Positions 1-64,000 of a stretch of 64,000 bases of DNA are shown here, piece after piece (position 1 is the first letter of the stretch; the number at the start of each line of letters is the position of its first letter). The position numbers were made by a program, and so were the translations under genes. Where the stretch lies: positions 496,001 through 560,000 of the forward strand of contig NZ_CP049989.1 of NCBI RefSeq assembly GCF_011388215.1, given 5' to 3'. Below the pieces are notes generated by a model. The model did no database searches and was not told the DNA's origin. It was given only the letters and a program-made list of their open reading frames with translations. This DNA is from Hydrogenophaga crocea. GTDB lineage: Bacteria; Pseudomonadota; Gammaproteobacteria; Burkholderiales; Burkholderiaceae_C.

Positions 1-506
1 CGCAGGCCGCGGCGGCGGATCACCTGGTGGCTGTCGAGCGTCTTGCTGCTCGCGGGATCGATGCTGGCGCTGTCGATGCCGATCAGGCGCACGCCCCGGT
101 CGGCGAGTTGTTCGACGGTGTGCGGGGCGAAGGCGGGCAGCTCGTGGTCGAAGGCCTGCTGCGGCATGCGCGCATAGGTGCGCACCAGCACGCGCGGGGG
201 CAAGCCGTCGAGCGCATGCGCGAGGTGCTCGGGCAGCACCAGCGGGCCGCGGCCGATGGCATGGATCACGCGGCAGGGACCGATGAAGGTCTCGAGCGGC
301 ACCTCGCCGATCGGCAGGCCGTTGGGGTCGTAGTGCAGGGGAGCGTCGGCGTGCGCGCCCACGTGCGGCGAGAGCGTGATGGCGCTGACGTTGACGGGGC
401 AGCCCGGGCCGATGCTGGCGACCCATTGCTGCGTGTACGCGGTGTCACCGGGAAAGACCGGCGCGCCCGCGTGAACCGGGGGGGAAATGTCCCAAAGCGT
501 TTTCAT
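1..506 (-). CDS. kynB: Kynurenine formamidase KynB (3' end cut off by window edge)
   Basis: This gene hydrolyses N-formylkynurenine to kynurenine and formate, the second step of aerobic tryptophan breakdown. Reading the minus strand from the ATG at 506 gives an open frame of 168 codons to the left edge with no stop. The protein opens with MKTLWDISPPVHAG, carries the metal-binding motif HVGAHADAPLH near residues 48-58 (the HxGxHxDxPxH signature of the cyclase/KynB family) and later GIDSASIDP. About 40 residues are missing compared with the usual ~210. It lies 82 bp downstream of the YkgJ-like gene on the same strand. The partner genes kynU and kynA would be expected beyond the left edge, but this is not visible. 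Confidence 0.9.
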   Translation of the reverse strand, partial: MKTLWDISPPVHAGAPVFPGDTAYTQQWVASIGPGCPVNVSAITLSPHVGAHADAPLHYDPNGLPIGEVPLETFIGPCRVIHAIGRGPLVLPEHLAHALDGLPPRVLVRTYARMPQQAFDHELPAFAPHTVEQLADRGVRLIGIDSASIDPASSKTLDSHQVIRRRGL

Positions 507-588
507 GGAGCGGCGAAAGTAGCACCGCGAAAAACGCCGTGGTGTCGGTTATTGCCAACAGCCGATGAAAAACTTGAGGCCTGAACGA

Positions 589-903
589 TCAGCCGGATTC
601 ACCCAGCGGCGGCAGGTGGTGGCGGGCACGCGCGCGGCCGCAGGCCTCGCTGCCTTCTTCGAACTCGCGGCAGGGTGAGGGCCGCCATTCGTAGATGCCG
701 CAGCCCACCTTCTCGCCGAGCTTGCCGGTGAGCGCGGCGCAGCGGATGGGCACGTGGTCGGTGCCGCGCATGCGCATGGTGCTGCCGTTGACCTCGACCG
801 CGAGGCCCGTGGGCACCTGGCCGCCCATGTCTTCCATTTCGTAGACCGCAAAGTCGACCCGAAAGCAGGCGCAGCACGCGCCGCAGGTGGTGCAGGCGCT
901 CAT
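589..903 (-). CDS. YkgJ-family cysteine-cluster protein
   Basis: A 104-residue protein beginning MSACTTCGACCACFRVDF. The N-terminal CxxCxxCC arrangement, followed by a further Cys near residue 67 and a CREFEEG segment, matches the YkgJ/UPF0153 family, thought to bind zinc or an iron-sulphur cluster; no reaction is established. The ATG at 903 was chosen because it overlaps the TGA of the upstream methyltransferase (ATGA), indicating translational coupling; a longer in-frame extension to 1080 exists but would run deep into that gene. It is the last gene of the argD-argF-methyltransferase run. Confidence 0.8.
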   Translation of the reverse strand: MSACTTCGACCACFRVDFAVYEMEDMGGQVPTGLAVEVNGSTMRMRGTDHVPIRCAALTGKLGEKVGCGIYEWRPSPCREFEEGSEACGRARARHHLPPLGESG

Positions 904-1829
904 GCGGCCTCCGTTTCCAAGGCTGGCGCGCGGTAGACCAGCACCTTGAGCGCGCGCTCGGGCGCGGCGTCGGCGAAGGCCTCGGGGTTGGCCAGGCGCT
1001 GTTCGAAGACCAGCTCGGGCGCGGCCTCGCGCACCAGGTCTTGCAGAAAGCCGGGGCCCAGCTCGGGCGCGTTCAGGCACAGCAGCGCCTGGCCGCCGGG
1101 AACCAACAGCTCGGGCAGGCGGCGCACCAGGCGCGCGTAGTCCTTGGTGGCCACGAAGCTGCCCTTCTGGTAGCTCGGCGGGTCCACGATCACCAGGCCG
1201 TAGGGCCCGCTGCGCGTGATGCGGCCCCAGGTCTTGAAGATGTCGTGCGCGAGAAAGCCCGCGCCCGCGGTCAGCCCGTTGAGCGCGTGGTTCTGCTGCC
1301 CGATGGCCATGGCGCCGCCGCTCATGTCGATGTTGAGCACCTGCTTGGCGCCGCCCTGCAGCGCCACCACCGAGAACGCGCCGGTGTAGGCGAACAGGTT
1401 GAGCACCTTGCGGCCGCGCGCGTGCTCACGCACCCACTGGCGGCCTTCGGCCATGTCGAGGAACAGGCCGTGGTTCTGGCCGCGCATCACGTGCACGCGG
1501 TAGCGCGCGCCGCGTTCGCTCACCACGTGCGGTTCGGGCACTTCGCCCGCCATCAGACGCGTGTCGGGCCGGCCTTCGTGGCGGCACTGGAAGACCCAGT
1601 TGAGCGGCTCGCCGGGGGCGATGTCGGCCCAGCGGCGGGCGAGGGCCTCGTGCACCGCGGCCAGGTCCGCATCGGGCACGGGCTGGAAGCTGGTCAGCAC
1701 GAACACCGGCGGAAAGGCGTCGAGCGCCCAGTGCTCGCAGCCCGGGTGCAGGCCGCCGCGGCCATGGAAGATCCGCCGGGCGTCGGTGGGCCGGTCCATC
1801 CGGGCGATGGCGTCGAGCAGGGCTTGCAT
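900..1829 (-). CDS. Class I SAM-dependent methyltransferase, RlmI/RlmK-like
   Basis: A 309-residue Rossmann-fold methyltransferase. SAM motif I is visible as NLFAYTGAFSVVAL (about residue 145) and the catalytic motif IV as IVDPPSYQKGSF (about residue 217), the combination found in 23S rRNA cytosine/guanine methyltransferases of the RlmI/RlmK group. The PUA domain of E. coli RlmI is missing, so this is a shorter relative and the exact target base is unknown. It starts 55 bp after argF on the same strand and its stop overlaps the start of the YkgJ-like gene. Confidence 0.8.
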   Translation of the reverse strand: MQALLDAIARMDRPTDARRIFHGRGGLHPGCEHWALDAFPPVFVLTSFQPVPDADLAAVHEALARRWADIAPGEPLNWVFQCRHEGRPDTRLMAGEVPEPHVVSERGARYRVHVMRGQNHGLFLDMAEGRQWVREHARGRKVLNLFAYTGAFSVVALQGGAKQVLNIDMSGGAMAIGQQNHALNGLTAGAGFLAHDIFKTWGRITRSGPYGLVIVDPPSYQKGSFVATKDYARLVRRLPELLVPGGQALLCLNAPELGPGFLQDLVREAAPELVFEQRLANPEAFADAAPERALKVLVYRAPALETEAA

Positions 1830-1884
1830 GGGTCGGGGCCGGCGGGCGCGCCGGCCAGGAGCGATCGGCGGCGGGGTGGGGCGC

Positions 1885-2832
1885 TCAGGCGATGCGGCCG
1901 AGCAGCAGGTACTCCATGAGCGCCTTCTGCGCGTGCATGCGGTTCTCGGCCTCGTCCCAGACCACGCTTTGCGGACCGTCGATGACCTCGGCCGTCACCT
2001 CTTCGCCGCGGTGCGCGGGCAGGCAGTGCATGAACAGCGCGTCGGGTTTGGCCAGCGCCATCATGGCCTCGTCGACGCACCACTGCGCGAAGGCCTGGCG
2101 GCGCACCTCGTTCTCGGCCTCGAAGCCCATGCTGGTCCACACGTCGGTGGTGACGAGGTCGGCGCCGCGGCAGGCCTCGCGCGGGTCGGCGAAGACCTTG
2201 AAGCAGTCGGGCTTGGTGATGCCCGCGAGCGCGGGGTTCACCTCGTAGCCGCCCGGCGTGCTCACGTGCACCGTGAAGCCCAGCAGTTCGGCGGCCTGCA
2301 GCCAGGTGTTGGCCATGTTGTTGCCGTCGCCCACCCAGGCCACCACCTTGCCGCGGATCGCGTCCAGCGGCTTGCCGCTGGCGGCGGGGCGGTACTCGAC
2401 CAGCGTGAACAGGTCGGCCAGGATCTGGCAGGGGTGGAATTCGTTGGTGAGGCCGTTGATGACGGGCACGCGCGAGTGCGCGGCGAAGCGCTCGATCTTG
2501 GCCTGCTCGAAGGTGCGGATCATCACGATGTCGACCATGCGGCTGATCACGCGCGCGCTGTCCTCGATGGGTTCGGCGCGGCCGAGCTGGCTGTCGCCGG
2601 TGGTGAGGTGCACCACCGAGCCGCCCATCTGGTACATGCCGGCCTCGAAGCTCACGCGGGTGCGCGTGCTGGCCTTCTCGAAGATCATGGCCAGCGTGCG
2701 GTCGGGGTCGGCAAAAGGCTGGTACTTCTCGACGGCCTTGAACTTGCGCTTGATGAAGGCCGCGCGCTCGAACAGGTGCGCGTACTCGTCGGCCGTGAAG
2801 TCCTTGAACTGCAGGTAATGGCGGATGGACAT
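1885..2832 (-). CDS. argF: Ornithine carbamoyltransferase
   Basis: Transfers the carbamoyl group from carbamoyl phosphate to ornithine to give citrulline in arginine biosynthesis; cytosolic trimer. Motifs are intact: STRTRVSFE (carbamoyl-phosphate loop), FHPCQILADL, and HCLPAHRGEEV with the catalytic Cys. The ATG at 2832 gives 315 residues beginning MSIRHYLQFKDF, the usual start of the family. A GTG at 2844 overlaps the argD stop (GTGA) and would add MSAP; the coupling makes it possible. It is directly downstream of argD, so two successive arginine enzymes are co-transcribed. Confidence 0.95.
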   Translation of the reverse strand: MSIRHYLQFKDFTADEYAHLFERAAFIKRKFKAVEKYQPFADPDRTLAMIFEKASTRTRVSFEAGMYQMGGSVVHLTTGDSQLGRAEPIEDSARVISRMVDIVMIRTFEQAKIERFAAHSRVPVINGLTNEFHPCQILADLFTLVEYRPAASGKPLDAIRGKVVAWVGDGNNMANTWLQAAELLGFTVHVSTPGGYEVNPALAGITKPDCFKVFADPREACRGADLVTTDVWTSMGFEAENEVRRQAFAQWCVDEAMMALAKPDALFMHCLPAHRGEEVTAEVIDGPQSVVWDEAENRMHAQKALMEYLLLGRIA

Positions 2833-2840
2833 GGGTGCAC

Positions 2841-4040
2841 TCACTCCGCGAGGAAGGCCTTGATCAGCGGCACCAGGATGGCCACGATCTCGTCGGCCTC
2901 GGCCGTGGTGAGGATCAGCGGCGGCACCAGGCGCACCACGGTGTCGGCGGTGACCGAGATCAGCAGCCCGGCCTCGGCCGCGCGCTGCGTGAGCACGCCG
3001 CAGGGCTTGGTGAGCTCCACACCGAGCATCAGGCCCTGGCCGCGGATCTCTTTCACGCCGGTTTCACCGGCCAGGCCTTTCTCGAGGGCGGCCTTGAGGT
3101 GGGTGCCCACGCGCTCGGCGTTGGCCAGCAGGCCGTCTTCTTCCATGATGCGGATGGTCTCGACACCCGCGCGCATGGCCAGCGGGTTGCCGCCGAAGGT
3201 GGTGCCGTGGTTGCCCGGCTGGAAGATGTGGGCGGCCTTGGGGCCGGCCACCACCGCGCCGATCGGCACGCCCGAGCCCAGGCCCTTGGCCAGGGGCATC
3301 ACGTCGGGCACGATGCCGGCCCACTGGTGCGCAAACCACTTGCCGGTGCGGCCCATGCCGCACTGCACCTCGTCGATCATGAGCAGCCAGTCGCGCTGGT
3401 CGCACAGGGCGCGCACGTCTTTCAGGTACTGGGCGCGCATGGGGTTCACGCCGCCTTCGCCCTGGATGGTCTCGAAGAACACGGCCACCACGTTGGGGTT
3501 GTTCTCGGTGGCCTTCTTCAGGGCCTCGATGTCGTTGGCGGGCACGCGCACGAAGCCCTCGACCAGGGGGCCGAAGCCGGCCTGCACCTTGGGGTTGCCG
3601 GTGGCCGACAGCGTGGCGATGGAGCGGCCGTGGAAGGCCTTCTCGTAGACCACGATCTCGGGGCGTTCGATGCCCTTGTCGTGGCCGTACTTGCGCGCGA
3701 GCTTGAGCGCGGCTTCGTTGGCTTCGAGACCGGTGCTGCAGAAGAACACGTTGGTCATGCCCGAGCGCTCCACCAGCATCTGCGCCAGGCGCTCCTGGTT
3801 GGGCACGTGGTAGTAGTTCGAGCTGTGGATCAGCTTGGCCACCTGGTCCTGCAGCGCGGGCACGAGCTTGGGGTGGCCGTGGCCCAGCGTGTTGACGGCG
3901 ATGCCGGCGAGCGCGTCGAGGTACTCCTTGCCGTTGGTGTCCCAGACGCGGCAGCCGCGGCCGTGCGACAACGCGATCGGCACGCGGCCGTAGGTGTTCA
4001 TCACGTGGGGCGAGGCAACGGTGTTCAGCGCAGCGTTCAT
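2841..4040 (-). CDS. argD: Acetylornithine/succinyldiaminopimelate aminotransferase
   Basis: PLP-dependent class III aminotransferase, 399 residues, converting N-acetylglutamate semialdehyde to N-acetylornithine; the same enzyme often serves lysine synthesis. Visible are the phosphate-binding STGLEANEAALK, the PLP-ring region MIDEVQCGMGRTGKW and the Schiff-base lysine in PLAKGLGSGVPIGA, followed by HGTTFGGNPLA. Length and N terminus are normal for ArgD. It heads the minus-strand run argD-argF-methyltransferase-YkgJ; the promoter must lie in the 284 bp shared with the divergent DUF3579 gene. Confidence 0.94.
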   Translation of the reverse strand: MNAALNTVASPHVMNTYGRVPIALSHGRGCRVWDTNGKEYLDALAGIAVNTLGHGHPKLVPALQDQVAKLIHSSNYYHVPNQERLAQMLVERSGMTNVFFCSTGLEANEAALKLARKYGHDKGIERPEIVVYEKAFHGRSIATLSATGNPKVQAGFGPLVEGFVRVPANDIEALKKATENNPNVVAVFFETIQGEGGVNPMRAQYLKDVRALCDQRDWLLMIDEVQCGMGRTGKWFAHQWAGIVPDVMPLAKGLGSGVPIGAVVAGPKAAHIFQPGNHGTTFGGNPLAMRAGVETIRIMEEDGLLANAERVGTHLKAALEKGLAGETGVKEIRGQGLMLGVELTKPCGVLTQRAAEAGLLISVTADTVVRLVPPLILTTAEADEIVAILVPLIKAFLAE

Positions 4041-4324
4041 GCAGGGGGCTCCGAGGGCAGGCCAGAAAATGAAAGCGGCTCAACGCTGCGGGGCAGGTGA
4101 GCCGTTGAAGCGCGATTGTAGGCACACGTCCCGTGCGCCACCGATGACGATCCGGCATCGCTGCGATCGCGGCCGCCCTGGGGCCGGGCGCAGCCAGGGG
4201 TCAAGGGTAATCCCGAGTCTTATATAAGATAGAATTCTGCGCTCCCACCCGCCCGGCGATCCCGGTGCCTGCGGTGGTCCGATTCCTGCTCCAAGCCTGC
4301 CACCGAAGGCTTACTCTGCATCCG
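4041..4324. promoter_or_regulatory. Divergent intergenic region argD / DUF3579 gene
   Basis: This 284-bp gap must drive argD leftwards and the DUF3579 gene rightwards. The striking part is an AT-rich island in otherwise GC-rich DNA at 4219-4236, with the palindrome CTTATATAAG (4219-4228) followed by TAGAAT (4230-4235), a fair -10 element for the plus-strand gene. No good -35 hexamer is seen at the right distance and no ArgR box was recognised, so assignment is tentative. Confidence 0.4.
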
Positions 4325-4630
4325 ATGGCCGCATCCCCGCCGAAGCAAGTGTTCATCCAGGGCATCACCCGGGACGGGCGCACCTTTCGCCCGAGCGACT
4401 GGGCCGAACGCCTGGCGGGCGTCATGAGCGGTTTTCGCCCGGGCGGCGCGCAGCCCGGCAGCCACCTGAGCTATTCCCCCTGGTGCGTGCCCAACGTGAT
4501 CAACGGCGTGAAGTGCGTGGTGGTGCACAGCGACCTGCGCGAGGCCGAGCCCATGGCCTGGGACTTCTGCATGAACTTCGCGCGCGACAACGACCTGCAG
4601 GTGGCCGAGGGCTGCCTGCTCCCCGAATAA
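4325..4630 (+). CDS. DUF3579 domain protein
   Basis: A 101-residue protein matching the DUF3579 family, small conserved proteins of betaproteobacteria with no known function. Characteristic stretches are FIQGITRDGRTFRPSDWAER, the central SYSPWCVPNVINGVKCVVV and MAWDFCMNFARDNDL. The ATG at 4325 gives the typical N terminus; an upstream in-frame GTG at 4265 would add 20 residues unlike the family. The gene is monocistronic: it starts after the AT-rich island and ends at a strong hairpin terminator shared with the converging rpsT. Confidence 0.8.
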   Translation: MAASPPKQVFIQGITRDGRTFRPSDWAERLAGVMSGFRPGGAQPGSHLSYSPWCVPNVINGVKCVVVHSDLREAEPMAWDFCMNFARDNDLQVAEGCLLPE

Positions 4631-4650
4631 GCCGTCCGGACGTGGACAAC

Positions 4651-4678
4651 AAAAAAGCCGTCTTGCGACGGCTTTTTT
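4651..4678. terminator. Bidirectional rho-independent terminator
   Basis: A perfect 12-bp stem: AAAAAAGCCGTC (4651-4662), loop TTGC, GACGGCTTTTTT (4667-4678). With A-tract on one side and T-tract on the other it can stop transcription in both directions, serving the DUF3579 gene (plus) and rpsT (minus), which converge here. Confidence 0.9.
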
Positions 4679-4750
4679 GCTTTTGCTGGCAGCGCACCCG
4701 ATTCAAACGGCAGGCCCCGATTCAGGGCCCGGGCGGGTGAGGGGTGGGGC

Positions 4751-5047
4751 TCAGGCCGCGGTGGCCAGGGCCTTGACCTTCGAGGACAGGCGGCTCTTGT
4801 CGCGAGCGGCCTTGTTCTTGTGGAAGATGCCCTTGTCGGCGATGGTGTCGACAACGGCCTGCATCTTGGCGAACAGCTCGGTGGCCTTGGCCTTGTCGCC
4901 AGCGACGACAGCCTTTTCCACGTTCTTCACCGCGGTGCGGTACTTGGAGCGCAGCGAGCTGTTGGCGGCGTTGAGCTTGACGTCCTGGCGGGCGCGCTTG
5001 CGGCCGGACGCCAGACGGGGGTTCTTTTTCTTCGGCTTGGTGGCCAT
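4751..5047 (-). CDS. rpsT: 30S ribosomal protein bS20
   Basis: A 98-residue, lysine/arginine-rich protein starting [20 protein letters not shown], with the [19 protein letters not shown]-terminal helix typical of S20, which binds 16S rRNA in the body of the small subunit. A clear Shine-Dalgarno (AAGGA) lies upstream of the ATG, and a perfect TATAAT is found about 50 bp before the start. It is divergent from murJ, a common arrangement in betaproteobacteria, and ends at the bidirectional terminator at 4651-4678. Confidence 0.97.
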
Positions 5048-5092
5048 GGTGTGTTCCTTAGGTGTTTGTGGATGTTGCCAGCAAAGCCCGCG

Positions 5093-5098
5093 ATTATA
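5093..5098 (-). promoter_or_regulatory. -10 element of rpsT promoter
   Basis: The minus strand reads a perfect TATAAT here, 45 bp before the rpsT start codon, leaving a short leader with the sequence TAAGGA as ribosome site. The -35 position 17 bp upstream is GC-rich and does not resemble TTGACA, so only the -10 is called. Confidence 0.5.
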
Positions 5099-5166
5099 GC
5101 CCGGTGGCCCTTTTCCGCCGAGGCAGCCCGTCGGGCCCAGGTGAGGGGCCGCTTACACTCGCGCTC

Positions 5167-6732
<1,566 letters not shown>

Positions 6733-6771
6733 AGCGCCGCCCGTCATCCGCCATACCGGTACCCAGTCCTC

Positions 6772-7629
6772 ATGGCATTCACGCTCGACTTCAGCACCCC
6801 CACCCCATTGGGGTATTTCGCGTCGCTGGTGCGCGACGACGATCTGCTGCCCCTGTTCGAGGCCGCCGCTTCCATTGCCCAGGACGAGTACCCCGATCTC
6901 GACGTGCAGCAGGTGCTCGGCGATGTCGATCAGATGGTGGCACGCGTCAAGCGCCGCTGTCCCGAGGACGCGGGTGCGCTGCAGCGCCTGCGTGTGCTCA
7001 ACCAGTTCTTCTTCCGCGACATGGGGTTCGGCGGCAACGTCAACAACTACTACGACCCCGACAACAGCTACCTCAACGCGGTGCTGCGCACGCGCCGCGG
7101 CATCCCGATTTCGCTCGCGGTGCTGTGGCTGGAGCTCGCGCAGGGCCTGGGGCTGAAGGCGCGCGGCGTCAACTTCCCGGGCCACTTCATGATCAAGATC
7201 AACCTGCCCAACGGGCAGGTGGTGATCGACCCCTTCACCGGCCAGTCGCTCAGCCGCGAAGACCTGTCCGAGCGGCTCGAACCCTACAAGCGGCGCAATG
7301 GCCTGGTCGACGACTTCGATGTGCCCGTGGGCCTGTACCTGCAGGCCGCTTCGCCGCGCGAGATCCTCGCGCGCATGTTGCGCAACCTCAAGGAAATCCA
7401 CCGCACCCAGGAAGACTGGCTGCGGCTGATCGCGGTGCAGGACCGGCTGATCGTGCTGCTGCCCGACGCCTGGGCCGAGTACCGCGACCGCGGTCTGGCC
7501 TGGGCCGAGCTCGGCGATCTGCGCCATGCGGTGGAAGACCTCGAGACCTTCGTCGAGCACGCCGACGACGCGCTGGAGCGCGGGGCCATCGAGCAGCGCC
7601 TGCAGCAACTGCGCCGCGCGCTGAATTGA
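6772..7629 (+). CDS. SirB1-family protein (transglutaminase-like plus TPR)
   Basis: A 285-residue protein of the SirB1 family. The N-terminal two thirds hold a transglutaminase-like core (NNYYDPDNSYLNAVLRTRRG, then GIPISLAVLW and NFPGHFMIKI), and the C-terminal ~90 residues (WLRLIAVQDRLIVLLPDAW onwards) form TPR-like helices. The canonical catalytic Cys of transglutaminases is not evident, so enzymatic activity is doubtful. Family members are often near murJ or peptidoglycan genes in betaproteobacteria; the role is unknown. Confidence 0.8.
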   Translation: MAFTLDFSTPTPLGYFASLVRDDDLLPLFEAAASIAQDEYPDLDVQQVLGDVDQMVARVKRRCPEDAGALQRLRVLNQFFFRDMGFGGNVNNYYDPDNSYLNAVLRTRRGIPISLAVLWLELAQGLGLKARGVNFPGHFMIKINLPNGQVVIDPFTGQSLSREDLSERLEPYKRRNGLVDDFDVPVGLYLQAASPREILARMLRNLKEIHRTQEDWLRLIAVQDRLIVLLPDAWAEYRDRGLAWAELGDLRHAVEDLETFVEHADDALERGAIEQRLQQLRRALN

Positions 7630-7735
7630 ACTCCGCCGGCCCCGGCGGTATCGGCATGTAAGCCCGGTTGACCGCCCCCGAGGCCGGCCCCGAACATCCG
7701 GCAGCCGCGCGGCGCCGCGGCCCAGGAGCCCTTGC

Positions 7736-8368
7736 ATGAAAACAGTGATGGTGGCCGGTGCCACCGGCCTGGTTGGCAGCCACGTGCTGCGCCAGGCCCT
7801 TGCCCATCCCCAGGTGAGCCAGGTGGTGGCGCCCACGCGCCGCGCGCTGCCCACGCACGCCCGGCTGATCAACCCCGTGGTGGATTTCGAGCGCCTGCCC
7901 GAGCAGGCCGATTGGTGGGGCGTGAACGCCGTGGTCTGCACCATCGGCACCACGATCAAGACCGCGGGCTCGCAGGCCGCGTTCTACCGGGTCGACCACG
8001 ACCTGCCGCTGCGGGTGGGCGAGCTGGCCTTGCGCCACGGTGCGCAGGCCTATGCCTTCAATTCCGCCCTGGGCGCCGACCTGCGCTCGCGCGTGTTCTA
8101 TTCGCGCACCAAGGGCGAGGTCGAGCGCGACCTGCTCGCGCTCGGCTACCCCTCGCTCACCCTGGTGCGGCCCGGCCTGATCGGCGGCGAACGCGTGGAG
8201 CACCGTCCGCGCGAGCGGCTGTTCGTGGCGCTCACGCAGGCGCTGGGCCCGGTGCTGCCGCGGCGCTGGCGCGTGGTTCAGGCCGAGGCAATCGCGCGCA
8301 CGCTGCTCGAATCGGCGCTGGCGGCCACGCCGGGCGTGCGCGTGGTGATGTCCGAAGACATCCTTTGA
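7736..8368 (+). CDS. NAD(P)-binding Rossmann oxidoreductase
   Basis: A 210-residue short Rossmann protein with the dinucleotide-binding GATGLVGSHVLRQAL at residues 8-22, an acid-poor second strand (VAPTRRALP) suggesting NADP, and a central FNSALGADLRSRVFYSRTKG where S, Y and K follow the SDR Y-x-x-x-K pattern (YSRTK). It resembles the HTATIP2/NAD(P)H-binding group. Substrate unknown. It stands alone between the SirB1-like gene and the converging purM, only 21 bp from purM's stop codon. Confidence 0.75.
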   Translation: MKTVMVAGATGLVGSHVLRQALAHPQVSQVVAPTRRALPTHARLINPVVDFERLPEQADWWGVNAVVCTIGTTIKTAGSQAAFYRVDHDLPLRVGELALRHGAQAYAFNSALGADLRSRVFYSRTKGEVERDLLALGYPSLTLVRPGLIGGERVEHRPRERLFVALTQALGPVLPRRWRVVQAEAIARTLLESALAATPGVRVVMSEDIL

Positions 8369-8389
8369 GGCCGCGGCGGCCCTTCAGGC

Positions 8390-9421
8390 TCAGGCGACCA
8401 CCACCGCCGCGCCCGCGCCGCGCGGTGCGATGCGGCCGATGGTGTGCACGGTCTCGCCCAGGCCGCGCAGCGTGGCGGCGCAGGCCTCGGCCTGGTCGGC
8501 GGCGATCACCACCACCATGCCGATGCCGTTGTTGAAGGTGCGGTTCATCTCGATGTCGTCGATGCCCGCGGTCTTCTGCAGCCAGGCGAACAGCTCGGTC
8601 TGGGGCCAGCTGCCTTTGACGAGGTGCGCGGCGAGCGCATCGGGCAGCACGCGCGGGATGTTTTCGAGCAGGCCGCCACCCGTGATGTGGGCCAGCGCCT
8701 TGATCGGGTGCTGCTGCAGCGCGGCCAGCACGTTTTTCACGTACAGGCGCGTGGGCTTCATGACGGCCTCGCGGAAGGGCATGCCGTCGAGCGTGGCGGG
8801 CAGGCTGGCGCCGGCGCGTTCGATGCATTTGCGCACCAGCGAGAAGCCGTTGGAGTGCACGCCGTGCGAGGCCAGGCCCAGCACCACGTCGCCCTCGGCC
8901 ACGTTCTGGCCCGTGAGGATCTTGGATTTTTCAACTGCGCCCACGCAGAAGCCGGCCAGGTCGTATTCGCCCGCCGGGTACATGCCGGGCATTTCGGCGG
9001 TCTCGCCGCCGATCAGCGCGCAGCCCGAGAGCTCGCAACCCTTGGCGATGCCGCCGACCACGGCCGCGGCCGTGTCCACGTCGAGCTTGCCGCAGGCGAA
9101 GTAGTCGAGAAAAAACAGCGGCTCGGCGCCCTGCACCAGCACGTCGTTGACGCTCATGCCCACCAGGTCGATGCCCACGGTGTCGTGCATGTTCCATTCG
9201 AAGGCCAGCTTGAGCTTGGTGCCCACGCCGTCGGTGCCGCTCACGAGCACGGGTTCGCGGTAGCGCTTGGGCACCTCGAACAGCGCACCGAAGCCGCCGA
9301 TGCCCGCGAGCACGCCTTCGCGCATCGTCTTCTTCGCCAGCGGCTTGATGCGTTCGACCAGGGCGTCGCCCGCGTCGATGTCGACGCCGGCGTCTTTGTA
9401 GGACAGGGGGGTGGTGCTCAT
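8390..9421 (-). CDS. purM: Phosphoribosylformylglycinamidine cyclo-ligase
   Basis: AIR synthetase, the fifth step of purine biosynthesis, closing the imidazole ring with ATP. The 343-residue protein has the standard blocks [65 protein letters not shown] and [16 protein letters not shown]. Length and order are normal. It is divergent from the AI-2E-family permease gene; the same purM-permease-hda neighbourhood is common in related bacteria. Confidence 0.96.
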
Positions 9422-9572
9422 GAGGAGGGGGCGCGGGGGCAGGGCCGCGGGCTGTGAACGGGGGGAGGGCGCACGCCCGGGGGCCGGGGGGTGACCGATA
9501 GAATCCGAAACCGGATTTTACGGGCTCGGTCCGGGCCCCGGCCGGGCCCCGATGGCGCCAAGCCCCCACCGC
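9422..9572. promoter_or_regulatory. Divergent promoter region purM / permease-hda
   Basis: A 151-bp gap between divergent genes. Readable elements are TAGAAT (9499-9504), a fair -10 for the plus strand, and directly beside it the inverted repeat ATCCG-AAAC-CGGAT (9503-9516) followed by TTTTA. The repeat could be an operator; no known regulator site was recognised. Confidence 0.35.
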
Positions 9573-10670
9573 ATGACCTTCACCCCCATCCAAACCCGCG
9601 TCGCCGCCTGGCTGGGCATCGCCCTGGTGGCCGTGCTCGTGCTCGTGCTGCTGGCGCCGGTGCTCATGCCCTTCCTGGTGGCCCTGGTGATCGCCTACGC
9701 CATGCACCCGCTGGTCGAGCGCCTGGCCGCGCGCGGCTGGCCGCGCTGGCTGGGCGCGGGGCTGTCGGTCACGCTGCTCATGCTGGTGCTGCTCGCGGTG
9801 TCGCTGCTCATCGTGCCGGTCATCACGCAGCAGATCCCGCTCCTGAGCGAACAGGTGCCGGCCTTGTTCGACCGCATCGGCGCGGGCCTGTCGGCCCTGG
9901 CCGCGCGCTTCGGCTTCGAGCTGCGGCTCGACCTGAGCCAGCTGCGCCAATGGGCTTCGCAGCTCGTGAGCGGCAAGGAAAGCGAACTGCTCGCCGGCCT
10001 GCTGTCGTCGCTGCGCATCGGCGGCAGCGCGCTGGCCGCGCTGTTCGGCAACCTGTTCCTCATGCCCATCGTGGCCTTCTACCTGCTGCTCGACTGGCGC
10101 GCCCTGATGGCGCGCTGCCGCGCCCTGGTGCCGCCGCGCTGGCGGGAGTCGGTCCAGGACTTCCTCAACGAGACCGACGAGGTGCTGGGCCGCTACCTGC
10201 GCGGCCAGCTCATGGTCATGGGCATCCTCGCGGTGTTCTATTCGGTCGGCCTGTTCGCGGTGGGCCTGAACCTGGCGCTGCCCATCGGCGTGTTCACCGG
10301 CCTCGCCACCTTCGTGCCCTACCTGGGCTTCGGCCTGGGCTTCGTGATGGCCGTGCTGGCCGCGCTGCTCGAGTTCCAGTCCTTGAGCGGCGTGGCGCTG
10401 GTGGTGGGCGTGTACATGGTGGGGCAGCTGATCGAGAGCTACTTCCTCACGCCGCGCCTGGTGGGCGAGGCCATCGGCCTGCACCCGATTTCGGTGATCT
10501 TCGCGCTGCTGGCCTTCGGCCACCTGCTGGGCTTCGTGGGCGTGCTGATCGCGCTGCCCGCGAGCGCGGTGCTGCTGGTGGCGCTGCGCCGGCTCAAGCG
10601 CCAGTACCTCACGAGCGACCTGTACCTGAAGGCGCCCGTGGGGCACAAGGAACCACCCCGACTGCCATGA
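9573..10670 (+). CDS. AI-2E/PerM-family permease
   Basis: A 365-residue inner-membrane protein of the AI-2E transporter (PerM/TqsA) family: two N-terminal transmembrane hairpins, a soluble middle part (about residues 85-190), then five C-terminal segments with GQLIESYFLTPRLVGEAIGL, the family signature. Family members export or exchange small molecules, in some cases Na+/H+; the substrate here cannot be told. The ATG at 9573 was preferred to 9552 because the protein then begins just before the first membrane segment. Its stop overlaps the hda start (ATGA). Confidence 0.85.
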   Translation: MTFTPIQTRVAAWLGIALVAVLVLVLLAPVLMPFLVALVIAYAMHPLVERLAARGWPRWLGAGLSVTLLMLVLLAVSLLIVPVITQQIPLLSEQVPALFDRIGAGLSALAARFGFELRLDLSQLRQWASQLVSGKESELLAGLLSSLRIGGSALAALFGNLFLMPIVAFYLLLDWRALMARCRALVPPRWRESVQDFLNETDEVLGRYLRGQLMVMGILAVFYSVGLFAVGLNLALPIGVFTGLATFVPYLGFGLGFVMAVLAALLEFQSLSGVALVVGVYMVGQLIESYFLTPRLVGEAIGLHPISVIFALLAFGHLLGFVGVLIALPASAVLLVALRRLKRQYLTSDLYLKAPVGHKEPPRLP

Positions 10671-11353
10671 AGCAACTCGCGCTCGACATCGGCCTGGCGC
10701 CGCTGCCCACGCTGGACAACTTCGTGGCGGTGGGCAACGAGGCCGCGCTCGAGCACCTGCGGCTGTGGGCCCGCAACCCCCAGCGCTCGCCCGTGCCCAC
10801 CTTTTTGTGGGGCGAGAGCGGCTGCGGCAAGACCCATCTGCTGCGGGCCGTGCGTGAAGCGCTGCGCGAGCAGGGTGCGTCTGTGGGCTGGATGGATGCC
10901 TCGAGCTTCGATCCGCCCGATTACGACGAGCGCTGGGAAGCCGTGCTGCTCGACGACGTGCAGCTCTACACCGCCGCCCAGCAGGCCGCGGCCTTCAACT
11001 GGTTCGTCAACGCGCAGAGCCCGGCTCACGGGCCTGCGCGCTGGGTGCTCGCGGCCTGCGACCGGCCGCCCGCCGACCTGCTGCTGCGCGAAGACCTGCG
11101 CACGCGCCTGGGCTGGGGCCACGTGTTCCAGCTGCGCGCGCTCGGCGAAACCGAGCGCCGCGCCGTGCTGCGCCGCGCCGCCGACGAGCGCGGCGTGTTC
11201 CTGGGCGACGAGGTGATGGACTTCATGCTCAAGCGCTTCTCGCGCGACCTCTCCAGCCTGATGCTGCTGCTCGAACGGCTCGACGGCTACGCGCTGCGCA
11301 CCCAGCGCGGCATCACCATCCCCCTCATCAAATCCATGCTGGAAGACGAGTGA
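10667..11353 (+). CDS. hda: DnaA regulatory inactivator Hda
   Basis: A 228-residue DnaA-like AAA+ protein that, with the DNA-loaded beta clamp, triggers ATP hydrolysis on DnaA after initiation. The N terminus KQLALDIGL carries the clamp-binding motif (QLALDI, residues 3-8); Walker A is GESGCGKT at 49-56; an acidic Walker B (VLLDDVQLY) follows. There is no DNA-binding domain IV, which separates Hda from DnaA. It is translationally coupled to the upstream permease and followed without gap by the HAD gene. Confidence 0.92.
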   Translation: MKQLALDIGLAPLPTLDNFVAVGNEAALEHLRLWARNPQRSPVPTFLWGESGCGKTHLLRAVREALREQGASVGWMDASSFDPPDYDERWEAVLLDDVQLYTAAQQAAAFNWFVNAQSPAHGPARWVLAACDRPPADLLLREDLRTRLGWGHVFQLRALGETERRAVLRRAADERGVFLGDEVMDFMLKRFSRDLSSLMLLLERLDGYALRTQRGITIPLIKSMLEDE

Positions 11354-12022
11354 ATGCGACTCGCCCTGTTTGACCTCGACCACACCCTGATCCCGCTCGA
11401 TTCCGATCACGCCTGGGGCGAGTTCACCGTGCGCCTGGGCTGGCGCGACGCCGAGGCCTTCCGCCGTGCCAACGACGGCTACTACCAGGCCTACAAGGCC
11501 GGCTCGCTCGACATCCATGACTACGTGCGCTTCGCCACCGGCGCGGTGCGCGAGCGCGGACTGGCCGAAGGCCGGCGCGCGCACGAGCGCTTCATGGCCG
11601 AGGTGATCCGCCCCGCCATGACCGAGGCCGCGCGCGCCCTGGTGCGCCGCCACCAGCAGGCCGGCGACACGGTCATCATCGTCACCGCCACCAACGCCTT
11701 CGTGACCCGGCCCATCGCCCAGGCCTTCGGCGTCGAACACCTGATCGCGATCGACCTCGAAACCGATCCGCGCGGCGAGTACACCGGCGCCATCGCGGGC
11801 GTGCCCTCGTTCCGCGAGGGCAAGGTCGCGCGTGTGGAACAATGGCTCGCCGATCGCGGCCTGCGCTGGTCCGATCTGGCGCACAGCACCTTCTACAGCG
11901 ACTCGATGAACGACCTGCCGCTGCTCGAGAAGGTGCACGAACCGGTGGCCACCAACCCCGACGAGCGCCTGCAGGCCCTGGCGCAAGCGCGCGGCTGGCG
12001 CATCCTGAACCTCTTCGAATGA
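11354..12022 (+). CDS. HAD-family phosphatase (subclass IB, SerB-like)
   Basis: A 222-residue haloacid dehalogenase hydrolase. Motif I is LFDLDHTLIP (Asp7 nucleophile, Asp9 acid), motif II VIIVTATN with Thr/Ser, a basic motif III region FREGKVARV and motif IV FYSDSMNDLPLL with two Asp. It resembles the PSP/histidinol-phosphatase-like IB group; the substrate is unknown. The ATG at 11354 directly follows the hda stop, and its own stop overlaps the pcnB start, so hda-HAD-pcnB-folK form one coupled operon. Confidence 0.85.
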   Translation: MRLALFDLDHTLIPLDSDHAWGEFTVRLGWRDAEAFRRANDGYYQAYKAGSLDIHDYVRFATGAVRERGLAEGRRAHERFMAEVIRPAMTEAARALVRRHQQAGDTVIIVTATNAFVTRPIAQAFGVEHLIAIDLETDPRGEYTGAIAGVPSFREGKVARVEQWLADRGLRWSDLAHSTFYSDSMNDLPLLEKVHEPVATNPDERLQALAQARGWRILNLFE

Positions 12023-13671
12023 TCAAGAAATTCATCGACAAGCTGCTGGGCAAGTCCCGCGGCCCCCGCGCGGGCGCGCGCTTCGGCAAACGCGAAGACG
12101 TGCCGGCCAGCGTGCACGGCATCAACCCCAAACTGGTGGACCCGCGCGCGCTCGAGGTGGTGCACACCCTCAAGCAGGCCGGCTTCGAGGCCTACATCGT
12201 GGGCGGCGCCGTGCGCGACCTGCTGCTCGGCCTGCGCCCCAAAGACTTCGACGTCGCCACCAGCGCCACGCCCGAGCAGGTCAAGGGCCTGTTCCGGCGC
12301 GCCTTCATCATCGGCCGGCGCTTTCGCATCGTGCACGTGGTGCATGGCCGCGGGCGCGAGCACGAGGTGATCGAGGTTTCGACCTTCCGCGCCTACCTCG
12401 ACAACGCCGACGCCGAGCAGGTGGCCGGCAACGAGCGCACCAGCAAGGGCGAGCTCTCGGGCATGAAGCACGCCGTGGACGCGAGCGGGCGCGTGCTGCG
12501 CGACAACGTCTGGGGCCCGATCGAGCAGGACGCGGCGCGCCGCGACTTCTCGGTCAACGCCATGTACTACGACCCCGAGACGCAGACCGTGGTCGACTTC
12601 CACCACGGCATCCGCGACGCGCAGAAGAAGCTGCTGCGCATGATCGGCGACGTGCCCACGCGCTACCGCGAAGACCCGGTGCGCATCATCCGCGCCGTGC
12701 GCTTCGCGGCCAAGCTCGCGCCGCTGGGCTTCAAGCTCGATGCCAAGACGCGCGAGCCGCTGATCGCCTCGGTGCAGCTGCTGCAGGACGTGCCGCAGAG
12801 CCGCCTGTTCGACGAGATGCTCAAGCTGCTGCAGACCGGCCACGCGCTGGCCAGCGTGGCCCAGCTCAAGGCGCTGGGCGTGGACCGCGGCATCTACCCG
12901 CTGCTCGACATCGTGGTGCAGCGCGCCGACGACCCCTTCGTGAAGCTCGCGCTGCAGGACACCGACCGCCGCGTGGGCGAGGGCAAGCCCGTGGCGCCGA
13001 GCTTCCTGCTGGCCTGCGTGCTCTGGGCCGACGTGCGCCGCGGATGGGAGCGCCGCCTCGAAGCGCGTCCCGGCCACAAGCCCGTGCCGGCCTTTGCCGC
13101 GCTGCAGGACGCCATCGACGAGGCCTTCGACGCGCGCATCGGCGACGTCTCCGGCCGCGGCAAGCTCGGCGCCGACATGCGCGAGATCTGGCTCATGCAG
13201 CCGCGCTTCGACAAGCGCACCGGCAGCGGCGTGTTCACGCTCGTGGAGCAGCCGCGCTTCCGCGCCGGCTTCGACTTCCTGCGCCTGCGCGCGCAGGTCG
13301 GCGAGTGCGACGAAGAACTCGCGCACTGGTGGGAAACCTTCAGCACCGCGAGCGACGAGCGCCGCCAGGACATGATCGACGCCCAGCGCAACGCGGGACG
13401 CGGCGCGCCCAAGGCGCGGCGCGTCAAGCGCGGTGACGCCGACCATCCGGCCAGCGCGGCGGCGCCGGTCGACGACGACCCGCGCTGGCGCGAGCCCGCG
13501 GGCGACGAGGGCGAAGGCCCCGAAGCCGATGCCGAGGCCGCGCCGCTGGCCGAAGGCGAAGCCGCGCCCGCCAAGAAGCGCCGCCGCCGCCGCCGCAAGC
13601 CCAACGGCGCCCCGCGCGCCGAGGGCGGCGCCGACAACGGCCCGCCCGGTGGCGGCGATGCGCCCGCCTGA
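12019..13671 (+). CDS. pcnB: Poly(A) polymerase I
   Basis: Adds 3' poly(A) tails that mark RNA for decay. The 550-residue protein has the nucleotidyltransferase core VGGAVRDLLLGLRPKDFDVA at 61-80, with catalytic Asp76 and Asp78, then RRDFSVNAMYYD and REDPVRIIRAVRFAAKL. The last ~120 residues are an acidic/Ala-rich linker ending in a KKRRRRRRKPNG block, a longer basic tail than in E. coli and probably RNA-binding. The ATG at 12019 overlaps the HAD stop; the 3' end overlaps folK by 14 bp. Confidence 0.93.
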   Translation: MIKKFIDKLLGKSRGPRAGARFGKREDVPASVHGINPKLVDPRALEVVHTLKQAGFEAYIVGGAVRDLLLGLRPKDFDVATSATPEQVKGLFRRAFIIGRRFRIVHVVHGRGREHEVIEVSTFRAYLDNADAEQVAGNERTSKGELSGMKHAVDASGRVLRDNVWGPIEQDAARRDFSVNAMYYDPETQTVVDFHHGIRDAQKKLLRMIGDVPTRYREDPVRIIRAVRFAAKLAPLGFKLDAKTREPLIASVQLLQDVPQSRLFDEMLKLLQTGHALASVAQLKALGVDRGIYPLLDIVVQRADDPFVKLALQDTDRRVGEGKPVAPSFLLACVLWADVRRGWERRLEARPGHKPVPAFAALQDAIDEAFDARIGDVSGRGKLGADMREIWLMQPRFDKRTGSGVFTLVEQPRFRAGFDFLRLRAQVGECDEELAHWWETFSTASDERRQDMIDAQRNAGRGAPKARRVKRGDADHPASAAAPVDDDPRWREPAGDEGEGPEADAEAAPLAEGEAAPAKKRRRRRRKPNGAPRAEGGADNGPPGGGDAPA

Positions 13672-14143
13672 ATCGCGCCCGCCGGTCCAGGCCTTCGTGG
13701 CCCTGGGGGCCAACCTCGGTGACGCCGCGCAGGCCGTGCGGCAAGCCCTGCTGGCGCTGGAGCACACGCCGGGCCTGCGGCTCGTGAAGGCGTCCAGCCT
13801 CTACCGCACCGCGCCCTTCGAGGCCAGCGGCCCCGACTTCATCAATGCCGTGGCCGAGGTCGCCACCACGCTGCACGCGCCCGCGCTGCTCGGCGCGCTG
13901 CAGGCGATCGAAAACGCCGCGGGCCGCGAGCGGCCCTACCGCCACGCGCCGCGCACGCTCGACCTCGACCTGCTGTTCTACGGCGACGGCACCATCGATT
14001 CGACCGCGCTCACGGTGCCGCACCCGCGCTGGCGCCAGCGCGCCTTCGTGCTGCACCCGCTGGCCGAGATCGCGCCGCAGCGTGTGCCCGCGGCCTGGCT
14101 GTCCGCCGTCGCCGACCAGCCGATCGAGCGGCTGACCGGCTGA
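13658..14143 (+). CDS. folK: Hydroxymethyldihydropterin pyrophosphokinase
   Basis: Transfers pyrophosphate from ATP to 6-hydroxymethyl-dihydropterin in folate synthesis. The 161-residue protein shows the HPPK signatures FVALGANLGD (start), SLYRTAPFE, DFINAVAEV and RHAPRTLDLDLLFYG, with the metal-binding DLD, then VPHPRWRQRAFVLHPLAEI. The ATG at 13658 lies inside the end of pcnB (14-bp overlap), the usual pcnB-folK arrangement. It converges on pdxH. Confidence 0.93.
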   Translation: MRPPESRPPVQAFVALGANLGDAAQAVRQALLALEHTPGLRLVKASSLYRTAPFEASGPDFINAVAEVATTLHAPALLGALQAIENAAGRERPYRHAPRTLDLDLLFYGDGTIDSTALTVPHPRWRQRAFVLHPLAEIAPQRVPAAWLSAVADQPIERLTG

Positions 14144-14157
14144 GGCGCCGGGTCGGC

Positions 14158-14790
14158 TCAGGGAGCGAGCCGCTCGCGCACCCAGGCGCCGCCATCGAGC
14201 CGGTAGCGCAGCCGGTCGTGCAGCCGGCTCTTGCGGCCCTGCCAGAACTGCCAGGTGTCGGGCACCAGGCGGTAGCCGCCCCAGTGCGGCGGGCGCGGCG
14301 GCTTGAGCAGGAACTGCGCGCCGTACTTCGCGGCGTTGGTCACGAGCACCGTGCGGCTCTCGATCACCTCGCTTTGCGGGCTCGCCCAGGCGCCGATGCG
14401 GCTGTCGAGCGGGCGGCTGTGGAAGTAGGCGTCGCTTTCTTCGTCGCTGGTCTTCTCCACCCGGCCTTCGATGCGCACCACGCGCTCGAGCTCGACCCAG
14501 TGGAACTGCAGCGCCGCGAACGGATTGCCCGCGAGCTCGCGGCCCTTGCGGCTCTGGTAGTTGGTGTACCAGACGATGCCGCGCGCGTCGTAGCCCTTGA
14601 TGAGCACCACGCGCGTGCTGGGCCGCAGGTCGGAACCCACGGTGGCCAGGGTCATGGCGTTGGGCTCGGGCACCTCGGCCGCGATGGCTTCTTTCAGCCA
14701 TTGGTCGAACTGCTGCAGCGGGTCGGCGTGCGAGGCGTCTTCGCTGAGTTCGGCTTTTTCGTAGCTCTTGCGCAGGTCGGCGATGTTCAT
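14158..14790 (-). CDS. pdxH: Pyridoxamine 5'-phosphate oxidase
   Basis: FMN enzyme oxidising pyridoxine/pyridoxamine phosphate to PLP. The 210-residue sequence has the FMN-binding [49 protein letters not shown] and the C-terminal [10 protein letters not shown] with WVRERLAP, all normal. The ATG at 14790 gives the family start [15 protein letters not shown]. It overlaps by 4 bp the upstream ChaC-like gene's stop (ATGA), so the two are coupled. Confidence 0.95.
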
Positions 14791-15413
14791 GGTGTGGTGG
14801 GTGTGGGGAGGTCGTCGGCCAGGCGCAGCAGTTTTTCGAGCGCGTGGTCGTGGATGCCGTGGGCCTTGAGGCCATGGAAGGTCTGGCGAGCGTAGTCCAG
14901 CGTGGTGCCGTAGCGGCCGCACGAGACCGAAAAAATCTCGCGGTAGCGCTCGGGCGGCAGCTCGCCGGTGTAGCTCGGGCTGCGGTGCGAGAGCGTGAAC
15001 GCCAGCGCACGCACCTCGCCCTGCGGCGTGCGTGCGCGCAGCCATTTGGGGTCGTAGACGGGGTTGGGCATCTCGCGCGCCCACAGGCGCGGCATGAGGC
15101 CGGCCACCTGCTCGCGCGGCACGCGCAAGGCCAGGCCGTCGCAGCTGCCGCCGGCCATGAGCGCGAACACCAGGCCCGGGCATTCGGGCGTGCCGCGGTT
15201 GACGCGGCTCCACATCTGCAGGCAGCGGTGGTAGCCGTGCACGCGGGCGGGGCGGGTTTCGGCGGCTTCGAATTCGGGCCGCCACACCAGCGAGGCGTAG
15301 GCGAACACCCAGAGGTCGGCCTCGGGGCCCTGGGTGTGCCAGTCGGCCAGGGTGTCGGCCATCATGGCCAGGCCGTCGCGTTCCGCGGGGTTCCAGGTCG
15401 TCAAACGCTTCAT
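14787..15413 (-). CDS. Gamma-glutamylcyclotransferase, ChaC-like
   Basis: A 208-residue protein of the ChaC family, which splits glutathione into 5-oxoproline and Cys-Gly. The substrate loop is [13 protein letters not shown] (family form YGSLxW; Gly is Ala here), followed by [13 protein letters not shown] and the [15 protein letters not shown] block. The catalytic Glu is expected downstream of the loop, but its exact position was not fixed. It is coupled to pdxH downstream. Confidence 0.82.
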
Positions 15414-15423
15414 GCCGATTCAC

Positions 15424-15429
15424 TAGAAT
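15424..15429 (+). promoter_or_regulatory. Candidate -10 of the OmpA-domain gene
   Basis: TAGAAT in the 57-bp gap between the divergent ChaC-like and OmpA-domain genes, 41 bp before the ATG at 15471. No convincing -35 is seen 16-18 bp upstream. A good ribosome site (CAGGAGT) follows it near 15457-15463. Confidence 0.3.
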
Positions 15430-15470
15430 GCCGGGTTTTCCCCGAACACCCGATCACAGGAGTCCATCGC

Positions 15471-15968
15471 ATGGCCACACAGGATAACGAACCCGAACAA
15501 CGCGTCGTCGCGGTGGTGCTCATTGCCCTCATCGTGCTCATCATCGGCGGTGTGCTGGGCCTGGGCGTGTTCTCGGCGCGCGGCGCCAAGCCCGCCAAGG
15601 CCGCGGCGGCGCCCGCCGCGGTGGTCGTCTCGGCCACCGACGCGAGCGTGGTGGTGGAAAACGGCGTGGTGAAGTTCTACTTCGCCACCGGCAAGGCCGA
15701 CCTGGCCCCGGGCGCCCTGGTGGCGCTGGCCGAGTCCATCGAAGCCGCCAAGGGCGGCGCCCGCCTGGTGCTCTCGGGCTTCCACGACGCCACCGGCGAC
15801 GCCGCCTTCAACGCCGAACTGGCCAAGCAGCGCGCCCTGGCCGTGCGCGACGCGCTGGTCGGCGCCGGTGTGGCCGAAGCCAGCCTGGAGCTCAAGAAGC
15901 CCGAGGTGACCACGGGCAGCGGTGCCGACGCCGAGGCGCGCCGCGTCGAGGTCGTGATCGTGCGCTGA
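15471..15968 (+). CDS. Small OmpA-domain protein
   Basis: A 165-residue protein: cytoplasmic N terminus of ~11 residues, one membrane segment (VVAVVLIALIVLIIGGVLGL), an Ala/Pro-rich linker, and a C-terminal OmpA-like peptidoglycan-binding fold (VKFYFATGKADLAPGA, then SGFHDATGDAAFNAELAKQR). It is thus anchored in the inner membrane with the OmpA domain in the periplasm. Members of this group are of unknown role. Preceded by a strong Shine-Dalgarno and ending at a hairpin terminator. Confidence 0.8.
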   Translation: MATQDNEPEQRVVAVVLIALIVLIIGGVLGLGVFSARGAKPAKAAAAPAAVVVSATDASVVVENGVVKFYFATGKADLAPGALVALAESIEAAKGGARLVLSGFHDATGDAAFNAELAKQRALAVRDALVGAGVAEASLELKKPEVTTGSGADAEARRVEVVIVR

Positions 15969-15989
15969 ACGCGCAGCGCAGCGCCATGC

Positions 15990-16016
15990 AAAAGGCCCGG
16001 TGTCCCCGGGCCTTTT
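15990..16016. terminator. Bidirectional rho-independent terminator
   Basis: Perfect 11-bp stem AAAAGGCCCGG (15990-16000), loop TGTCC, CCGGGCCTTTT (16006-16016), flanked by A- and T-runs. It lies between the OmpA-domain gene (plus) and gloA (minus), which converge, and can serve both. Confidence 0.85.
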
Positions 16017-16038
16017 GTTTGGGCGCTCGCGCCGCTGG

Positions 16039-16452
16039 TCAGCGCAGGCCCTGGCCGCTGGCCTGGTCATCGGCGCGCTGGATCAGCTCGATCTTGTAGC
16101 CGTCGGGATCGGTCACGAAAGCGATCACCGTGGTGCCGCCTTTCACCGGGCCGGCTTCGCGCGTCACGTTGCCGCCCGCGGCCTTGATCTTCTCGCAGGC
16201 CGCGTAGGCGTCGGACACGCCCAACGCAATGTGGCCGTAGGCCGTGCCCATCTCGTACTGCTCCACGCCCCAGTTGTAGGTGAGCTCGATCTCGGCCTGC
16301 GCCGGGTTGCTCTCGAAGCCCAGGAAGGCGAGCGAGTACTTGTACTCGGGGTTGTCGGAGGTGCGCAGCAGCTTCATGCCGAGCACGTTCGTGTAGAAGT
16401 CGATCGAGCGCTGGAGGTTGCCCACGCGCAGCATGGTGTGGAGGATTCGCAT
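16039..16452 (-). CDS. gloA: Lactoylglutathione lyase (glyoxalase I)
   Basis: Converts the methylglyoxal-glutathione hemithioacetal to S-lactoylglutathione. The 137-residue protein shows all four metal ligands of the Ni-type enzyme: His in [12 protein letters not shown], Glu in IELTYNWG, His in YGHIALGV and Glu in YKIELIQ. Start ATG at 16452 gives the typical N terminus. It sits 11 bp downstream of the thioesterase gene on the same strand, so the two may share a transcript. Confidence 0.94.
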
Positions 16453-16463
16453 GGGCCGTATTG

Positions 16464-16994
16464 TCAGCGCGTCTCGAAAACCAGGCAGGTCGTCGTGGCA
16501 TGCGCGTACAGCGTGCCGTCGGGCCCCACCAGCCGGGCCTCGGCCGTGGCGAGCTGGCGGCCGCAGTGCACCACCTGGCCGATGGCGCGCACGCGCGGCA
16601 CCTTGGGCGTGAGCGCGCGCACGATGTTCACGCCGAGTTCGGCCGTGGTGTAGGCGCGGCCGGGCGGCATCTTGGTGTGCACGGCGCAGCCCAGGGCCGA
16701 GTCGAGCAGGGTGGCGAACCAGCCGCCGTGCACCGTGCCCATGGGATTGAAATGGCGGGGCAGGGGCGTGCCCTGGAAGGTCGCGGTGCCGTCGCCCACG
16801 CCCACGATGAGGAAATCGAGCGTGGGCGCGATGGCCGCATAGGGCAGCTCGCCGCGCAGCATGGCGTGCATCAGCTCGAGGCCGCTTTTGCCCGCCACCT
16901 GATCGGGCAATGCCACGCCCGGTCCCGGGCCCTTGGCCAGTGCGGCCAGCACGGCCTCTTCGTCGGCCAGCCATTGCTGCAGGGTATCGCTCAT
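16464..16994 (-). CDS. PaaI-type hotdog thioesterase
   Basis: A 176-residue acyl-CoA thioesterase-like protein. The hotdog core is [20 protein letters not shown], the HGG motif with the following Asp being the signature of the PaaI/YbgC-related group. The ATG at 16994 was chosen because GGAG lies 7 bp upstream; the open frame extends to 17114 but that would cross the MarR start. It is divergent from the MarR gene across a 52-bp region with palindromes, so it is a likely target of that regulator. Substrate unknown. Confidence 0.82.
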
Positions 16995-17012
16995 GGAAAT
17001 CTCCGATTCGGT

Positions 17013-17039
17013 TGCATATGCATTGATTGTAGATACAAT
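17013..17039. promoter_or_regulatory. Tandem palindromes, candidate MarR operator
   Basis: The short gap between the divergent thioesterase and MarR genes holds TGCATATGCA (17013-17022) and, 3 bp on, ATTGTA-GA-TACAAT (17026-17039), a perfect 14-bp inverted repeat ending 7 bp before the MarR start codon. The region is AT-rich against its surroundings. Size and spacing suit a dimeric winged-helix MarR protein repressing both its own gene and the thioesterase; this is inferred from position. Confidence 0.6.
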
Positions 17040-17046
17040 TGATCGC

Positions 17047-17529
17047 ATGTCAGCTGTCACACCCGCGTCAAGCAGCCCCCCGGCGGTGCGCCCGCAGGGC
17101 TGCACCAACTTCAAGCTGCGCCAGCTGGTGCGGGTGGTGGGTGCGCACTACGATGCCGAGGTCGGCAAGACCGGCCTCAAGACCACGCAGTACACGCTGC
17201 TCTCGCACATCACCAAGCTCGGCCCCATCCGGGCGGTGGAGCTCGCGCAGCAGATGCACATGAGCGCGTCCACGCTGTCGCGCAACCTGCGCCCGCTGAT
17301 CGAGGCCGGCTGGGTCGAGCAGGCCCCCGGGCCCGACGCGCGCAGCTGGTTCATCCAGGCCACGCCCGAGGGACAGGCCAAGCGCAGCGAAGCCCAGCGC
17401 CGCTGGCGCGCGGCGCAGGAAGCGCTCAACGCGCGCCTGGGCCCCGAGCGCGTGGTGGCCTTGCATGCGTTGATCGACGAATCCCTGCAGATCCTCGACG
17501 AGGAAGGAGCCGGCCATGGCCTTGAATGA
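17047..17529 (+). CDS. MarR-family transcriptional regulator
   Basis: A 160-residue winged-helix regulator: the HTH lies at [20 protein letters not shown] (about residues 65-84), followed by the wing ([12 protein letters not shown]) and dimer helices. The ATG at 17047 was chosen because the inverted repeat ends just before it; the longer frame to 16933 would read through the thioesterase start. The 3' end overlaps the MFS gene by 14 bp, so regulator and transporter are co-expressed, suggesting ligand-responsive control of transport. Confidence 0.85.
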
Positions 17530-18736
17530 ACCCCGCGCCCGCCTGTGGTGGCTGGTGCTGCTCGCGGCCGCGGGCACTTTTGCGCTCACCATGGGCACGC
17601 GCCAGACCATGGGCTTCTTCCTGTCGCCCATCAACACCGCCACCGGCCTGGGCGTGGCCAGCATCAGCCTGGCCTTCGCCTTCGGCCAGCTCTGGTGGGG
17701 CCTCACGCAACCGTTCGCGGGCGCCTTCGCCGACCGCGTGGGCGCGGGCCGCGTGCTGCTGCTGGGCGTGAGCCTGGTGGCGCTGGGCACCTTCCTCACG
17801 CCCTTCATGACCAGCACCTGGGGCCTGATCCTGTCGCTGGGCATCCTGGCCGCGGGCGGCGCGGGCATGGCCGGGCCTTCGGTGCTGATGGCCGCCACCA
17901 GCCGGCTGATGCCGCCCGAGCGCCGCGGCCTGGCCACGGGCGTGGTCAACGCGGGCGGCTCTTTCGGCCAGTTCCTCATGGCGCCGCTGGCCGCCGCGCT
18001 CACCGCCAGCCTGGGCTGGGTGGGGGCGCTGCAGGCGCTGGCCTTCATCGTGCTGCTGGCCCTGCCCGCGGCCCTGGTGCTGCGCGGCGGGCCGATGGCC
18101 ACCGCCGGTGCGCCCGCGGCCGCGGCGCTGCCGGCGCGCGAGGCCCTGGCCCGGGCGCTGCGCCACCCGGGCTACCTCATGCTGTCGGCGGGCTTTTTCG
18201 TTTGCGGCTTCCACGTGGCCTTTCTCGCCACGCACCTGCCCGGCGTGGTCGCGGCCTGCGGCCTGCCCGCACCCGTGGGCGCCTGGGCGCTGGGCATCAT
18301 CGGCCTGTTCAACATCATGGGCAGCCTGGCCATGGGCTGGGCCGTGGGGCGCTGGCGCATGAAGTCGCTGCTGTCGCTGGTGTACGCCACGCGTGGCCTC
18401 GCGGTGCTCGTGTTCCTGCTCGCGCCCAAGACCGAGGCCGTGATGCTGGTGTTCGCCGCGGTCATGGGCTTCACTTTCCTGTCGACCGTGCCGCCCACGG
18501 TGGGCCTGGTGGCCAAGTTCTTCGGCGTGGGCAACCTGGCCATGCTGTTCGGCGCGGTGATGTTCGCGCACCAGATCGGCGGCTTCCTCGGGGCCTGGCT
18601 GGGAGGGCGCGTGTTCGAGGCCACGGGCAGCTACGACTGGGTCTGGTATGTCGACATCGTGCTGGCCGTGGGCGCGGCCCTGGTGCACCTGCCCATCACC
18701 GAGGCCCGTCCCGCGCCCCGCGTTGCGGCGGCCTGA
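17516..18736 (+). CDS. MFS transporter
   Basis: A 406-residue protein with about 12 membrane segments. Loop 2-3 holds the MFS signature as GAFADRVGAGRVLLLG, and the early part (GTRQTMGFFLSPINTATGLG) resembles oxalate/formate or monocarboxylate antiporter-like members. The substrate is unknown. Start ATG at 17516 has AAGGAG at a proper distance, inside the end of the MarR gene. No terminator is obvious before the Tad cluster. Confidence 0.82.
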   Translation: MALNEPRARLWWLVLLAAAGTFALTMGTRQTMGFFLSPINTATGLGVASISLAFAFGQLWWGLTQPFAGAFADRVGAGRVLLLGVSLVALGTFLTPFMTSTWGLILSLGILAAGGAGMAGPSVLMAATSRLMPPERRGLATGVVNAGGSFGQFLMAPLAAALTASLGWVGALQALAFIVLLALPAALVLRGGPMATAGAPAAAALPAREALARALRHPGYLMLSAGFFVCGFHVAFLATHLPGVVAACGLPAPVGAWALGIIGLFNIMGSLAMGWAVGRWRMKSLLSLVYATRGLAVLVFLLAPKTEAVMLVFAAVMGFTFLSTVPPTVGLVAKFFGVGNLAMLFGAVMFAHQIGGFLGAWLGGRVFEATGSYDWVWYVDIVLAVGAALVHLPITEARPAPRVAAA

Positions 18737-18865
18737 GCCATGACTTTTGTGTTTGCGATCGGCCGCGCGATACCTCCCCGATGTAATGGCTGAGCGTGCT
18801 TTCCTCCTAGCATTCGCGGCGCCACAAGGCGGCACACCGTCCGCCAGGCATTCAGGAGGGACACC
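18737..18865 (+). promoter_or_regulatory. Leader of the Tad-RHS cluster
   Basis: A 129-bp gap before the first pilin-like gene. It contains the very strong ribosome site AGGAGGG (18854-18860), 5 bp from the ATG, fitting a highly translated pilin. A TGGC/TGC pair near 18790 was tested as a sigma-54 site but the spacing is wrong. No convincing sigma-70 promoter was found by eye. Confidence 0.4.
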
Positions 18866-19144
18866 ATGGGTTTGCACGCACGCCGCCCTGGCCGCCGCTG
18901 TCACCGCGGCCAGGGCATGACCGAATACATCGTCATCGTCGCGCTGATCGCGGTGGCGGCGATCGCGGTCTACCAGTTCTTCGGCCAGACCATCCGCAAC
19001 CAGACCGCGGGCATCGCGCTGGAGGTCTCGGGCCAGTCGGCCAGCACGGCCATTCAGCAATCCAAGACGGCCGCCGACGCGGCCCTGGCCGAAGGCAACA
19101 AGAAGAAGGGCCTGGGCAGCTACCAGAACGACGAGTCGCGCTAG
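18866..19144 (+). CDS. Flp-like pilin / pseudopilin
   Basis: A 92-residue small protein with a class III (type IV-like) signal: a basic leader of 15 residues ending in Gly15, then QGMTEYIVIVALIAVAAIAV, with Glu20 at position +5 and Tyr21 next, as in Flp pilins. After the hydrophobic helix comes a short Ala/Lys-rich tail. It is the first gene of the cluster and has the best ribosome site, both expected of the major structural subunit. It needs a prepilin peptidase that is not encoded in the window. Confidence 0.75.
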   Translation: MGLHARRPGRRCHRGQGMTEYIVIVALIAVAAIAVYQFFGQTIRNQTAGIALEVSGQSASTAIQQSKTAADAALAEGNKKKGLGSYQNDESR

Positions 19145-19163
19145 TCGCGCCCGTCGCTGCGCC

Positions 19164-20600
19164 ATGCAAGCCCCCTGCCGCTTCGCGCGCGGGCCGGGTT
19201 GCACCGGAAGAAGGCGGGGGCGGAGCGCCCGCCAGCAAGGCCAGGCGCTGGTCTACGGTCTGTTCGTCCTCGTGGGCGGGCTGGCCGCGCTGTTCTTCCT
19301 GTTCAACACCGGCCAGCTCACCCGCGAAAAAACCCAGCTCGTGAACACGGCCGACGCCGTGGCCTACAGCGCGGGCGTGATGAACGCGCGCGCCCTCAAC
19401 CATGCGGCGTACACCAACCGCGCCCTGATCGCCAATGAGGTGGCCATCGCGCAAATGGTGAGCCTGTCGTCGTGGGCGCAGTATGTGCAGACGCATGCCG
19501 ACAGCACGGCGCAGCTGGGCTGCTCGGTGCCCCAGTACGCCGAGCCCACGGCCAAGGCCATGCTGATGTACGCGCCCGTGTGCATCGGCCTGTACTACGC
19601 CAATGCCTATGGCTTCGTGGAGCCCGTGGCGCAGGCCGTGGAGCAGGCCACCGAGGCGGCCGTGCTGCCCGCCGAAGCGGCCAAGCTGGCCCTGCAGGCG
19701 GCCCAGGCCACCATGGCCGCGGCGCTGCCCGGCATGCGACAGGCCGTGATGGAGGAAGTGGCGCGGGCCAACTACGCCGACGACGGCGAGGTGCATGTCG
19801 ATGCCGTGCCGCTGGCCGATGGCTACCTCGACTTCGACGGCCGCCCCTTCATGCACCGCTACAGCGGCGACGAACGCGAGCGCTTCAAGCAGGCCACGCT
19901 GGCCGCCGCGGGCCTCGACCCCTTCCTGCCCACGCGCAGCTGGCGCAGCGAATCGGGCTATCCCACCTGCGTCGACCTCGGGGGCGGGCACAACGACCGC
20001 GTGGAGCGCGCCGGCGGCACCACGCTGGTGGGCTACGACGAATGGCGCGCGCTCGACACGGTGTCGATCTGGCGCTTTCGGCTGCGCGGGCGCTGGGTGC
20101 CGCGCTGCCGCGCCAGCGAGCAGGCGCTGGGCGAGGGCGCGCAGGCCGCCAACACCGGCGATGGCGACGGCGACAACGGCGATGCGCCGGGCGCGCGCAC
20201 CAACCCCAGAGCCACCGCGCAGGCCTCGTCGAACGACTGGCGCTACAGCGGTCTGCCGGGCTTCTTCGAGCTCTCGGCCGCCGCGCGCTCGCAGGCCGGC
20301 GGCGACCCGCGGCTGGACTTCGCGGTGCGTGTCACGCGCGCGGCCGACCAGACGCGCACCTCCGATGCGCGCGCGCAGGTGCCGGCCTCGGCGCGGCTCA
20401 ACCGCTACGCCGCGCGGCCCGCGCGCGCGGTCTACGCCGGTGTGTCGGCGTCGCAGGCCTACTTCGAGCGGCCCACGCCCCGCGACGACGGCAACGCCGA
20501 ACTCGCGAGCCTGTTCAACCCGTACTGGCAGGCGCGGCTGATCGACGCCTCGCCCTACCTGGGCCGCGCGGGCGCGCTGCAGGGCGTGGTGATGCCATGA
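19164..20600 (+). CDS. TadG-like pilus assembly protein
   Basis: A 478-residue protein with a basic N terminus, the segment RQQGQALVYGLFVL and a single membrane helix, then a large periplasmic region. It resembles TadG/TadE-type minor pseudopilins, but position +5 after Gly26 is Tyr31 rather than Glu. The early periplasmic part (NTADAVAYSAGVMNARALNH) is typical of TadG-like proteins. The middle contains a Gly/Asp-rich stretch (about residues 330-345). Immediately downstream of the pilin-like gene. Confidence 0.7.
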   Translation: MQAPCRFARGPGCTGRRRGRSARQQGQALVYGLFVLVGGLAALFFLFNTGQLTREKTQLVNTADAVAYSAGVMNARALNHAAYTNRALIANEVAIAQMVSLSSWAQYVQTHADSTAQLGCSVPQYAEPTAKAMLMYAPVCIGLYYANAYGFVEPVAQAVEQATEAAVLPAEAAKLALQAAQATMAAALPGMRQAVMEEVARANYADDGEVHVDAVPLADGYLDFDGRPFMHRYSGDERERFKQATLAAAGLDPFLPTRSWRSESGYPTCVDLGGGHNDRVERAGGTTLVGYDEWRALDTVSIWRFRLRGRWVPRCRASEQALGEGAQAANTGDGDGDNGDAPGARTNPRATAQASSNDWRYSGLPGFFELSAAARSQAGGDPRLDFAVRVTRAADQTRTSDARAQVPASARLNRYAARPARAVYAGVSASQAYFERPTPRDDGNAELASLFNPYWQARLIDASPYLGRAGALQGVVMP

Positions 20601-20661
20601 GCGCCGCCGGGCCGTTCCCAAGGCGCTCAGCCCCGCAGTGCACGGCACGGAGGGTAGGCCA

Positions 20662-21480
20662 GTGAGCACGCCGGCCTTCCTCCTCGCGACCGTACAGAAG
20701 CCCGCGGGTCGACGGCCGCGCCAGCGCGGCCAGGCGCTCACCGAGTTCCTCGTGGTCGCGCTGGCCCTGGTGCCGCTGTTCCTGCTCATGCCCTGGGTGG
20801 CGCGCTACCAGGACGTGGCGCACAGCACCCTGCTGGCCGCGCGCCACGCGGCCTTCACCGCCATGGCGCGCCACGCCGCGGGCGGCGGCTTCGAGCCCGA
20901 AGCGCAACTCGCGAACGAGCTGCGCCAGCGCTTCTTCGCCGGCGTCGACGCACCGATCCGCAGCGGCGAGACCCCTCGCGGCGCCCCGGCGTTCTGGCAG
21001 CGGCCCGACGGCACGCCCCTGGTGCGCCCGGCCGAGGACGTGACGCTGGCCTTCGGCCCGGGCCCCGGGGGCGCCACGCACGGCGAGGCCTTCTCCGCCG
21101 CGGGCGACGGCCGCGCCTTTCCCTTGCACGGCGCGCTCTCGCTGCAAAGCCGCGGCCTCTACACCGCGCGCGTGCAGGTGCGGCTGGCCGATCTGCCGCC
21201 GGGCCTGCGGGCCTACCAGCCCTTCGATCGGATCGGCCTGGTGGTGTCGCGCCGCACCAGCCTGCTCATCGACGGCTGGGGCGCACGCGATCCCGCCCAG
21301 GTGCAGGGCCGGCTCGACAACCCGCTGGTGTTTCCCGGCAGCGTGCTGCGCCCGCTCTCGGGCCTGGTCGATCCCCTCATGCAGGCGATCGAACTGCCCG
21401 GCGGCATCGGCGCACCCCGGCTGGGCCAGCTCGACTTCTGGCAGGACGTGGTGCCGCCCGACCGCCTGCGCCAGCCATGA
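20662..21480 (+). CDS. TadE-like pseudopilin
   Basis: A 272-residue protein with the class III signal RQRGQALTEFLVVALALVP: cleavage after Gly23, Glu28 at +5. A periplasmic domain of ~230 residues follows. GTG at 20662 is chosen for the gap of only 61 bp and a nearby GGAGGGT; another in-frame GTG at 20638 would add eight residues. The stop overlaps the next gene's ATG. Likely a minor pilin initiating or tipping the fibre. Confidence 0.7.
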   Translation: MSTPAFLLATVQKPAGRRPRQRGQALTEFLVVALALVPLFLLMPWVARYQDVAHSTLLAARHAAFTAMARHAAGGGFEPEAQLANELRQRFFAGVDAPIRSGETPRGAPAFWQRPDGTPLVRPAEDVTLAFGPGPGGATHGEAFSAAGDGRAFPLHGALSLQSRGLYTARVQVRLADLPPGLRAYQPFDRIGLVVSRRTSLLIDGWGARDPAQVQGRLDNPLVFPGSVLRPLSGLVDPLMQAIELPGGIGAPRLGQLDFWQDVVPPDRLRQP

Positions 21481-22199
21481 GCATCGACCGTCTTGCACCG
21501 CCCGGGCGGTGGCTCTGTGCGCTGGGCGTGTATGTCCTGCTGGCCGCGTCCGCGAACGCCGAGCGCCGCTGGCCCGAGCTGGCGCTGCCCGCGGCCGTGA
21601 GCCGCTCGCCGATCACCGACGGGCTGGAACTCAATGGCGTGCCGCTGCGCGTGCAAAGCCTGCGATCGGCCTTGTCGGCCCCCGCGCTCGCGGCCGCCCT
21701 GCGCGCCAGCCTGGGCGGTGCGGTGGTCGAAAGCCGCCTGGGCCGGCAACGCGTGCTGGGTCATGCCCATGGCGGCTTCTACACCACCGTGCAGATCGAC
21801 GAGGGCGAGGCCGCGTCGGGTGGCTCGCGTGCCTTGCTGGTGACCGCCGACCTCGCGCGGGCGGCCGGGCAGCGCGAGCACCAGCAGGCGCTGGTGCGGC
21901 GCTGGCTGCAACGGCTGCCCGCGGGATCGCAGCTGCTGAGCCACACCCGCGCGCGCGACGGCGATCGCTGGTCGAACCAGCTTGTCTACCGCAACGGCCT
22001 GAGCCAGGCGCTCAACGCCCGAGCGCTCGGCACCGCGATGAAGGATCTGGGCATGGCGCTGCGGCACACCGCCGAGACCGGGCGCGTGCTGCTGTTCGAG
22101 GGGCCGGGCCGCGAAGCGCTGGCCGTGATCGGCCGCCTGCCCGACGGGCGCGCGAGCGTGGTGCTCACCACCGTCACCCCGCGGGAGCCGCTGCCGTGA
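21477..22199 (+). CDS. Unknown exported protein of the Tad cluster
   Basis: A 240-residue protein I do not recognise. It starts MSIDRLAPPGRWLCALGVYV with a probable Sec signal ending near ASANAERRW, then a soluble region with no repeats or obvious catalytic motif. It is wedged between the TadE-like gene (4-bp ATGA overlap) and the 59-aa pilin-like gene (overlapping stop), so it is certainly part of the operon and probably periplasmic. A structural or pilotin-like role is only a guess. Confidence 0.6.
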   Translation: MSIDRLAPPGRWLCALGVYVLLAASANAERRWPELALPAAVSRSPITDGLELNGVPLRVQSLRSALSAPALAAALRASLGGAVVESRLGRQRVLGHAHGGFYTTVQIDEGEAASGGSRALLVTADLARAAGQREHQQALVRRWLQRLPAGSQLLSHTRARDGDRWSNQLVYRNGLSQALNARALGTAMKDLGMALRHTAETGRVLLFEGPGREALAVIGRLPDGRASVVLTTVTPREPLP

Positions 22200-22375
22200 A
22201 GGCCCGACCCCGCGCGCGCGGCCAGTCGAGCCTGGAGTACGTGGTGGTCTGCGCCGCGCTGGCCCTGGCGCTGGGCATCGGCATGGGCAGCGACGCCAGC
22301 GTGCTGGTGCAACTGCTCGACGCCCTGCGCGTGGCCTACCAGCGCTTCGGATTTGCGCTGTCGCTGCCCTGGTGA
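22196..22375 (+). CDS. 59-residue pilin-like protein
   Basis: A very small protein missed by length cut-offs: GTG at 22196 overlaps the previous stop (GTGA). It has a clean class III signal, basic leader KARPRARG then QSSLEYVVVCAALALALGIG, with Gly9 as the cleavage point and Glu14-Tyr15 at +5/+6 exactly as in Flp pilins. About 50 residues remain after cleavage, within the range of mature Flp. It could be an alternative major pilin to the product of 18866-19144. Confidence 0.7.
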   Translation: MKARPRARGQSSLEYVVVCAALALALGIGMGSDASVLVQLLDALRVAYQRFGFALSLPW

Positions 22376-22401
22376 ACCCCTTTGTTTTTGTCCATCCGCC
22401 C

Positions 22402-23253
22402 ATGAAACCGCCCGCCGCCTTCACCCGCCTCAAGCCCAACCGACTCTGGATCGTGCTCGGCGTGGCCCTGTCCATCGGCCTGGCCGCCGCGCTCGGTGCG
22501 CGCAGCTACCTGGCCAGCCAGCTCGCCGCGATCGAGGCCCAGGGCAAGGGGCGGATGGTCGAGGTGGTGGTGGCCAAGGTCGACCTCGCCAAAGGCGAGC
22601 GCCTGAGCAGCGACAACCTCGCACTGCGGCCCGTGCCGGCCGACTTCGTGCACAGCCTGGCGCTGCGGCCCGAGCAGTTCGACCGCGTGGACGGCAAGGC
22701 GCTGGCGTTCGACGCCAAGGGCGGCGAAGCGATCCTGCTGGGCATGGTGGAAGGCACGCGCGTGCCCACCTTCTCCGCGCGCGTGGCCCCGGGCCGGCGT
22801 GCGCTGACGGTGCCGGTCGACGAAATCAACGCGATCTCCGGCCTGCTCGAGCCCGGCGACCTGATCGACCTCGTGCTCACGCTCGAACACCAGGGGCGCA
22901 AGCGCGTGTTCCCCTTGCTGCAGGCCGTCACGGTGATGGCCACGGGCCAGCGCGCCCTGGACGATCCGCGCAGCGGCGAGTCGCGGCTGTACGCCACGGT
23001 CACGCTCGACGCCGACCCGGCCGAGGCGCGCAACCTGATCGCCGCGCGCGAGCTCGGCAAGCTCACCGCGCTGCTGCGCCATCCCCAGGACAAGGCGCCG
23101 CTGCCCGGCGCACCGCGAGACCTGCTGGCCTGGCTCGCGGGCGGCGGCGACCCGCTTGCGCGCGAAGTGCCCGTGCTCTACGGCGGGCGCGCCGGCAAGG
23201 TGGCCGCGGGCGACCTGCACCTGGGCGCGCGCCCGGCTGAGCCCAGACCCTGA
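22402..23253 (+). CDS. cpaB: Flp pilus assembly protein CpaB/RcpC
   Basis: A 283-residue protein with an N-terminal membrane anchor (LWIVLGVALSIGLAAALGA), a SAF-like domain (VVVAKVDLAKGERLSSDNLA) and the RcpC/CpaB middle domain ending RRALTVPVDEINAISGLLEP, GDLIDLVLT. It is a periplasmic component that works with the secretin. ATG at 22402 is used; GTG at 22372 overlaps the previous stop and would add ten residues, which is possible because this operon uses such overlaps. Confidence 0.85.
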   Translation: MKPPAAFTRLKPNRLWIVLGVALSIGLAAALGARSYLASQLAAIEAQGKGRMVEVVVAKVDLAKGERLSSDNLALRPVPADFVHSLALRPEQFDRVDGKALAFDAKGGEAILLGMVEGTRVPTFSARVAPGRRALTVPVDEINAISGLLEPGDLIDLVLTLEHQGRKRVFPLLQAVTVMATGQRALDDPRSGESRLYATVTLDADPAEARNLIAARELGKLTALLRHPQDKAPLPGAPRDLLAWLAGGGDPLAREVPVLYGGRAGKVAAGDLHLGARPAEPRP

Positions 23254-23278
23254 CCCCACCCCTTTCACGGACCTTCCC

Positions 23279-24733
23279 ATGCCGCATGTGCCCCGCACCG
23301 CGCCGCTGCTCGCCGCGCTGGTTCTGTTGCCATGGCCGTCGCTCGCGCGGCCGGCCGACACGCTTTATGCCGACAGCCCGCCGCCGCGCATTGGCGCGGC
23401 GCCCCCCACCCGCCGTGCCGCGCGGCCCGTGCGCCCCGCTTACGCACCCATCCGCGAGACCGAGAGCGAGGCCGCGGACGTGGCGGAGATCGAGATGTTC
23501 GTGGGCGAGTCGCGCGTGTTCCCCACGCCGGGCGTGGCACGCATCGCGGTGGGCAACGGCAGCCTGCTCACGGCCGCCGCGCTCGACGACCGCGAGGTGA
23601 TCCTTTTTGCCAACGGCGCGGGCACCTCGTCGCTGTTCGTGTGGAACGCCGACGGCCGGCACCAGCGCATCAAGGTCCACATCGTCGCGGGCGACGTTGG
23701 CCGCGTGGCGCGCGAGGTCGCGGCCTTCCTGGGCGCCATTCCCAACGCGCGCGCCTCGGTGATCGGCGACAAGGTGATCGTCGAGGGCGAGCAGCTCTCC
23801 GACCTCGACCTCGCGAAGATCGAGGTGCTGGCCAAGACCTACCCGCAGATCGTCAACTTCACCAACCGCCTCGGCTGGGAGCAGATGGTGCTCATGGACG
23901 TGAAGGTGGTCGAGTTCCCCGTCAACGAGCTGCGCGAGATCGGGCTGAAGTGGACGGCCATGGGCGGCGCGGCCGTGGGCGGCATCTGGTCGCCCGGGCA
24001 CCGCGGCCCGGTGGCGCCCTACCAGATCGGCGTGCCCTCGGGCACCGGCGGCCTGCCCATCACCAACGCCGACGGTTCGGCCAGCGGCATTCCCGTGCCG
24101 CGCGCGCTCACGCTGCTCAGCGCGGTCAACGCGGGCCTGGGCGCGCAGCTCAACCTGCTGCTGCAGAACGGCCACAGCACCGTGCTCGCCGAGCCGCAGC
24201 TGTCGGCGCGCAACGGCGCCAAGGCGAGCTTTCTCGCGGGCGGCGAATACCCGTACACCGTGTCCACGGTCAACGGGCCCACGGTGCTGTTCAAGCCCTA
24301 TGGCGTGCGGCTCGACATCCAGCCGCGCGTCGACGCGAGCGGTGTGATCCGCGCGACCGTCGAGACCGAGGTGAGCCAGATCGATCCCTCGGTGAGCACG
24401 CCCGCGGGGCCGGCGCTGCTGTCGCGCAAGACCAGCACCGAGTTCAACGTGCGCGACGGCCAGACCCTGGTGCTCAGCGGCCTGATCCAGCGCGAGCAGG
24501 CCGGCCAGGTCGACAAGGTGCCGCTGCTGGGCGACCTGCCCGTGCTCGGCGCGCTGTTCCGCTCGCGGCGCTTCCAGAACAAGGAGACCGAGCTGGTCGT
24601 CTTCGTCACGCCCACCGTGGTCGATGCGCACACGCCCGCGCTGGCCGAGCGCGTGCAGCGCACCGGCGAGCGCCTGCGCTCGCAACTGGGCCCGCCGCCG
24701 CACCTGAGCGAGCCCTTGCAGCCCCTTCCCTGA
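23279..24733 (+). CDS. cpaC: Tad secretin CpaC/RcpA
   Basis: The 484-residue outer-membrane channel of the pilus. After a signal peptide (ending near SLARPADTL) come an N-terminal pilus-secretin domain (VGESRVFPTPGVARIAVGNG), a BON-like part (FLGAIPNARASVIGDKVIVE) and the secretin core ending SGLIQREQAGQVDKVPLLGD, LPVLGALFRSR, the conserved secretin signature. The ATG at 23279 lies 25 bp after cpaB. No separate TadD-type lipoprotein for assembly is present. Confidence 0.9.
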   Translation: MPHVPRTAPLLAALVLLPWPSLARPADTLYADSPPPRIGAAPPTRRAARPVRPAYAPIRETESEAADVAEIEMFVGESRVFPTPGVARIAVGNGSLLTAAALDDREVILFANGAGTSSLFVWNADGRHQRIKVHIVAGDVGRVAREVAAFLGAIPNARASVIGDKVIVEGEQLSDLDLAKIEVLAKTYPQIVNFTNRLGWEQMVLMDVKVVEFPVNELREIGLKWTAMGGAAVGGIWSPGHRGPVAPYQIGVPSGTGGLPITNADGSASGIPVPRALTLLSAVNAGLGAQLNLLLQNGHSTVLAEPQLSARNGAKASFLAGGEYPYTVSTVNGPTVLFKPYGVRLDIQPRVDASGVIRATVETEVSQIDPSVSTPAGPALLSRKTSTEFNVRDGQTLVLSGLIQREQAGQVDKVPLLGDLPVLGALFRSRRFQNKETELVVFVTPTVVDAHTPALAERVQRTGERLRSQLGPPPHLSEPLQPLP

Positions 24734-24756
24734 GCCCCCATCCCCTGGAGACCCCC

Positions 24757-26451
24757 ATGTTGGAGATACAGATCGAGTTCCCCGACGGCAGCCAGCACAC
24801 CCTGCAGGCGCCCGACGATTGCGGCATCGGCAAGGGCGCGCACAACGAGGTGCGGCTCGACAGCTGGCGCGTGGGCAAGGAGCACGCACGGCTGTTCGCC
24901 ACGCCCGCTGGGTTGCTGATCGAAGACATGGGCGCGCTCGGCGGCGTGCTGGTCAATGGCAGCCGCATTGACGCGCAGCACGGTCCGCTGCAGCCGCACG
25001 ATGTGATCGGCATCGGCCCGTTCCGCCTGCGGGTGTCGCAGCGCGCGGCAGCGCCCGCGCCCGCGGTCGAGGCCGCTGCGCCGCAAAGCGCGCCCCCGCC
25101 GTGCCCGGTGCCCGACGCCACGCCCACACCTGCGCCCGCTTCGGACCGCGAGACCCTGCAGCGCGGCTTCGAATGGCGCCGGCGCATCCACGGCAAGCTG
25201 ATCGACACCATGGACCTGCGCCGCCACGACGTGTCCGCCATGAGCGACGATCGCCTGCGCCGCGAAACCGAGAACCTCTTGCGCCAGATCCTGGCCGAGC
25301 TCGACCCCGAGATCCCGCCCGACATCGACCGCGCGCTGCTGTGCCGCCAGGTGCTCGACGAGGCCATCGGCCTGGGGCCGCTCGAAGCCCTGCTGGCCGA
25401 CGAGGGCGTGACCGAGATCATGGTCAACCGCCACGACGAGATCTACATCGAACAGGCCGGCCGCCTGCGGCGCCACCCGCTGAGCTTCACGGGCGACCGC
25501 GCGGTCATGGGCGTCATTGAACGCATCGTGGCGCCGCTTGGCCGGCGCATCGACGAATCCTCGCCCATGGTGGACGCGCGGCTCAAGGACGGCTCGCGCG
25601 TGAACGCCATCATCCCGCCGCTGGCGCTCAAGGGCGCCTGCCTCACCATCCGCAAGTTCGCGCGCCACAAGCTCACCGCCGACGACCTCGTGCGCTTCGG
25701 CTCCATCAGCCCCGCGATGGCGCGCTTCCTCGAGGTCTGCGTGGTGGCGCGCAAGAACGTGGTGGTCTCGGGCGGCACCGGCTCGGGCAAGACCACGCTG
25801 CTCAACATCCTGTCCAACTTCATCCCCGCGGGCGAGCGCATCGTCACGGTCGAAGACGCGGCCGAACTGCGGCTGCACCACGAGCACCTGGTGAGCCTCG
25901 AATCGCGGCCCGCGAACGCCGAGGGCAAGGGCGCGGTGCCGATCCGCGAGCTCGTGCGCAACACGCTGCGCATGCGGCCCGACCGCATCGTCGTGGGCGA
26001 ATGCCGCGGCGGCGAAACCCTGGACATGCTGCAGGCCATGAACACGGGCCACGACGGCTCGCTCACCACCCTGCACGCCAACACGCCGCGCGATGCGCTC
26101 GCGCGGCTCGAAACCATGGTGCTGATGGCGGGCATGGACCTGCCGCTCACGGCCATCCGCGAGCAGGTGGCCTCGGCCGTGCACCTGATCGTGCAGCAGA
26201 CGCGGTTCGCCTGCGGCTCGCGCCGCGTCACGAGCATCACCGAGGTCTGCGGCATGGAAAGCGGCAAGCTGCAGCTGCAGGAGCTGTTCCGCTTCGAGCC
26301 CCAGGGCTATGGCGGGCCCGACGGCCGCATGCGCGGGCACTTCACGGGCTGCGACGCCGTGCCCTCGTTCTACGAAACCCTGCGCGCCCTGGGCCAGGCG
26401 CCCGCGCTCGACATCTTCAAGCCGGTGACCGCGCCGGTGCACGAGGGCTGA
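24757..26451 (+). CDS. cpaF: FHA domain-CpaF/TadA secretion ATPase
   Basis: A 564-residue hexameric ATPase powering pilus assembly. Residues ~1-95 form an FHA phosphothreonine-binding fold (GIGKGAHNEVRLDSWRVGKE, then GGVLVNGSRI), followed by a Pro/Ala linker (~95-130) and the CpaF ATPase: Walker A GGTGSGKTT at 339-347, MRPDRIVVGECRGGE as Walker B, and TGHDGSLTTLHANTP with the catalytic His box. The FHA domain suggests control by Ser/Thr phosphorylation; no kinase is in the window. Confidence 0.92.
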   Translation: MLEIQIEFPDGSQHTLQAPDDCGIGKGAHNEVRLDSWRVGKEHARLFATPAGLLIEDMGALGGVLVNGSRIDAQHGPLQPHDVIGIGPFRLRVSQRAAAPAPAVEAAAPQSAPPPCPVPDATPTPAPASDRETLQRGFEWRRRIHGKLIDTMDLRRHDVSAMSDDRLRRETENLLRQILAELDPEIPPDIDRALLCRQVLDEAIGLGPLEALLADEGVTEIMVNRHDEIYIEQAGRLRRHPLSFTGDRAVMGVIERIVAPLGRRIDESSPMVDARLKDGSRVNAIIPPLALKGACLTIRKFARHKLTADDLVRFGSISPAMARFLEVCVVARKNVVVSGGTGSGKTTLLNILSNFIPAGERIVTVEDAAELRLHHEHLVSLESRPANAEGKGAVPIRELVRNTLRMRPDRIVVGECRGGETLDMLQAMNTGHDGSLTTLHANTPRDALARLETMVLMAGMDLPLTAIREQVASAVHLIVQQTRFACGSRRVTSITEVCGMESGKLQLQELFRFEPQGYGGPDGRMRGHFTGCDAVPSFYETLRALGQAPALDIFKPVTAPVHEG

Positions 26452-26456
26452 GCGCG

Positions 26457-27311
26457 ATGAATGCCCGCCTGTGGCTCATCACCGCCGTGGTGGCGGTCTC
26501 GGCCGCGCTGCTGGCCTGGTTCGTGATCGATGTCGGCACCGGTTCGCTCGCGCGTTACCGCGCGGCCTTCACCGAACGCACGCGCTTCCAGGCGCAGGAG
26601 TTCTTCCTGTTCATCGAGCCGCAAAAGCTCTTCGTGGCCAACCTCGCGGTGATGGCCCTGGGTGCGCTGCTCACCTGGTTGCTCACCGGCAGCGCGTGGC
26701 TGGCGCTGCCCGCGTTCTTCGCGCTGGCCCTGCTGCCGCGCTGGGTGTACGCCACGCTGCGCGCGCGCCGCCTGCGCTGCTTCGAGCACCAGCTGCCCGA
26801 CGCGCTGATGATGCTCGCGGGCGGCATGCGCGCGGGCGTGGGGCTGACCTCGGCGCTGCAGCAACTGGTGGCCGAAAGCGCCCCGCCCCTGGCCCAGGAG
26901 TTCGCGCTGCTGCTGCGCGAGCAGCGCCTGGGCGTCACGCTCGAGCAGGCGCTGACGCACCTGGCGCGGCGCATACCCACGCCCACCACGACGCTGGTGG
27001 TCTCGGCCATGCGCGTGGCCACCGAGACCGGCGGCGCGCTGGCCGAAACGCTGGAGCGCACATCGCACACGCTGCGCGCGCGCCTGCAGATGGAGGGCAA
27101 GATCGGCGCGCTCACCGCCCAGGGCCGGCTGCAGGCCTGGGTGGTGGGCCTGCTGCCGCTGCTGCTCATGGCCGTGCTCAACCGCATGGAGCCCGAGGCC
27201 ATGGCGCTGCTGTGGCACACGCCCCTGGGCTGGGGCACGCTCGCGCTCATCGGCGTGCTCGAGGTGCTGGGCATCGTGGTGATCCGCCGCATCGTCGCCA
27301 TCGACGTCTGA
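26457..27311 (+). CDS. tadB: Tad inner-membrane platform protein TadB
   Basis: A 284-residue protein of the type II secretion F (GspF/TadB) family with two N-terminal membrane segments, the cytoplasmic domain (QLPDALMMLAGGMRAGVGLT, about residues 115-134) and two C-terminal segments. It forms the inner-membrane platform with TadC and contacts the CpaF ATPase. ATG at 26457 is 5 bp after cpaF. Confidence 0.88.
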   Translation: MNARLWLITAVVAVSAALLAWFVIDVGTGSLARYRAAFTERTRFQAQEFFLFIEPQKLFVANLAVMALGALLTWLLTGSAWLALPAFFALALLPRWVYATLRARRLRCFEHQLPDALMMLAGGMRAGVGLTSALQQLVAESAPPLAQEFALLLREQRLGVTLEQALTHLARRIPTPTTTLVVSAMRVATETGGALAETLERTSHTLRARLQMEGKIGALTAQGRLQAWVVGLLPLLLMAVLNRMEPEAMALLWHTPLGWGTLALIGVLEVLGIVVIRRIVAIDV

Positions 27312-27318
27312 GCCCGCC

Positions 27319-28197
27319 ATGCTGACCCTGATCGCCCTGGGTTTTGCCGTGCCGGTGGCGCTGATCGCGTGGGTGCTCGCGCGCGCCGCGGCCGCCGTGC
27401 CCGACGAAGACCGCCAGTACAAGGACGCACCGCCGCTGGGCTTTCGCCTCGTGTGGTGGCCGATCCAGTGGATCAGCCACTACCTGGAGCCCCTGCTCAC
27501 CGACCGCGCGCAGGGCGCGCTCGCCGCGCGCTTGCGCAAGGCCGGGCTCGACTACACCATCCACCCGGCGCAGTTCGTGGCCGCGCGCACCGTGGGCGCG
27601 CTCGCGGTCGCGGCGCTCGCGGCCTGGGGCGTTCACGCGATCGCGCCCGCGCGGCCCCAACTGTTGCTGCAGGCCTTGCCCGCGGGCGCGCTGCTGGGCT
27701 GGCTCTGGCCGGGCCTGTGGCTGCGCGACCGGCTCCAGGCGCGCCAGCGCGAATTGCTCAAGACGCTGCCGTTCTTCCTCGACCTCGTCACCCTGTGCGT
27801 CGAAGCCGGGTTGAACCTGCAGGGCGCGCTGGTGCAGGCCGTGGCCAAGGGCCCGCCCGGCGTGCTCAACGACGACATCCAGCGCGTGCTGCGCGACATC
27901 CGCGCCGGCAAGCCGCGCGCCGAGGCGCTGCGCGCCATGGCGCAACGCCTGGACGAGCCCGTGGTGGGCCACTTCGTGACCGCGGTGGTGCAGGCCGAGA
28001 GCATGGGCATGAACCTCGGGCCGGTGCTGCGCGCACAGGCCGACCAACGCCGCAGCGAACGCTTCCTGCGCGCCGAAAAGCTCGCCATGGAAGCGCCCGT
28101 GAAGATGCTCTTCCCGCTGCTGGCCTTCATCTTTCCCTGCACCTTCATCGTGCTGTTCTTCCCGATCGCGATGAAGTTCATGCACTCGGGCCTGTGA
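27319..28197 (+). CDS. tadC: Tad inner-membrane platform protein TadC
   Basis: A 292-residue second GspF-family platform protein: ARLRKAGLDYTIHPAQFVAA near residue 74, the cytoplasmic FFLDLVTLCVEAGLNLQGAL, and AEKLAMEAPVKMLFPLLAF before the last membrane segment, all typical of TadC. It follows tadB by 7 bp and precedes the DUF192-TadE fusion by 5 bp. Confidence 0.88.
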   Translation: MLTLIALGFAVPVALIAWVLARAAAAVPDEDRQYKDAPPLGFRLVWWPIQWISHYLEPLLTDRAQGALAARLRKAGLDYTIHPAQFVAARTVGALAVAALAAWGVHAIAPARPQLLLQALPAGALLGWLWPGLWLRDRLQARQRELLKTLPFFLDLVTLCVEAGLNLQGALVQAVAKGPPGVLNDDIQRVLRDIRAGKPRAEALRAMAQRLDEPVVGHFVTAVVQAESMGMNLGPVLRAQADQRRSERFLRAEKLAMEAPVKMLFPLLAFIFPCTFIVLFFPIAMKFMHSGL

Positions 28198-28202
28198 GCG
28201 CC

Positions 28203-29417
28203 ATGGCCGCCCCCCGACCCCGCGCCGTGCTGCACACCGCCACCGGCCGGCACCCCCTGCACCTGCATCTGGCCGACCGCTTTCTGTCGCGCACGCGTGG
28301 CCTCCTGTTCGCGCCGCCGCTGCCTGATGGCCAGGGCCTGCTGCTGTTGCGCTGCGCCAGCGTGCACACCGGCTTCATGCGTTCTTCGATCGACGTGGTC
28401 TACCTCGATGCCGGTGGTGCGGTGCTGCGCTGCGTGCCCGAGCTGGCACCCTGGCGCCTGAGCGCCTGCGGCCCGCTGCCGCCGGGCCGCGGCCGGCACA
28501 CGCTCGAACTGCCCGCGGGCAGCATCGAGCGCCTGGGCCTGCGCCCCGGCGACCGGCTCGAACACCCGCTGTTCGCCACCGGCCTGCCGCGCCCTTCACG
28601 CCCGCGCACGCCGCGGCGCGAACGCGGGGCGACCCTGGTGGAGTTCACCGTGGTGGGGCCGGTGATCACGCTGCTGGGCCTGGCGCTGCTGCAATACGGC
28701 CTGCTGTTTTTCGCGCGCAATGGCTTCAACCACGCGGCCTTCATGGCCGCGCGCGCGGGCGCGGTGGGCAATGCCAGCCTGGCCAGCGTGCAGGCGGCCT
28801 ACGTGCGCGCGCTGGTGCCGCTGTACGGCGGTGGCCGCGACAGCGCGGAGCTCGCGCAGGCCCATGCGCGGGCCGCGGCCGACGTGGCGGCCCACACCCG
28901 CATCGAGCTGCTCAACCCCAGCCGCGCCAGCTTCGACGACTGGAACGACCCTGCGCTGCAGCGCGCGCTGGGGCAGGGCCGGCGCGTCATTCCCCACGCG
29001 AACATGGCCTTCAGGAACCCGGCCGAGGTGCGTGCGTCTTCGGGCCAGAACATCCACGACGCCAACCTGATCCGGCTGCGCATCACCCAGGGCTACGCAC
29101 CCCCGGTGCCGCTGGTGCGCCAGCTCTACAGCCAGTACCTGCGCTGGCAGGACCCGGGCACCGACGCCTTCCGCACGCAACTGATCGCGGCCGGGCGCAT
29201 CCCCATCGTGGCGCACGTGACCCTGCAGATGCAGTCCGATGCGATCGAGCCCGACACGCCCTCGACGCAGCCCGCGGGCGAGGGCGGCGGCACGCCGGCC
29301 GGCGAGGGCGGTGCGGGTGGTGGCGGTGGCGCGGGCGGGGGCACGGACCCGGGTCCGTCCGATGGCGCTGGCGACCCGGGCGGGGGTGGTTCGGCCGTGT
29401 GTGGCGTAGCGGGGTGA
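28203..29417 (+). CDS. DUF192 domain fused to a TadE-like pseudopilin
   Basis: One open frame of 404 residues joins two families. Residues ~5-125 are DUF192 (LSRTRGLLFAPPL, CASVHTGFMRSSIDVVYLDA, LELPAGSIERLGLRPGDRL). After a Pro/Arg-rich linker comes RERGATLVEFTVVGPVITLL, a class III prepilin site with Gly142 and Glu147 at +5, then a TadE-type periplasmic part and a Gly-rich tail (from ~358). There is no stop between the halves and no ATG or GTG just before the pilin part. If cleaved at Gly142, DUF192 would be a very long cytoplasmic leader. Confidence 0.75.
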   Translation: MAAPRPRAVLHTATGRHPLHLHLADRFLSRTRGLLFAPPLPDGQGLLLLRCASVHTGFMRSSIDVVYLDAGGAVLRCVPELAPWRLSACGPLPPGRGRHTLELPAGSIERLGLRPGDRLEHPLFATGLPRPSRPRTPRRERGATLVEFTVVGPVITLLGLALLQYGLLFFARNGFNHAAFMAARAGAVGNASLASVQAAYVRALVPLYGGGRDSAELAQAHARAAADVAAHTRIELLNPSRASFDDWNDPALQRALGQGRRVIPHANMAFRNPAEVRASSGQNIHDANLIRLRITQGYAPPVPLVRQLYSQYLRWQDPGTDAFRTQLIAAGRIPIVAHVTLQMQSDAIEPDTPSTQPAGEGGGTPAGEGGAGGGGGAGGGTDPGPSDGAGDPGGGGSAVCGVAG

Positions 29418-29422
29418 GCACC

Positions 29423-32400
29423 ATGAAACGGACCATGGCCTTGCTGGCCCTGCTGCTGTGCACGACCCTGGCGGCCCACGCCGCCTGCGACCCCACCCAG
29501 ATGTGCTGCGCCGGCGGCGACGGCGCGGGCCTGGGCAGCCCCTGCGGCGGCGCGGGCGTGGCCACGCTGGGCAATGCCTCGGGCACCGACCAGGGCGTGG
29601 GCAACCCGATCCACGTCATCGGCGGCAACAAGCACCAGCGCGAGGTCGACATGGCCGCGCTGCCCGGCGTGCTCGGGCTCGAACTCGTGCGCCACTACAA
29701 CAGCGCCGAACACGGCAAGGGCGTGCTCGGGCGCGGCTGGCGGCTGAGCTACGAGAGCGAACTCAGCGTGCGCGGCGACGGCCTGCAGATCGTGCAGGGC
29801 GACGGCACGCGGCTGCGCTTCGAGCGCGTGCCCCAGCGCCCCGACACCTACCGCACCCGCGAGCCCCTGCAAGGCCGGGTGCGCGCGCAGGCCGTGGCCG
29901 GCGGCACCCAACACGTCTGGACCTGGGCCGACGGCCGCGAACTGCGCTTCGACCCCCGGGGCCGGCTCGAACAGATCCGCGTGCCCAGCGGCGAATTCCT
30001 GAGCCTGCGCCACGACGAACGCGGCTGGCTGCGCGAGGTCATCGACCCCGCGGGGCGGCGGCTCGTGCTGCACTACCCGGGCCGCCGCGGCGAACACAGC
30101 GAAGACGGCTTCCGCGGCGTGTACGCCATCGACACCCCCGTGGGCCGTTTCGGCTACGCGCACGGCGCCGCGCTGCCCGCGGGCTCGCGCGCCGACCCGC
30201 GCGAACGCATCGCCAGCCTGGTGCGCGTCACCGCCCCCGCCGCCGCGGGCCAGCCCGCGCGCGTGCGCCACTACCACCACGAAGACCCGCGCTGGCCCGT
30301 GCTGCTCACCGGCATCAGCGAACAGCAGGGCGAGCCGCCCCCGCAGCGCCTGAGCACCTGGGCCTACGACGCGCAGGGCCGCGCCGTGCTCAGCTTCAAG
30401 GGCGAGCGCCGCGCCGGTGCACCCGGCCTCGAACAGGTGCGCCTGCAATGGCTGCCCACGCACGGCGGCCGCGCCGGCCAGGGCCACACCCGGCTCACCA
30501 ACAGCCTGGGCCAGACCACCGACTACACCACGGCCCTCGTGGCGGGCCAGCCGCGCATCCTGCAGGTGCGCGGCGCGGGCTGCGCCGCCTGCGGGCCGGC
30601 CAACGTGCGCTACGCCTATGACCGCCTGGGCCGGCTCGTCGAAGAAACCCGGCTCGACGCGCGCGGCCGGCCCGTGCTCACCCAGCGCAGCGAGCGCGAC
30701 GCGCAGGGCCGCGTCACGCAGCGCAGCCTCGTGCGCTACCGCCGCGGCCGGCCCCTGCCCGCGCAATGGCGCGTGCGCTACGCCTACGCGCCGCTCGACA
30801 CGAGCGACCCCGACGCGCTGCCCGAGCCGCAGCCGCTGCGCATCGAGCGCCCGAGCGTGGTGGCGGGGCGGGTGCACACGCTGCGTCTGGCCTACAACGC
30901 GGCGCGGCAGCTGCTGCGGGTGGACGAGAGCGGGTACAGCCCGGTGGACGGGCAAGGCCGCGTCGTGCCCAACGGCGTGGCGATCGAACGCAGCACCGGA
31001 TACGGCTACGCGACCATCAACGGGCGCAGCGTGCGCGTGCAACAGGACGGGCCCCTGCCCAACGGGCCGCTGAACAGCCCGGCCGACTCGGACATCACGC
31101 GCTACGGCTGGGACGCGCGCGGCGACCGGGTGGTGCAGATCACAGGGCCGGGGGGTGAGGGGGTGCGCATGGCGCGCGAGCCGGACACGGGCCGTTTGCG
31201 GCAGGCGCCTGAGGCCGCCGGCCACGGCGCGCCTGCCATCCGCGAAGCCTTCGACGCCGCAGGCCGGCTGCTGTGGCAGGCCGACGCGCGCGGCATCCTG
31301 CGCCAGGCAAGCTACGACTGCGAAGGCCATCTGCTCGCCACGCGCGTCGTCGGCGCCGGCATCGACCAGCAGGAGCGCTACGAGCGCGATGCCCGGGGCC
31401 GCCTGCGGCGCGTGAGCGACGACAGCAGCGCGCATACCGATCTCGTGCGCGACGAAGACGGGCGCCTCGTGGCGAGCATCGATCCCCTGGGCCGCTGGAC
31501 CCGCTACGAGCGCGAGGCCGCCGCCTTGCGCGTGGTGCAGGCGGCCAACACCCATCAGCCGCTGACCTTGCACCACGCCATCGACGCGCAGGGGCGCTGG
31601 CACACCCTCGGCGCCGAGGCCCACGACGGCCGGCGCGTGCTGCGGCGCGTGACGCACCGGCGCTGGTGGGACGACTTCGGCCGCGAGGTCGCGGTGGAGC
31701 ACCCCGACAGCGGCCGCGAGCTGCGCCGCTTCGACGCCATGGACCGCCTGGTGGGCATGCTGCCCGCCGATGGCAGCCGGATCACGCTCGAGCGCGACAC
31801 GGCGGGACGCCTCGTGCAGCGCCGGGTGACGCCGCCCGCGGGCAGCGCGAACACGCCCGCGCAGACCGTGCACTACCGCTACCAGGGCGGCGCGCTCGCG
31901 GCCGTCGAAGGGCCCGAGCAGACCGAGCGCTACGCGCGCGACGAACAAGGCCACGTGGTCGAGAAGGCCGTGTCGCTGCGGCTCAACGACGGTCGCTGGG
32001 TGCGCAGCACCACCCGCTACCGCCGCGACGACCAGGGCCTGCTGGCCGCGCAAAGCCTGCCCGACGGCAGCGAGCTGCAGTTCGAGCGCAACGGCCAGGG
32101 CCAGGTGGTGGCGCTGCATTGGCAGGCCGGGCCGTGGGCGCCGTTCGGCGCGGGCCGCGTGACCCTGGCCCGCGACCTGCGGCGCGACCTCATCGGTCTC
32201 ACGCACATCGCCTACGGCAACGGCATCGAAGGCGATTGGCAGCGCAGCCGCCAGGGTGTGCTGTCGCGCGTGGCGTACACGGCCGCGCCGCACACCGCGC
32301 CCGGCCCGCGCGAGCCCCGCGGGCTGTGGGACAGCCGCCTGCGCTTCGATGCCGCGGGCAACGTGCTGATGAGCCGCGACGACGCGAGCGGCCTCGGGGC

Positions 32401-34378
32401 CGGCGTGGCGCAACTGGCGCTCGCCTACGGCCCGCAGGACCAGTTGCTGCAGGCGGTGCGAAACGCCGGACCCGACGCCCCCGCCACCACCTGGCGCTAC
32501 CACCACGACAGCCTGGGCGATCGGCTGCTCGCCCAGCAGCCCGGACCCGGTGGCGGTGCGGCGCCCACTGAGCGCGACCCGGGCCGCGACCTGCCACGCG
32601 ATGGCGCGGGACGGGTGCTGCGCGACGGCACGCGGCAGTACGCCTGGGACGTCCTGGGCCGGCTGACCGGCGTCACGCAGGCGGGCGAGACCACCCGCTA
32701 CCGCCACGACCACCGCGGACTGCGCGTGGCCGAGCGGGGCCGGCGCTCGCAACACCACCTGCACGACGACGCGCGCCACCGCATCGCCGACCTCGATGCA
32801 CAAGGCCGCATCACGCGCCAGTACGTGTGGCTGGGCGAGCGGCTGCTCGCGGTGATCGACCCGCCCCAGCCCGTGCCGCTGCGCGCGCCGGCCGAGGGCG
32901 TGTGGCAGGCGCTGGGCCGCGCCGCGGCGCTGGCCTGGCAGGGCCTGCGCGGCGCGCGGCCGGCGATACGCTACGTGCATGCCAACCACCTGGGCGCGCC
33001 CGTGGCGGCCACCGACGAGCGCGGTGCGACGCTGTGGACCGCGGTGTACACGCCCTTCGGTCAGCGCCTGCCCGCTCCGTGGAGCCTGTCGCGCGGCGGC
33101 TTCCGGCTCGACCTGCGCCTGCCCGGGCAATGGGAAGACGAGGCCACCGGCCTGCACGCCAACGACCAGCGCGTCTACGACCCGCAGGCCGGGCGCTACC
33201 TCAGCCCCGACCCCCTGGGCCTGGCGGGCGGGCTCAACGCCTACGCCTACGTGGGCAACAACCCGCTGGGCCACGTGGATCCGCTCGGGCTGGTGCTGTT
33301 CGCCTTCGATGGCACGGACAACACCAACGACGAGGAATGGCTGCGGGCGCGTGGGGGGTCGGTGTCGAACGTGTGGCGGTTCAGGCAGCTGTACGCCGAT
33401 GGTTCGGCGCGCTACATCACCGGCGTGGGCACGCTGCACCGCGACCCGAACTACGGCGACATCGTGCCGCCCTGGCTGGACAACGCCCTCAATTACTCGG
33501 GCGTGGCGCGCATCGACCGCATGCTGCGGTACTTCAACGACGAGGCCGATCTCGCGCTCGACGACGACGCCGCGATGGCGGTCGACATCGTCGGCTTCAG
33601 CCGCGGCGCGTCCGAGGCGCGCGACTTCGCGAACCAGATCGTGGCCGCGACGCGCGATGGCTTCTACCACTACACGGCGATCGGCAGCGACGGCGCGCCG
33701 CAGGCCCGCTGCCAGCGCGTGGACCTGCGCTTCATGGGCCTGTTCGACACAGTGCTCAGCACAAACGCCGGCCGCGACTACCAGCTCGCGATCCCCGACG
33801 CTTTCACCCACGTGGCGCAGGCCGTGGCCTTGAACGAGTACCGGGGCAACACCCTGCATCCCTACGGGTCGGTGGGCGCCTTCCCGCTGGAATCGATTGC
33901 CCAGGCGGCGAACGGTCCCGAGGAGCCCGGGCCGGGGCGCACGCGCATCGAGCGGGGGTTTGTGGGCGCGCACGCCGACATCGGCGGGGGCTTTGGGGAA
34001 AGCGAGAACCAGCTGGCCAGGGTGGCGCTGGTGTGGATGGTCGAGCAGGCCGAGGCGGCGGGGATCAGGATGCAGGAGGCCCCCTCCACGGTCATGGCGA
34101 ACCCGGTCGTTCACGACCGCAGCAACAGCATCCTGACCGGCGCACCCGATCCCGGCGCCGAAGACCGTCAGGTGCGCTACGGCGGCGGTGATCGCGCCAC
34201 CCAGCGCCAGATGCCCTTCGTCTCGGGCATGAGCTGGGCCGACACCGGGGCCTTCATCGACTACCTGCCGCCCGACGACCCGCAACGGCAGCGCTTCGTG
34301 ACCGGCACGGTGGACATGGCGGGCTACCTCGACTGGTTGAACCGCAACGGCTACGGCCTGAACCTGAAAGTGGAGTGA
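29423..34378 (+). CDS. Secreted RHS-repeat toxin with C-terminal DUF2235 (Tle1-like) lipase
   Basis: A 1651-residue polymorphic toxin. It has a Sec signal peptide (MKRTMALLALLLCTTLAAHA), a Cys-rich stretch, a DUF6531 domain (GNPIHVIGGNKHQREVDM), many RHS/YD repeats, and the RHS core end (YDPQAGRYLSPDPLGLAGG, VGNNPLGHVDPLGL) near residue 1287. The tip is DUF2235/Tle1-like: FDGTDN (1295-1300), nucleophile GFSRG with Ser1393, candidate Asp1442 and His1517 in GAHADIGGGF. This predicts phospholipase or esterase activity. No PAAR domain is seen. The ATG is 5 bp after the Tad gene. Confidence 0.9.
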   Translation: MKRTMALLALLLCTTLAAHAACDPTQMCCAGGDGAGLGSPCGGAGVATLGNASGTDQGVGNPIHVIGGNKHQREVDMAALPGVLGLELVRHYNSAEHGKGVLGRGWRLSYESELSVRGDGLQIVQGDGTRLRFERVPQRPDTYRTREPLQGRVRAQAVAGGTQHVWTWADGRELRFDPRGRLEQIRVPSGEFLSLRHDERGWLREVIDPAGRRLVLHYPGRRGEHSEDGFRGVYAIDTPVGRFGYAHGAALPAGSRADPRERIASLVRVTAPAAAGQPARVRHYHHEDPRWPVLLTGISEQQGEPPPQRLSTWAYDAQGRAVLSFKGERRAGAPGLEQVRLQWLPTHGGRAGQGHTRLTNSLGQTTDYTTALVAGQPRILQVRGAGCAACGPANVRYAYDRLGRLVEETRLDARGRPVLTQRSERDAQGRVTQRSLVRYRRGRPLPAQWRVRYAYAPLDTSDPDALPEPQPLRIERPSVVAGRVHTLRLAYNAARQLLRVDESGYSPVDGQGRVVPNGVAIERSTGYGYATINGRSVRVQQDGPLPNGPLNSPADSDITRYGWDARGDRVVQITGPGGEGVRMAREPDTGRLRQAPEAAGHGAPAIREAFDAAGRLLWQADARGILRQASYDCEGHLLATRVVGAGIDQQERYERDARGRLRRVSDDSSAHTDLVRDEDGRLVASIDPLGRWTRYEREAAALRVVQAANTHQPLTLHHAIDAQGRWHTLGAEAHDGRRVLRRVTHRRWWDDFGREVAVEHPDSGRELRRFDAMDRLVGMLPADGSRITLERDTAGRLVQRRVTPPAGSANTPAQTVHYRYQGGALAAVEGPEQTERYARDEQGHVVEKAVSLRLNDGRWVRSTTRYRRDDQGLLAAQSLPDGSELQFERNGQGQVVALHWQAGPWAPFGAGRVTLARDLRRDLIGLTHIAYGNGIEGDWQRSRQGVLSRVAYTAAPHTAPGPREPRGLWDSRLRFDAAGNVLMSRDDASGLGAGVAQLALAYGPQDQLLQAVRNAGPDAPATTWRYHHDSLGDRLLAQQPGPGGGAAPTERDPGRDLPRDGAGRVLRDGTRQYAWDVLGRLTGVTQAGETTRYRHDHRGLRVAERGRRSQHHLHDDARHRIADLDAQGRITRQYVWLGERLLAVIDPPQPVPLRAPAEGVWQALGRAAALAWQGLRGARPAIRYVHANHLGAPVAATDERGATLWTAVYTPFGQRLPAPWSLSRGGFRLDLRLPGQWEDEATGLHANDQRVYDPQAGRYLSPDPLGLAGGLNAYAYVGNNPLGHVDPLGLVLFAFDGTDNTNDEEWLRARGGSVSNVWRFRQLYADGSARYITGVGTLHRDPNYGDIVPPWLDNALNYSGVARIDRMLRYFNDEADLALDDDAAMAVDIVGFSRGASEARDFANQIVAATRDGFYHYTAIGSDGAPQARCQRVDLRFMGLFDTVLSTNAGRDYQLAIPDAFTHVAQAVALNEYRGNTLHPYGSVGAFPLESIAQAANGPEEPGPGRTRIERGFVGAHADIGGGFGESENQLARVALVWMVEQAEAAGIRMQEAPSTVMANPVVHDRSNSILTGAPDPGAEDRQVRYGGGDRATQRQMPFVSGMSWADTGAFIDYLPPDDPQRQRFVTGTVDMAGYLDWLNRNGYGLNLKVE

Positions 34379-34380
34379 CG

Positions 34381-34953
34381 ATGGACCCTTTGAACGACGA
34401 ACAAGCGGCGCGCCGCCGGTGGCTGGCGCTGATGTCCCTATGTTTCTGCGGCCCAGGGTGCACCACGGGCACTGTGGACTCGGAAGCAGGGGGCGTGGAT
34501 CAGCAGCGGCGGTTTCGCGGGATCGGGCTGGTGCTGGTGGTGGATGCGGTGCCGGGGGTGGAGATGGCCGGCGTGGTGTTCGAGGACGACAAAGGCGCGA
34601 CCGTATATGCGAAGTCGGTTTTAAGCAGGAGAACCCGCGAAATCATGGCCTTCGGCAGCACGCGAGTGCCTTTGTTCGTGCGGGTCCTGTGGCGTGACCA
34701 CCCCAAACCCGTCTGGGGCCGCCAGGGCAGCATCGACTACGAGGGTCCCATCATCGGCGACCACACCGTGCCCGTCGCCGCCCGCATCCCCGACGCGGTC
34801 CTGCGCGACATCCGCGCCAAGCCCGGCAGCCTGCGCCTGAAGTTCCGCCTCAAACCCGACGGCGTGCTGTTCGGCTGGGACATCGAGCGCGATGGCGGCG
34901 GTGTCTCGCGCTTCGACAGCCCGGGCGGGGATTTTCTGGAAACGCGGTACTGA
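34381..34953 (+). CDS. Candidate immunity protein 1
   Basis: A 190-residue protein beginning 2 bp after the RHS stop, preceded by GGAG. The N terminus is basic then hydrophobic (RRRWLALMSLCFCGPGCTTG), a probable signal or lipoprotein peptide, though the lipobox (GPGC) is poor. The rest has FRGIGLVLVVDAVPGVEM and the C-terminal block VPVAARIPDAVLRDI, PGSLRLKFRLKPDGVLFGWD, shared with the next two genes. I do not recognise the family. Tle1-type lipases are usually paired with periplasmic or lipoprotein immunity proteins, often in tandem copies, so immunity is inferred from position. Confidence 0.6.
   Translation: MDPLNDEQAARRRWLALMSLCFCGPGCTTGTVDSEAGGVDQQRRFRGIGLVLVVDAVPGVEMAGVVFEDDKGATVYAKSVLSRRTREIMAFGSTRVPLFVRVLWRDHPKPVWGRQGSIDYEGPIIGDHTVPVAARIPDAVLRDIRAKPGSLRLKFRLKPDGVLFGWDIERDGGGVSRFDSPGGDFLETRY
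34501..34567 (+). repeat. 5' segment repeated in the second paralogue
   Basis: The 67 bases starting CAGCAGCGGCGGTTTCGCGG are nearly the same as 35086-35152 in the next gene, differing at a few positions. Between this and the 3' repeat the genes are much more different, so the similarity is patchy. Confidence 0.8.
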
Positions 34954-34957
34954 GCGG
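34768..34957 (+). repeat. 190-bp near-identical repeat, copy 1
   Basis: The 3' end of candidate immunity gene 1, through its stop codon and four bases beyond, matches 35347-35536 with a single substitution (AAGCCCGGC against AAGCCGGGC), as read by eye. The offset is 579 bp. Such identity beside a diverged middle indicates recent duplication or gene conversion. Confidence 0.9.
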
Positions 34958-34974
34958 TAGACAAGGGCACAACC

Positions 34975-35532
34975 ATGCAATCCAAACGAACGCTTTGCCT
35001 GGCGCGCCGCCAGTGGTTCGCCGTGATATCCCTGTGTTTCTACAGCGCAGGCTGCACCACGGGTCCGGATGCGCCAACCGTGGACCAGCAGCGGCGGTTT
35101 CGCGGGGTCGGGCTGGTGCTGGTGGTGGACGCGGTGCCGGGGGCAGAGATGGAGGGCGTTACCTTCCACGACGAACGGGGAACGTTGATCTTCGCCTCGG
35201 CGGTCGTGGCCAGGCGCAACCGAGCGATCATGGCCACCGGCGCCACCCATGTGCCGGAAACGGTTCACGTGGTCTGGCGACAGAACGGGCAATACGACTT
35301 CAGCCGCGCCACCTGGTACGGCGGGACGGTCCTCGGTGACCACTCTGTGCCCGTCGCCGCCCGCATCCCCGACGCGGTCCTGCGCGACATCCGCGCCAAG
35401 CCGGGCAGCCTGCGCCTGAAGTTCCGCCTCAAACCCGACGGCGTGCTGTTCGGCTGGGACATCGAGCGCGATGGCGGCGGTGTCTCGCGCTTCGACAGCC
35501 CGGGCGGGGATTTTCTGGAAACGCGGTACTGA
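34975..35532 (+). CDS. Candidate immunity protein 2
   Basis: A 185-residue paralogue of the preceding gene: N-terminal signal-like segment (QWFAVISLCFYSAGCTTG, weak lipobox SAGC), diverged middle, and the same C-terminal half, identical in protein from VPVAARIPDAV to the end (ETRY). It starts 21 bp after gene 1. Divergence in the middle and identity at the ends suggest that the middle carries specificity. Role inferred as for gene 1. Confidence 0.6.
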   Translation: MQSKRTLCLARRQWFAVISLCFYSAGCTTGPDAPTVDQQRRFRGVGLVLVVDAVPGAEMEGVTFHDERGTLIFASAVVARRNRAIMATGATHVPETVHVVWRQNGQYDFSRATWYGGTVLGDHSVPVAARIPDAVLRDIRAKPGSLRLKFRLKPDGVLFGWDIERDGGGVSRFDSPGGDFLETRY

Positions 35533-35536
35533 GCGG
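35347..35536 (+). repeat. 190-bp near-identical repeat, copy 2
   Basis: Second copy of the repeat at 34768-34957, again ending just after a stop codon. One difference was seen in 190 bases. Confidence 0.9.
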
Positions 35537-35556
35537 CCGCGGCCGCGGGAGTGACG

Positions 35557-36126
35557 ATGGGACGCGAACGCAAGAATCCACAAGCGCCGGGCAGTCCCTG
35601 GTCGGGGTTGATGCCCTCGGGCGTGACGCCCACGGGCGGGGCGCCGACCGACACCGGCACGCCCCTGAGGCCGGCCGATCTGGTGCGGCGCTTTCGCGGC
35701 ATGGACTGGTTGATGCTGGTCGATGCGGTGCCCGACACCCGCATGCACAGCGTCACCTTCCACGACGACCTCGGGGCCCTGATCCATGCCTCGGCGCGGG
35801 TGACGAGCCGCTACCGCGAGATCCGCGCCTTCGTGCAGCGGCGCGTGCCGCTGAGCCTGCGGGTGGTGTGGCGCCAATGCGGCCACTGCCCGGCGGAGCG
35901 CATCGCCTGGGTCGACGACGGCGCGATCGGCGACCACACCGTGCCCGTGGCGGCCCGCATCCCCGACGCAGTACTGATCGACCTGAAGGCCAGGCCCGGC
36001 AGCTTGCGCCTGAAATTCCGGCTCGCGCCCGAGGGCGTGCTGTTCGGCTGGGACGTGGAGCGCTACAGCCGCGGCGTCGTGCGCTTCGACTGCCCGGGCG
36101 GCGATTTTTCGGAGGCGCGCCGCTGA
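35557..36126 (+). CDS. Candidate immunity protein 3, without signal peptide
   Basis: A 189-residue third paralogue. It shares VRRFRGMDWLMLVDAVPDTR and PGSLRLKFRLAPEGVLFGWD with the other two but is more diverged and its DNA is not near-identical. Unlike them it starts with a polar Pro/Gly/Thr-rich segment (GRERKNPQAPGSPWSG) with no hydrophobic stretch or Cys, so it should be cytoplasmic. The ATG at 35557 sits in the same GTGACGATG context as gene 1 (an alternative GTG is at 35551). It converges on the LysR gene 6 bp away. Confidence 0.6.
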   Translation: MGRERKNPQAPGSPWSGLMPSGVTPTGGAPTDTGTPLRPADLVRRFRGMDWLMLVDAVPDTRMHSVTFHDDLGALIHASARVTSRYREIRAFVQRRVPLSLRVVWRQCGHCPAERIAWVDDGAIGDHTVPVAARIPDAVLIDLKARPGSLRLKFRLAPEGVLFGWDVERYSRGVVRFDCPGGDFSEARR

Positions 36127-36132
36127 GCCCGC

Positions 36133-37062
36133 TCAGGCCACGCAGATCGACAGCGCCTGGTCGACGCGCGCGCGCGTGCTCTGCGTGAGGTGGTCGAGAA
36201 ACACCTGGGTGCGCCGCGGCACGAATTTGCGGCTGGGCAGGGCGGCATAGAGCGTGAGGCGGTTGGTGATCCAGGGGCTGAGCACGCGCACCAGATCGCC
36301 GTCGGCCAGCAGCGGCGCGGCGAGCTCCACCGAGGTGGCGGTGATGCCCGCTCCGTCCAGCGCGGCATGCATCAGCGTGTCGGTGTGGTTGGCCCAGAGC
36401 ACGGGCTGCACGTCGATCTCGACCGCGCGGTCTTTTTCGTTCGCATTGAGCAGACGCCACTTGCGCGAGCGCCCGCCCGCGGGCTTGAGGCGCAGCACGT
36501 CGTGCTGCGCGAGGTCTTCGGGCGTGGCGGGCAGGCCGCGGCGCGCGATGTACTCGGGCGAGGCGAGCAGGATGCCTTCGGTGCTGATGACCTTGCGCGC
36601 GATCACGTTGGCGTCGAAGCTGCCGTCGGCGCCGATCAGGGTGACGTCGTAGTCCTCCACCGGCGGCTCGCGGTGGGTCTCGACGTCGATGTCGAGCCGG
36701 ATCTTGGGGTAGGCCTGCCGAAAGCCCGCGACCATGGGCGCGAGCACGTGGGTGGCCAGCACCGGCGGCGCGAGCACGCGCAGCACGCCCGCGAGTTCCT
36801 GGGTCTGCGAACTCACGAGCGCGCTGGCTTCTTCGAGGTCGAGCAGGATCTGGCGCACGCGGTCGAGGTAGATCTCACCCGCTTCGGTGAGCGAGACGCG
36901 CCGCGTGGTGCGGTGCAGCAGCCGCGTGCCCAGGTGGTCTTCGAGGTCGGCCACCAGGCGCGTGACCACGGCGGGGGAGAGGTCCATGGCGCGGGCGGCG
37001 GCCGCAAAGCCGCCCTCGTCCACCACCTTCTGGAAGGTGCGCATCGAATGCAATCGGTCCAT
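36133..37062 (-). CDS. LysR-family transcriptional regulator
   Basis: A 309-residue regulator: winged HTH at residues ~1-60 (FAAAARAMDLSPAVVTRLVA), then the two-lobed periplasmic-binding-like effector domain starting near residue 90. It begins 10 bp after the histidine kinase stop on the same strand, so it is probably co-transcribed with the two-component system rather than divergent from a target, which is unusual for LysR genes. Target and effector unknown. Confidence 0.88.
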   Translation of the reverse strand: MDRLHSMRTFQKVVDEGGFAAAARAMDLSPAVVTRLVADLEDHLGTRLLHRTTRRVSLTEAGEIYLDRVRQILLDLEEASALVSSQTQELAGVLRVLAPPVLATHVLAPMVAGFRQAYPKIRLDIDVETHREPPVEDYDVTLIGADGSFDANVIARKVISTEGILLASPEYIARRGLPATPEDLAQHDVLRLKPAGGRSRKWRLLNANEKDRAVEIDVQPVLWANHTDTLMHAALDGAGITATSVELAAPLLADGDLVRVLSPWITNRLTLYAALPSRKFVPRRTQVFLDHLTQSTRARVDQALSICVA

Positions 37063-37072
37063 GGGCCGGAGC

Positions 37073-38407
37073 TTAACCGCGCAGCGGCAGGCCCACGCGC
37101 ACGCGCAGGCCGCCGCCCTCGGCCCCGTCGAGCTGCAGCTGACCGCCGTGGCGCTGCACGATCTGGTGCACGATGGCCAGCCCGAGGCCGCTGCCCGTGG
37201 TCTGTTCGGGGCGCAGGCGCGCAAAGCGCTGCAGCGCGCGCTCGCGGTCGGGCGCGGCGATGCCGGGCCCGTTGTCGCTCACGGCCAGCCAGGCCCAGCC
37301 GTCGCGCGCGCGCACCTCCACATCCACGCGGCTGCCGCGCGGCGTGTGGCGCAGGGCGTTGTCGATGAGGTTGTCGACCAGCACACGCAGGTCGTGCGGG
37401 TCGCCCATCACGTCCAGCGGCTCGCTGGGCGACAGGCCCAGGTCGACCTCGCGCTCGTCGGCGCGCGCCGAGAAGCTACCCACCGCCTCGGCGGCGAGGC
37501 GGTCCAGCCGCAGCGGCTCGGGGCGGTGCTCGCGCACGCCGGGTTCGAGCCGTGCGATCTGCAGCAGCTGGGCCACCAGGTGGGTGGCGCGCGCGATGCC
37601 GCGGTCGAGCTCGTCGAAGGCCGCACGGCGCTGCGCCTCGGTCTCGGCGCTGCGGCGCGCGAGCTGGGCCTGCAGCTTGATCGCGGCCAGCGGCGTGTTG
37701 AGCTCGTGGGCCACGTCGGCGAGCAGCGCGCGCTGGTCGTTGAGCAGGGTGTCCACGCGCGCGAGCAGCGAGTTGAGCGCGTCGCCCAGCGGCACCAGTT
37801 CGTCGGGCAGGGCCTGGGTGGCCACGGGGTGCAGGTGCTGCACGTCGCGCCGGCGCAGGTCGCGCCCCCAGGCATCGAGCGGGGCGAGGGCGCTGTTGAC
37901 GGCGGTGGGCATGAGCAGCCACATCACCGCCACCAGCAGCGCCAGCGGCGCCAGCAGCCAGGGCACGAATTCGGCGAAGCGCGCGAGGCGGTCGGCCGAG
38001 GTCACGGCCACCTGCACGGTCTGGCGCGGATCGGCGAGGGTGTAGACGCGCCATTCCTCGCCGCCCCAGGGCACCACGTGCAGCCCGGGCGGCTGCAGCG
38101 CGGGCCCGCCGCCCGCGAGCGAGCTGTACAGCAGCCGGCCATCGGGGCTCCAGATCTGGGTCGTGAAGTGACCGAGGTCGCTCGAGATGGGCTGCGAAGT
38201 GGCCAGGGCGTCTGCGGCCGCGCCGGGGTCGCCGGGCGGGGGCACGCCGTGGCGCACCACCGAGTGCGCGATCAGCTGCAGGCTGTTGTCGCGCACATCG
38301 TTGAACGCGCCCCAGGCCAGGTGGTGGGTGAGCAGGCCTTCGAGCACGGCCGCAACGATCAGCGCGCCCACCTGCCACGACAGCAGGCGCTGGCGGATCG
38401 ACCTCAT
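37073..38407 (-). CDS. Sensor histidine kinase (QseC/TctE-like)
   Basis: A 444-residue inner-membrane kinase: membrane segments near 12-28 and 148-166, a periplasmic sensor of ~120 residues between them, a HAMP-like region, phospho-acceptor His234 in DVAHELNTPLAAIK, N-box DNLIDNALRHTP, and ATP-lid motifs DNGPGIA and GSGLGLAIVHQI. Architecture resembles QseC/TctE-type sensors. Its ATG overlaps the regulator's stop (ATGA). The signal is unknown. Confidence 0.88.
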   Translation of the reverse strand: MRSIRQRLLSWQVGALIVAAVLEGLLTHHLAWGAFNDVRDNSLQLIAHSVVRHGVPPPGDPGAAADALATSQPISSDLGHFTTQIWSPDGRLLYSSLAGGGPALQPPGLHVVPWGGEEWRVYTLADPRQTVQVAVTSADRLARFAEFVPWLLAPLALLVAVMWLLMPTAVNSALAPLDAWGRDLRRRDVQHLHPVATQALPDELVPLGDALNSLLARVDTLLNDQRALLADVAHELNTPLAAIKLQAQLARRSAETEAQRRAAFDELDRGIARATHLVAQLLQIARLEPGVREHRPEPLRLDRLAAEAVGSFSARADEREVDLGLSPSEPLDVMGDPHDLRVLVDNLIDNALRHTPRGSRVDVEVRARDGWAWLAVSDNGPGIAAPDRERALQRFARLRPEQTTGSGLGLAIVHQIVQRHGGQLQLDGAEGGGLRVRVGLPLRG

Positions 38408-39072
38408 GCCGGACCCGGTTCGACCAGCTTGTAGCCCACGCCGCGCACGTTGCGTATCCAGGCCGCGCCGAGCTTGCGGCGCAGGTGGTGCAGGTGCACT
38501 TCGATGGCGTTGCTCGCGACCTCGTCCTGCCACGAGTACAGGCGCTGCTCGAGCTGCTCGCGCGAGAGCACGTGGCCGGGGCGTTCCATGAGCGCGGCCA
38601 GCAGGTCGAACTCGCGCGGAGAGAGCTGCACGGGCTGGCCCTCGAGCGTGACCTCGCGGCGCTGCGGCTGCAGCATGAGCGCGCCCAGCCGCATTTCGGG
38701 CTGGGGCCGGCCCTGGCGGCGCCGCGCCAGCGCGTGCACGCGCGCGATCAGCTCGTCGAGATCGAAGGGTTTGGTGAGGTAATCGTCGGCGCCCAGGTTC
38801 AGGCCGGTCACGCGGTCGTTCACGCCGTCGCGCGCCGACACCACCAGCACCGGGATGTCGTGCTGGTCGGCGCGCAGCCAACGCAGCAGCTGAAGGCCGT
38901 CCTGGCGTGGCAGGCCGATGTCGAGCACCAGCACCTCGTGGCCGCCGGCCTCGAGCGCGGTCTGGGCCTCGACGCCGTCGCGCACCCAGTCGACCGCGAA
39001 GCCGGCCATGCCCAAGCCACGCTCTAGGCCGGGTCCGAGCATGGGATCGTCTTCGGCGAGCAGGATTCGCAT
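38404..39072 (-). CDS. OmpR-family response regulator
   Basis: A 222-residue regulator with a receiver domain (acidic pair in LLAEDDPMLG, phospho-acceptor Asp51 in LVLDIGLPRQDG, Lys101 in YLTKPF) and a C-terminal winged helix (LSPREFDLLAALMERPGHVL, then VHLHHLRRKLG). QseB/TctD-like. It heads the minus-strand run regulator-kinase-LysR and is divergent from the cupin gene across 117 bp. Confidence 0.9.
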   Translation of the reverse strand: MRILLAEDDPMLGPGLERGLGMAGFAVDWVRDGVEAQTALEAGGHEVLVLDIGLPRQDGLQLLRWLRADQHDIPVLVVSARDGVNDRVTGLNLGADDYLTKPFDLDELIARVHALARRRQGRPQPEMRLGALMLQPQRREVTLEGQPVQLSPREFDLLAALMERPGHVLSREQLEQRLYSWQDEVASNAIEVHLHHLRRKLGAAWIRNVRGVGYKLVEPGPA

Positions 39073-39189
39073 GAACCGAGAGTGTGCGCGAAAAAGCGCG
39101 TGTCCCGCGACCCCGTCGGCGGCGCCCGTGCCGGGAAACCTTGTCGGCGGCCCGGGTGGCGCGGCGCGGGATTCGGTTAGTGTCGGGGC

Positions 39190-39573
39190 ATGAGCAGCTT
39201 AACCCGCGTCATCCTCTTCACCGACACCGACGGCCGCGCGCGCTTTCGCGAAGAGCGTCTGCCGCTCGACCAGGGCACGCCGGCGGCGCGCCTGTCGGCC
39301 CTGCAGCCGGCCACCGGCCTGCAACTGCGCGAGAGCCCGGTGGGTTTTCGCAGCGCCTTCCATTGCACCGAGAGCCCGCAGTGGCTGTTCGTGCTGCGCG
39401 GGCGCATGGAGATCGGCCTGCAGGATGGCAGCAGCCGGGTCTTCGGCCCGGGCGAGCATTTCTATTCCGCCGACACGCTGCCGGCCGGCGCCACCTTCGA
39501 CCCCACCGTGCACGGCCACTGGAGCCGCCAGGTGGGCGACGAGCCGCTGGTGACGGCCTTTGTGAAGGGCTGA
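39190..39573 (+). CDS. Small cupin-domain protein
   Basis: A 127-residue single cupin. The two conserved barrel motifs are degenerate (FHCTESPQWLFVLRGRMEIG and FGPGEHFYSADTLPAGATF), with His residues that could bind metal. Function unknown. Start ATG at 39190. It is monocistronic and ends in an inverted-repeat-rich gap facing the helicase gene. Confidence 0.7.
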   Translation: MSSLTRVILFTDTDGRARFREERLPLDQGTPAARLSALQPATGLQLRESPVGFRSAFHCTESPQWLFVLRGRMEIGLQDGSSRVFGPGEHFYSADTLPAGATFDPTVHGHWSRQVGDEPLVTAFVKG

Positions 39574-39682
39574 GCGACCCACGCAGCGTGGGGGCCGACA
39601 CGATCCGGCGCCGGGCCGCCCCAAGCCGGATCAGCCCCCTCGGGGGGCAGCGACCCGCGCAGCGGCGGAGCGTGGGGGCGCT
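39574..39682. repeat. Cluster of inverted repeats between converging genes
   Basis: The 109-bp gap is packed with hairpins: CCCACGC/GCGTGGG (39578-39592), GATCCGGC (39602-39609) pairing with GCCGGATC (39625-39632), and GCCCCC/GGGGGC (39634-39648). The first and last parts are related (CGACCCACGCAGCGTGGGGG against CGACCCGCGCAGCG then GAGCGTGGGGG). Similar CCCCCTCGGGGGG blocks recur between genes in comamonads from memory; it may act as a bidirectional transcription stop. Confidence 0.6.
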
Positions 39683-41407
39683 TCAGTTGTTTCCGATGCG
39701 GCCGAAGGAGGTGCGCAGCGGATCCACCGGACCATCGCCACGCGGGCCGCCGCCGCCGCCCTTGCCCTTTTTCTTGTGGCGGTTGCTCGTGCGCATGGCG
39801 TCGATGCCGGTGCGCAGCGGATCGGGCTGGCCGTTGGGGTTGGCCTGGCGCGGCTTGGGGTCGCGGATGCGCAGGCTGCCCAGGTGGGCGTTCGGGCCCG
39901 GCTGGCGCTCGTGGCCCTCTTCGCCCTCGAAGCGCGGCGGGCGATCGCCGCGCGGCGGGCGCTGGCGCTGCTGGCCGCCGCCGGCGTTGAAGTTCTGGCC
40001 ATTGCCCTGGCCCTGGCCCTGCGGGCGCGGGCCCTTGGCCTTGTGGCGGTTCTGGCCGTTGCGGTTCTGGCCCTGACCCTGGCCGTTGCCTTCGCCCTGG
40101 CCGCGGCCCGGGCCTTCGTTGGACTTTTTCTCGCGGATGCGCTGCACCATCTCCTGGCGCGCGGCCTTGGCGGCCGCGGCCATCACCTCGCGGCTGGGCG
40201 GCTTGCCGGCGCCGCCCCAGAGGGTCTGGCGGCCCATGGCGATGGGCTCGGCCTTCTCGCCCGGTTCGGGCATGAACTCGGCGAACATCTCGACCGGGAT
40301 CTGCTGCTTGGTGAAGCGCTCGATCTCCATCATGAAGCCCTCTTCGTCGAGGCTCACGAGGTTGACCGCCTGGCCTTCGCGGCCCGCGCGGCCGGTGCGG
40401 CCGATGCGGTGCACGTAGTCTTCGCAGATGTTGGGGATGTCGTAGTTGACGACGTGCGGCAACTCGTCGATGTCGATGCCGCGGGCGGCGATGTCGGTGG
40501 CCACGAGGGCGCGGATCTCGCCGCTCTTGAAGCCGGCCAGCGCCTGGGTGCGCGCACCCTGGCTCTTGTTGCCGTGCAGCGCCATGGCCGTGACGCCGTG
40601 CTTGTTGAGGTACTCGGCCACGTTGTTGGCGCCGAACTTGGTGCGCGTGAACACCAGCACCTGGCTCCAGTTGTGCAGCTGGATGATGTGCACCAGCAGC
40701 GCCTTCTTCTTGCCGCGGCCCACGGGGTGGATGACCTGGGTGATGCGCTGCACCGTGGTGTTGGGCGGCGTGACCTGGATGTGCTGCGGGTCCTTGAGCA
40801 GGCCGTTGGCGAGTTCGCGGATCTCGTCGCTGAAGGTGGCCGAGAACAGCAGGCTCTGCTTGCTCTGGGGCAGCAGGGCCAGCACCTTCTTCACGTCGTG
40901 GATGAAGCCCATGTCGAGCATGCGGTCGGCTTCGTCGAGCACCAGCATCTGCACGGTGGACAGGTCGAGGAAGCCCTGTTGCTGCAGGTCGAGCAGGCGG
41001 CCGGGCGTGGCGACCAGGATGTCGACGCCGCGCTTCATGGCGTTGATCTGGGGGTTCATGCCGACGCCGCCGAAGACCACGGCGGAGCTCAGGTCGACGT
41101 GCTTGCCGTAGACGCGCACCGACTCTTCGACCTGGGCCGCGAGTTCGCGCGTGGGCGTGAGCACCAGGGCCCGGATGCCGATGCCGCCGAAGCGGTTGGC
41201 GCCGCGCGGACCCTGCGAGAGGCGCTGCAGCATGGGCAGCGTGAAGGCGGCGGTCTTGCCGGTGCCGGTCTGCGCGCCGGCGAGCAGGTCGCGGCCCGCG
41301 AGCACGGCGGGGATGGCCTCGACCTGGATCGGGGTCGGGGTGTTGTAGCCGTGCTCCTGCACGGCTTGCACGATGGCCGGGGCCAGGTTCAGTTCTTCGA
41401 AATTCAT
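39683..41407 (-). CDS. rhlE: DEAD-box RNA helicase, RhlE-type
   Basis: A 574-residue ATP-dependent RNA helicase. Motifs in order: Q motif (YNTPTPIQVEAIP), I AQTGTGKT, Ia PTRELAAQ, Ib TPGRLLDL, II DEAD, III SAT, V ATDIAARGIDI, VI HRIGRTGR. The C-terminal ~190 residues are low-complexity, rich in Gly, Gln, Asn, Arg, typical of RhlE, and should bind RNA and the degradosome or ribosome precursors. ATG at 41407 starts MNFEELNLAPAIVQ; a GTG at 41422 would add five residues. Confidence 0.9.
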   Translation of the reverse strand: MNFEELNLAPAIVQAVQEHGYNTPTPIQVEAIPAVLAGRDLLAGAQTGTGKTAAFTLPMLQRLSQGPRGANRFGGIGIRALVLTPTRELAAQVEESVRVYGKHVDLSSAVVFGGVGMNPQINAMKRGVDILVATPGRLLDLQQQGFLDLSTVQMLVLDEADRMLDMGFIHDVKKVLALLPQSKQSLLFSATFSDEIRELANGLLKDPQHIQVTPPNTTVQRITQVIHPVGRGKKKALLVHIIQLHNWSQVLVFTRTKFGANNVAEYLNKHGVTAMALHGNKSQGARTQALAGFKSGEIRALVATDIAARGIDIDELPHVVNYDIPNICEDYVHRIGRTGRAGREGQAVNLVSLDEEGFMMEIERFTKQQIPVEMFAEFMPEPGEKAEPIAMGRQTLWGGAGKPPSREVMAAAAKAARQEMVQRIREKKSNEGPGRGQGEGNGQGQGQNRNGQNRHKAKGPRPQGQGQGNGQNFNAGGGQQRQRPPRGDRPPRFEGEEGHERQPGPNAHLGSLRIRDPKPRQANPNGQPDPLRTGIDAMRTSNRHKKKGKGGGGGPRGDGPVDPLRTSFGRIGNN

Positions 41408-41659
41408 TGTGTGAAGCGGCACCCTTCCTGGGTGCTGGGGGGCATCGGCCGCTCGGGGGTGCCGGTTGGGGCGCCGCCCCGCTCAGTCGGGGGCCGATGG
41501 ATTTCCGGGGGATTGGGCGGCTTCCGCGCGGGAAGCGCGCCCCCAGCAGACAGCTGGTGCCGGGCCAACTGATGTGCCCAGACGGCCCGTATTGTGGCAT
41601 GGGTCGATAATCCAGGGTTTTGCGCTGTGCCCGGCGCTGCAAATTCTTCACAGACCACC
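41408..41659. promoter_or_regulatory. Divergent region rhlE / ettA
   Basis: A 252-bp gap. Close to the helicase start lies the hairpin GCACCC-TTCCT-GGGTGC (41419-41435), which in the rhlE transcript would form just upstream of the ribosome site and might modulate translation. On the ettA side there is GATAAT (41606-41611) without a matching -35. The rest is GC-rich with no recognised site. Confidence 0.35.
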
Positions 41660-43317
<1,658 letters not shown>

Positions 43318-43321
<4 letters not shown>

Positions 43322-43863
43322 ACGAAGCCGCCGTCATCGCCGCGACGCGGCACTGGGTGGAGAAGGCCGTCATCGGCCTCAACCTGTGCCCGTTCGCGCG
43401 CGCCGTGTGGGTGAAGAACCAGGTGCGCATCGTGGTGAGCCAGGCGCGCCACGTGGACGGCCTGCTCGACGACCTCGACCGCGAACTCGATCTGCTCGCC
43501 GCCACGCCGGCCGAGCAGATCGACACCACGCTGATCGTGCACCCCACGCTGTTCCCCGACTTCCTGGTCTTCAACGACTTTCTCGACATCGCCGACGAGG
43601 TGGTTGCCGAGCACGGGCTCGAGGGTGTGATCCAGGTCGCGGCCTTCCACCCCGACTGGCGTTTCGAGGGCACCGAGCCCGACGACATCACCAACGCCAC
43701 CAACCGCGCGCCCTTCGCCACGCTGCACCTGCTGCGCGAAGACAGCGTGGCGCGGGCCGTGGCCACCGAGGGCGGCGACGCCGAGGCCATCGTGGCGCGC
43801 AACATCGAAACCCTGCGCCGCCTGGGTGCCGAAGGCTGGGCCAACCTTCTGCCGAAACCGTGA
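43318..43863 (+). CDS. DUF1415 family protein
   Basis: A 181-residue protein of the DUF1415 family: VEKAVIGLNLCPFARAV near the start, FPDFLVFNDFLDIADEV and VAAFHPDWRFEGTEPDDITN. Function unknown; the Cys and His residues are conserved in the family. GTG at 43318 overlaps the ettA stop, so it is translationally coupled. A GATCGG/CCGATC hairpin (43867-43888) follows the stop but lacks a T-tract. Confidence 0.82.
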
Positions 43864-43920
43864 ATTGATCGGCCAAAAGGGCCCGATCGATCCTTGTTGG
43901 GATACGGTGGCGGGTAGACA

Positions 43921-46035
43921 ATGCGTCCGGCCCCACCGTCGCCCATCCGACTCATGCCCAACGCCCCGCTGCCGGTTTACGAGCAATGCCTGACCGAGGC
44001 GCTTGAAGCCTCCCGCCAATGGATCCCCGCCTGGCTCGACCGTCTCCAGGTCCAGCTGCGCGAGCGCGAGGCCATGGCCCCCAACTACCCCGAGCGCAAT
44101 GCGCTGATCGACGCCTACACGCTGCTGCAGCGCCAGCGCGACAACGTGGCGCGGCACTGGCTGTCGGCACTGGCCGAAGAGCTCGAAGGGGTGTCGGGCG
44201 AGGCCGCGGGCCCGGTGCGCCGCACCTCGCTGAGCCTGGACGAGCTCGAGCTCATGGGCGACGACCAGGTGCAGGAGAAGGTCGAGACCGCGCGCGTGCA
44301 GCAGCTCGCGACCATGGCCGCCGAGGAGCACTTCAACGAATTCACGGCGCGGCTGTCCACGGCCCAGGGCCTGCGCGCGGTCAACGCCGACGCCAATCCG
44401 CTGCGCGTGTCGGTCTACATCGACACGCTCACGGGGGCCCTCAAGGCGCTGCAGATCGCGCCCGCCATGCGCGCGCGCTGGCTGCAGGTGGGCGCCAAGT
44501 CGCTCGGCGCAGCGCTGGCCGACATGTACGTGCGGCTCGACAGGATGCTGGCCGCGCGCGGCGTGCAGCCTGCGGGCTACAACGTGGTGACCTCGCCCGA
44601 TTCGCGGGTCTTCCTCGACGAACAGCTCGAAGGCCCCGACCTGCTCGAAGAGCCGATGTCCGAGCGCGCGGCCCTGCTCACGCTCGACCACCTGCACCAG
44701 CTGCTGGTGGGCAGCGAAGAGGTGGGGGGCGACCAGGCCGCCGACGACGGCATGTCGCGCTCGATCGCGGCCGAGGTCGTCACGCTGCTCACGCAGCGCA
44801 TCACCGGTGACCGCCGCCTGCTGCGGCCGGTGCGCTCGGCGCTGCGCGACATGTCGCCGGCGCTGCACGAGCTCGCGCGCGACAACCCGCGCTTCTTTGC
44901 CGACAAGAACAACCCGGCGCGCCGCCTGCTCGACAACGTCACGGCGCGTGGCCTGGCCTTCACCAGCGAGAAGGACGAAGGCTTCAGCAGCTTCCTGTCG
45001 GAGCTGCGCCAGATCGTCACCGAACTGCGCCGCCCCGGCGGCAAGCTCGAGGCGCGCTTCCCGGCGCAGCTCGAGCGGCTGCGCCGCTCGCAGGACGAAT
45101 CGCTGCCGCGCGGCGAGCTCGAGGCGCGCGGCCGTGCCGTGCAGACGCTGGTGCGTGTGGAGCAGCGCAAGCTGCTGGCCGAGAAGGTGGCCGAAGAATT
45201 CCGCGCCCGGCCCGACTACCCCAAGGCGCCCGGTCCGGTGCGCCGCTTCCTCACCAGCGTGTGGGCGCAGGTGGTGGCCAAGGCGCGCATCGACGAGAGC
45301 GAGCAGCCGCCCATGCTGTCGGGCGATTCCACGGCCAAGCGCTACGTGGACATCCTGTCCGATCTGCTGTGGTCGAGCCAGCTCGCGCTCGCGAGCCAGA
45401 ACCGGCCGCGCCTGGTGAAGGTGATCCCGCCGGTGCTGCGCACGCTGCGCGAAGGCCTGGATTCGATCGACTACCCGCGCGAGAAGGTCGAGGCCTTCTT
45501 CCAGACTCTCATGGGGCTGCACGAAGCGGCCTACAAGACGCAACGCAGCGAGCGCGCGGCGAGCGCGCTCGAGGCCCAGCCCGAGGCGCCGGTCGACCCC
45601 GACGCCAGCCGTCTCAACCCCGACGACGCCGAGCTGTGGATGCGCCACCAGGAGGCGCGCGAGACGAACTTCTACGACGACGCGCTGCCCGAGACCACGC
45701 AGCCGGCGTTCATGAACACCCTGCCCATGCAGCGCGACTGGTCCGAGATCAAGGCCGAGGTGGCGCTGCGCGACGCCTCGTCGCTCGCGGTGGGCAGCTG
45801 GTTCGACCTGGCGCAGGACGAACAGACGCTGCGCGTGCAGCTCACCTGGGCCAGCCCGCACGGCACGCTGTTCCTTTTCGGCACGGCCTCGGGGCGCTCG
45901 CTGTCGATGACGCGCCGCGGCGTGGACCGGCTGATCGAGACCCAGAAGCTGCGCGTGGTGGCCGACCACAGCGTGGTCGACGAGGCGCTCGACGCGGTGG
46001 CCGAGCAGGCGCTCAAGAACTCGGGGAAGCGCTGA
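43921..46035 (+). CDS. DUF1631 family protein
   Basis: A 704-residue, mostly alpha-helical protein matching DUF1631, a family seen in beta- and gammaproteobacteria with no proven role. It has long charged helices (ELRQIVTELRRPGGKLEARF), no signal peptide and no membrane segment. The C terminus (TWASPHGTLFLFGTASGRSL) resembles a PilZ-like beta domain. ATG at 43954 is a possible alternative start. Cytoplasmic; spaced 57 bp from DUF1415. Confidence 0.8.
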   Translation: MRPAPPSPIRLMPNAPLPVYEQCLTEALEASRQWIPAWLDRLQVQLREREAMAPNYPERNALIDAYTLLQRQRDNVARHWLSALAEELEGVSGEAAGPVRRTSLSLDELELMGDDQVQEKVETARVQQLATMAAEEHFNEFTARLSTAQGLRAVNADANPLRVSVYIDTLTGALKALQIAPAMRARWLQVGAKSLGAALADMYVRLDRMLAARGVQPAGYNVVTSPDSRVFLDEQLEGPDLLEEPMSERAALLTLDHLHQLLVGSEEVGGDQAADDGMSRSIAAEVVTLLTQRITGDRRLLRPVRSALRDMSPALHELARDNPRFFADKNNPARRLLDNVTARGLAFTSEKDEGFSSFLSELRQIVTELRRPGGKLEARFPAQLERLRRSQDESLPRGELEARGRAVQTLVRVEQRKLLAEKVAEEFRARPDYPKAPGPVRRFLTSVWAQVVAKARIDESEQPPMLSGDSTAKRYVDILSDLLWSSQLALASQNRPRLVKVIPPVLRTLREGLDSIDYPREKVEAFFQTLMGLHEAAYKTQRSERAASALEAQPEAPVDPDASRLNPDDAELWMRHQEARETNFYDDALPETTQPAFMNTLPMQRDWSEIKAEVALRDASSLAVGSWFDLAQDEQTLRVQLTWASPHGTLFLFGTASGRSLSMTRRGVDRLIETQKLRVVADHSVVDEALDAVAEQALKNSGKR

Positions 46036-46354
46036 GCGCCAGGGCGCCAGAGGGATGGGGCCGAGCGGCCCCGCACTCGATCTGTGGCCCTTGTGCCACA
46101 ACCTCAATCCGCCATCAGCGCGGCAAATACGCGCGCAATTACCTGGGTTGGTAACCGCACCAACCGGTGAATTCAATGCCTTGCCGGGTATTGGCAGGCG
46201 GTTCAATGCCCGATTTGAACAATTGTCTCGAATCTGATGTATTCGTGACGGTTGTCGCTGCCCTTTTCCGGCCACGTTTGAATTGAGGGCAGGTCGCTAC
46301 AGTTGCGGCTTCGGCGTTTACCGGAATCCTCCGGGACGCGATCGGGAGCGGAAT
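46036..46354 (+). promoter_or_regulatory. AT-richer leader of the type I secretion operon
   Basis: A 319-bp gap without a gene, clearly poorer in GC than the flanks. It holds a perfect inverted repeat GGTTGGT-AACCGC-ACCAACC (46146-46165) and a possible sigma-70 promoter TTGAAC (46215-46220), 17 bp, TGTATT (46238-46243). The repeat could be a regulator site. No small ORF with a convincing start was found. Confidence 0.4.
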
Positions 46355-47287
46355 GTGACAGAGGCCCAAGCAAGCGCCGCGATAACCGGCCGACGCAAGC
46401 GCCGGGGTTCCACCCTTGGGCTGGTTCTGCTGATGGCTGCCGGGCTGATCTGGTGGAACTGGCAGACGCTTTGCATTTGGGCCCATTTCGTGCATCCCTT
46501 TGCCAGTCCACGCGTGGTTTTTGATGCCGACAAGGCCGCCACCTTGAGCGCCGAACGCCGCGCCGAATTCGAGCGCGAATTGTTCAAGGAGGTGTACATG
46601 TGGAACACCTGGAGCCGCCGTTACAACGCCCCGGATGGGCTTGTTCAAAGGGAGGCGCGCTGGCGGGCCATGGCCGCAGAGGGCTTCGAGCTCGCCTATC
46701 TGAGTTTGACGGTGTTCGAGCCCAGCACCGTTCAGGTGCACAACCCCTTGCCCGCACTCAATCGGCTGCAAACCTTGGCGCGGCAAGGGGACGCCGGGGC
46801 CATGTGTCTGTTTTCCGCCATCAGCGTCATGTTGCCCACGCGCCCGGGCGTCGATTGGTCCAGGCTCAGGGCGCAGGCCAGAGACTGGATGCAGAAAGGG
46901 GCGTATCTCGGCCATCCGGACTGCTTCATCCAGCTGGGCGGGCGGTTGCGCACGGGCAACGATGGTTTTCGACAAGACGTGGCGCGGGGCACCGACCTGC
47001 TGATCAAGGCGCTTCGAGCGGGCTACCTGCGGGCGGCGGGTTCGTTCTGGAGCGACATCGACAGACAAGGCTTGGACAGCGCACGCAACCGGCGGCTGGT
47101 GTACTGCTGGGGTTACCAGATGGCCCAGTACGAATCCTCCGATGCCGACCTGTCGCTGAGGGTGTATCGAAACCAGGCGCCCCGCGAGCAGCAGGCCGCC
47201 CTGGACGACGAGAGAAACCAATTGCGTCGATGGCACCCTGCGCTCGACGAATGCATCGCGTTGAACAACGCAACCCCAGGAGAATAG
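46355..47287 (+). CDS. Membrane-anchored protein of the type I secretion operon
   Basis: A 310-residue protein from GTG at 46355 (GGGAGCGG upstream). N terminus: cytoplasmic basic segment (GRRKRRGS), one membrane helix (TLGLVLLMAAGLIWWNWQTL), then a ~265-residue periplasmic region with helix pairs like Sel1/TPR repeats (LQTLARQGDAGAMCLFSAI, WMQKGAYLGHPDCF, ALRAGYLRAAGSF). Not a known family to me. One base separates it from the next gene, so it may assist the secreted partner. Confidence 0.6.
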   Translation: MTEAQASAAITGRRKRRGSTLGLVLLMAAGLIWWNWQTLCIWAHFVHPFASPRVVFDADKAATLSAERRAEFERELFKEVYMWNTWSRRYNAPDGLVQREARWRAMAAEGFELAYLSLTVFEPSTVQVHNPLPALNRLQTLARQGDAGAMCLFSAISVMLPTRPGVDWSRLRAQARDWMQKGAYLGHPDCFIQLGGRLRTGNDGFRQDVARGTDLLIKALRAGYLRAAGSFWSDIDRQGLDSARNRRLVYCWGYQMAQYESSDADLSLRVYRNQAPREQQAALDDERNQLRRWHPALDECIALNNATPGE

Positions 47288-47288
47288 T

Positions 47289-48593
47289 ATGAACACTGGC
47301 CCTTCATTCCTGCCGGAAGTCAAGGCGCAATGGCGTGATCAATTGGAATTGTTGCAAAAGGCCAATGAGGTCGCGCAGAAGCAAGTAAATGATGTGCGAA
47401 ACCAGTTGCCCAGGGGCGGTGCTACCGAAGCCCAATTCGAACAGGCCCAACTCGACCAGCTCGAAGCCGCGCAGAAATACAACAGCTTTCTCGAGCTCGA
47501 CCGCCAATACATCCGCATGGCGATGGACGCCGAAACGCGCAATCAGCAGCGCAACCTGACGATCATGGAGCACATGCAACTGGCGACCACCCGGGAAACC
47601 ATGTACGCGCTGTCGGCGGAATTCACCCAGTTCAAGACCGAAAGCCAGGCGTCCTTGCTGATGCTGTCCCCGGTCCAGGCCGGTGGCCACACCTATTACA
47701 CCGACGGTCGCGTCGAATGGAACAACACCCTGACGGGCATGGCGGGGCAGGCCTGGGAGGGTTTGAAGGACCTCGCCGCCGGCACCAAGGACAGCTTGAT
47801 CCGGGGGCCTTTCACACCGGCCGAAAACTACGCGATTTGCCAGTCGGCGCTGGGTGGCGTGTTGCCCGAACTGGTGGGCGTGATGATTCCCGCCCCGGGT
47901 GGCCGGCCGGGCAGCTTTCTCTGGGACGAAGCGCTGGGCCAGTCCCTCGGCGCAGCAGATCCGGCGGGCGATATGTGCCGCATCGTGTACCCCAAAGGCA
48001 CCAGCCCACGCGACCTGTGGATCCAGGGTGGGGCCACCGAAGGCGGCGATGCCGCGGCAGGCGATGCTGCTGCGCAGTTCGTGCCGCTGTCGGTGTTGGA
48101 TGCGACCGTCCTGAAGATGTTTGCCGATGTCCAGATGCAAGCGAAGTGGGATGCCATGGTTGACGCCGTGGCTGCCCTGACGGGGCAAGAGGGGCTGCCT
48201 CGCTGGGGCAGTCCCGAATCCTGGTCTCTGCCGCTGGACGGACTGGGGGTTGCAGATTCGGGTGAGGGCACATGGGACGCCGGGTCGGATGCGGAGTCGT
48301 TCGCCCCCGGCATCGCCGCCGACCAACTCTGGTACCGCCAAATGGCGGACGATGCCGCGTGGACCGCAGACGACAGCGGTGAGTCTTGGGACGATGAGCC
48401 CTGGCTCGACGATGCGGCCCTGGGCGTGGATGGCTTCGCAGCAGGCGGCGGGCAGCCGGTGTTTGGGGATCAGGTCGATGCCCTGGTGCAGGCGATGGTC
48501 GACTTCTCGCCGCGCACCGCGGCCCCGCAGGCGCTGGCGGTCACCCCTTACGCCTCGGTGCCGGCGCCCGTGCTGGCGTCGAACTGGACGTGA
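47289..48593 (+). CDS. Probable type I secreted protein
   Basis: A 434-residue protein of unrecognised family, without a signal peptide. The first ~110 residues are predicted coiled-coil (LELLQKANEVAQKQVNDVRN and on), the middle is mixed, and residues ~325-395 are strongly acidic. The end, QVDALVQAMVDFSPRTA then VLASNWT, resembles C-terminal type I signals of betaproteobacterial RTX proteins. No Gly-Gly leader is seen, matching an HlyB-type transporter. The gene lies between the membrane protein and the transporter with 1-bp gap and 4-bp overlap. Confidence 0.6.
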   Translation: MNTGPSFLPEVKAQWRDQLELLQKANEVAQKQVNDVRNQLPRGGATEAQFEQAQLDQLEAAQKYNSFLELDRQYIRMAMDAETRNQQRNLTIMEHMQLATTRETMYALSAEFTQFKTESQASLLMLSPVQAGGHTYYTDGRVEWNNTLTGMAGQAWEGLKDLAAGTKDSLIRGPFTPAENYAICQSALGGVLPELVGVMIPAPGGRPGSFLWDEALGQSLGAADPAGDMCRIVYPKGTSPRDLWIQGGATEGGDAAAGDAAAQFVPLSVLDATVLKMFADVQMQAKWDAMVDAVAALTGQEGLPRWGSPESWSLPLDGLGVADSGEGTWDAGSDAESFAPGIAADQLWYRQMADDAAWTADDSGESWDDEPWLDDAALGVDGFAAGGGQPVFGDQVDALVQAMVDFSPRTAAPQALAVTPYASVPAPVLASNWT

Positions 48594-50872
48594 GTGGCGG
48601 TGTGACGTCGGTGGACGGTGACATTTGCGCGGAATCGCGGCCGCCCGAGGCGCGACAGCTGCCTCGTGGCCTGGCCGCCTTGTGTGCCGTGGCCCGCTTC
48701 CATCAGTGCCTCGCGGAGCCGGTGGCGCTGGCCCATCGCTTGGCTTTGCCTGCCGGTGGCGCCTGTACCCGCGATGATTTGCTGATCGCGGCGCAATCGC
48801 TGGGCCTCAAGGCCCGTTGGACACGCTGGACTGCCGCTCAATTGCACGAGATCCCGTTGCCGGCGGTGGTGTGCCTCAAGGCGGTCGACGGCGCGGATGC
48901 GCACGAGCGCCGCGTCGTACTGGCCAGGCAGCGCGGTGAGCGATTGCTGATTCAGGACTTCGACGGCCTGGTGAATGAAGTGCGCGGTGGTGGCGCGGAG
49001 GCGACCGCGGCGTCCAGGGCCGGCGTGCAAACGCTCGCGCGCGACGATTTCCTGCGGGTCTGGTCGGGCGACGCCCTGCTCGTCACCCGCCGCGCGGCCA
49101 TGGCCCCGCGGGCTGAAGGCTTCGACTTCAGCTGGTTCATGCCCAGCCTCGTGAAGTACCGGCGGCTGTTGGGCGAAGTGCTGCTGATCAGCCTCGTGCT
49201 GCAGCTGTTCGCGCTCGTCAGTCCGCTGTTTTTCCAGGCCGTGATGGACAAGGTGCTGGTGCACCAAGGCAAGAGCACGCTCGATGTGCTGGTGTTCGGG
49301 CTGGTGGTCGTGGTGATGTTCGAGTCGGTGCTCGGCCTGATGCGCACCTATCTCTTCACCCACACCACGCAACGCATCGACGTGGAGCTGGGCGCCCGGC
49401 TGTACCGCCACCTCCTGTCGCTGCCGCTGTCGTACTTCGAGGCGCGCCGCGTCGGCGATTCGGTGGCGCGGGTAAGAGAGCTGGAGAGCCTGCGCGGCTT
49501 TCTCACGGGCCAGTGCCTCACCGCACTGCTCGACGTGGTGTTCTCGCTGGTCTTTGTGGCGGTGATGCTGGCCTACAGCCCCTTGCTGACACTCATCGTG
49601 CTGGCCAGCCTGCCCATGTACGCGGGCGTGATCACCTGGGCGACACCCGTGCTGCGGCGCCGGCTCGATCAGAAGTTCGCGCTGGGTGCGGAGAACCAGT
49701 CCATGCTGGTCGAATCCGTCACCGGCATCCAGACCGTGAAGGCTGCCGCGCTCGAACCCCAGTTCGAGCAGCGCTGGGACCGCCAGCTCGCTGCGTACGT
49801 GCTGGCGGCGTTTCGCTCGCAGATGGCGGCCAGCACGGCGCAGGAGTCGGTGGGCCTGATCGGCAAGCTGGTGCAGGCGGCCACGCTGTGGTGGGGTTCG
49901 CACCTGGTCATGCAAGGGCAGCTCACGGTCGGTCAATTCGTGGCCTTCAACATGTTCGCCGGGCGTGTGTCGCAGCCAGTGATGCGCCTGGCCCAGTTGT
50001 GGATGGATGTGCAACAGGCCGGTGTGTCCATGCGTCGCCTGGCCGACGTGCTCGATGCCAAGCCCGATATGGGCTCGGCGCCGCAGCGCCAGCGCGCGAC
50101 CTTGCCCCGAGTGGTGGGCGCCATCGCATTCAAGGACGTGCGGTTTCGTTACCGCGACCAAGCGCGGCCAGTGCTTGATGGCCTGAGCCTGGAGATCCAG
50201 GCGGGTGAAGTGGTGGGCATCGTGGGTCGCTCGGGCTCGGGCAAAAGCACGCTGACCAAGCTCGTGCAATGCCTGTACCGACCCGAGGCCGGACAGGTGC
50301 TCGTCGACGGCGTGGACATCGGCACCGTCGATGTGGCGCAGCTGCGCCGCCACATTGGCGTGGTGCTGCAGGACAACCTGCTGTTCAACGCCAGCGTTCG
50401 CGACAACATCGCCGTGGCCGACCCAGGCGTTGGGCTGGACGAGGTGATTCGCGCGGCCCGCCTTGCGGGCGCGCACGGGTTCATCAGTGAATGGCCCGAG
50501 GGCTACGACACGGTGGTGAGCGAGCAGGGCAGCAGCCTGAGCGGCGGACAGCGCCAGCGCATTGCGATCGCACGGGCGCTCTTCAGCCAGCCGCGCATTC
50601 TCATTTTCGACGAGGCCACCAGCGCGCTCGACTACGAAAGCGAGGCTGCCCTGCAGCGCAACATGGCAGCGATTTGTCAGGGCCGCACGGTGCTCATCGT
50701 GGCCCATCGGCTCAGCGCCGTGCGGCAGGCCCATCGCATTCTGGTGATGGACCAGGGGCGCCTCGTGGAGGCCGGTTCGCACGACGAGCTCGTGCGCCGG
50801 CCAGCCGGGCTCTACGCCCGCCTGTGGGGCCTGCAGGCGTCGGCCGTGCCCACGGCACAGGCCGTCGCCTGA
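48590..50872 (+). CDS. Type I secretion ABC transporter, HlyB-like
   Basis: A 760-residue exporter: N-terminal C39-like domain (residues ~24-140) in which the catalytic Cys position is Arg26, so it is an inactive docking domain as in HlyB; six membrane segments (~180-440); and an ABC ATPase with Walker A GRSGSGKST, signature LSGGQRQR, Walker B ILIFDEATSALD and HRLSAVRQA. It should export an uncleaved C-terminal-signal substrate. GTG at 48590 overlaps the upstream stop; the 3' end overlaps the adaptor gene start. Confidence 0.9.
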   Translation: MSGGVTSVDGDICAESRPPEARQLPRGLAALCAVARFHQCLAEPVALAHRLALPAGGACTRDDLLIAAQSLGLKARWTRWTAAQLHEIPLPAVVCLKAVDGADAHERRVVLARQRGERLLIQDFDGLVNEVRGGGAEATAASRAGVQTLARDDFLRVWSGDALLVTRRAAMAPRAEGFDFSWFMPSLVKYRRLLGEVLLISLVLQLFALVSPLFFQAVMDKVLVHQGKSTLDVLVFGLVVVVMFESVLGLMRTYLFTHTTQRIDVELGARLYRHLLSLPLSYFEARRVGDSVARVRELESLRGFLTGQCLTALLDVVFSLVFVAVMLAYSPLLTLIVLASLPMYAGVITWATPVLRRRLDQKFALGAENQSMLVESVTGIQTVKAAALEPQFEQRWDRQLAAYVLAAFRSQMAASTAQESVGLIGKLVQAATLWWGSHLVMQGQLTVGQFVAFNMFAGRVSQPVMRLAQLWMDVQQAGVSMRRLADVLDAKPDMGSAPQRQRATLPRVVGAIAFKDVRFRYRDQARPVLDGLSLEIQAGEVVGIVGRSGSGKSTLTKLVQCLYRPEAGQVLVDGVDIGTVDVAQLRRHIGVVLQDNLLFNASVRDNIAVADPGVGLDEVIRAARLAGAHGFISEWPEGYDTVVSEQGSSLSGGQRQRIAIARALFSQPRILIFDEATSALDYESEAALQRNMAAICQGRTVLIVAHRLSAVRQAHRILVMDQGRLVEAGSHDELVRRPAGLYARLWGLQASAVPTAQAVA

Positions 50873-52314
50873 TGGCGCGGCGGTCATCGGGGTGGGCCCA
50901 CCATCTGCGAGCCCTGCGCACCGCCTGGGCGCGCCGCTTTGACGGCGAACCCGCCCACGGATCGCCGCAAGCGCTGGCCTTTCTGCCGGCCCGGCTCAGC
51001 GTGCAGGAATCGCCGCCCCATCCGCTGCCCTTGTGGACGGCGCGCGCACTCATGGGCTTGTTCGCCGTGGTACTGGCCTGGTCCTGGTTCGGGCAGGTCG
51101 ACATCGTCGCGGTGGCCACCGGCCGGGTCATTGTGAGTGAGCGCAGCCACGGCATCCAACCGCGGGAGGACGGGCTGGTTCACCGCGTGTGGGTGCGCGA
51201 CGGCGACCGCGTGCAGGCGGGGCAACTGCTCCTTGAACTCGATGCCACCGATGCCCGGGCCGACGGTGCCCGTGTGCAGGAGGCGTGGTGCGCCGCGAGC
51301 AGCGAGGCCTGGCGCACGGGGATTCTGCTGCGCGCTTTGGAACGGGGCCGACTGCCCGATCGGGAGGTCTTGCAGGAGCCGCTGCCTGCGCCTGCGCAGC
51401 ACCTGGTCTGGACGCCGGCCGACGCGCGCCGGGCCACCGCGCAGCTGCGGGCCGAATGGGCCGACATCCAGGGTCGCCTCACGCGCGCCCGCGCCGACGC
51501 GGAGCAGCGCCGCAGCGAGGGCGAGACAGCGCATGCCTTGCTCGACAAACTCCAGGCCACGCTGCCCATGGCCCGCCAGCGCGAGTCCGACTACCGGTTG
51601 CTGGTCGAGAAGGGATTCATCTCGGGCCATGCCACCCAGGACCGCACGCGTGAGCGCGTTGAACTGGAGCGCGACCTGGCGACACAGCAGGCGCGGTGGC
51701 GCGAACTGCAGTTGGCGCAGACGCATGCCCTGCAGACGCTGGATGCGATGAAGGCCGATATCCGCCGCGGACTCATCGAGCGCGAGGCCCAGGCGCGCAC
51801 GCAACGCGAGCAACTGCAGGCCGAGGCCATGAAGGTCGGACAACGCCAACGCCTGACCGAGCTGCGATCCCCGGTGAACGGCACGGTGCAGCAGTTGTCG
51901 GTGCACAACGGCGGCGCTGTCGTGGCTGGCGGCCAGTCGCTGATGGTCGTGGTGCCCGAGGCCGACCGGGTGACTGCGCAGGTGAGCATCGCCAACCAGG
52001 ACATGGGCTTCGTCCGGCCAGGTCAGGACGTCACGGTGAAGCTGGAGGCGTTTCCGTTCACGCGCCATGGCACCTTGCCCGCGACGGTGTCGGTATTGGG
52101 CGCCGACGCCGCGGTCGACGAGCGCACCGGCCAGGCCTCGTACCCGGCCTACCTCAAACTGGGCCGATCGAGCCTGATGGCCGATGGGCGCGAGGTGCCG
52201 ATCACCCCCGGCATGAATCTGGTCGCCGAAATCAAGACCGGTCGCCGCCGGCTGATCGATTACCTGCTCAGCCCCGTTCAGACCCTGGCCGACGAAAGCC
52301 TGCGAGAGCGCTGA
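50872..52314 (+). CDS. HlyD-family membrane fusion protein
   Basis: A 480-residue periplasmic adaptor: cytoplasmic N terminus, one membrane helix (WTARALMGLFAVVLAWSW), biotinyl-lipoyl half-motifs, a long coiled-coil hairpin (~145-330) and the C-terminal HlyD signature LRSPVNGTVQQLSVHNGGAV. The ATG overlaps the transporter's stop by one base (TGATG). Together they need an outer-membrane TolC; none lies beside this operon, the only TolC-like gene in the window being in the copper cluster. Confidence 0.9.
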   Translation: MARRSSGWAHHLRALRTAWARRFDGEPAHGSPQALAFLPARLSVQESPPHPLPLWTARALMGLFAVVLAWSWFGQVDIVAVATGRVIVSERSHGIQPREDGLVHRVWVRDGDRVQAGQLLLELDATDARADGARVQEAWCAASSEAWRTGILLRALERGRLPDREVLQEPLPAPAQHLVWTPADARRATAQLRAEWADIQGRLTRARADAEQRRSEGETAHALLDKLQATLPMARQRESDYRLLVEKGFISGHATQDRTRERVELERDLATQQARWRELQLAQTHALQTLDAMKADIRRGLIEREAQARTQREQLQAEAMKVGQRQRLTELRSPVNGTVQQLSVHNGGAVVAGGQSLMVVVPEADRVTAQVSIANQDMGFVRPGQDVTVKLEAFPFTRHGTLPATVSVLGADAAVDERTGQASYPAYLKLGRSSLMADGREVPITPGMNLVAEIKTGRRRLIDYLLSPVQTLADESLRER

Positions 52315-52327
52315 ACGCGAGCGGGCC

Positions 52328-53662
52328 TCACGCCGGCTGTGCCTTGCGCAAGAGCTTCTTGCGCACCAGGTGGATGTTGTTGCGCAGCGCGTAGAGCTCG
52401 TCGGTGTACGACAGCGGCACCACCACCTTCTCGACCTTGCCCTCCATGGCGTCGAGCTGCTCGAGCAGCGCATCGGGCGTGGCCGCGCCGCTTTCGGCGC
52501 GCTGTTCGATGTCGCGCAGCTCGGCGTACCAGCGGAACACGCGCGAGCGGATGCGGAAGCTGTAGAGCGGCGGCACGATGCGCGACAGCGGCAGCGCGAG
52601 CGCGAGGATCAGGCCCAGCGCCAGCCACATGCGTTCCACCACATTGGCCAGCCAGAACGGCAGGTAGCGCTGCAGGAAGGGCAGGCCGCCCTTCAACGCG
52701 CGCTCGGCCTCGGGCGCCACGGGCAGTTCGCTGTGCGCCACGTTGGGGTACTCGCGCGCGCGGTTGAACCAGCCCGCACCGCCATGCAGTTCAACCGCCG
52801 TCTGTGCGAACAGCTGCAGCACCGCCGGGTGCGTGCCCGAGCGCGCGAGCAGGCTGGTGGTTGAGGCTACCAGGCGCACGTTGCGCGGCGGCAGGTTCTT
52901 GGCCAGGTCCACCATGCCCTGCGGCATGGTCACGGGCGTGAGGTAGCCGAAGCGGCGCGAATACGCCTCGGCCTGGGCGAAGTCGAGCAGCTTCACGCCC
53001 GGCGTCTGCAGCAGCATCTGCACGATCAGCGATTCGGGCGCCGAGGCGAACACCAGGGCGTCGAGCTTGCCGTCGAGGAAGGCCACGGTGGCCGGTGTCT
53101 GTTCGAGCTGGCTGAGCACGATGTCGCGCGGCGAGACGCGGTTGACCTCGAGCAGGGTGTTGAACAGGCGCGGCACGCCGCTGCCCGGCGTGCCCACGTT
53201 GACGCGCCAGCGCGCGAGATCGGCGAGGTTGGTGAGCGTGGCGCTCTTGTTGAGACGGCGCGCCGCGTCTTCGCGGTAGAACAGCCACAGCGGCTCCACG
53301 AACAGGCTGCCCAGCGAGACGATGCCGTCCTCGTCGTCGTAGCCGATGTCGGCGGTGCCACCCTGCACGAAGCCGAGGTCGACCTCTTCGCGGCGCAGCA
53401 TCTCGAGGTTCTGCGCCGAGCCCTGGGTGCGCACCAGTTCCACCGTGATGCCGTTGCGCTTGAGCGCCTCGGCATAGCGCTTGCCGAAGGTGTCGTAGGC
53501 GCTTTGTTCGGGGCCGGTGGCCAGCACCACGCGCTTGGGCGGGTTGGGGTTGAGCCACCACCAGGTGAAGGCCAGCAGCGCGATCGTGATGAGCACGATC
53601 GGGCTGCCCGAGAGCAGCATCTCCTTGAGCGAGATCAGGGTGTAGCGCAGCGTCTTGGGCAT
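52328..53662 (-). CDS. TAXI-type TRAP solute receptor, membrane-tethered
   Basis: A 444-residue protein with an N-terminal membrane segment (SGSPIVLITIALLAFTWWWL), a TAXI/NMT1-like periplasmic binding domain (GPEQSAYDTFGKRYAEALKR, VDLGFVQGGTADIG) and a C-terminal membrane segment (WLALGLILALALPLSRIV) followed by a cytoplasmic tail. It is anchored rather than soluble and no TRAP permease gene is adjacent. ATG at 53662 is preferred to 53677 as the family start MPKTLRYTL. Ligand unknown. Confidence 0.8.
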   Translation of the reverse strand: MPKTLRYTLISLKEMLLSGSPIVLITIALLAFTWWWLNPNPPKRVVLATGPEQSAYDTFGKRYAEALKRNGITVELVRTQGSAQNLEMLRREEVDLGFVQGGTADIGYDDEDGIVSLGSLFVEPLWLFYREDAARRLNKSATLTNLADLARWRVNVGTPGSGVPRLFNTLLEVNRVSPRDIVLSQLEQTPATVAFLDGKLDALVFASAPESLIVQMLLQTPGVKLLDFAQAEAYSRRFGYLTPVTMPQGMVDLAKNLPPRNVRLVASTTSLLARSGTHPAVLQLFAQTAVELHGGAGWFNRAREYPNVAHSELPVAPEAERALKGGLPFLQRYLPFWLANVVERMWLALGLILALALPLSRIVPPLYSFRIRSRVFRWYAELRDIEQRAESGAATPDALLEQLDAMEGKVEKVVVPLSYTDELYALRNNIHLVRKKLLRKAQPA

Positions 53663-53722
53663 GGTGCCCGCGAACATAGCACGGGCCTGCCCGGGCCCGC
53701 GTGGCTGACGCGTTGCCGGGTG

Positions 53723-55285
53723 TTACCGCAGCTTGAAGATCTGCACCGCCTCGTGCATCACCTGCGCCTGGGTCTGCAGCGAACTTGCGGCGGCCGCGAG
53801 CTGTTCGACCATGGCGGAGTTCTGCTGCGTCACCGAGTCGAGCTGGCCCACGGCCTGGTTGATCTGCGCGATGCCGCTCGATTGTTCCTGCGTGGCGTGG
53901 GTGATGTCGCCGATCAGCGCATTGACCTGCTCGACCGCGCCCACCACGCTGGCCATGGTCTGGCCGGTGCTGTGCACGAGCTCGCTGCCCCGCTGCACGC
54001 GGCCGGAGGACTCGTCGATCAGCGTCTTGATCTCCTTGGCGGCGTCGAGCGTGCGCTGCGCCAGGCTGCGCACTTCGGCGGCCACGACGGCGAAGCCGCG
54101 GCCCTGCTCACCGGCGCGCGCGGCTTCCACCGCGGCGTTGAGCGCGAGGATGTTGGTCTGGAAGGAAATGCCGTCGATGACCTGGATGATTTCGCCGATG
54201 CGGGCCGAGCTGCGGCTGATCTCGTCCATGGTGTGGACGACCTCGCCCATGGCGGCATTGCCTTCGCGCGCCACGGTCGCGGCGCGCTCGGCGAGCCGCG
54301 CGGCTTCGCCCGCGGTGCCCGCGCTTTGCGCCACGGTGCTGTTCATCTGGTCCATGGAGGCGGCGGTTTCCTCGAGGTTGCTGGCCTGGGCCTCGGTGCG
54401 CGAGGACAGGTCGTGGTTGCCGCTGGCGATCTCCTGGCTCGCCACCTGCACGCCCTCGACCTCGTGGCGCACGTCGGCCACCACCGCCTGCAGGTTCACA
54501 TTGAGCTGGTTGAGCGCCTTGGCGAGTTCGCCGAACTCCACCGCGCCGCGTGCCTCGAGGCGCGCCGTCAGGTCGCCCGCGGCCATGGTGTTGGCGAAGC
54601 GGATCGCGCCTTCGAGCGGCTTGAGCGTCTGGCGCCGCAGCAGCCAGGCCGCGAACAGCGCCGCACCTACCAGGGGCACGCCCATGGCCAGGTGGGCCTC
54701 GGTGCCCAGGCGTGCGCCGGTCTCGCCGATCACCAGCCCGGCGATGGCCAGTCCCACGCTGGTGAGCGTGATGCTGCGGCCCAGCGTGAGCCGCGTGGCG
54801 CGTTGCAGCGCGCCGCGCCAGCCCGCCATTTGCACCTGGCCGCGGTGCAGCCGGATGCGGTTCTGGCCCGACTCGCGCTCGGCGCGCATGCGTGCGTAGA
54901 GCTGCTCGGCGCCCTGCACCTGCTCGCGGGTGGGTTTGGTGCGCACCGACATGTAGCCCACCGGCTGGCCATTGCTCATGATGGGCGTGGCGTTGGCCAT
55001 CACCCAGTAGTGGTCGCCGTTCTTGCGCCGGTTTTTCACCAGCGCCGACCAGGGCGAGCCGCTCTTGAGCGTTTCCCACATGTCGCGGAAGGCCTCGGGC
55101 GGCATGTCGGGGTGGCGCACCAGGTTGTGCGGCTGCCCGATGAGCTCTTCCCGGCTGTAACCGCTGACCGCGATGAAGGCCGGGTTGCAGTAGGTGATGT
55201 GGCTTTGCAGGTCGGTGGTCGACACCAGGGTGACGCCGTCGGGGATGACGAACTCCTGGTGGGTCACGGGCAGGTTGACTCGCAT
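53723..55285 (-). CDS. Aer-like methyl-accepting chemotaxis protein
   Basis: A 520-residue receptor: PAS domain at ~10-110 ([20 protein letters not shown], then VRHPDMP), two close membrane segments at ~168-215, HAMP-like region and a long MCP signalling hairpin with the tip [19 protein letters not shown]. The order PAS-membrane-HAMP-MCP is that of the aerotaxis receptor Aer, which senses redox through FAD in the PAS domain. An FNR-type box lies 124 bp upstream of the start, agreeing with oxygen-linked control. Confidence 0.88.
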
Positions 55286-55408
55286 GGCTGATCCTTCTTC
55301 TCATGAAGCGATCACCTGACCGCTCCGTATCGGAAGTATCGGCAGCCCTTTGCGCAAATGAAGCGGCAATTTGCAGGATTTGCGCCGGGCAAAACAACTC
55401 AATGGCTT

Positions 55409-55422
55409 TTGATCCAGATCAA
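55409..55422. promoter_or_regulatory. FNR/Anr-type box
   Basis: TTGATCCAGATCAA is a perfect match to the TTGAT-N4-ATCAA consensus of FNR/Anr/Dnr regulators. It lies upstream of the Aer-like gene (minus) and overlaps the stop codon of the CusF-like gene. Centred about 130 bp before the receptor's ATG, it would fit activation at -41.5 if transcription starts near 55374. Binding is not shown, but chance occurrence is low in such GC-rich DNA. Confidence 0.75.
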
Positions 55423-55706
55423 GGCTTTTTCTCCAATTTAAGGATGGTGTAAGCCCCATTGCGTTGCTCGGCGGTGAAGCGCACCTGGTCGCCCGCTTTC
55501 AGAGGGGTGAGCAGCGCGGGGTCGCTCACCTTGAAGACCATGGTCATGGGCGGCATGTCGAGGTTTTTGATTTCGCCGTGTTTGAGCGTGATTTCCTGTC
55601 CGGCGGTATTCACGCGGCGCACCTCGGCGTCGGTGAAAGGCAGATCGGCCGCCAATGCCGCGGCGCTCCAGAGGGCCAATGCCAGAGGGATCATTCGGTG
55701 TTTCAT
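55419..55706 (-). CDS. CusF-like periplasmic copper-binding protein
   Basis: A 95-residue protein with a signal peptide (ALALWSAAALAADL) and an OB-fold of the CusF type: ITLKHGEIKNLDMPPMTMVF holds the His and the two Met ligands for Cu(I). The Trp that caps copper in E. coli CusF (NWPEMTM) is Met here (DMPPMTM). It is the last gene of the copper operon, 16 bp after the cupredoxin gene. Probably a copper chaperone. Confidence 0.85.
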   Translation of the reverse strand: MKHRMIPLALALWSAAALAADLPFTDAEVRRVNTAGQEITLKHGEIKNLDMPPMTMVFKVSDPALLTPLKAGDQVRFTAEQRNGAYTILKLEKKP

Positions 55707-55722
55707 GTGGGGAATTCCTGAT

Positions 55723-56625
55723 TCAGCGGAAATAGGATTGGAAAACGCGGGCGTTGCCGTCGCGCAGCACCAGCAGCACGTCGTGGGGGTCTTTGCGGTT
55801 GCCATAGACCGCGCCGTCCATGCCCGGGCTGCCCACGGGCATGCCGGGCACCGCCAGGCCGATGGCCTGGGGTTTTTCGGCCAGCAGGCGGCGGATCTCG
55901 CGCGCGGGCACGTGGCCCTCGATCACGTAGCCGCCCACCAGGGCCGTGTGGCACGAGCCGTGGCGCTCGGGCATTTGCAGGCGCCGGCGCATGGCGGTGT
56001 TGCCGGTGTCGAAGGTCTGCACTGCAAAGCCGTCGGCCTTGAGGTGCTCGACCCAGTCGTGGCAGCAGCCGCAGTTGGGGTCTTTCCAGACCTGCACCAC
56101 GGGCTGGGCCGCGGCCTGGCCCGCGGCCTTCACGCGCAGGGTGCCGCGCATGCCGGCCTCGAAATGGCCCGCGATCAGGCAGGCGAACTCGAAGTCGCCC
56201 GCGCGGTTGAAGTGCCACACCAGCTCGCCCTGTTTGCCGGGCGGCACGTGGGCCATGTAGGGCTCCTCGTGCTGCATGCCCGGGTGCTTCTTCATGAGCT
56301 CGGCATGGGCCGCGAGCTCTTCGCGCGTGCCGAGCACGATCTCGTGCATCACCGCGCCCGCGTTCACCGCGCGGATGCGCAGGGTCTCGCCCTGGCGCAC
56401 CTCGATGTGGCTGGGCGAGAGCTTCATGTCGTCGGTCATGCGCACGGTCACCGTGCGGCGCACGTCCTTGGCATCGCCGGCGATGCCCCAGGGCTTCTGC
56501 TCTTTCACCACCGCGGCCGCGCCGCCGTGGTGCGGCGCGTTGCCGTGGGCCCGCGCGGCGGGCAGGGCCAGAGCCAGCGGCAGCAGGGCCGGCAGCGTGA
56601 TCAGGGTTCTGCGTCGGTTGTTCAT
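55723..56625 (-). CDS. Cupredoxin-DUF411 fusion protein
   Basis: A 300-residue exported protein with two metal domains. After a signal peptide (ITLPALLPLALALPAARA) and a His-rich linker, residues ~55-165 form a cupredoxin with candidate ligands His94, Cys149, His154, Met159 (VMHEIVL, FACLIAGHFEAGM). Residues ~175-300 are DUF411, with CGCC at 185-188 (WKDPNCGCCHDW). Both are linked to copper handling in the periplasm and usually separate genes. ATG at 56625 gives the signal peptide start. Upstream is the oxidase gene. Confidence 0.85.
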   Translation of the reverse strand: MNNRRRTLITLPALLPLALALPAARAHGNAPHHGGAAAVVKEQKPWGIAGDAKDVRRTVTVRMTDDMKLSPSHIEVRQGETLRIRAVNAGAVMHEIVLGTREELAAHAELMKKHPGMQHEEPYMAHVPPGKQGELVWHFNRAGDFEFACLIAGHFEAGMRGTLRVKAAGQAAAQPVVQVWKDPNCGCCHDWVEHLKADGFAVQTFDTGNTAMRRRLQMPERHGSCHTALVGGYVIEGHVPAREIRRLLAEKPQAIGLAVPGMPVGSPGMDGAVYGNRKDPHDVLLVLRDGNARVFQSYFR

Positions 56626-56635
56626 GGGGGGCCTT

Positions 56636-58021
56636 TCAATGGTGGGCATGGCCGCCGGCGGGCTTGCGCGCGCTGGCATCGGCCGGGTTCGGGTTGGGCG
56701 CGGCGCGCGGGGCCGCGGGCGCGCCGGTGGTGTCGACCAGCCGGGCCTGCGTGCCCGGCGGCTGGGCGTAGGGACCGGGGTCGCTGTAGTCGCCGGGCTT
56801 CTGGTCGGCGCGCACCTTGAACACGGTGAACATGCCGCCCATCTCGATCGGGCCGTAGGGCCCGGTGCCGGTCATCATGGGGAAGGTGTTGGCGGGCAGC
56901 TCCATCTGCATCTCGCCCATGTCGGCCATGCCGCGCTCGCCCATCACCATGTAGTCGGGCGCCGCCTTTTGCAGCGGCTTCACCAGCCCGCGGTGGTCCA
57001 CGCCGATCATCGTGGGGACGCCGTGGCCCATGGCACCCATGGTGTGGTGGCTCTTGTGGCAGTGCATGGCCCAGTCGCCGGGTTCGTCGGCGACGAACTC
57101 GATCTGCCGCATCTGGCCCACGGCCACGTCGGTCGTCACCTCGGGCCAGCGCGAGCCGCGGGGCGTGGGGCCGCCGTCGGTGCCGGTCACCTCGAACTCC
57201 ACGCCGTGCAGGTGGATGGGGTGGTTGGTCATGGTGAGGTTGCCCACGCGCACGCGCACGCGCTCGCCCAGGCGCGCCACCAGCGGGCTGATGCCGGGGA
57301 ATGCGCGGCTGTTCCAGCACCAGATGTTGTGCTCGAGCATGGTGTTGACCTGGGGCGTTCGGCTGCCGGGCGTGACGTCGAAGGCGTTGAGCAGGAAGCA
57401 GTAGTCGCGCTGCACGTCCTCGATCAGCGGGTGTTTGCCCTTGGGGTGCGTGACCCAGAAACCCATCATGCCCATGGCCATCTGCACCATCTCGTCGGCG
57501 TGCGGGTGGTACATGAAGGTGCCCGGCCGGCGCGCCACGAACTCGTAGACGAAGGTCTTCCCCACGGGGATCTGCGGCTGGTTGAGACCGCCCACGCCGT
57601 CCATGCCGTTGGGCAGGCGCTGGCCGTGCCAGTGGATGGTGGTGTGCTCGGGCAGGCGGTTGGTGACGTAGATCCGCACGCGATCGCCCTCGACCACCTC
57701 GATCGTGGGGCCGGGGCTCTGGCCGTTGTAGCCCCACAGGTTCACGTGGAAGCCCGGGGCGACCTCGCGCACCACGGGCTCGGCCACCAGGTGGAATTCC
57801 TTGACGCCGTTGTTCATGCGCCAGGGCAGGGTCCAGCCGTTGAGCGTGACCACGGGGTTGTAGGGCCGGCCCGCGCCCGTGACGCCCGGTGGCGTCCAGG
57901 GCGCGGCGGTGTCGGCCGAGGTCTGCTGCACGGCCTCGGGCAGGGCGGCCAGGGCCACGCGGCCCACGCTGGCGGCGGCCACCGCGGTGGCCGCGCCGGT
58001 GAAGAAGTGTCGGCGTTGCAT
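56636..58021 (-). CDS. Multicopper oxidase (CopA-like copper oxidase)
   Basis: A 461-residue Tat-exported oxidase (signal with the twin Arg in MQRRHFFTGA). Copper ligands are intact: HWHG at 130-133, HPHA at 172-175, HPIHLHG at 268-274, and the HCHKSHHTMG block at 321-330 that binds the type 1 and trinuclear centre. It probably oxidises Cu(I) to less toxic Cu(II) in the periplasm. The C terminus ends in a His tail (GGHAHH). It lies 2 bp after the TolC-like gene and 10 bp before the cupredoxin-DUF411 gene. Confidence 0.92.
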   Translation of the reverse strand: MQRRHFFTGAATAVAAASVGRVALAALPEAVQQTSADTAAPWTPPGVTGAGRPYNPVVTLNGWTLPWRMNNGVKEFHLVAEPVVREVAPGFHVNLWGYNGQSPGPTIEVVEGDRVRIYVTNRLPEHTTIHWHGQRLPNGMDGVGGLNQPQIPVGKTFVYEFVARRPGTFMYHPHADEMVQMAMGMMGFWVTHPKGKHPLIEDVQRDYCFLLNAFDVTPGSRTPQVNTMLEHNIWCWNSRAFPGISPLVARLGERVRVRVGNLTMTNHPIHLHGVEFEVTGTDGGPTPRGSRWPEVTTDVAVGQMRQIEFVADEPGDWAMHCHKSHHTMGAMGHGVPTMIGVDHRGLVKPLQKAAPDYMVMGERGMADMGEMQMELPANTFPMMTGTGPYGPIEMGGMFTVFKVRADQKPGDYSDPGPYAQPPGTQARLVDTTGAPAAPRAAPNPNPADASARKPAGGHAHH

Positions 58022-58023
58022 GT

Positions 58024-59382
58024 TCAGTGGCCTCCGGCGTCGGGTTGGGCGGCGGCGGCCGCGGGGGCGGCCGTGTCGGGCTGGTAGGGCGCGCCCGCGA
58101 GCAGGGCCTGCCAGCTCGCCTGCGCGCGCCACCAGGCGGCGCGCGCCTGTTGCGCGGAGTCGAGCGCGTCCAGGCGCTGGCGCGCGCTGGCCAGCAATTG
58201 CCAGGTGCTGTCGAACATGCCGTTGTAGCGCAGCTGGCCTTCCTGCTGCTGCGCGTCGGCCAGGCCCGCGATGTGGCGCTCGGCGTGTTGCGCGAACGCA
58301 TGGCTCGCCTGCAGCCGGGCCCAGGCGCTGCGCGCCATGGCACGGCGTTCGCTGGCGCGCGCGAGCAGGCGGGCGCGCTGTTCTTCGGCTTCCTGCAGGC
58401 GGGCATCGCGCAGCAGGCCGAGCTGGTCGATGTGCGGCGGCATGGCCGGGCCCTGGCCGGGCTCGGGCAGGGCCTGCAGCGCGGCGTCGCGGGCGCTGTC
58501 CCAGGCGCGCCAGCGGCCGTCGGGCAGGGCCGCGAAGGCGCGGCGCGCGGGCTCGCGTTCGAGCGCGAGCAGCGGGTCGGCGCGCAGCACGGCGGCCTCG
58601 ACGCCGCCGTCGGCGGGCAGTCCGGCATCGGCGCGCTCGGGCAGCGCGGGCAGGCCGGGCGGCAGCCGATCGGCCAGGGCCGACACGGCATCGGCCTGCC
58701 ACAGGCCCATGAGGCCGGCCAGGCGTTCGATCGCGTCGCGCGCGGCCAGCTCGGCGTCGGCGCTGGCCTGCCAGGCGGCGGCTTCGATGGCCTGCTCCTG
58801 CATCAGCCGCGCGGCGGGCCAGTTGCCTACGCGCACCATGCGCCGGCCGAGCTCGCTGCCCTGGCGGCTGGCGTCGAGCACCGCGGCGCGCAGGCGGGCA
58901 CGCTCGCGCGCCGCCACCGCGGTGATCCAGGCGTGCTGCACCTCGCGCACGTGCTCGGCGTAGGCGATGCGCACCCGCGCCTGTTCCAGCGGGTTCATGC
59001 CGGCATGGGTGAAGAGCCCGGGCCGCAGGCGCAGCGAAGCGCGCAGGACCTCGCCCACGCCGAGGGGGGTGGCTGTGGCCGCGCGGGCCGGGGCGGGACG
59101 GGTGTCGGCCTGTGCGGCTTCCCAGCGCAGCAGGTCGATGTGGCCGCGCGGGAACTCGGCCACGCGCTGGTTGGCCTCGCGCCAGAGAGCGCGGGCGGCC
59201 GCAAGGTCGGCCGGGCCGTCGGGGGTGTCAAGCCGTTGCGCAGGTGGCAGGGCCAGGGTGGATGTGGCCACCGGGGTGTCGGGATCGGCGGCGCGCAGGG
59301 CGTCGTCGGGCGGCCCGGCCCAGGCGGGCAGGGCCAGGGTCAGCGCACACCACAGCGGCGCCGAACGGAATCGGGTGTTCAT
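58024..59382 (-). CDS. TolC-family outer-membrane protein of the copper operon
   Basis: A 452-residue protein with a signal peptide (WCALTLALPAWA) and long Ala/Arg/Gln-rich helices repeated in two halves, as in TolC/OEP efflux proteins (HAGMNPLEQARVRIAYAEHV, LRYNGMFDSTWQLLASARQR). No CusB- or CusA-like gene is in the operon, so either it partners with a pump elsewhere or is a non-channel relative. It starts 76 bp after the His-rich gene; that gap holds a palindrome. Confidence 0.75.
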   Translation of the reverse strand: MNTRFRSAPLWCALTLALPAWAGPPDDALRAADPDTPVATSTLALPPAQRLDTPDGPADLAAARALWREANQRVAEFPRGHIDLLRWEAAQADTRPAPARAATATPLGVGEVLRASLRLRPGLFTHAGMNPLEQARVRIAYAEHVREVQHAWITAVAARERARLRAAVLDASRQGSELGRRMVRVGNWPAARLMQEQAIEAAAWQASADAELAARDAIERLAGLMGLWQADAVSALADRLPPGLPALPERADAGLPADGGVEAAVLRADPLLALEREPARRAFAALPDGRWRAWDSARDAALQALPEPGQGPAMPPHIDQLGLLRDARLQEAEEQRARLLARASERRAMARSAWARLQASHAFAQHAERHIAGLADAQQQEGQLRYNGMFDSTWQLLASARQRLDALDSAQQARAAWWRAQASWQALLAGAPYQPDTAAPAAAAAQPDAGGH

Positions 59383-59439
59383 GGGGTCTCCTGAGGGTCG
59401 AACCGGCGTTCGCCCGGCGCCGGACGGCGTCGAGCGGAC

Positions 59440-59452
59440 GCACCAAGGGTGC
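59440..59452. promoter_or_regulatory. Palindrome upstream of the copper operon
   Basis: GCACC-AAG-GGTGC, a perfect inverted repeat in the 76-bp gap between the His-rich gene and the TolC-like gene, about 58 bp before the latter's ATG. It could be an operator or attenuator hairpin. It does not match a CueR or CopR box that I know. Confidence 0.3.
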
Positions 59453-59458
59453 GAAACC

Positions 59459-59866
59459 TCAGGCGATGGGCGGCTTGGTGGGCTGGCGCGGGGCCAGGCT
59501 GGCGAAACGCTGCTGGCGCTCGACCCGTGGCGCGTGCTCGATGGCGGTGACCACGACTGCGGACGCGGGCGGGCTCAGTACCGGGCCGTTGCAGACCTCG
59601 CAGAGCAGGTGGGCCTGGGCGCCGGCGGGGCCGTGATCGCTGTCTGCGCGCGCATCGGCCTGGGCCGGCGCGGCGTGCGGGCTGCCGTGGTCGTGGTGAC
59701 CGTTGTGATCGTGAGGGGGTTGATCGTGGGGCGCGATGACCGCGTCGGCGGCGGCCACCAAGGCCGCGGCGCCGTGGGCCTCGAGCATGGACAGGGCCAT
59801 GGCGTCACCGACCCAGCCGCGCAGGGGCAGCAGGGCGATGAGCAGGGCGATCCAGACGGCACGCAT
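59459..59866 (-). CDS. His-rich exported protein, CopL-like
   Basis: A 135-residue protein with an N-terminal signal (MRAVWIALLIALLPLRGWVG), a His/Asp-rich metal-binding stretch (HDQPPHDHNGHHDHGSPHAA) and the conserved LLCEVCNGPV CxxC. Proteins of this type (CopL-like) precede copper-resistance genes and bind copper in the periplasm. Position at the head of the copper genes agrees. Confidence 0.7.
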   Translation of the reverse strand: MRAVWIALLIALLPLRGWVGDAMALSMLEAHGAAALVAAADAVIAPHDQPPHDHNGHHDHGSPHAAPAQADARADSDHGPAGAQAHLLCEVCNGPVLSPPASAVVVTAIEHAPRVERQQRFASLAPRQPTKPPIA

Positions 59867-59904
59867 GGGGCGAATGATAGGCGCAGGGCGGCGAAGTTCC
59901 GTGC

Positions 59905-60183
59905 TCAGGCGGCCGCAGCCAGGCGCCGGCCGGCCTGCTCCAGCCAGCCCTGCAGGTGGGCGTGCAGCTCGCTGTGGCTGAACGAGCAGCTCTCGCCGTC
60001 GAACAGCGCGCTCGATTCCAGGCGGTCGAGCAATTGGTGGAGCACTTCGGTGAAGCGCGGCGGCAGCGCGGCCAGCAGCTCGGTCTGCGCGCGCAGGCGT
60101 TCGGCGGCCTCGTGGGGGCGCAGGCGCTCGGCCTGCAGCGCTTGCAGGGTGTCTCGCGCGGCGTGCAGTCGGGGGTCGTCCAT
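59905..60183 (-). CDS. Small unknown helical protein
   Basis: A 92-residue protein rich in Ala, Leu, Arg and Glu (LHAARDTLQALQAERLRPHE), probably helical, with one Cys and no signal peptide. No family recognised. It is 12 bp after the phosphodiesterase gene on the same strand and 38 bp before the His-rich gene, so it could be the end of the former or the start of the latter transcript. Confidence 0.5.
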   Translation of the reverse strand: MDDPRLHAARDTLQALQAERLRPHEAAERLRAQTELLAALPPRFTEVLHQLLDRLESSALFDGESCSFSHSELHAHLQGWLEQAGRRLAAAA

Positions 60184-60195
60184 GGGGCGCGGGGC

Positions 60196-61248
60196 TCAGT
60201 GGGTGGTTGCGGTGCGCACGGCTTGCGGGGCCTGGGAGGCCTGGGCCGGCTCCACCGCGGGCGGCAGGGCCAGGCCGCGGCGCATCATCACCGCGCGCAG
60301 CCGGTCGGGATGGTCCGTGATGATGCCATCCACGCCCCAGTCGATCAGGCGCTCCATGTCGCTGGTCTCGTTGACCGTCCAGGGAATCACGCGCAGGCCT
60401 TCTTCGCGCGCGCGTTCGAGCAGGCGCTGCGAGATGTCGTTGAAGTTCGGCGACCAGAGCCGGCCGCCGGCCGCGGCCACCATGGCGGGCGCGTCCTTGT
60501 GGCGCGCGATCTGGGCCCCGGCCGACCAGACCCCGCTTTCAAGGTTGTTCGAGCGCGGCCGCTGGATGGTGAGAAAAGACAGCGGCATCTCGGGCGCCAG
60601 GCGCTGGGCGGCCTTGAGCACGCTCCAGTCGAAGCTCTGCAGCGTGCTGCGCCCGGCCATGCCGTGCGCCTGGATCACCGCCATCACCGCCTGCACGAAG
60701 GCCTCGGGCGCAGGCGATTCGTGCGGCCGCTCGGGGTTGCGCTTGAGCTCGATGCTGAAGCGCACGTGATCGGCGCGCAGCTTGCGGACCAGCTCGAACA
60801 GCGATGCGAGCGTGGGGATGCGCTCGCCGTCCACGGCCTGCTGCTGCGGGAAGTCGCGCGCGTAGCGGCTCGAGGGCACGATGCGGCCGACGTCGAACTC
60901 GGCGATCTGCGCGAGCGTGAGCGTGTTGAAGGGCTGGCCGCGCGACTGCAGCCAGCGGCCGCTGGCGTCGCGCGTGATGTCGGGGTTGGGCGTGGTGTCG
61001 TGCGAGATCACGGGCACGCCTTCGGCGCTGAGCACCACGTCGAGCTCGAGCGTGCTGACGCCGATGGCCAGCGCGCGCTCGAAGCCCGCGAGCGTGTTTT
61101 CAGGGGCGAGTGCGCGGGCGCCGCGGTGGCCTTGCAGGTCGAAGGCCAGGGCGGCGCCGGCACACCACAGCGACAGGCCCAGGGCGGTGGTGCAGCCCCA
61201 GCGCAGCCAGGTGAGGCGGCGCGCGGGTGCGGGTTCCAGCGTTGGCAT
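60196..61248 (-). CDS. Glycerophosphodiester phosphodiesterase
   Basis: A 350-residue periplasmic GDPD with a basic N terminus and signal/anchor (GCTTALGLSLWCAGAALA). Catalytic signatures: QGHRGARALAPENTLAGF (His and Glu), LELDVVLSAEGVPVISHD, and VNETSDMERLIDWGVDGIIT with DHPDRL near the end. It hydrolyses glycerophosphodiesters to glycerol-3-phosphate and an alcohol. It is separated from the ABC transporter operon by a GC-rich hairpin. Confidence 0.88.
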   Translation of the reverse strand: MPTLEPAPARRLTWLRWGCTTALGLSLWCAGAALAFDLQGHRGARALAPENTLAGFERALAIGVSTLELDVVLSAEGVPVISHDTTPNPDITRDASGRWLQSRGQPFNTLTLAQIAEFDVGRIVPSSRYARDFPQQQAVDGERIPTLASLFELVRKLRADHVRFSIELKRNPERPHESPAPEAFVQAVMAVIQAHGMAGRSTLQSFDWSVLKAAQRLAPEMPLSFLTIQRPRSNNLESGVWSAGAQIARHKDAPAMVAAAGGRLWSPNFNDISQRLLERAREEGLRVIPWTVNETSDMERLIDWGVDGIITDHPDRLRAVMMRRGLALPPAVEPAQASQAPQAVRTATTH

Positions 61249-61263
61249 GGCGGTCTCCTTGAT

Positions 61264-61286
61264 GCGCGGGCATTGTGCGCCCGCGC
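61264..61286. terminator. GC-rich hairpin after the ABC transporter operon
   Basis: GCGCGGGC (61264-61271), spacer ATTGTGC, GCCCGCGC (61279-61286): perfect 8-bp stem between the ABC ATPase gene and the phosphodiesterase, both minus. It lacks a T-tract, so it is at best a weak or factor-aided stop. Confidence 0.35.
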
Positions 61287-61301
61287 GGTGACCGTCTCAA
61301 G

Positions 61302-62045
61302 TCAATGCCCGAGGATCTTCGACAGGAAGTCCTTGCTGCGCTCGTTCTGCGGGTTGTTGAAGAAGGCCTCGGGCGTGTTCTGCTCGACGATCTGTCCCTG
61401 GTCCATGAAGATCACGCGGTCGGCCACGGCCTTGGCGAAACCCATCTCGTGCGTCACGCACAGCATGGTGATGCCCTGGTTGGCGAGCTCGATCATCACG
61501 TCGAGCACCTCCTTGATCATCTCGGGGTCGAGCGCGGAGGTGGGCTCGTCGAACAGCATGATCTTGGGCGTGAGGCACAGCGCGCGCGCGATAGCCACGC
61601 GCTGCTGCTGACCGCCCGAGAGCTGCAGCGGGTACTTCTGCGCCTGCTCGGCGATGCGCACGCGCTTCAACTGCTGCATGGCGCGTTCTTCGGCTTCCTT
61701 CTTGGGCATCTTGCCCACCCACATCGGCGAGAGCGTGAGGTTCTCGAGCACCGTGAGGTGGGGGAACAGGTTGAACTGCTGGAACACCATGCCCACGTTC
61801 TTGCGCACCTGGTCGATGGCCTTGATGTTGTCGGTGAGTTCCACGCCGTCGACCGTGAGCGTGCCCTGCTGGTGCTCCTCGAGCCGGTTGATGCAACGGA
61901 TCAGCGTGGACTTGCCCGAGCCCGAGGGGCCGCAGATCACGATGCGCTCGCCCTTGGCGACCGAGAGGTCGATGTCGCGCAGCACGTGAAAGTCGTTGCC
62001 GTACCACTTGTTGACTTTGTCGAATCGGATGATGGGATCGCTCAT
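61302..62045 (-). CDS. aapP: Polar amino-acid ABC transporter ATPase
   Basis: A 247-residue ABC ATPase of the general/polar amino-acid importer type (AapP/BztD/GltL): Walker [10 protein letters not shown], signature [12 protein letters not shown], Walker [13 protein letters not shown], switch [16 protein letters not shown]. The N terminus [20 protein letters not shown] is the family form. It is the last gene of the minus-strand permease operon. Confidence 0.92.
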
Positions 62046-62055
62046 GTTCTGTCTT

Positions 62056-63159
62056 TCAACGCGCCTTGCTGGCGGCCAGTTGTTTTTCGACCCACAGGCT
62101 GTAGCGCGACATGGCGAAGCAGCCCGAGAAATAGATGAGGGTGATGAAGAAGTAGGCCTCGAGCTTGAACGGGCGCCACTGCACGTCGGAGTTCAGGGCC
62201 AGGGCCAGCGCCCCCGTGAGCTCGTAGAGCGACACGATGGTGACCAGGGAGGTGTCCTTGAACAGCGAGATGAAGGTGTTCATGATGCTCGGCACCACCA
62301 TGGACAGCGCCTGCGGCAGCACGATGAGCCGCTGCGTCTGCCAGTAGCCCAGGCCGAGCGAGTCGGCCGCCTCGAACTGGCCCTTGGGCACGGCCTGCAG
62401 GCCGCCGCGCACCGTCTCGGCCATGTAGGCCGCGATGAACAGCGTGAGGCCCGCGATCACGCGCACCAGCACGTCGACCGTGACGCCCTGCGGCACGAAC
62501 AGCGGGAACATGAACGAGGCCATGAACAGCACCGAGATCAGCGGCACGCCGCGCACCAGCTCCACGTAGAGCACGCAGATGGTGCGGATGGCAGGCAGCT
62601 TGGCGCGCCGCCCCAGGGCCACCACCACGGCGAGCGGGAAGGCCAGGAACAGCGAGATCACCGACAGCATGATGGTCAGCGGAAAGCCGCCCCAGAGCTC
62701 GGTGCGCACCGGTGACAGGCCCAGCACGCCACCGCCCATGAGCGTGAAGAACAGCGCGAGGATGGCGATCCACAGCGCGATCAGCCAGCGCTTCCAGAAG
62801 GCGCGCATGCAGCTCACGACCAGGCCGCCGATGACGAGCAGCGTGGCCACGAGCGGTCGCCATTGTTCGTCGAAGGGGTAGCGGCCGAACAGGATGATGC
62901 GGTACTTCTCGGCCACCACGCCCCAGCACGCGCCCACGCCGCGCGCGGCCTGGCAGGCGTCGGCGTCGGGTCGGAACACGGCGCCCGCGATGATCCAGCG
63001 CCACAGGCCGGGCAGGGCCCAGACCAGCAGCAATGCGATGAACAGCGTGGTGGCGGTGGAGCGCCAGTCGGCGAAGAGGTTGCGTCGGGCCCAGGCCACG
63101 GGGCCCGACTGGCGCACCGGCGACGGCCGCGGCGCGATGGGTTGGAACTGTGCGCTCAT
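62056..63159 (-). CDS. aapM: Polar amino-acid ABC transporter permease, AapM-type
   Basis: A 367-residue permease with about eight membrane segments, longer than simple HisM-type permeases and typical of AapM/BztC. The binding-protein-dependent EAA loop is visible as [29 protein letters not shown]. It forms the heteromeric channel with the next permease. Start ATG at 63159, 4 bp from the upstream permease. Confidence 0.88.
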
Positions 63160-63163
63160 GGGA

Positions 63164-64000
63164 TCAGCGTTCCTTGATCGCCATGCGGCGGTTGTAGGCG
63201 TTCATCACCAGCGAGGTCGTGAGCGAGGTGCTCAGGTAGACCAGCATGATGATCGCGATGCATTCGACGGCGCGCCCGCTCTGGTTGATGGTGGTGTTGG
63301 CGATCGAGACCACGTCGGGGTAGCCGACCACCACCGCGAGCGAGGAGTTCTTGGTGAGGTTCAGGTACTGGTTGGTGAGCGGCGGGATGATCACGCGCAT
63401 GGCCTGCGGCAGCACCACGAGCTTCATCTTCTGCCGCGGGTTCAGGCCCAGCGCGGAAGCGGCCTCGTCCTGCCCGCGGCTGACCGACTGGATGCCGCCG
63501 CGCACCACCTCGGCCACGAAGGACGCGGTGTACATGGTGAGCCCGATCAGCAGGGCCATGAACTCGGGCGTGAGCGCCATGCCGCCGTCGACCATGAAGG
63601 CCAGTTGCTCGGGCACGCTCCAGGCGCGTGGCATGCCGGCCACGACCCAGCCCACCAGGGCAAAGGCCACCAGCATGGCCAGCGGCGCCCAGAAGCGGTC
63701 GCCATCCTGGCCCGTGGCCTCGAAGCGCTTCTGCACGCGGCGGCGCCAGAACACGCCGGCCACCGCACCCACCGCGAGCCCGCCGAGCACCGCGCCCACC
63801 CCCGTGGTGGGCCAGGGAAACGACAGGCCGCCCTTGCTCAGGAACACCAGGCCACCGAAGGCCCAGGCCTCGTTGGCCGCGGGCAGCAGTTCGATGAACA
63901 CCAGGTACCACATGAGCAGCTGCAGCAGCAGCGGCACGTTGCGGAAGGCTTCCACGTAGCCGTAACAGAGGCCGCGCACCAGCGCGTTGCGCGAGAACCG
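63164..64000 (-). CDS. aapQ: Polar amino-acid ABC transporter permease, AapQ-type (5' end outside window)
   Basis: Open from the stop at 63164 to the right edge with no start fixed in the window, so the N terminus is missing. The visible ~278 residues hold RNVPLLLQLLMWYLVFIELL, several membrane segments and the EAA loop DEAASALGLNPRQKMKLVVL, PQAMRVIIP, typical of AapQ/BztB. It lies upstream of the AapM-type permease; the solute-binding protein gene would be expected beyond the edge. Confidence 0.88.
   Translation of the reverse strand, partial: RFSRNALVRGLCYGYVEAFRNVPLLLQLLMWYLVFIELLPAANEAWAFGGLVFLSKGGLSFPWPTTGVGAVLGGLAVGAVAGVFWRRRVQKRFEATGQDGDRFWAPLAMLVAFALVGWVVAGMPRAWSVPEQLAFMVDGGMALTPEFMALLIGLTMYTASFVAEVVRGGIQSVSRGQDEAASALGLNPRQKMKLVVLPQAMRVIIPPLTNQYLNLTKNSSLAVVVGYPDVVSIANTTINQSGRAVECIAIIMLVYLSTSLTTSLVMNAYNRRMAIKER

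What the first reader, a model, noticed from the sequence alone, without database searches (positions are those of the whole stretch)
18866..36126. Tad-type pilus operon running directly into a secreted RHS-lipase toxin and tandem immunity candidates
Fifteen same-strand genes, with mostly overlapping or under-25-bp junctions (one of 61 bp), link a pilin-like gene, secretin, FHA-CpaF, TadB/TadC and a TadE fusion to a 1651-residue RHS protein with a DUF2235 tip and three paralogous small genes. The RHS start is 5 bp after the last Tad gene. RHS toxins are usually linked to T6SS or Sec/T2-like export; I know of no described Tad-linked RHS toxin. Inference: the Tad machine exports, displays or positions the toxin, or the two are co-regulated for contact-dependent antagonism.
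Basis: partly seen in the sequence, partly recalled or inferred. Interest (0 to 1): 0.82.

Follow-up and report, generated by a model that had tools for sequence, protein, structure and literature searches.

The report
Tad pilus loci carrying swappable toxins
A bacterial surface-pilus gene cluster ends in a secreted RHS toxin gene followed by likely protective genes, and in related bacteria the same pilus-tip gene keeps company with many different toxins, which suggests that the pilus delivers or displays them.

Summary
In detail: 15 same-strand genes (18866-36126) run from an Flp-like pilin through a Tad machine into a Sec-signal-like RHS protein with a Tle1-like lipase tip and three paralogous candidate immunity genes; tadE and RHS lie 5 bp apart. 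It recurs. In 28 of 66 related tadE loci that I could read (24 genomes, not a random sample), tadE is directly followed by, or in frame with, a toxin or toxin-like gene; in one family sample 11 of 20. Tips vary: Tle1-like, DUF6765, RNase A-like, barnase-like, pesticin, TreTu, DUF6883 and unassigned ones. Non-RHS toxins share a Cys-rich N-terminal module that matched well only beside tadE. One genome has three tadE-RHS cassettes away from its single Tad machine, like spare tips. Best explanation: the toxin leaves by Sec and is secreted or displayed by the TadE minor-pilin complex (compare TcpF/TcpB and Kil). Delivery, docking and killing are unproven; a T2SS-type GspL gene is present, one close RHS paralogue has no Tad or tadE gene nearby, and several related loci have no toxin. 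The T6SS sheath gene searched is absent. My searches of open literature found no Tad-linked polymorphic toxin family.

The parts
18866..19144 (+). Flp-like major pilin candidate
   Evidence: PF04964 3.3e-4, below cut-off; 86% identical in L002
19164..20600 (+). TadG-like protein
   Evidence: PF13400 3.4e-6
20638..21480 (+). pilin-like minor subunit (by eye), GTG start; 20662 possible
   Evidence: no Pfam hit; conserved in place in L002, L003, L014, L015, L017
21477..22199 (+). signal-peptide-like protein (by eye), conserved orf240
   Evidence: only a sub-cut-off Pfam match; conserved position in L002, L003, L014
22196..22375 (+). 59-aa pilin-like protein
   Evidence: conserved in L003, L004, L014; weak Class III signal 0.026
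22372..23253 (+). RcpC/CpaB
   Evidence: PF16976 1.4e-22
23279..24733 (+). outer-membrane secretin RcpA/CpaC
   Evidence: PF00263 6e-43, PF13629
24757..26451 (+). FHA-CpaF/TadA ATPase
   Evidence: PF00437 2.6e-64, PF00498 2e-8
26457..27311 (+). TadB
   Evidence: PF00482
27319..28197 (+). TadC
   Evidence: PF00482
28203..29417 (+). DUF192-TadE fusion; TadE minor pilin with Gly-rich C-terminal tail that ends near a Cys
   Evidence: PF02643 2e-15, PF07811 3e-9; the two domains are separate genes in L002-L004 and fused in L015, L017; tail 59 aa, 1 Cys
29423..34378 (+). RHS polymorphic toxin, 1651 aa, with signal-peptide-like start (by eye)
   Evidence: PF20148, PF05593, PF03527, PF09994
29486..29602 (+). 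Cys-rich linker just after the presumed signal peptide (cut by eye)
   Evidence: sequence; a Cys is invariant in 9 aligned RHS relatives
33293..34378 (+). Tle1-like lipase tip: GFSRGA (aa 1391), GLFDTV (1439), GAHADIGGG (1515)
   Evidence: PF09994; PDB 4o5p Tle1 3.7e-7; motif positions; their catalytic role is recalled
34375..34953 (+). candidate immunity protein 1, lipoprotein-like start (by eye)
   Evidence: homologues follow Tle1-tipped RHS in L004, L013, L120
34975..35532 (+). candidate immunity protein 2, lipoprotein-like start (by eye)
   Evidence: 68% identical to imm1
35551..36126 (+). candidate immunity protein 3, no clear signal peptide (by eye)
   Evidence: 49% identical to imm1

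Best explanation
This is a Tad (type IVc pilus) machine whose TadE minor pilin has its own cargo: a swappable polymorphic toxin with immunity genes. Steps: (1) the toxin crosses the inner membrane by Sec (inferred from its signal-like N terminus); (2) in the periplasm its N-terminal Cys-bearing segment docks on the TadE-containing minor-pilin complex, probably through TadE's long C-terminal tail (inferred); (3) the FHA-CpaF motor and secretin extend the pilus and push out or display the toxin at contact (inferred); (4) the tip, here a Tle1-like phospholipase, attacks the target envelope (inferred from sequence), and the lipoprotein-like paralogues downstream protect kin (inferred from co-occurrence). 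Shown by comparison: recurrent tadE-toxin pairing, tip swapping, tadE-toxin pairs away from the machine, the shared N-terminal module, the TadE tail correlation. Not shown: secretion, docking, killing, immunity.
For: Pairing: tadE is directly followed by, or in frame with, a toxin or toxin-like gene in 28 of 66 readable loci (23 of 56, 5 of 10). Cleaner denominators: family sample, 11 of 20 readable of 22 places; third family, 6 of 13 places (with L096, L104, L105). In the same 349 family genomes TadE matched in 21 and this RHS N-terminus in 9, all 9 among the 21 (p = 1.5e-12); without the genomes that gave RHS query rows, 5 of 5 (p = 1.6e-7); 8 of 10 RHS places lie within 4 kb downstream of TadE. 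Swapping: PF09994, DUF6765, RNAse_A_bac, Ribonuclease, Pesticin, Tox-REase-5, TreTu, DUF6883. Spare pairs: single-contig genome G816 has three tadE-RHS pairs with three different ends and no Tad machine gene found in 17.6-19.5 kb upstream or about 10-11 kb downstream, while its Tad machine is a fourth locus with no toxin after tadE. Module: its only new hit in 349 genomes lies 6.6 kb after TadE in G469. TadE tail of 30 aa or more with Cys: 22 of 22 scorable toxin loci, 6 of 30 without. A 651-aa TadE frame in L125 runs into a toxin-like region. No VipB in the genome.
Against: No experiment. A second RHS (97% DNA identity over 1743 bp of the N-terminal part) lies at 3.08 Mb without Tad or tadE genes in the 35 kb read, and in G521 an RHS lies on another contig than TadE with no Tad gene in the 9 kb read. 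A T2SS-type GspL gene is present. Of 7 new high-scoring TadE loci in the third family 2 have no toxin downstream (L154, L158; L158 has an RHS upstream). Tails occur without toxin, and the tail test is not significant out of sample (p = 0.43). The tadE of one G816 pair (L156) is interrupted by a stop. The extension in L125 and the ends of L100, L121 short toxin, L006, L123 and L155 match no Pfam toxin family, so 'toxin' rests there on architecture or an immunity-like neighbour. Labels were mine and not blind; related loci are not independent (CpaF tree: 10 label changes against about 15 shuffled, not one clade).
Confidence: 0.69

Rival explanations
1. Co-regulation only: the toxin is Sec/T2SS-secreted or surface-anchored on its own, and sits beside tadE because both serve surface life and contact with rivals.
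For: Signal-peptide polymorphic toxins are listed under T2SS/Sec export in PMC3482391 (passages); GspL is present in this genome; an unlinked RHS paralogue exists.
Against: Does not explain tadE-RHS pairs far from the machine, several toxin types sharing one N-terminal module matched well only beside tadE, the TadE tail correlation, or the TadE frame that runs into a toxin-like region.
Confidence: 0.21
2. Insertion hotspot: the 3' end of tadE is a landing site for mobile toxin-immunity cassettes without functional coupling.
For: Orphan tips and cassettes downstream (L004, L123); toxin presence is patchy on the CpaF tree.
Against: Tight junctions, signal-like starts, one RHS N-terminal clade found only in TadE-bearing genomes of the sample (9 of 9), the shared module, and tadE travelling with the toxin.
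Confidence: 0.08
3. The RHS is a T6SS effector that merely lies beside Tad.
For: The tip family is named after T6SS Tle1 effectors.
Against: No VipB match in the single-contig, 99.99% complete genome, while the control genome Escherichia coli matched; signal-like N terminus; no PAAR family match.
Confidence: 0.02

Closest known systems
Kil Tad-like apparatus of Myxococcus xanthus (PMC8460266 passages; PMC12075869 abstract, section 16 and passages)
   Same: Tad-type machine tied to contact killing; single ATPase with N-terminal FHA domain; interchangeable minor-pilin tips with variable domains; effector delivery, or a tip that is itself toxic, proposed.
   Different: Kil genes lie in two clusters and cooperate with a T3SS-like complex, and PMC8460266 says its toxin remains to be discovered; here toxin and immunity candidates are encoded next to tadE. 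In the CpaF tree the myxobacterial rows (L033, L036), used as the root, sit on a long branch apart from the other rows.
TcpF/TcpB and CofJ/CofB, type IVb pilus-dependent secretion (PMC9565799 abstract and passages)
   Same: A protein encoded in a pilus operon docks by its N terminus on a minor pilin and is secreted through pilus dynamics; there this is shown.
   Different: Those are colonisation factors of type IVb pili; here Tad (IVc), large polymorphic toxins with immunity candidates, and a Cys-rich rather than aromatic N-terminal motif. Docking is not tested here.
RHS polymorphic toxins (PMC3482391 passages; T6SS, T7SS and Sec types from search listings)
   Same: Conserved RHS core, variable C-terminal tip, immunity candidates downstream, orphan tips.
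   Different: Linked to tadE; a whole-word search of PMC3482391 for pilus, pilin, Tad and secretin gave 0 (first 300,000 characters).
Tle1 phospholipase effectors (PDB 4o5p, 6sjl, 9j3f)
   Same: Sequence matches, with shared GFSRGA, LFDTV and H-D-(I/V)-GGG regions in the 4o5p alignment.
   Different: Here the domain is the tip of a signal-peptide RHS; the 4o5p, 6sjl and 9j3f proteins are T6SS-type by name or from recall. Activity untested.

Membership tests
Tad/Flp pilus machine | Flp pilin, RcpC, secretin, TadA ATPase, TadB, TadC, TadE/G in one locus | tested here: met
   the Flp match is below Pfam's cut-off
Tad/Flp pilus machine | own prepilin peptidase TadV and TadZ/CpaE | tested here: inconclusive
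   none among the 15 genes; one A24 peptidase in the genome at 4.41 Mb; TadZ not searched elsewhere
Polymorphic toxin system | conserved N-terminal and RHS part, swappable tip, immunity gene next door | tested here: met
   immunity by position and co-occurrence only
T6SS Rhs effector | T6SS in the genome; PAAR/VgrG link | tested here: not met
   no VipB; no PAAR match; other T6SS markers not searched
Tle1 phospholipase | conserved sequence of the Tle1 catalytic domain | tested here: met
   (sequence only)
Tle1 phospholipase | phospholipase activity | not testable with these tools
   needs an enzyme assay
Kil system | FHA-fused ATPase | tested here: met
   CpaFs of loci without Kil kinship match over the same region too
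Kil system | genes in two clusters; T3SS-like partner | tested here: not met
   one operon; partner not searched
Kil system | ATPase closely related to the myxobacterial one | tested here: not met
   CpaF tree, L033 and L036 as outgroup on a long branch
Pilus-dependent secretion by minor-pilin docking (TcpF type) | N terminus of the cargo binds the minor pilin | not testable with these tools
   binding needs experiment; structure jobs for TadE and imm1-3 failed and the tool was then off

The most novel reading that the evidence does not exclude
A distinct contact-dependent weapon class in this bacterial order: a Tad pilus used as a general effector launcher with interchangeable cartridges. Each cartridge is a TadE minor pilin plus its toxin and immunity gene; TadE's Cys-bearing tail (or fused domain) is the loading dock, a Cys-rich N-terminal segment of the toxin is the secretion signal, DsbG-like proteins may handle the cysteines, and one machine can serve several cartridges, some far from it.
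Probability: 0.45. Interest if true: 0.92.

Novelty: new variant of a known kind. Interest (0 to 1): 0.8.

Why it matters
The cargo of the one Tad machine known to kill was unknown in PMC8460266 ('toxin remains to be discovered'). Loci that encode machine, toxin and immunity candidates together would make the question 'can a Tad pilus deliver a toxin, and how is cargo chosen' directly testable, and would add a delivery route to the list of polymorphic toxin systems. The N-terminal module, the TadE tail and the tadE-toxin pairs give searchable signatures.

Tried and rejected
Disfavoured: T6SS delivery (one marker). Rejected: simple one-clade inheritance; toxin-linked CpaFs cluster but need 10 changes on the tree (54 of 61 loci given yielded a row). 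Tried without result: PADLOC; Pfam and solved structures for the L125 C-terminal region; Pfam for L100, the L121 short toxin, the L006 and L123 tips and the own second RHS tip. The module search in 399 order genomes returned the three training places plus three weak ones (E 0.003-0.007) in frames of 32-53 aa, one with stops inside, read as chance.

How the loci were chosen: by score; all 80 loci were scanned for TadE but only those with a match counted, 24 of 42 places were read (18 low-scoring ones were not), 21 of 22, all 13. So 28 of 66 is not a rate for Tad loci at large. Loci set aside: L016, L018, L097, L101 (contig ends at or near tadE) and L132 (1.4 kb downstream, no toxin seen). The rule was uneven: L002 and L095 also end soon after tadE but count as toxin because an RHS start is visible. 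The tail comparison dropped 4 of 56 rows that my pattern could not score (L120 toxin; L008, L107, L111 none); by eye all four have tails with a Cys, which would make it 23 of 23 against 9 of 33. Tails in L102, L125, L155, L157 and L160 are or include fused regions. The first TadE alignment used a wrong frame for L016 and one RHS alignment a wrong frame for L123; both were redone without that row.

Literature: searches (open PMC library only) listed no paper on a Tad-linked RHS or polymorphic toxin family; I read titles and abstract starts of the listings. Subscription papers and preprints are not covered.
Full report
WHERE. The window is G000:C1:496001-560000 of a 4.56 Mb single-contig genome, mostly 67-76% G+C. 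A 'same genus' genome, G015, has a contig of 78,686 bp, the length of the contig of L019, recorded as Hydrogenophaga sp.; the tadE scores and tails of L005 and L019 are identical. So the genus is probably Hydrogenophaga.

OBSERVATION. Translation and Pfam confirm the 15-gene string and its content. Junctions overlap or are short; no + strand terminator-like site lies between the ATPase and the last immunity candidate. The RHS begins with a signal-like stretch, a Cys-rich linker, DUF6531 and RHS repeats and ends in a tip that matches Tle1 (Pfam 8e-15; PDB 4o5p 3.7e-7).

RELATIVES IN THE GENUS. Of 100 genomes (own included) searched with DUF192-TadE, 25 had some match, part of them over the DUF192 part alone; five other same-genus genomes have E below 1e-30. 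In G020 and G018 tadE is followed by an RHS with the same kind of tip and a homologous immunity gene; in G038 the contig ends inside an RHS N terminus right after tadE. In G015 and G007 tadE is followed by a different secreted toxin: PT-HINT plus an RNase A-like domain, and PT-HINT with a PoNi immunity gene next door.

BEYOND THE GENUS. Massilia brevitalea and Telluria antibiotica have the DUF192-TadE fusion followed by RHS with a DUF6765 tip. Searches of 399 order genomes, 349 family genomes and 50 genomes of a further family gave more loci, of which I read those named under Tried and rejected. Tally of loci with TadE score of 100 or more: one search lists 61 (23 toxin, 33 none, 5 set aside); one search adds 10 (5 and 5). 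So 28 of 66: 19 RHS directly after tadE, 8 non-RHS, 1 in frame with TadE (L125). They come from 24 genomes with family codes f1, f8, f22 and f50 or named Oxalobacteraceae. Clean samples: family 11 of 20 readable (22 places, one set aside, one not fetched); further family 6 of 13. L119 and L121 lie on contigs with both a short toxin and an RHS; G469 has an RHS and then a second toxin with PT-HINT and Tox-REase-5.

MACHINE GENES. cpaF, tadB and tadC relatives lie upstream in the window and in 19 of the other 27 toxin loci; 2 show tadC only, 3 are cut by a contig end (L098, L100, first tadE of L121), and 3 have none. These 3 are all in G816, a single-contig genome: L155, L156 and L157, with three different RHS ends (unassigned, TreTu, DUF6883), have no Tad machine gene in 17.6-19.5 kb fetched upstream nor downstream in the 13 kb stretches. 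Its machine is a fourth locus (L161/L169), without toxin after tadE. G802 has a machine with tadE and RHS (L159/L168) and a second DUF192-tadE without machine genes (L158), 1.6 kb downstream of another RHS. TadE and toxin thus travel together without the machine. The tadE of L156 is interrupted by a stop.

CHANCE. The RHS N-terminal profile (A9) and the TadE profile (A6) were run on the same 349 family genomes. RHS: 10 places in 9 genomes, all 9 among the 21 with TadE (p = 1.5e-12); without the four genomes that gave rows to A9, 5 of 5 (p = 1.6e-7). Eight of ten places lie within 4 kb downstream of TadE; the exceptions are the own second copy at 3.08 Mb and G521 (L149).

SHARED N-TERMINAL MODULE. 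Eight non-RHS toxins (L005, L006, L098, L099, L100, L119, L121, L127) share, after the signal-like start, a motif of about 45 residues with three invariant Cys. Their ends are RNase A-like, pesticin, barnase-like, GH19-like (below cut-off), PLA2-like (very weak, 0.025) or unassigned. Its profile found in 399 order genomes only the three training places with good scores, and in 349 family genomes four, three of training and one new; the new one is in the Tad locus of G469, 6.6 kb after its TadE. RHS toxins have instead a Cys-bearing linker before DUF6531.

TADE TAIL. Scored toxin-linked TadEs continue for 59 residues or more past their conserved MQS motif with 1-7 Cys; 24 of 30 scored TadEs without toxin stop within 24. 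Counts 22 of 22 against 6 of 30, p = 1.6e-9, uncorrected for kinship. In the further family 3 of 3 scorable toxin loci and 2 of 4 without toxin have tails, not significant alone. Several TadEs there and in Rugamonas (L016) end in an OmpA-like domain (by eye), which could mean peptidoglycan anchoring and complicates a pilus-tip picture.

THE OWN GENOME. No VipB, a GspL, one A24 prepilin peptidase far away. The second RHS (L117:7994-13078) shares 97% DNA identity over 1743 bp, about aa 17-590, then drops to about 25% amino-acid identity; it has another tip, with a tandem copy of that tip and signal-peptide-like genes beside it. The conserved part includes the Cys linker, as expected if both use one route.

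IMMUNITY. Homologues of the three small genes follow Tle1-like tips in L004 (two), L013 and L120, and one more lies in L123 beyond its RHS; the other hits were copies of these. L124 and L160, with Tle1-like tips, gave none, and L159 only very weak matches.

MECHANISM. PMC9565799 shows that a protein encoded in a pilus operon can be secreted by docking its N terminus on a minor pilin; the Kil papers show a Tad machine with interchangeable minor-pilin tips at sites of contact killing (PMC8460266, PMC12075869). By analogy I propose docking of the toxin on the TadE complex. The spare tadE-toxin pairs, the shared module, the TadE tail and the L125 frame fit; so do DsbG-like genes beside short toxins (L098 and L119 by NCBIfam, below cut-off; L099, L100, L121 by eye). 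None proves it.

Noticed in passing
G000:C1:3075-3083 kb (L117:4789-13078): Second RHS with near-identical N-terminal third, different tip, a tandem tip copy (92% identical over 404 aa) and two signal-peptide-like neighbours; orphan-cassette layout.
   Followed up: partly
window 34375-35532: imm1 and imm2 share the same last stretch (the 60 bases up to the stop are identical), a recent duplication or gene conversion.
   Followed up: no
window 46001-50872: A lower G+C stretch (0.62 at 46-48 kb) with two unassigned genes and a peptidase-C39 ABC transporter, as in peptide bacteriocin exporters (recalled).
   Followed up: partly
L125:7927-9879: TadE in one frame with about 345 further residues that look like a pretoxin plus toxin domain (by eye); no family match; a 170-aa gene follows.
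   Followed up: partly
L162, L163, L109, L024: In some Tad loci without toxin, haemagglutinin-like giant genes (with a TpsB-like gene in L162 and L163) lie near tadE (by eye).
   Followed up: no
L098, L099, L100, L119, L121: DsbG-like periplasmic thiol proteins encoded behind short Cys-rich toxins and their immunity candidates.
   Followed up: partly
L155, L156, L157, L161 (G816); L158/L167 (G802): tadE-RHS pairs without Tad machine genes nearby, beside a separate machine locus in the same genome; in L158/L167 the RHS lies upstream of tadE.
   Followed up: partly
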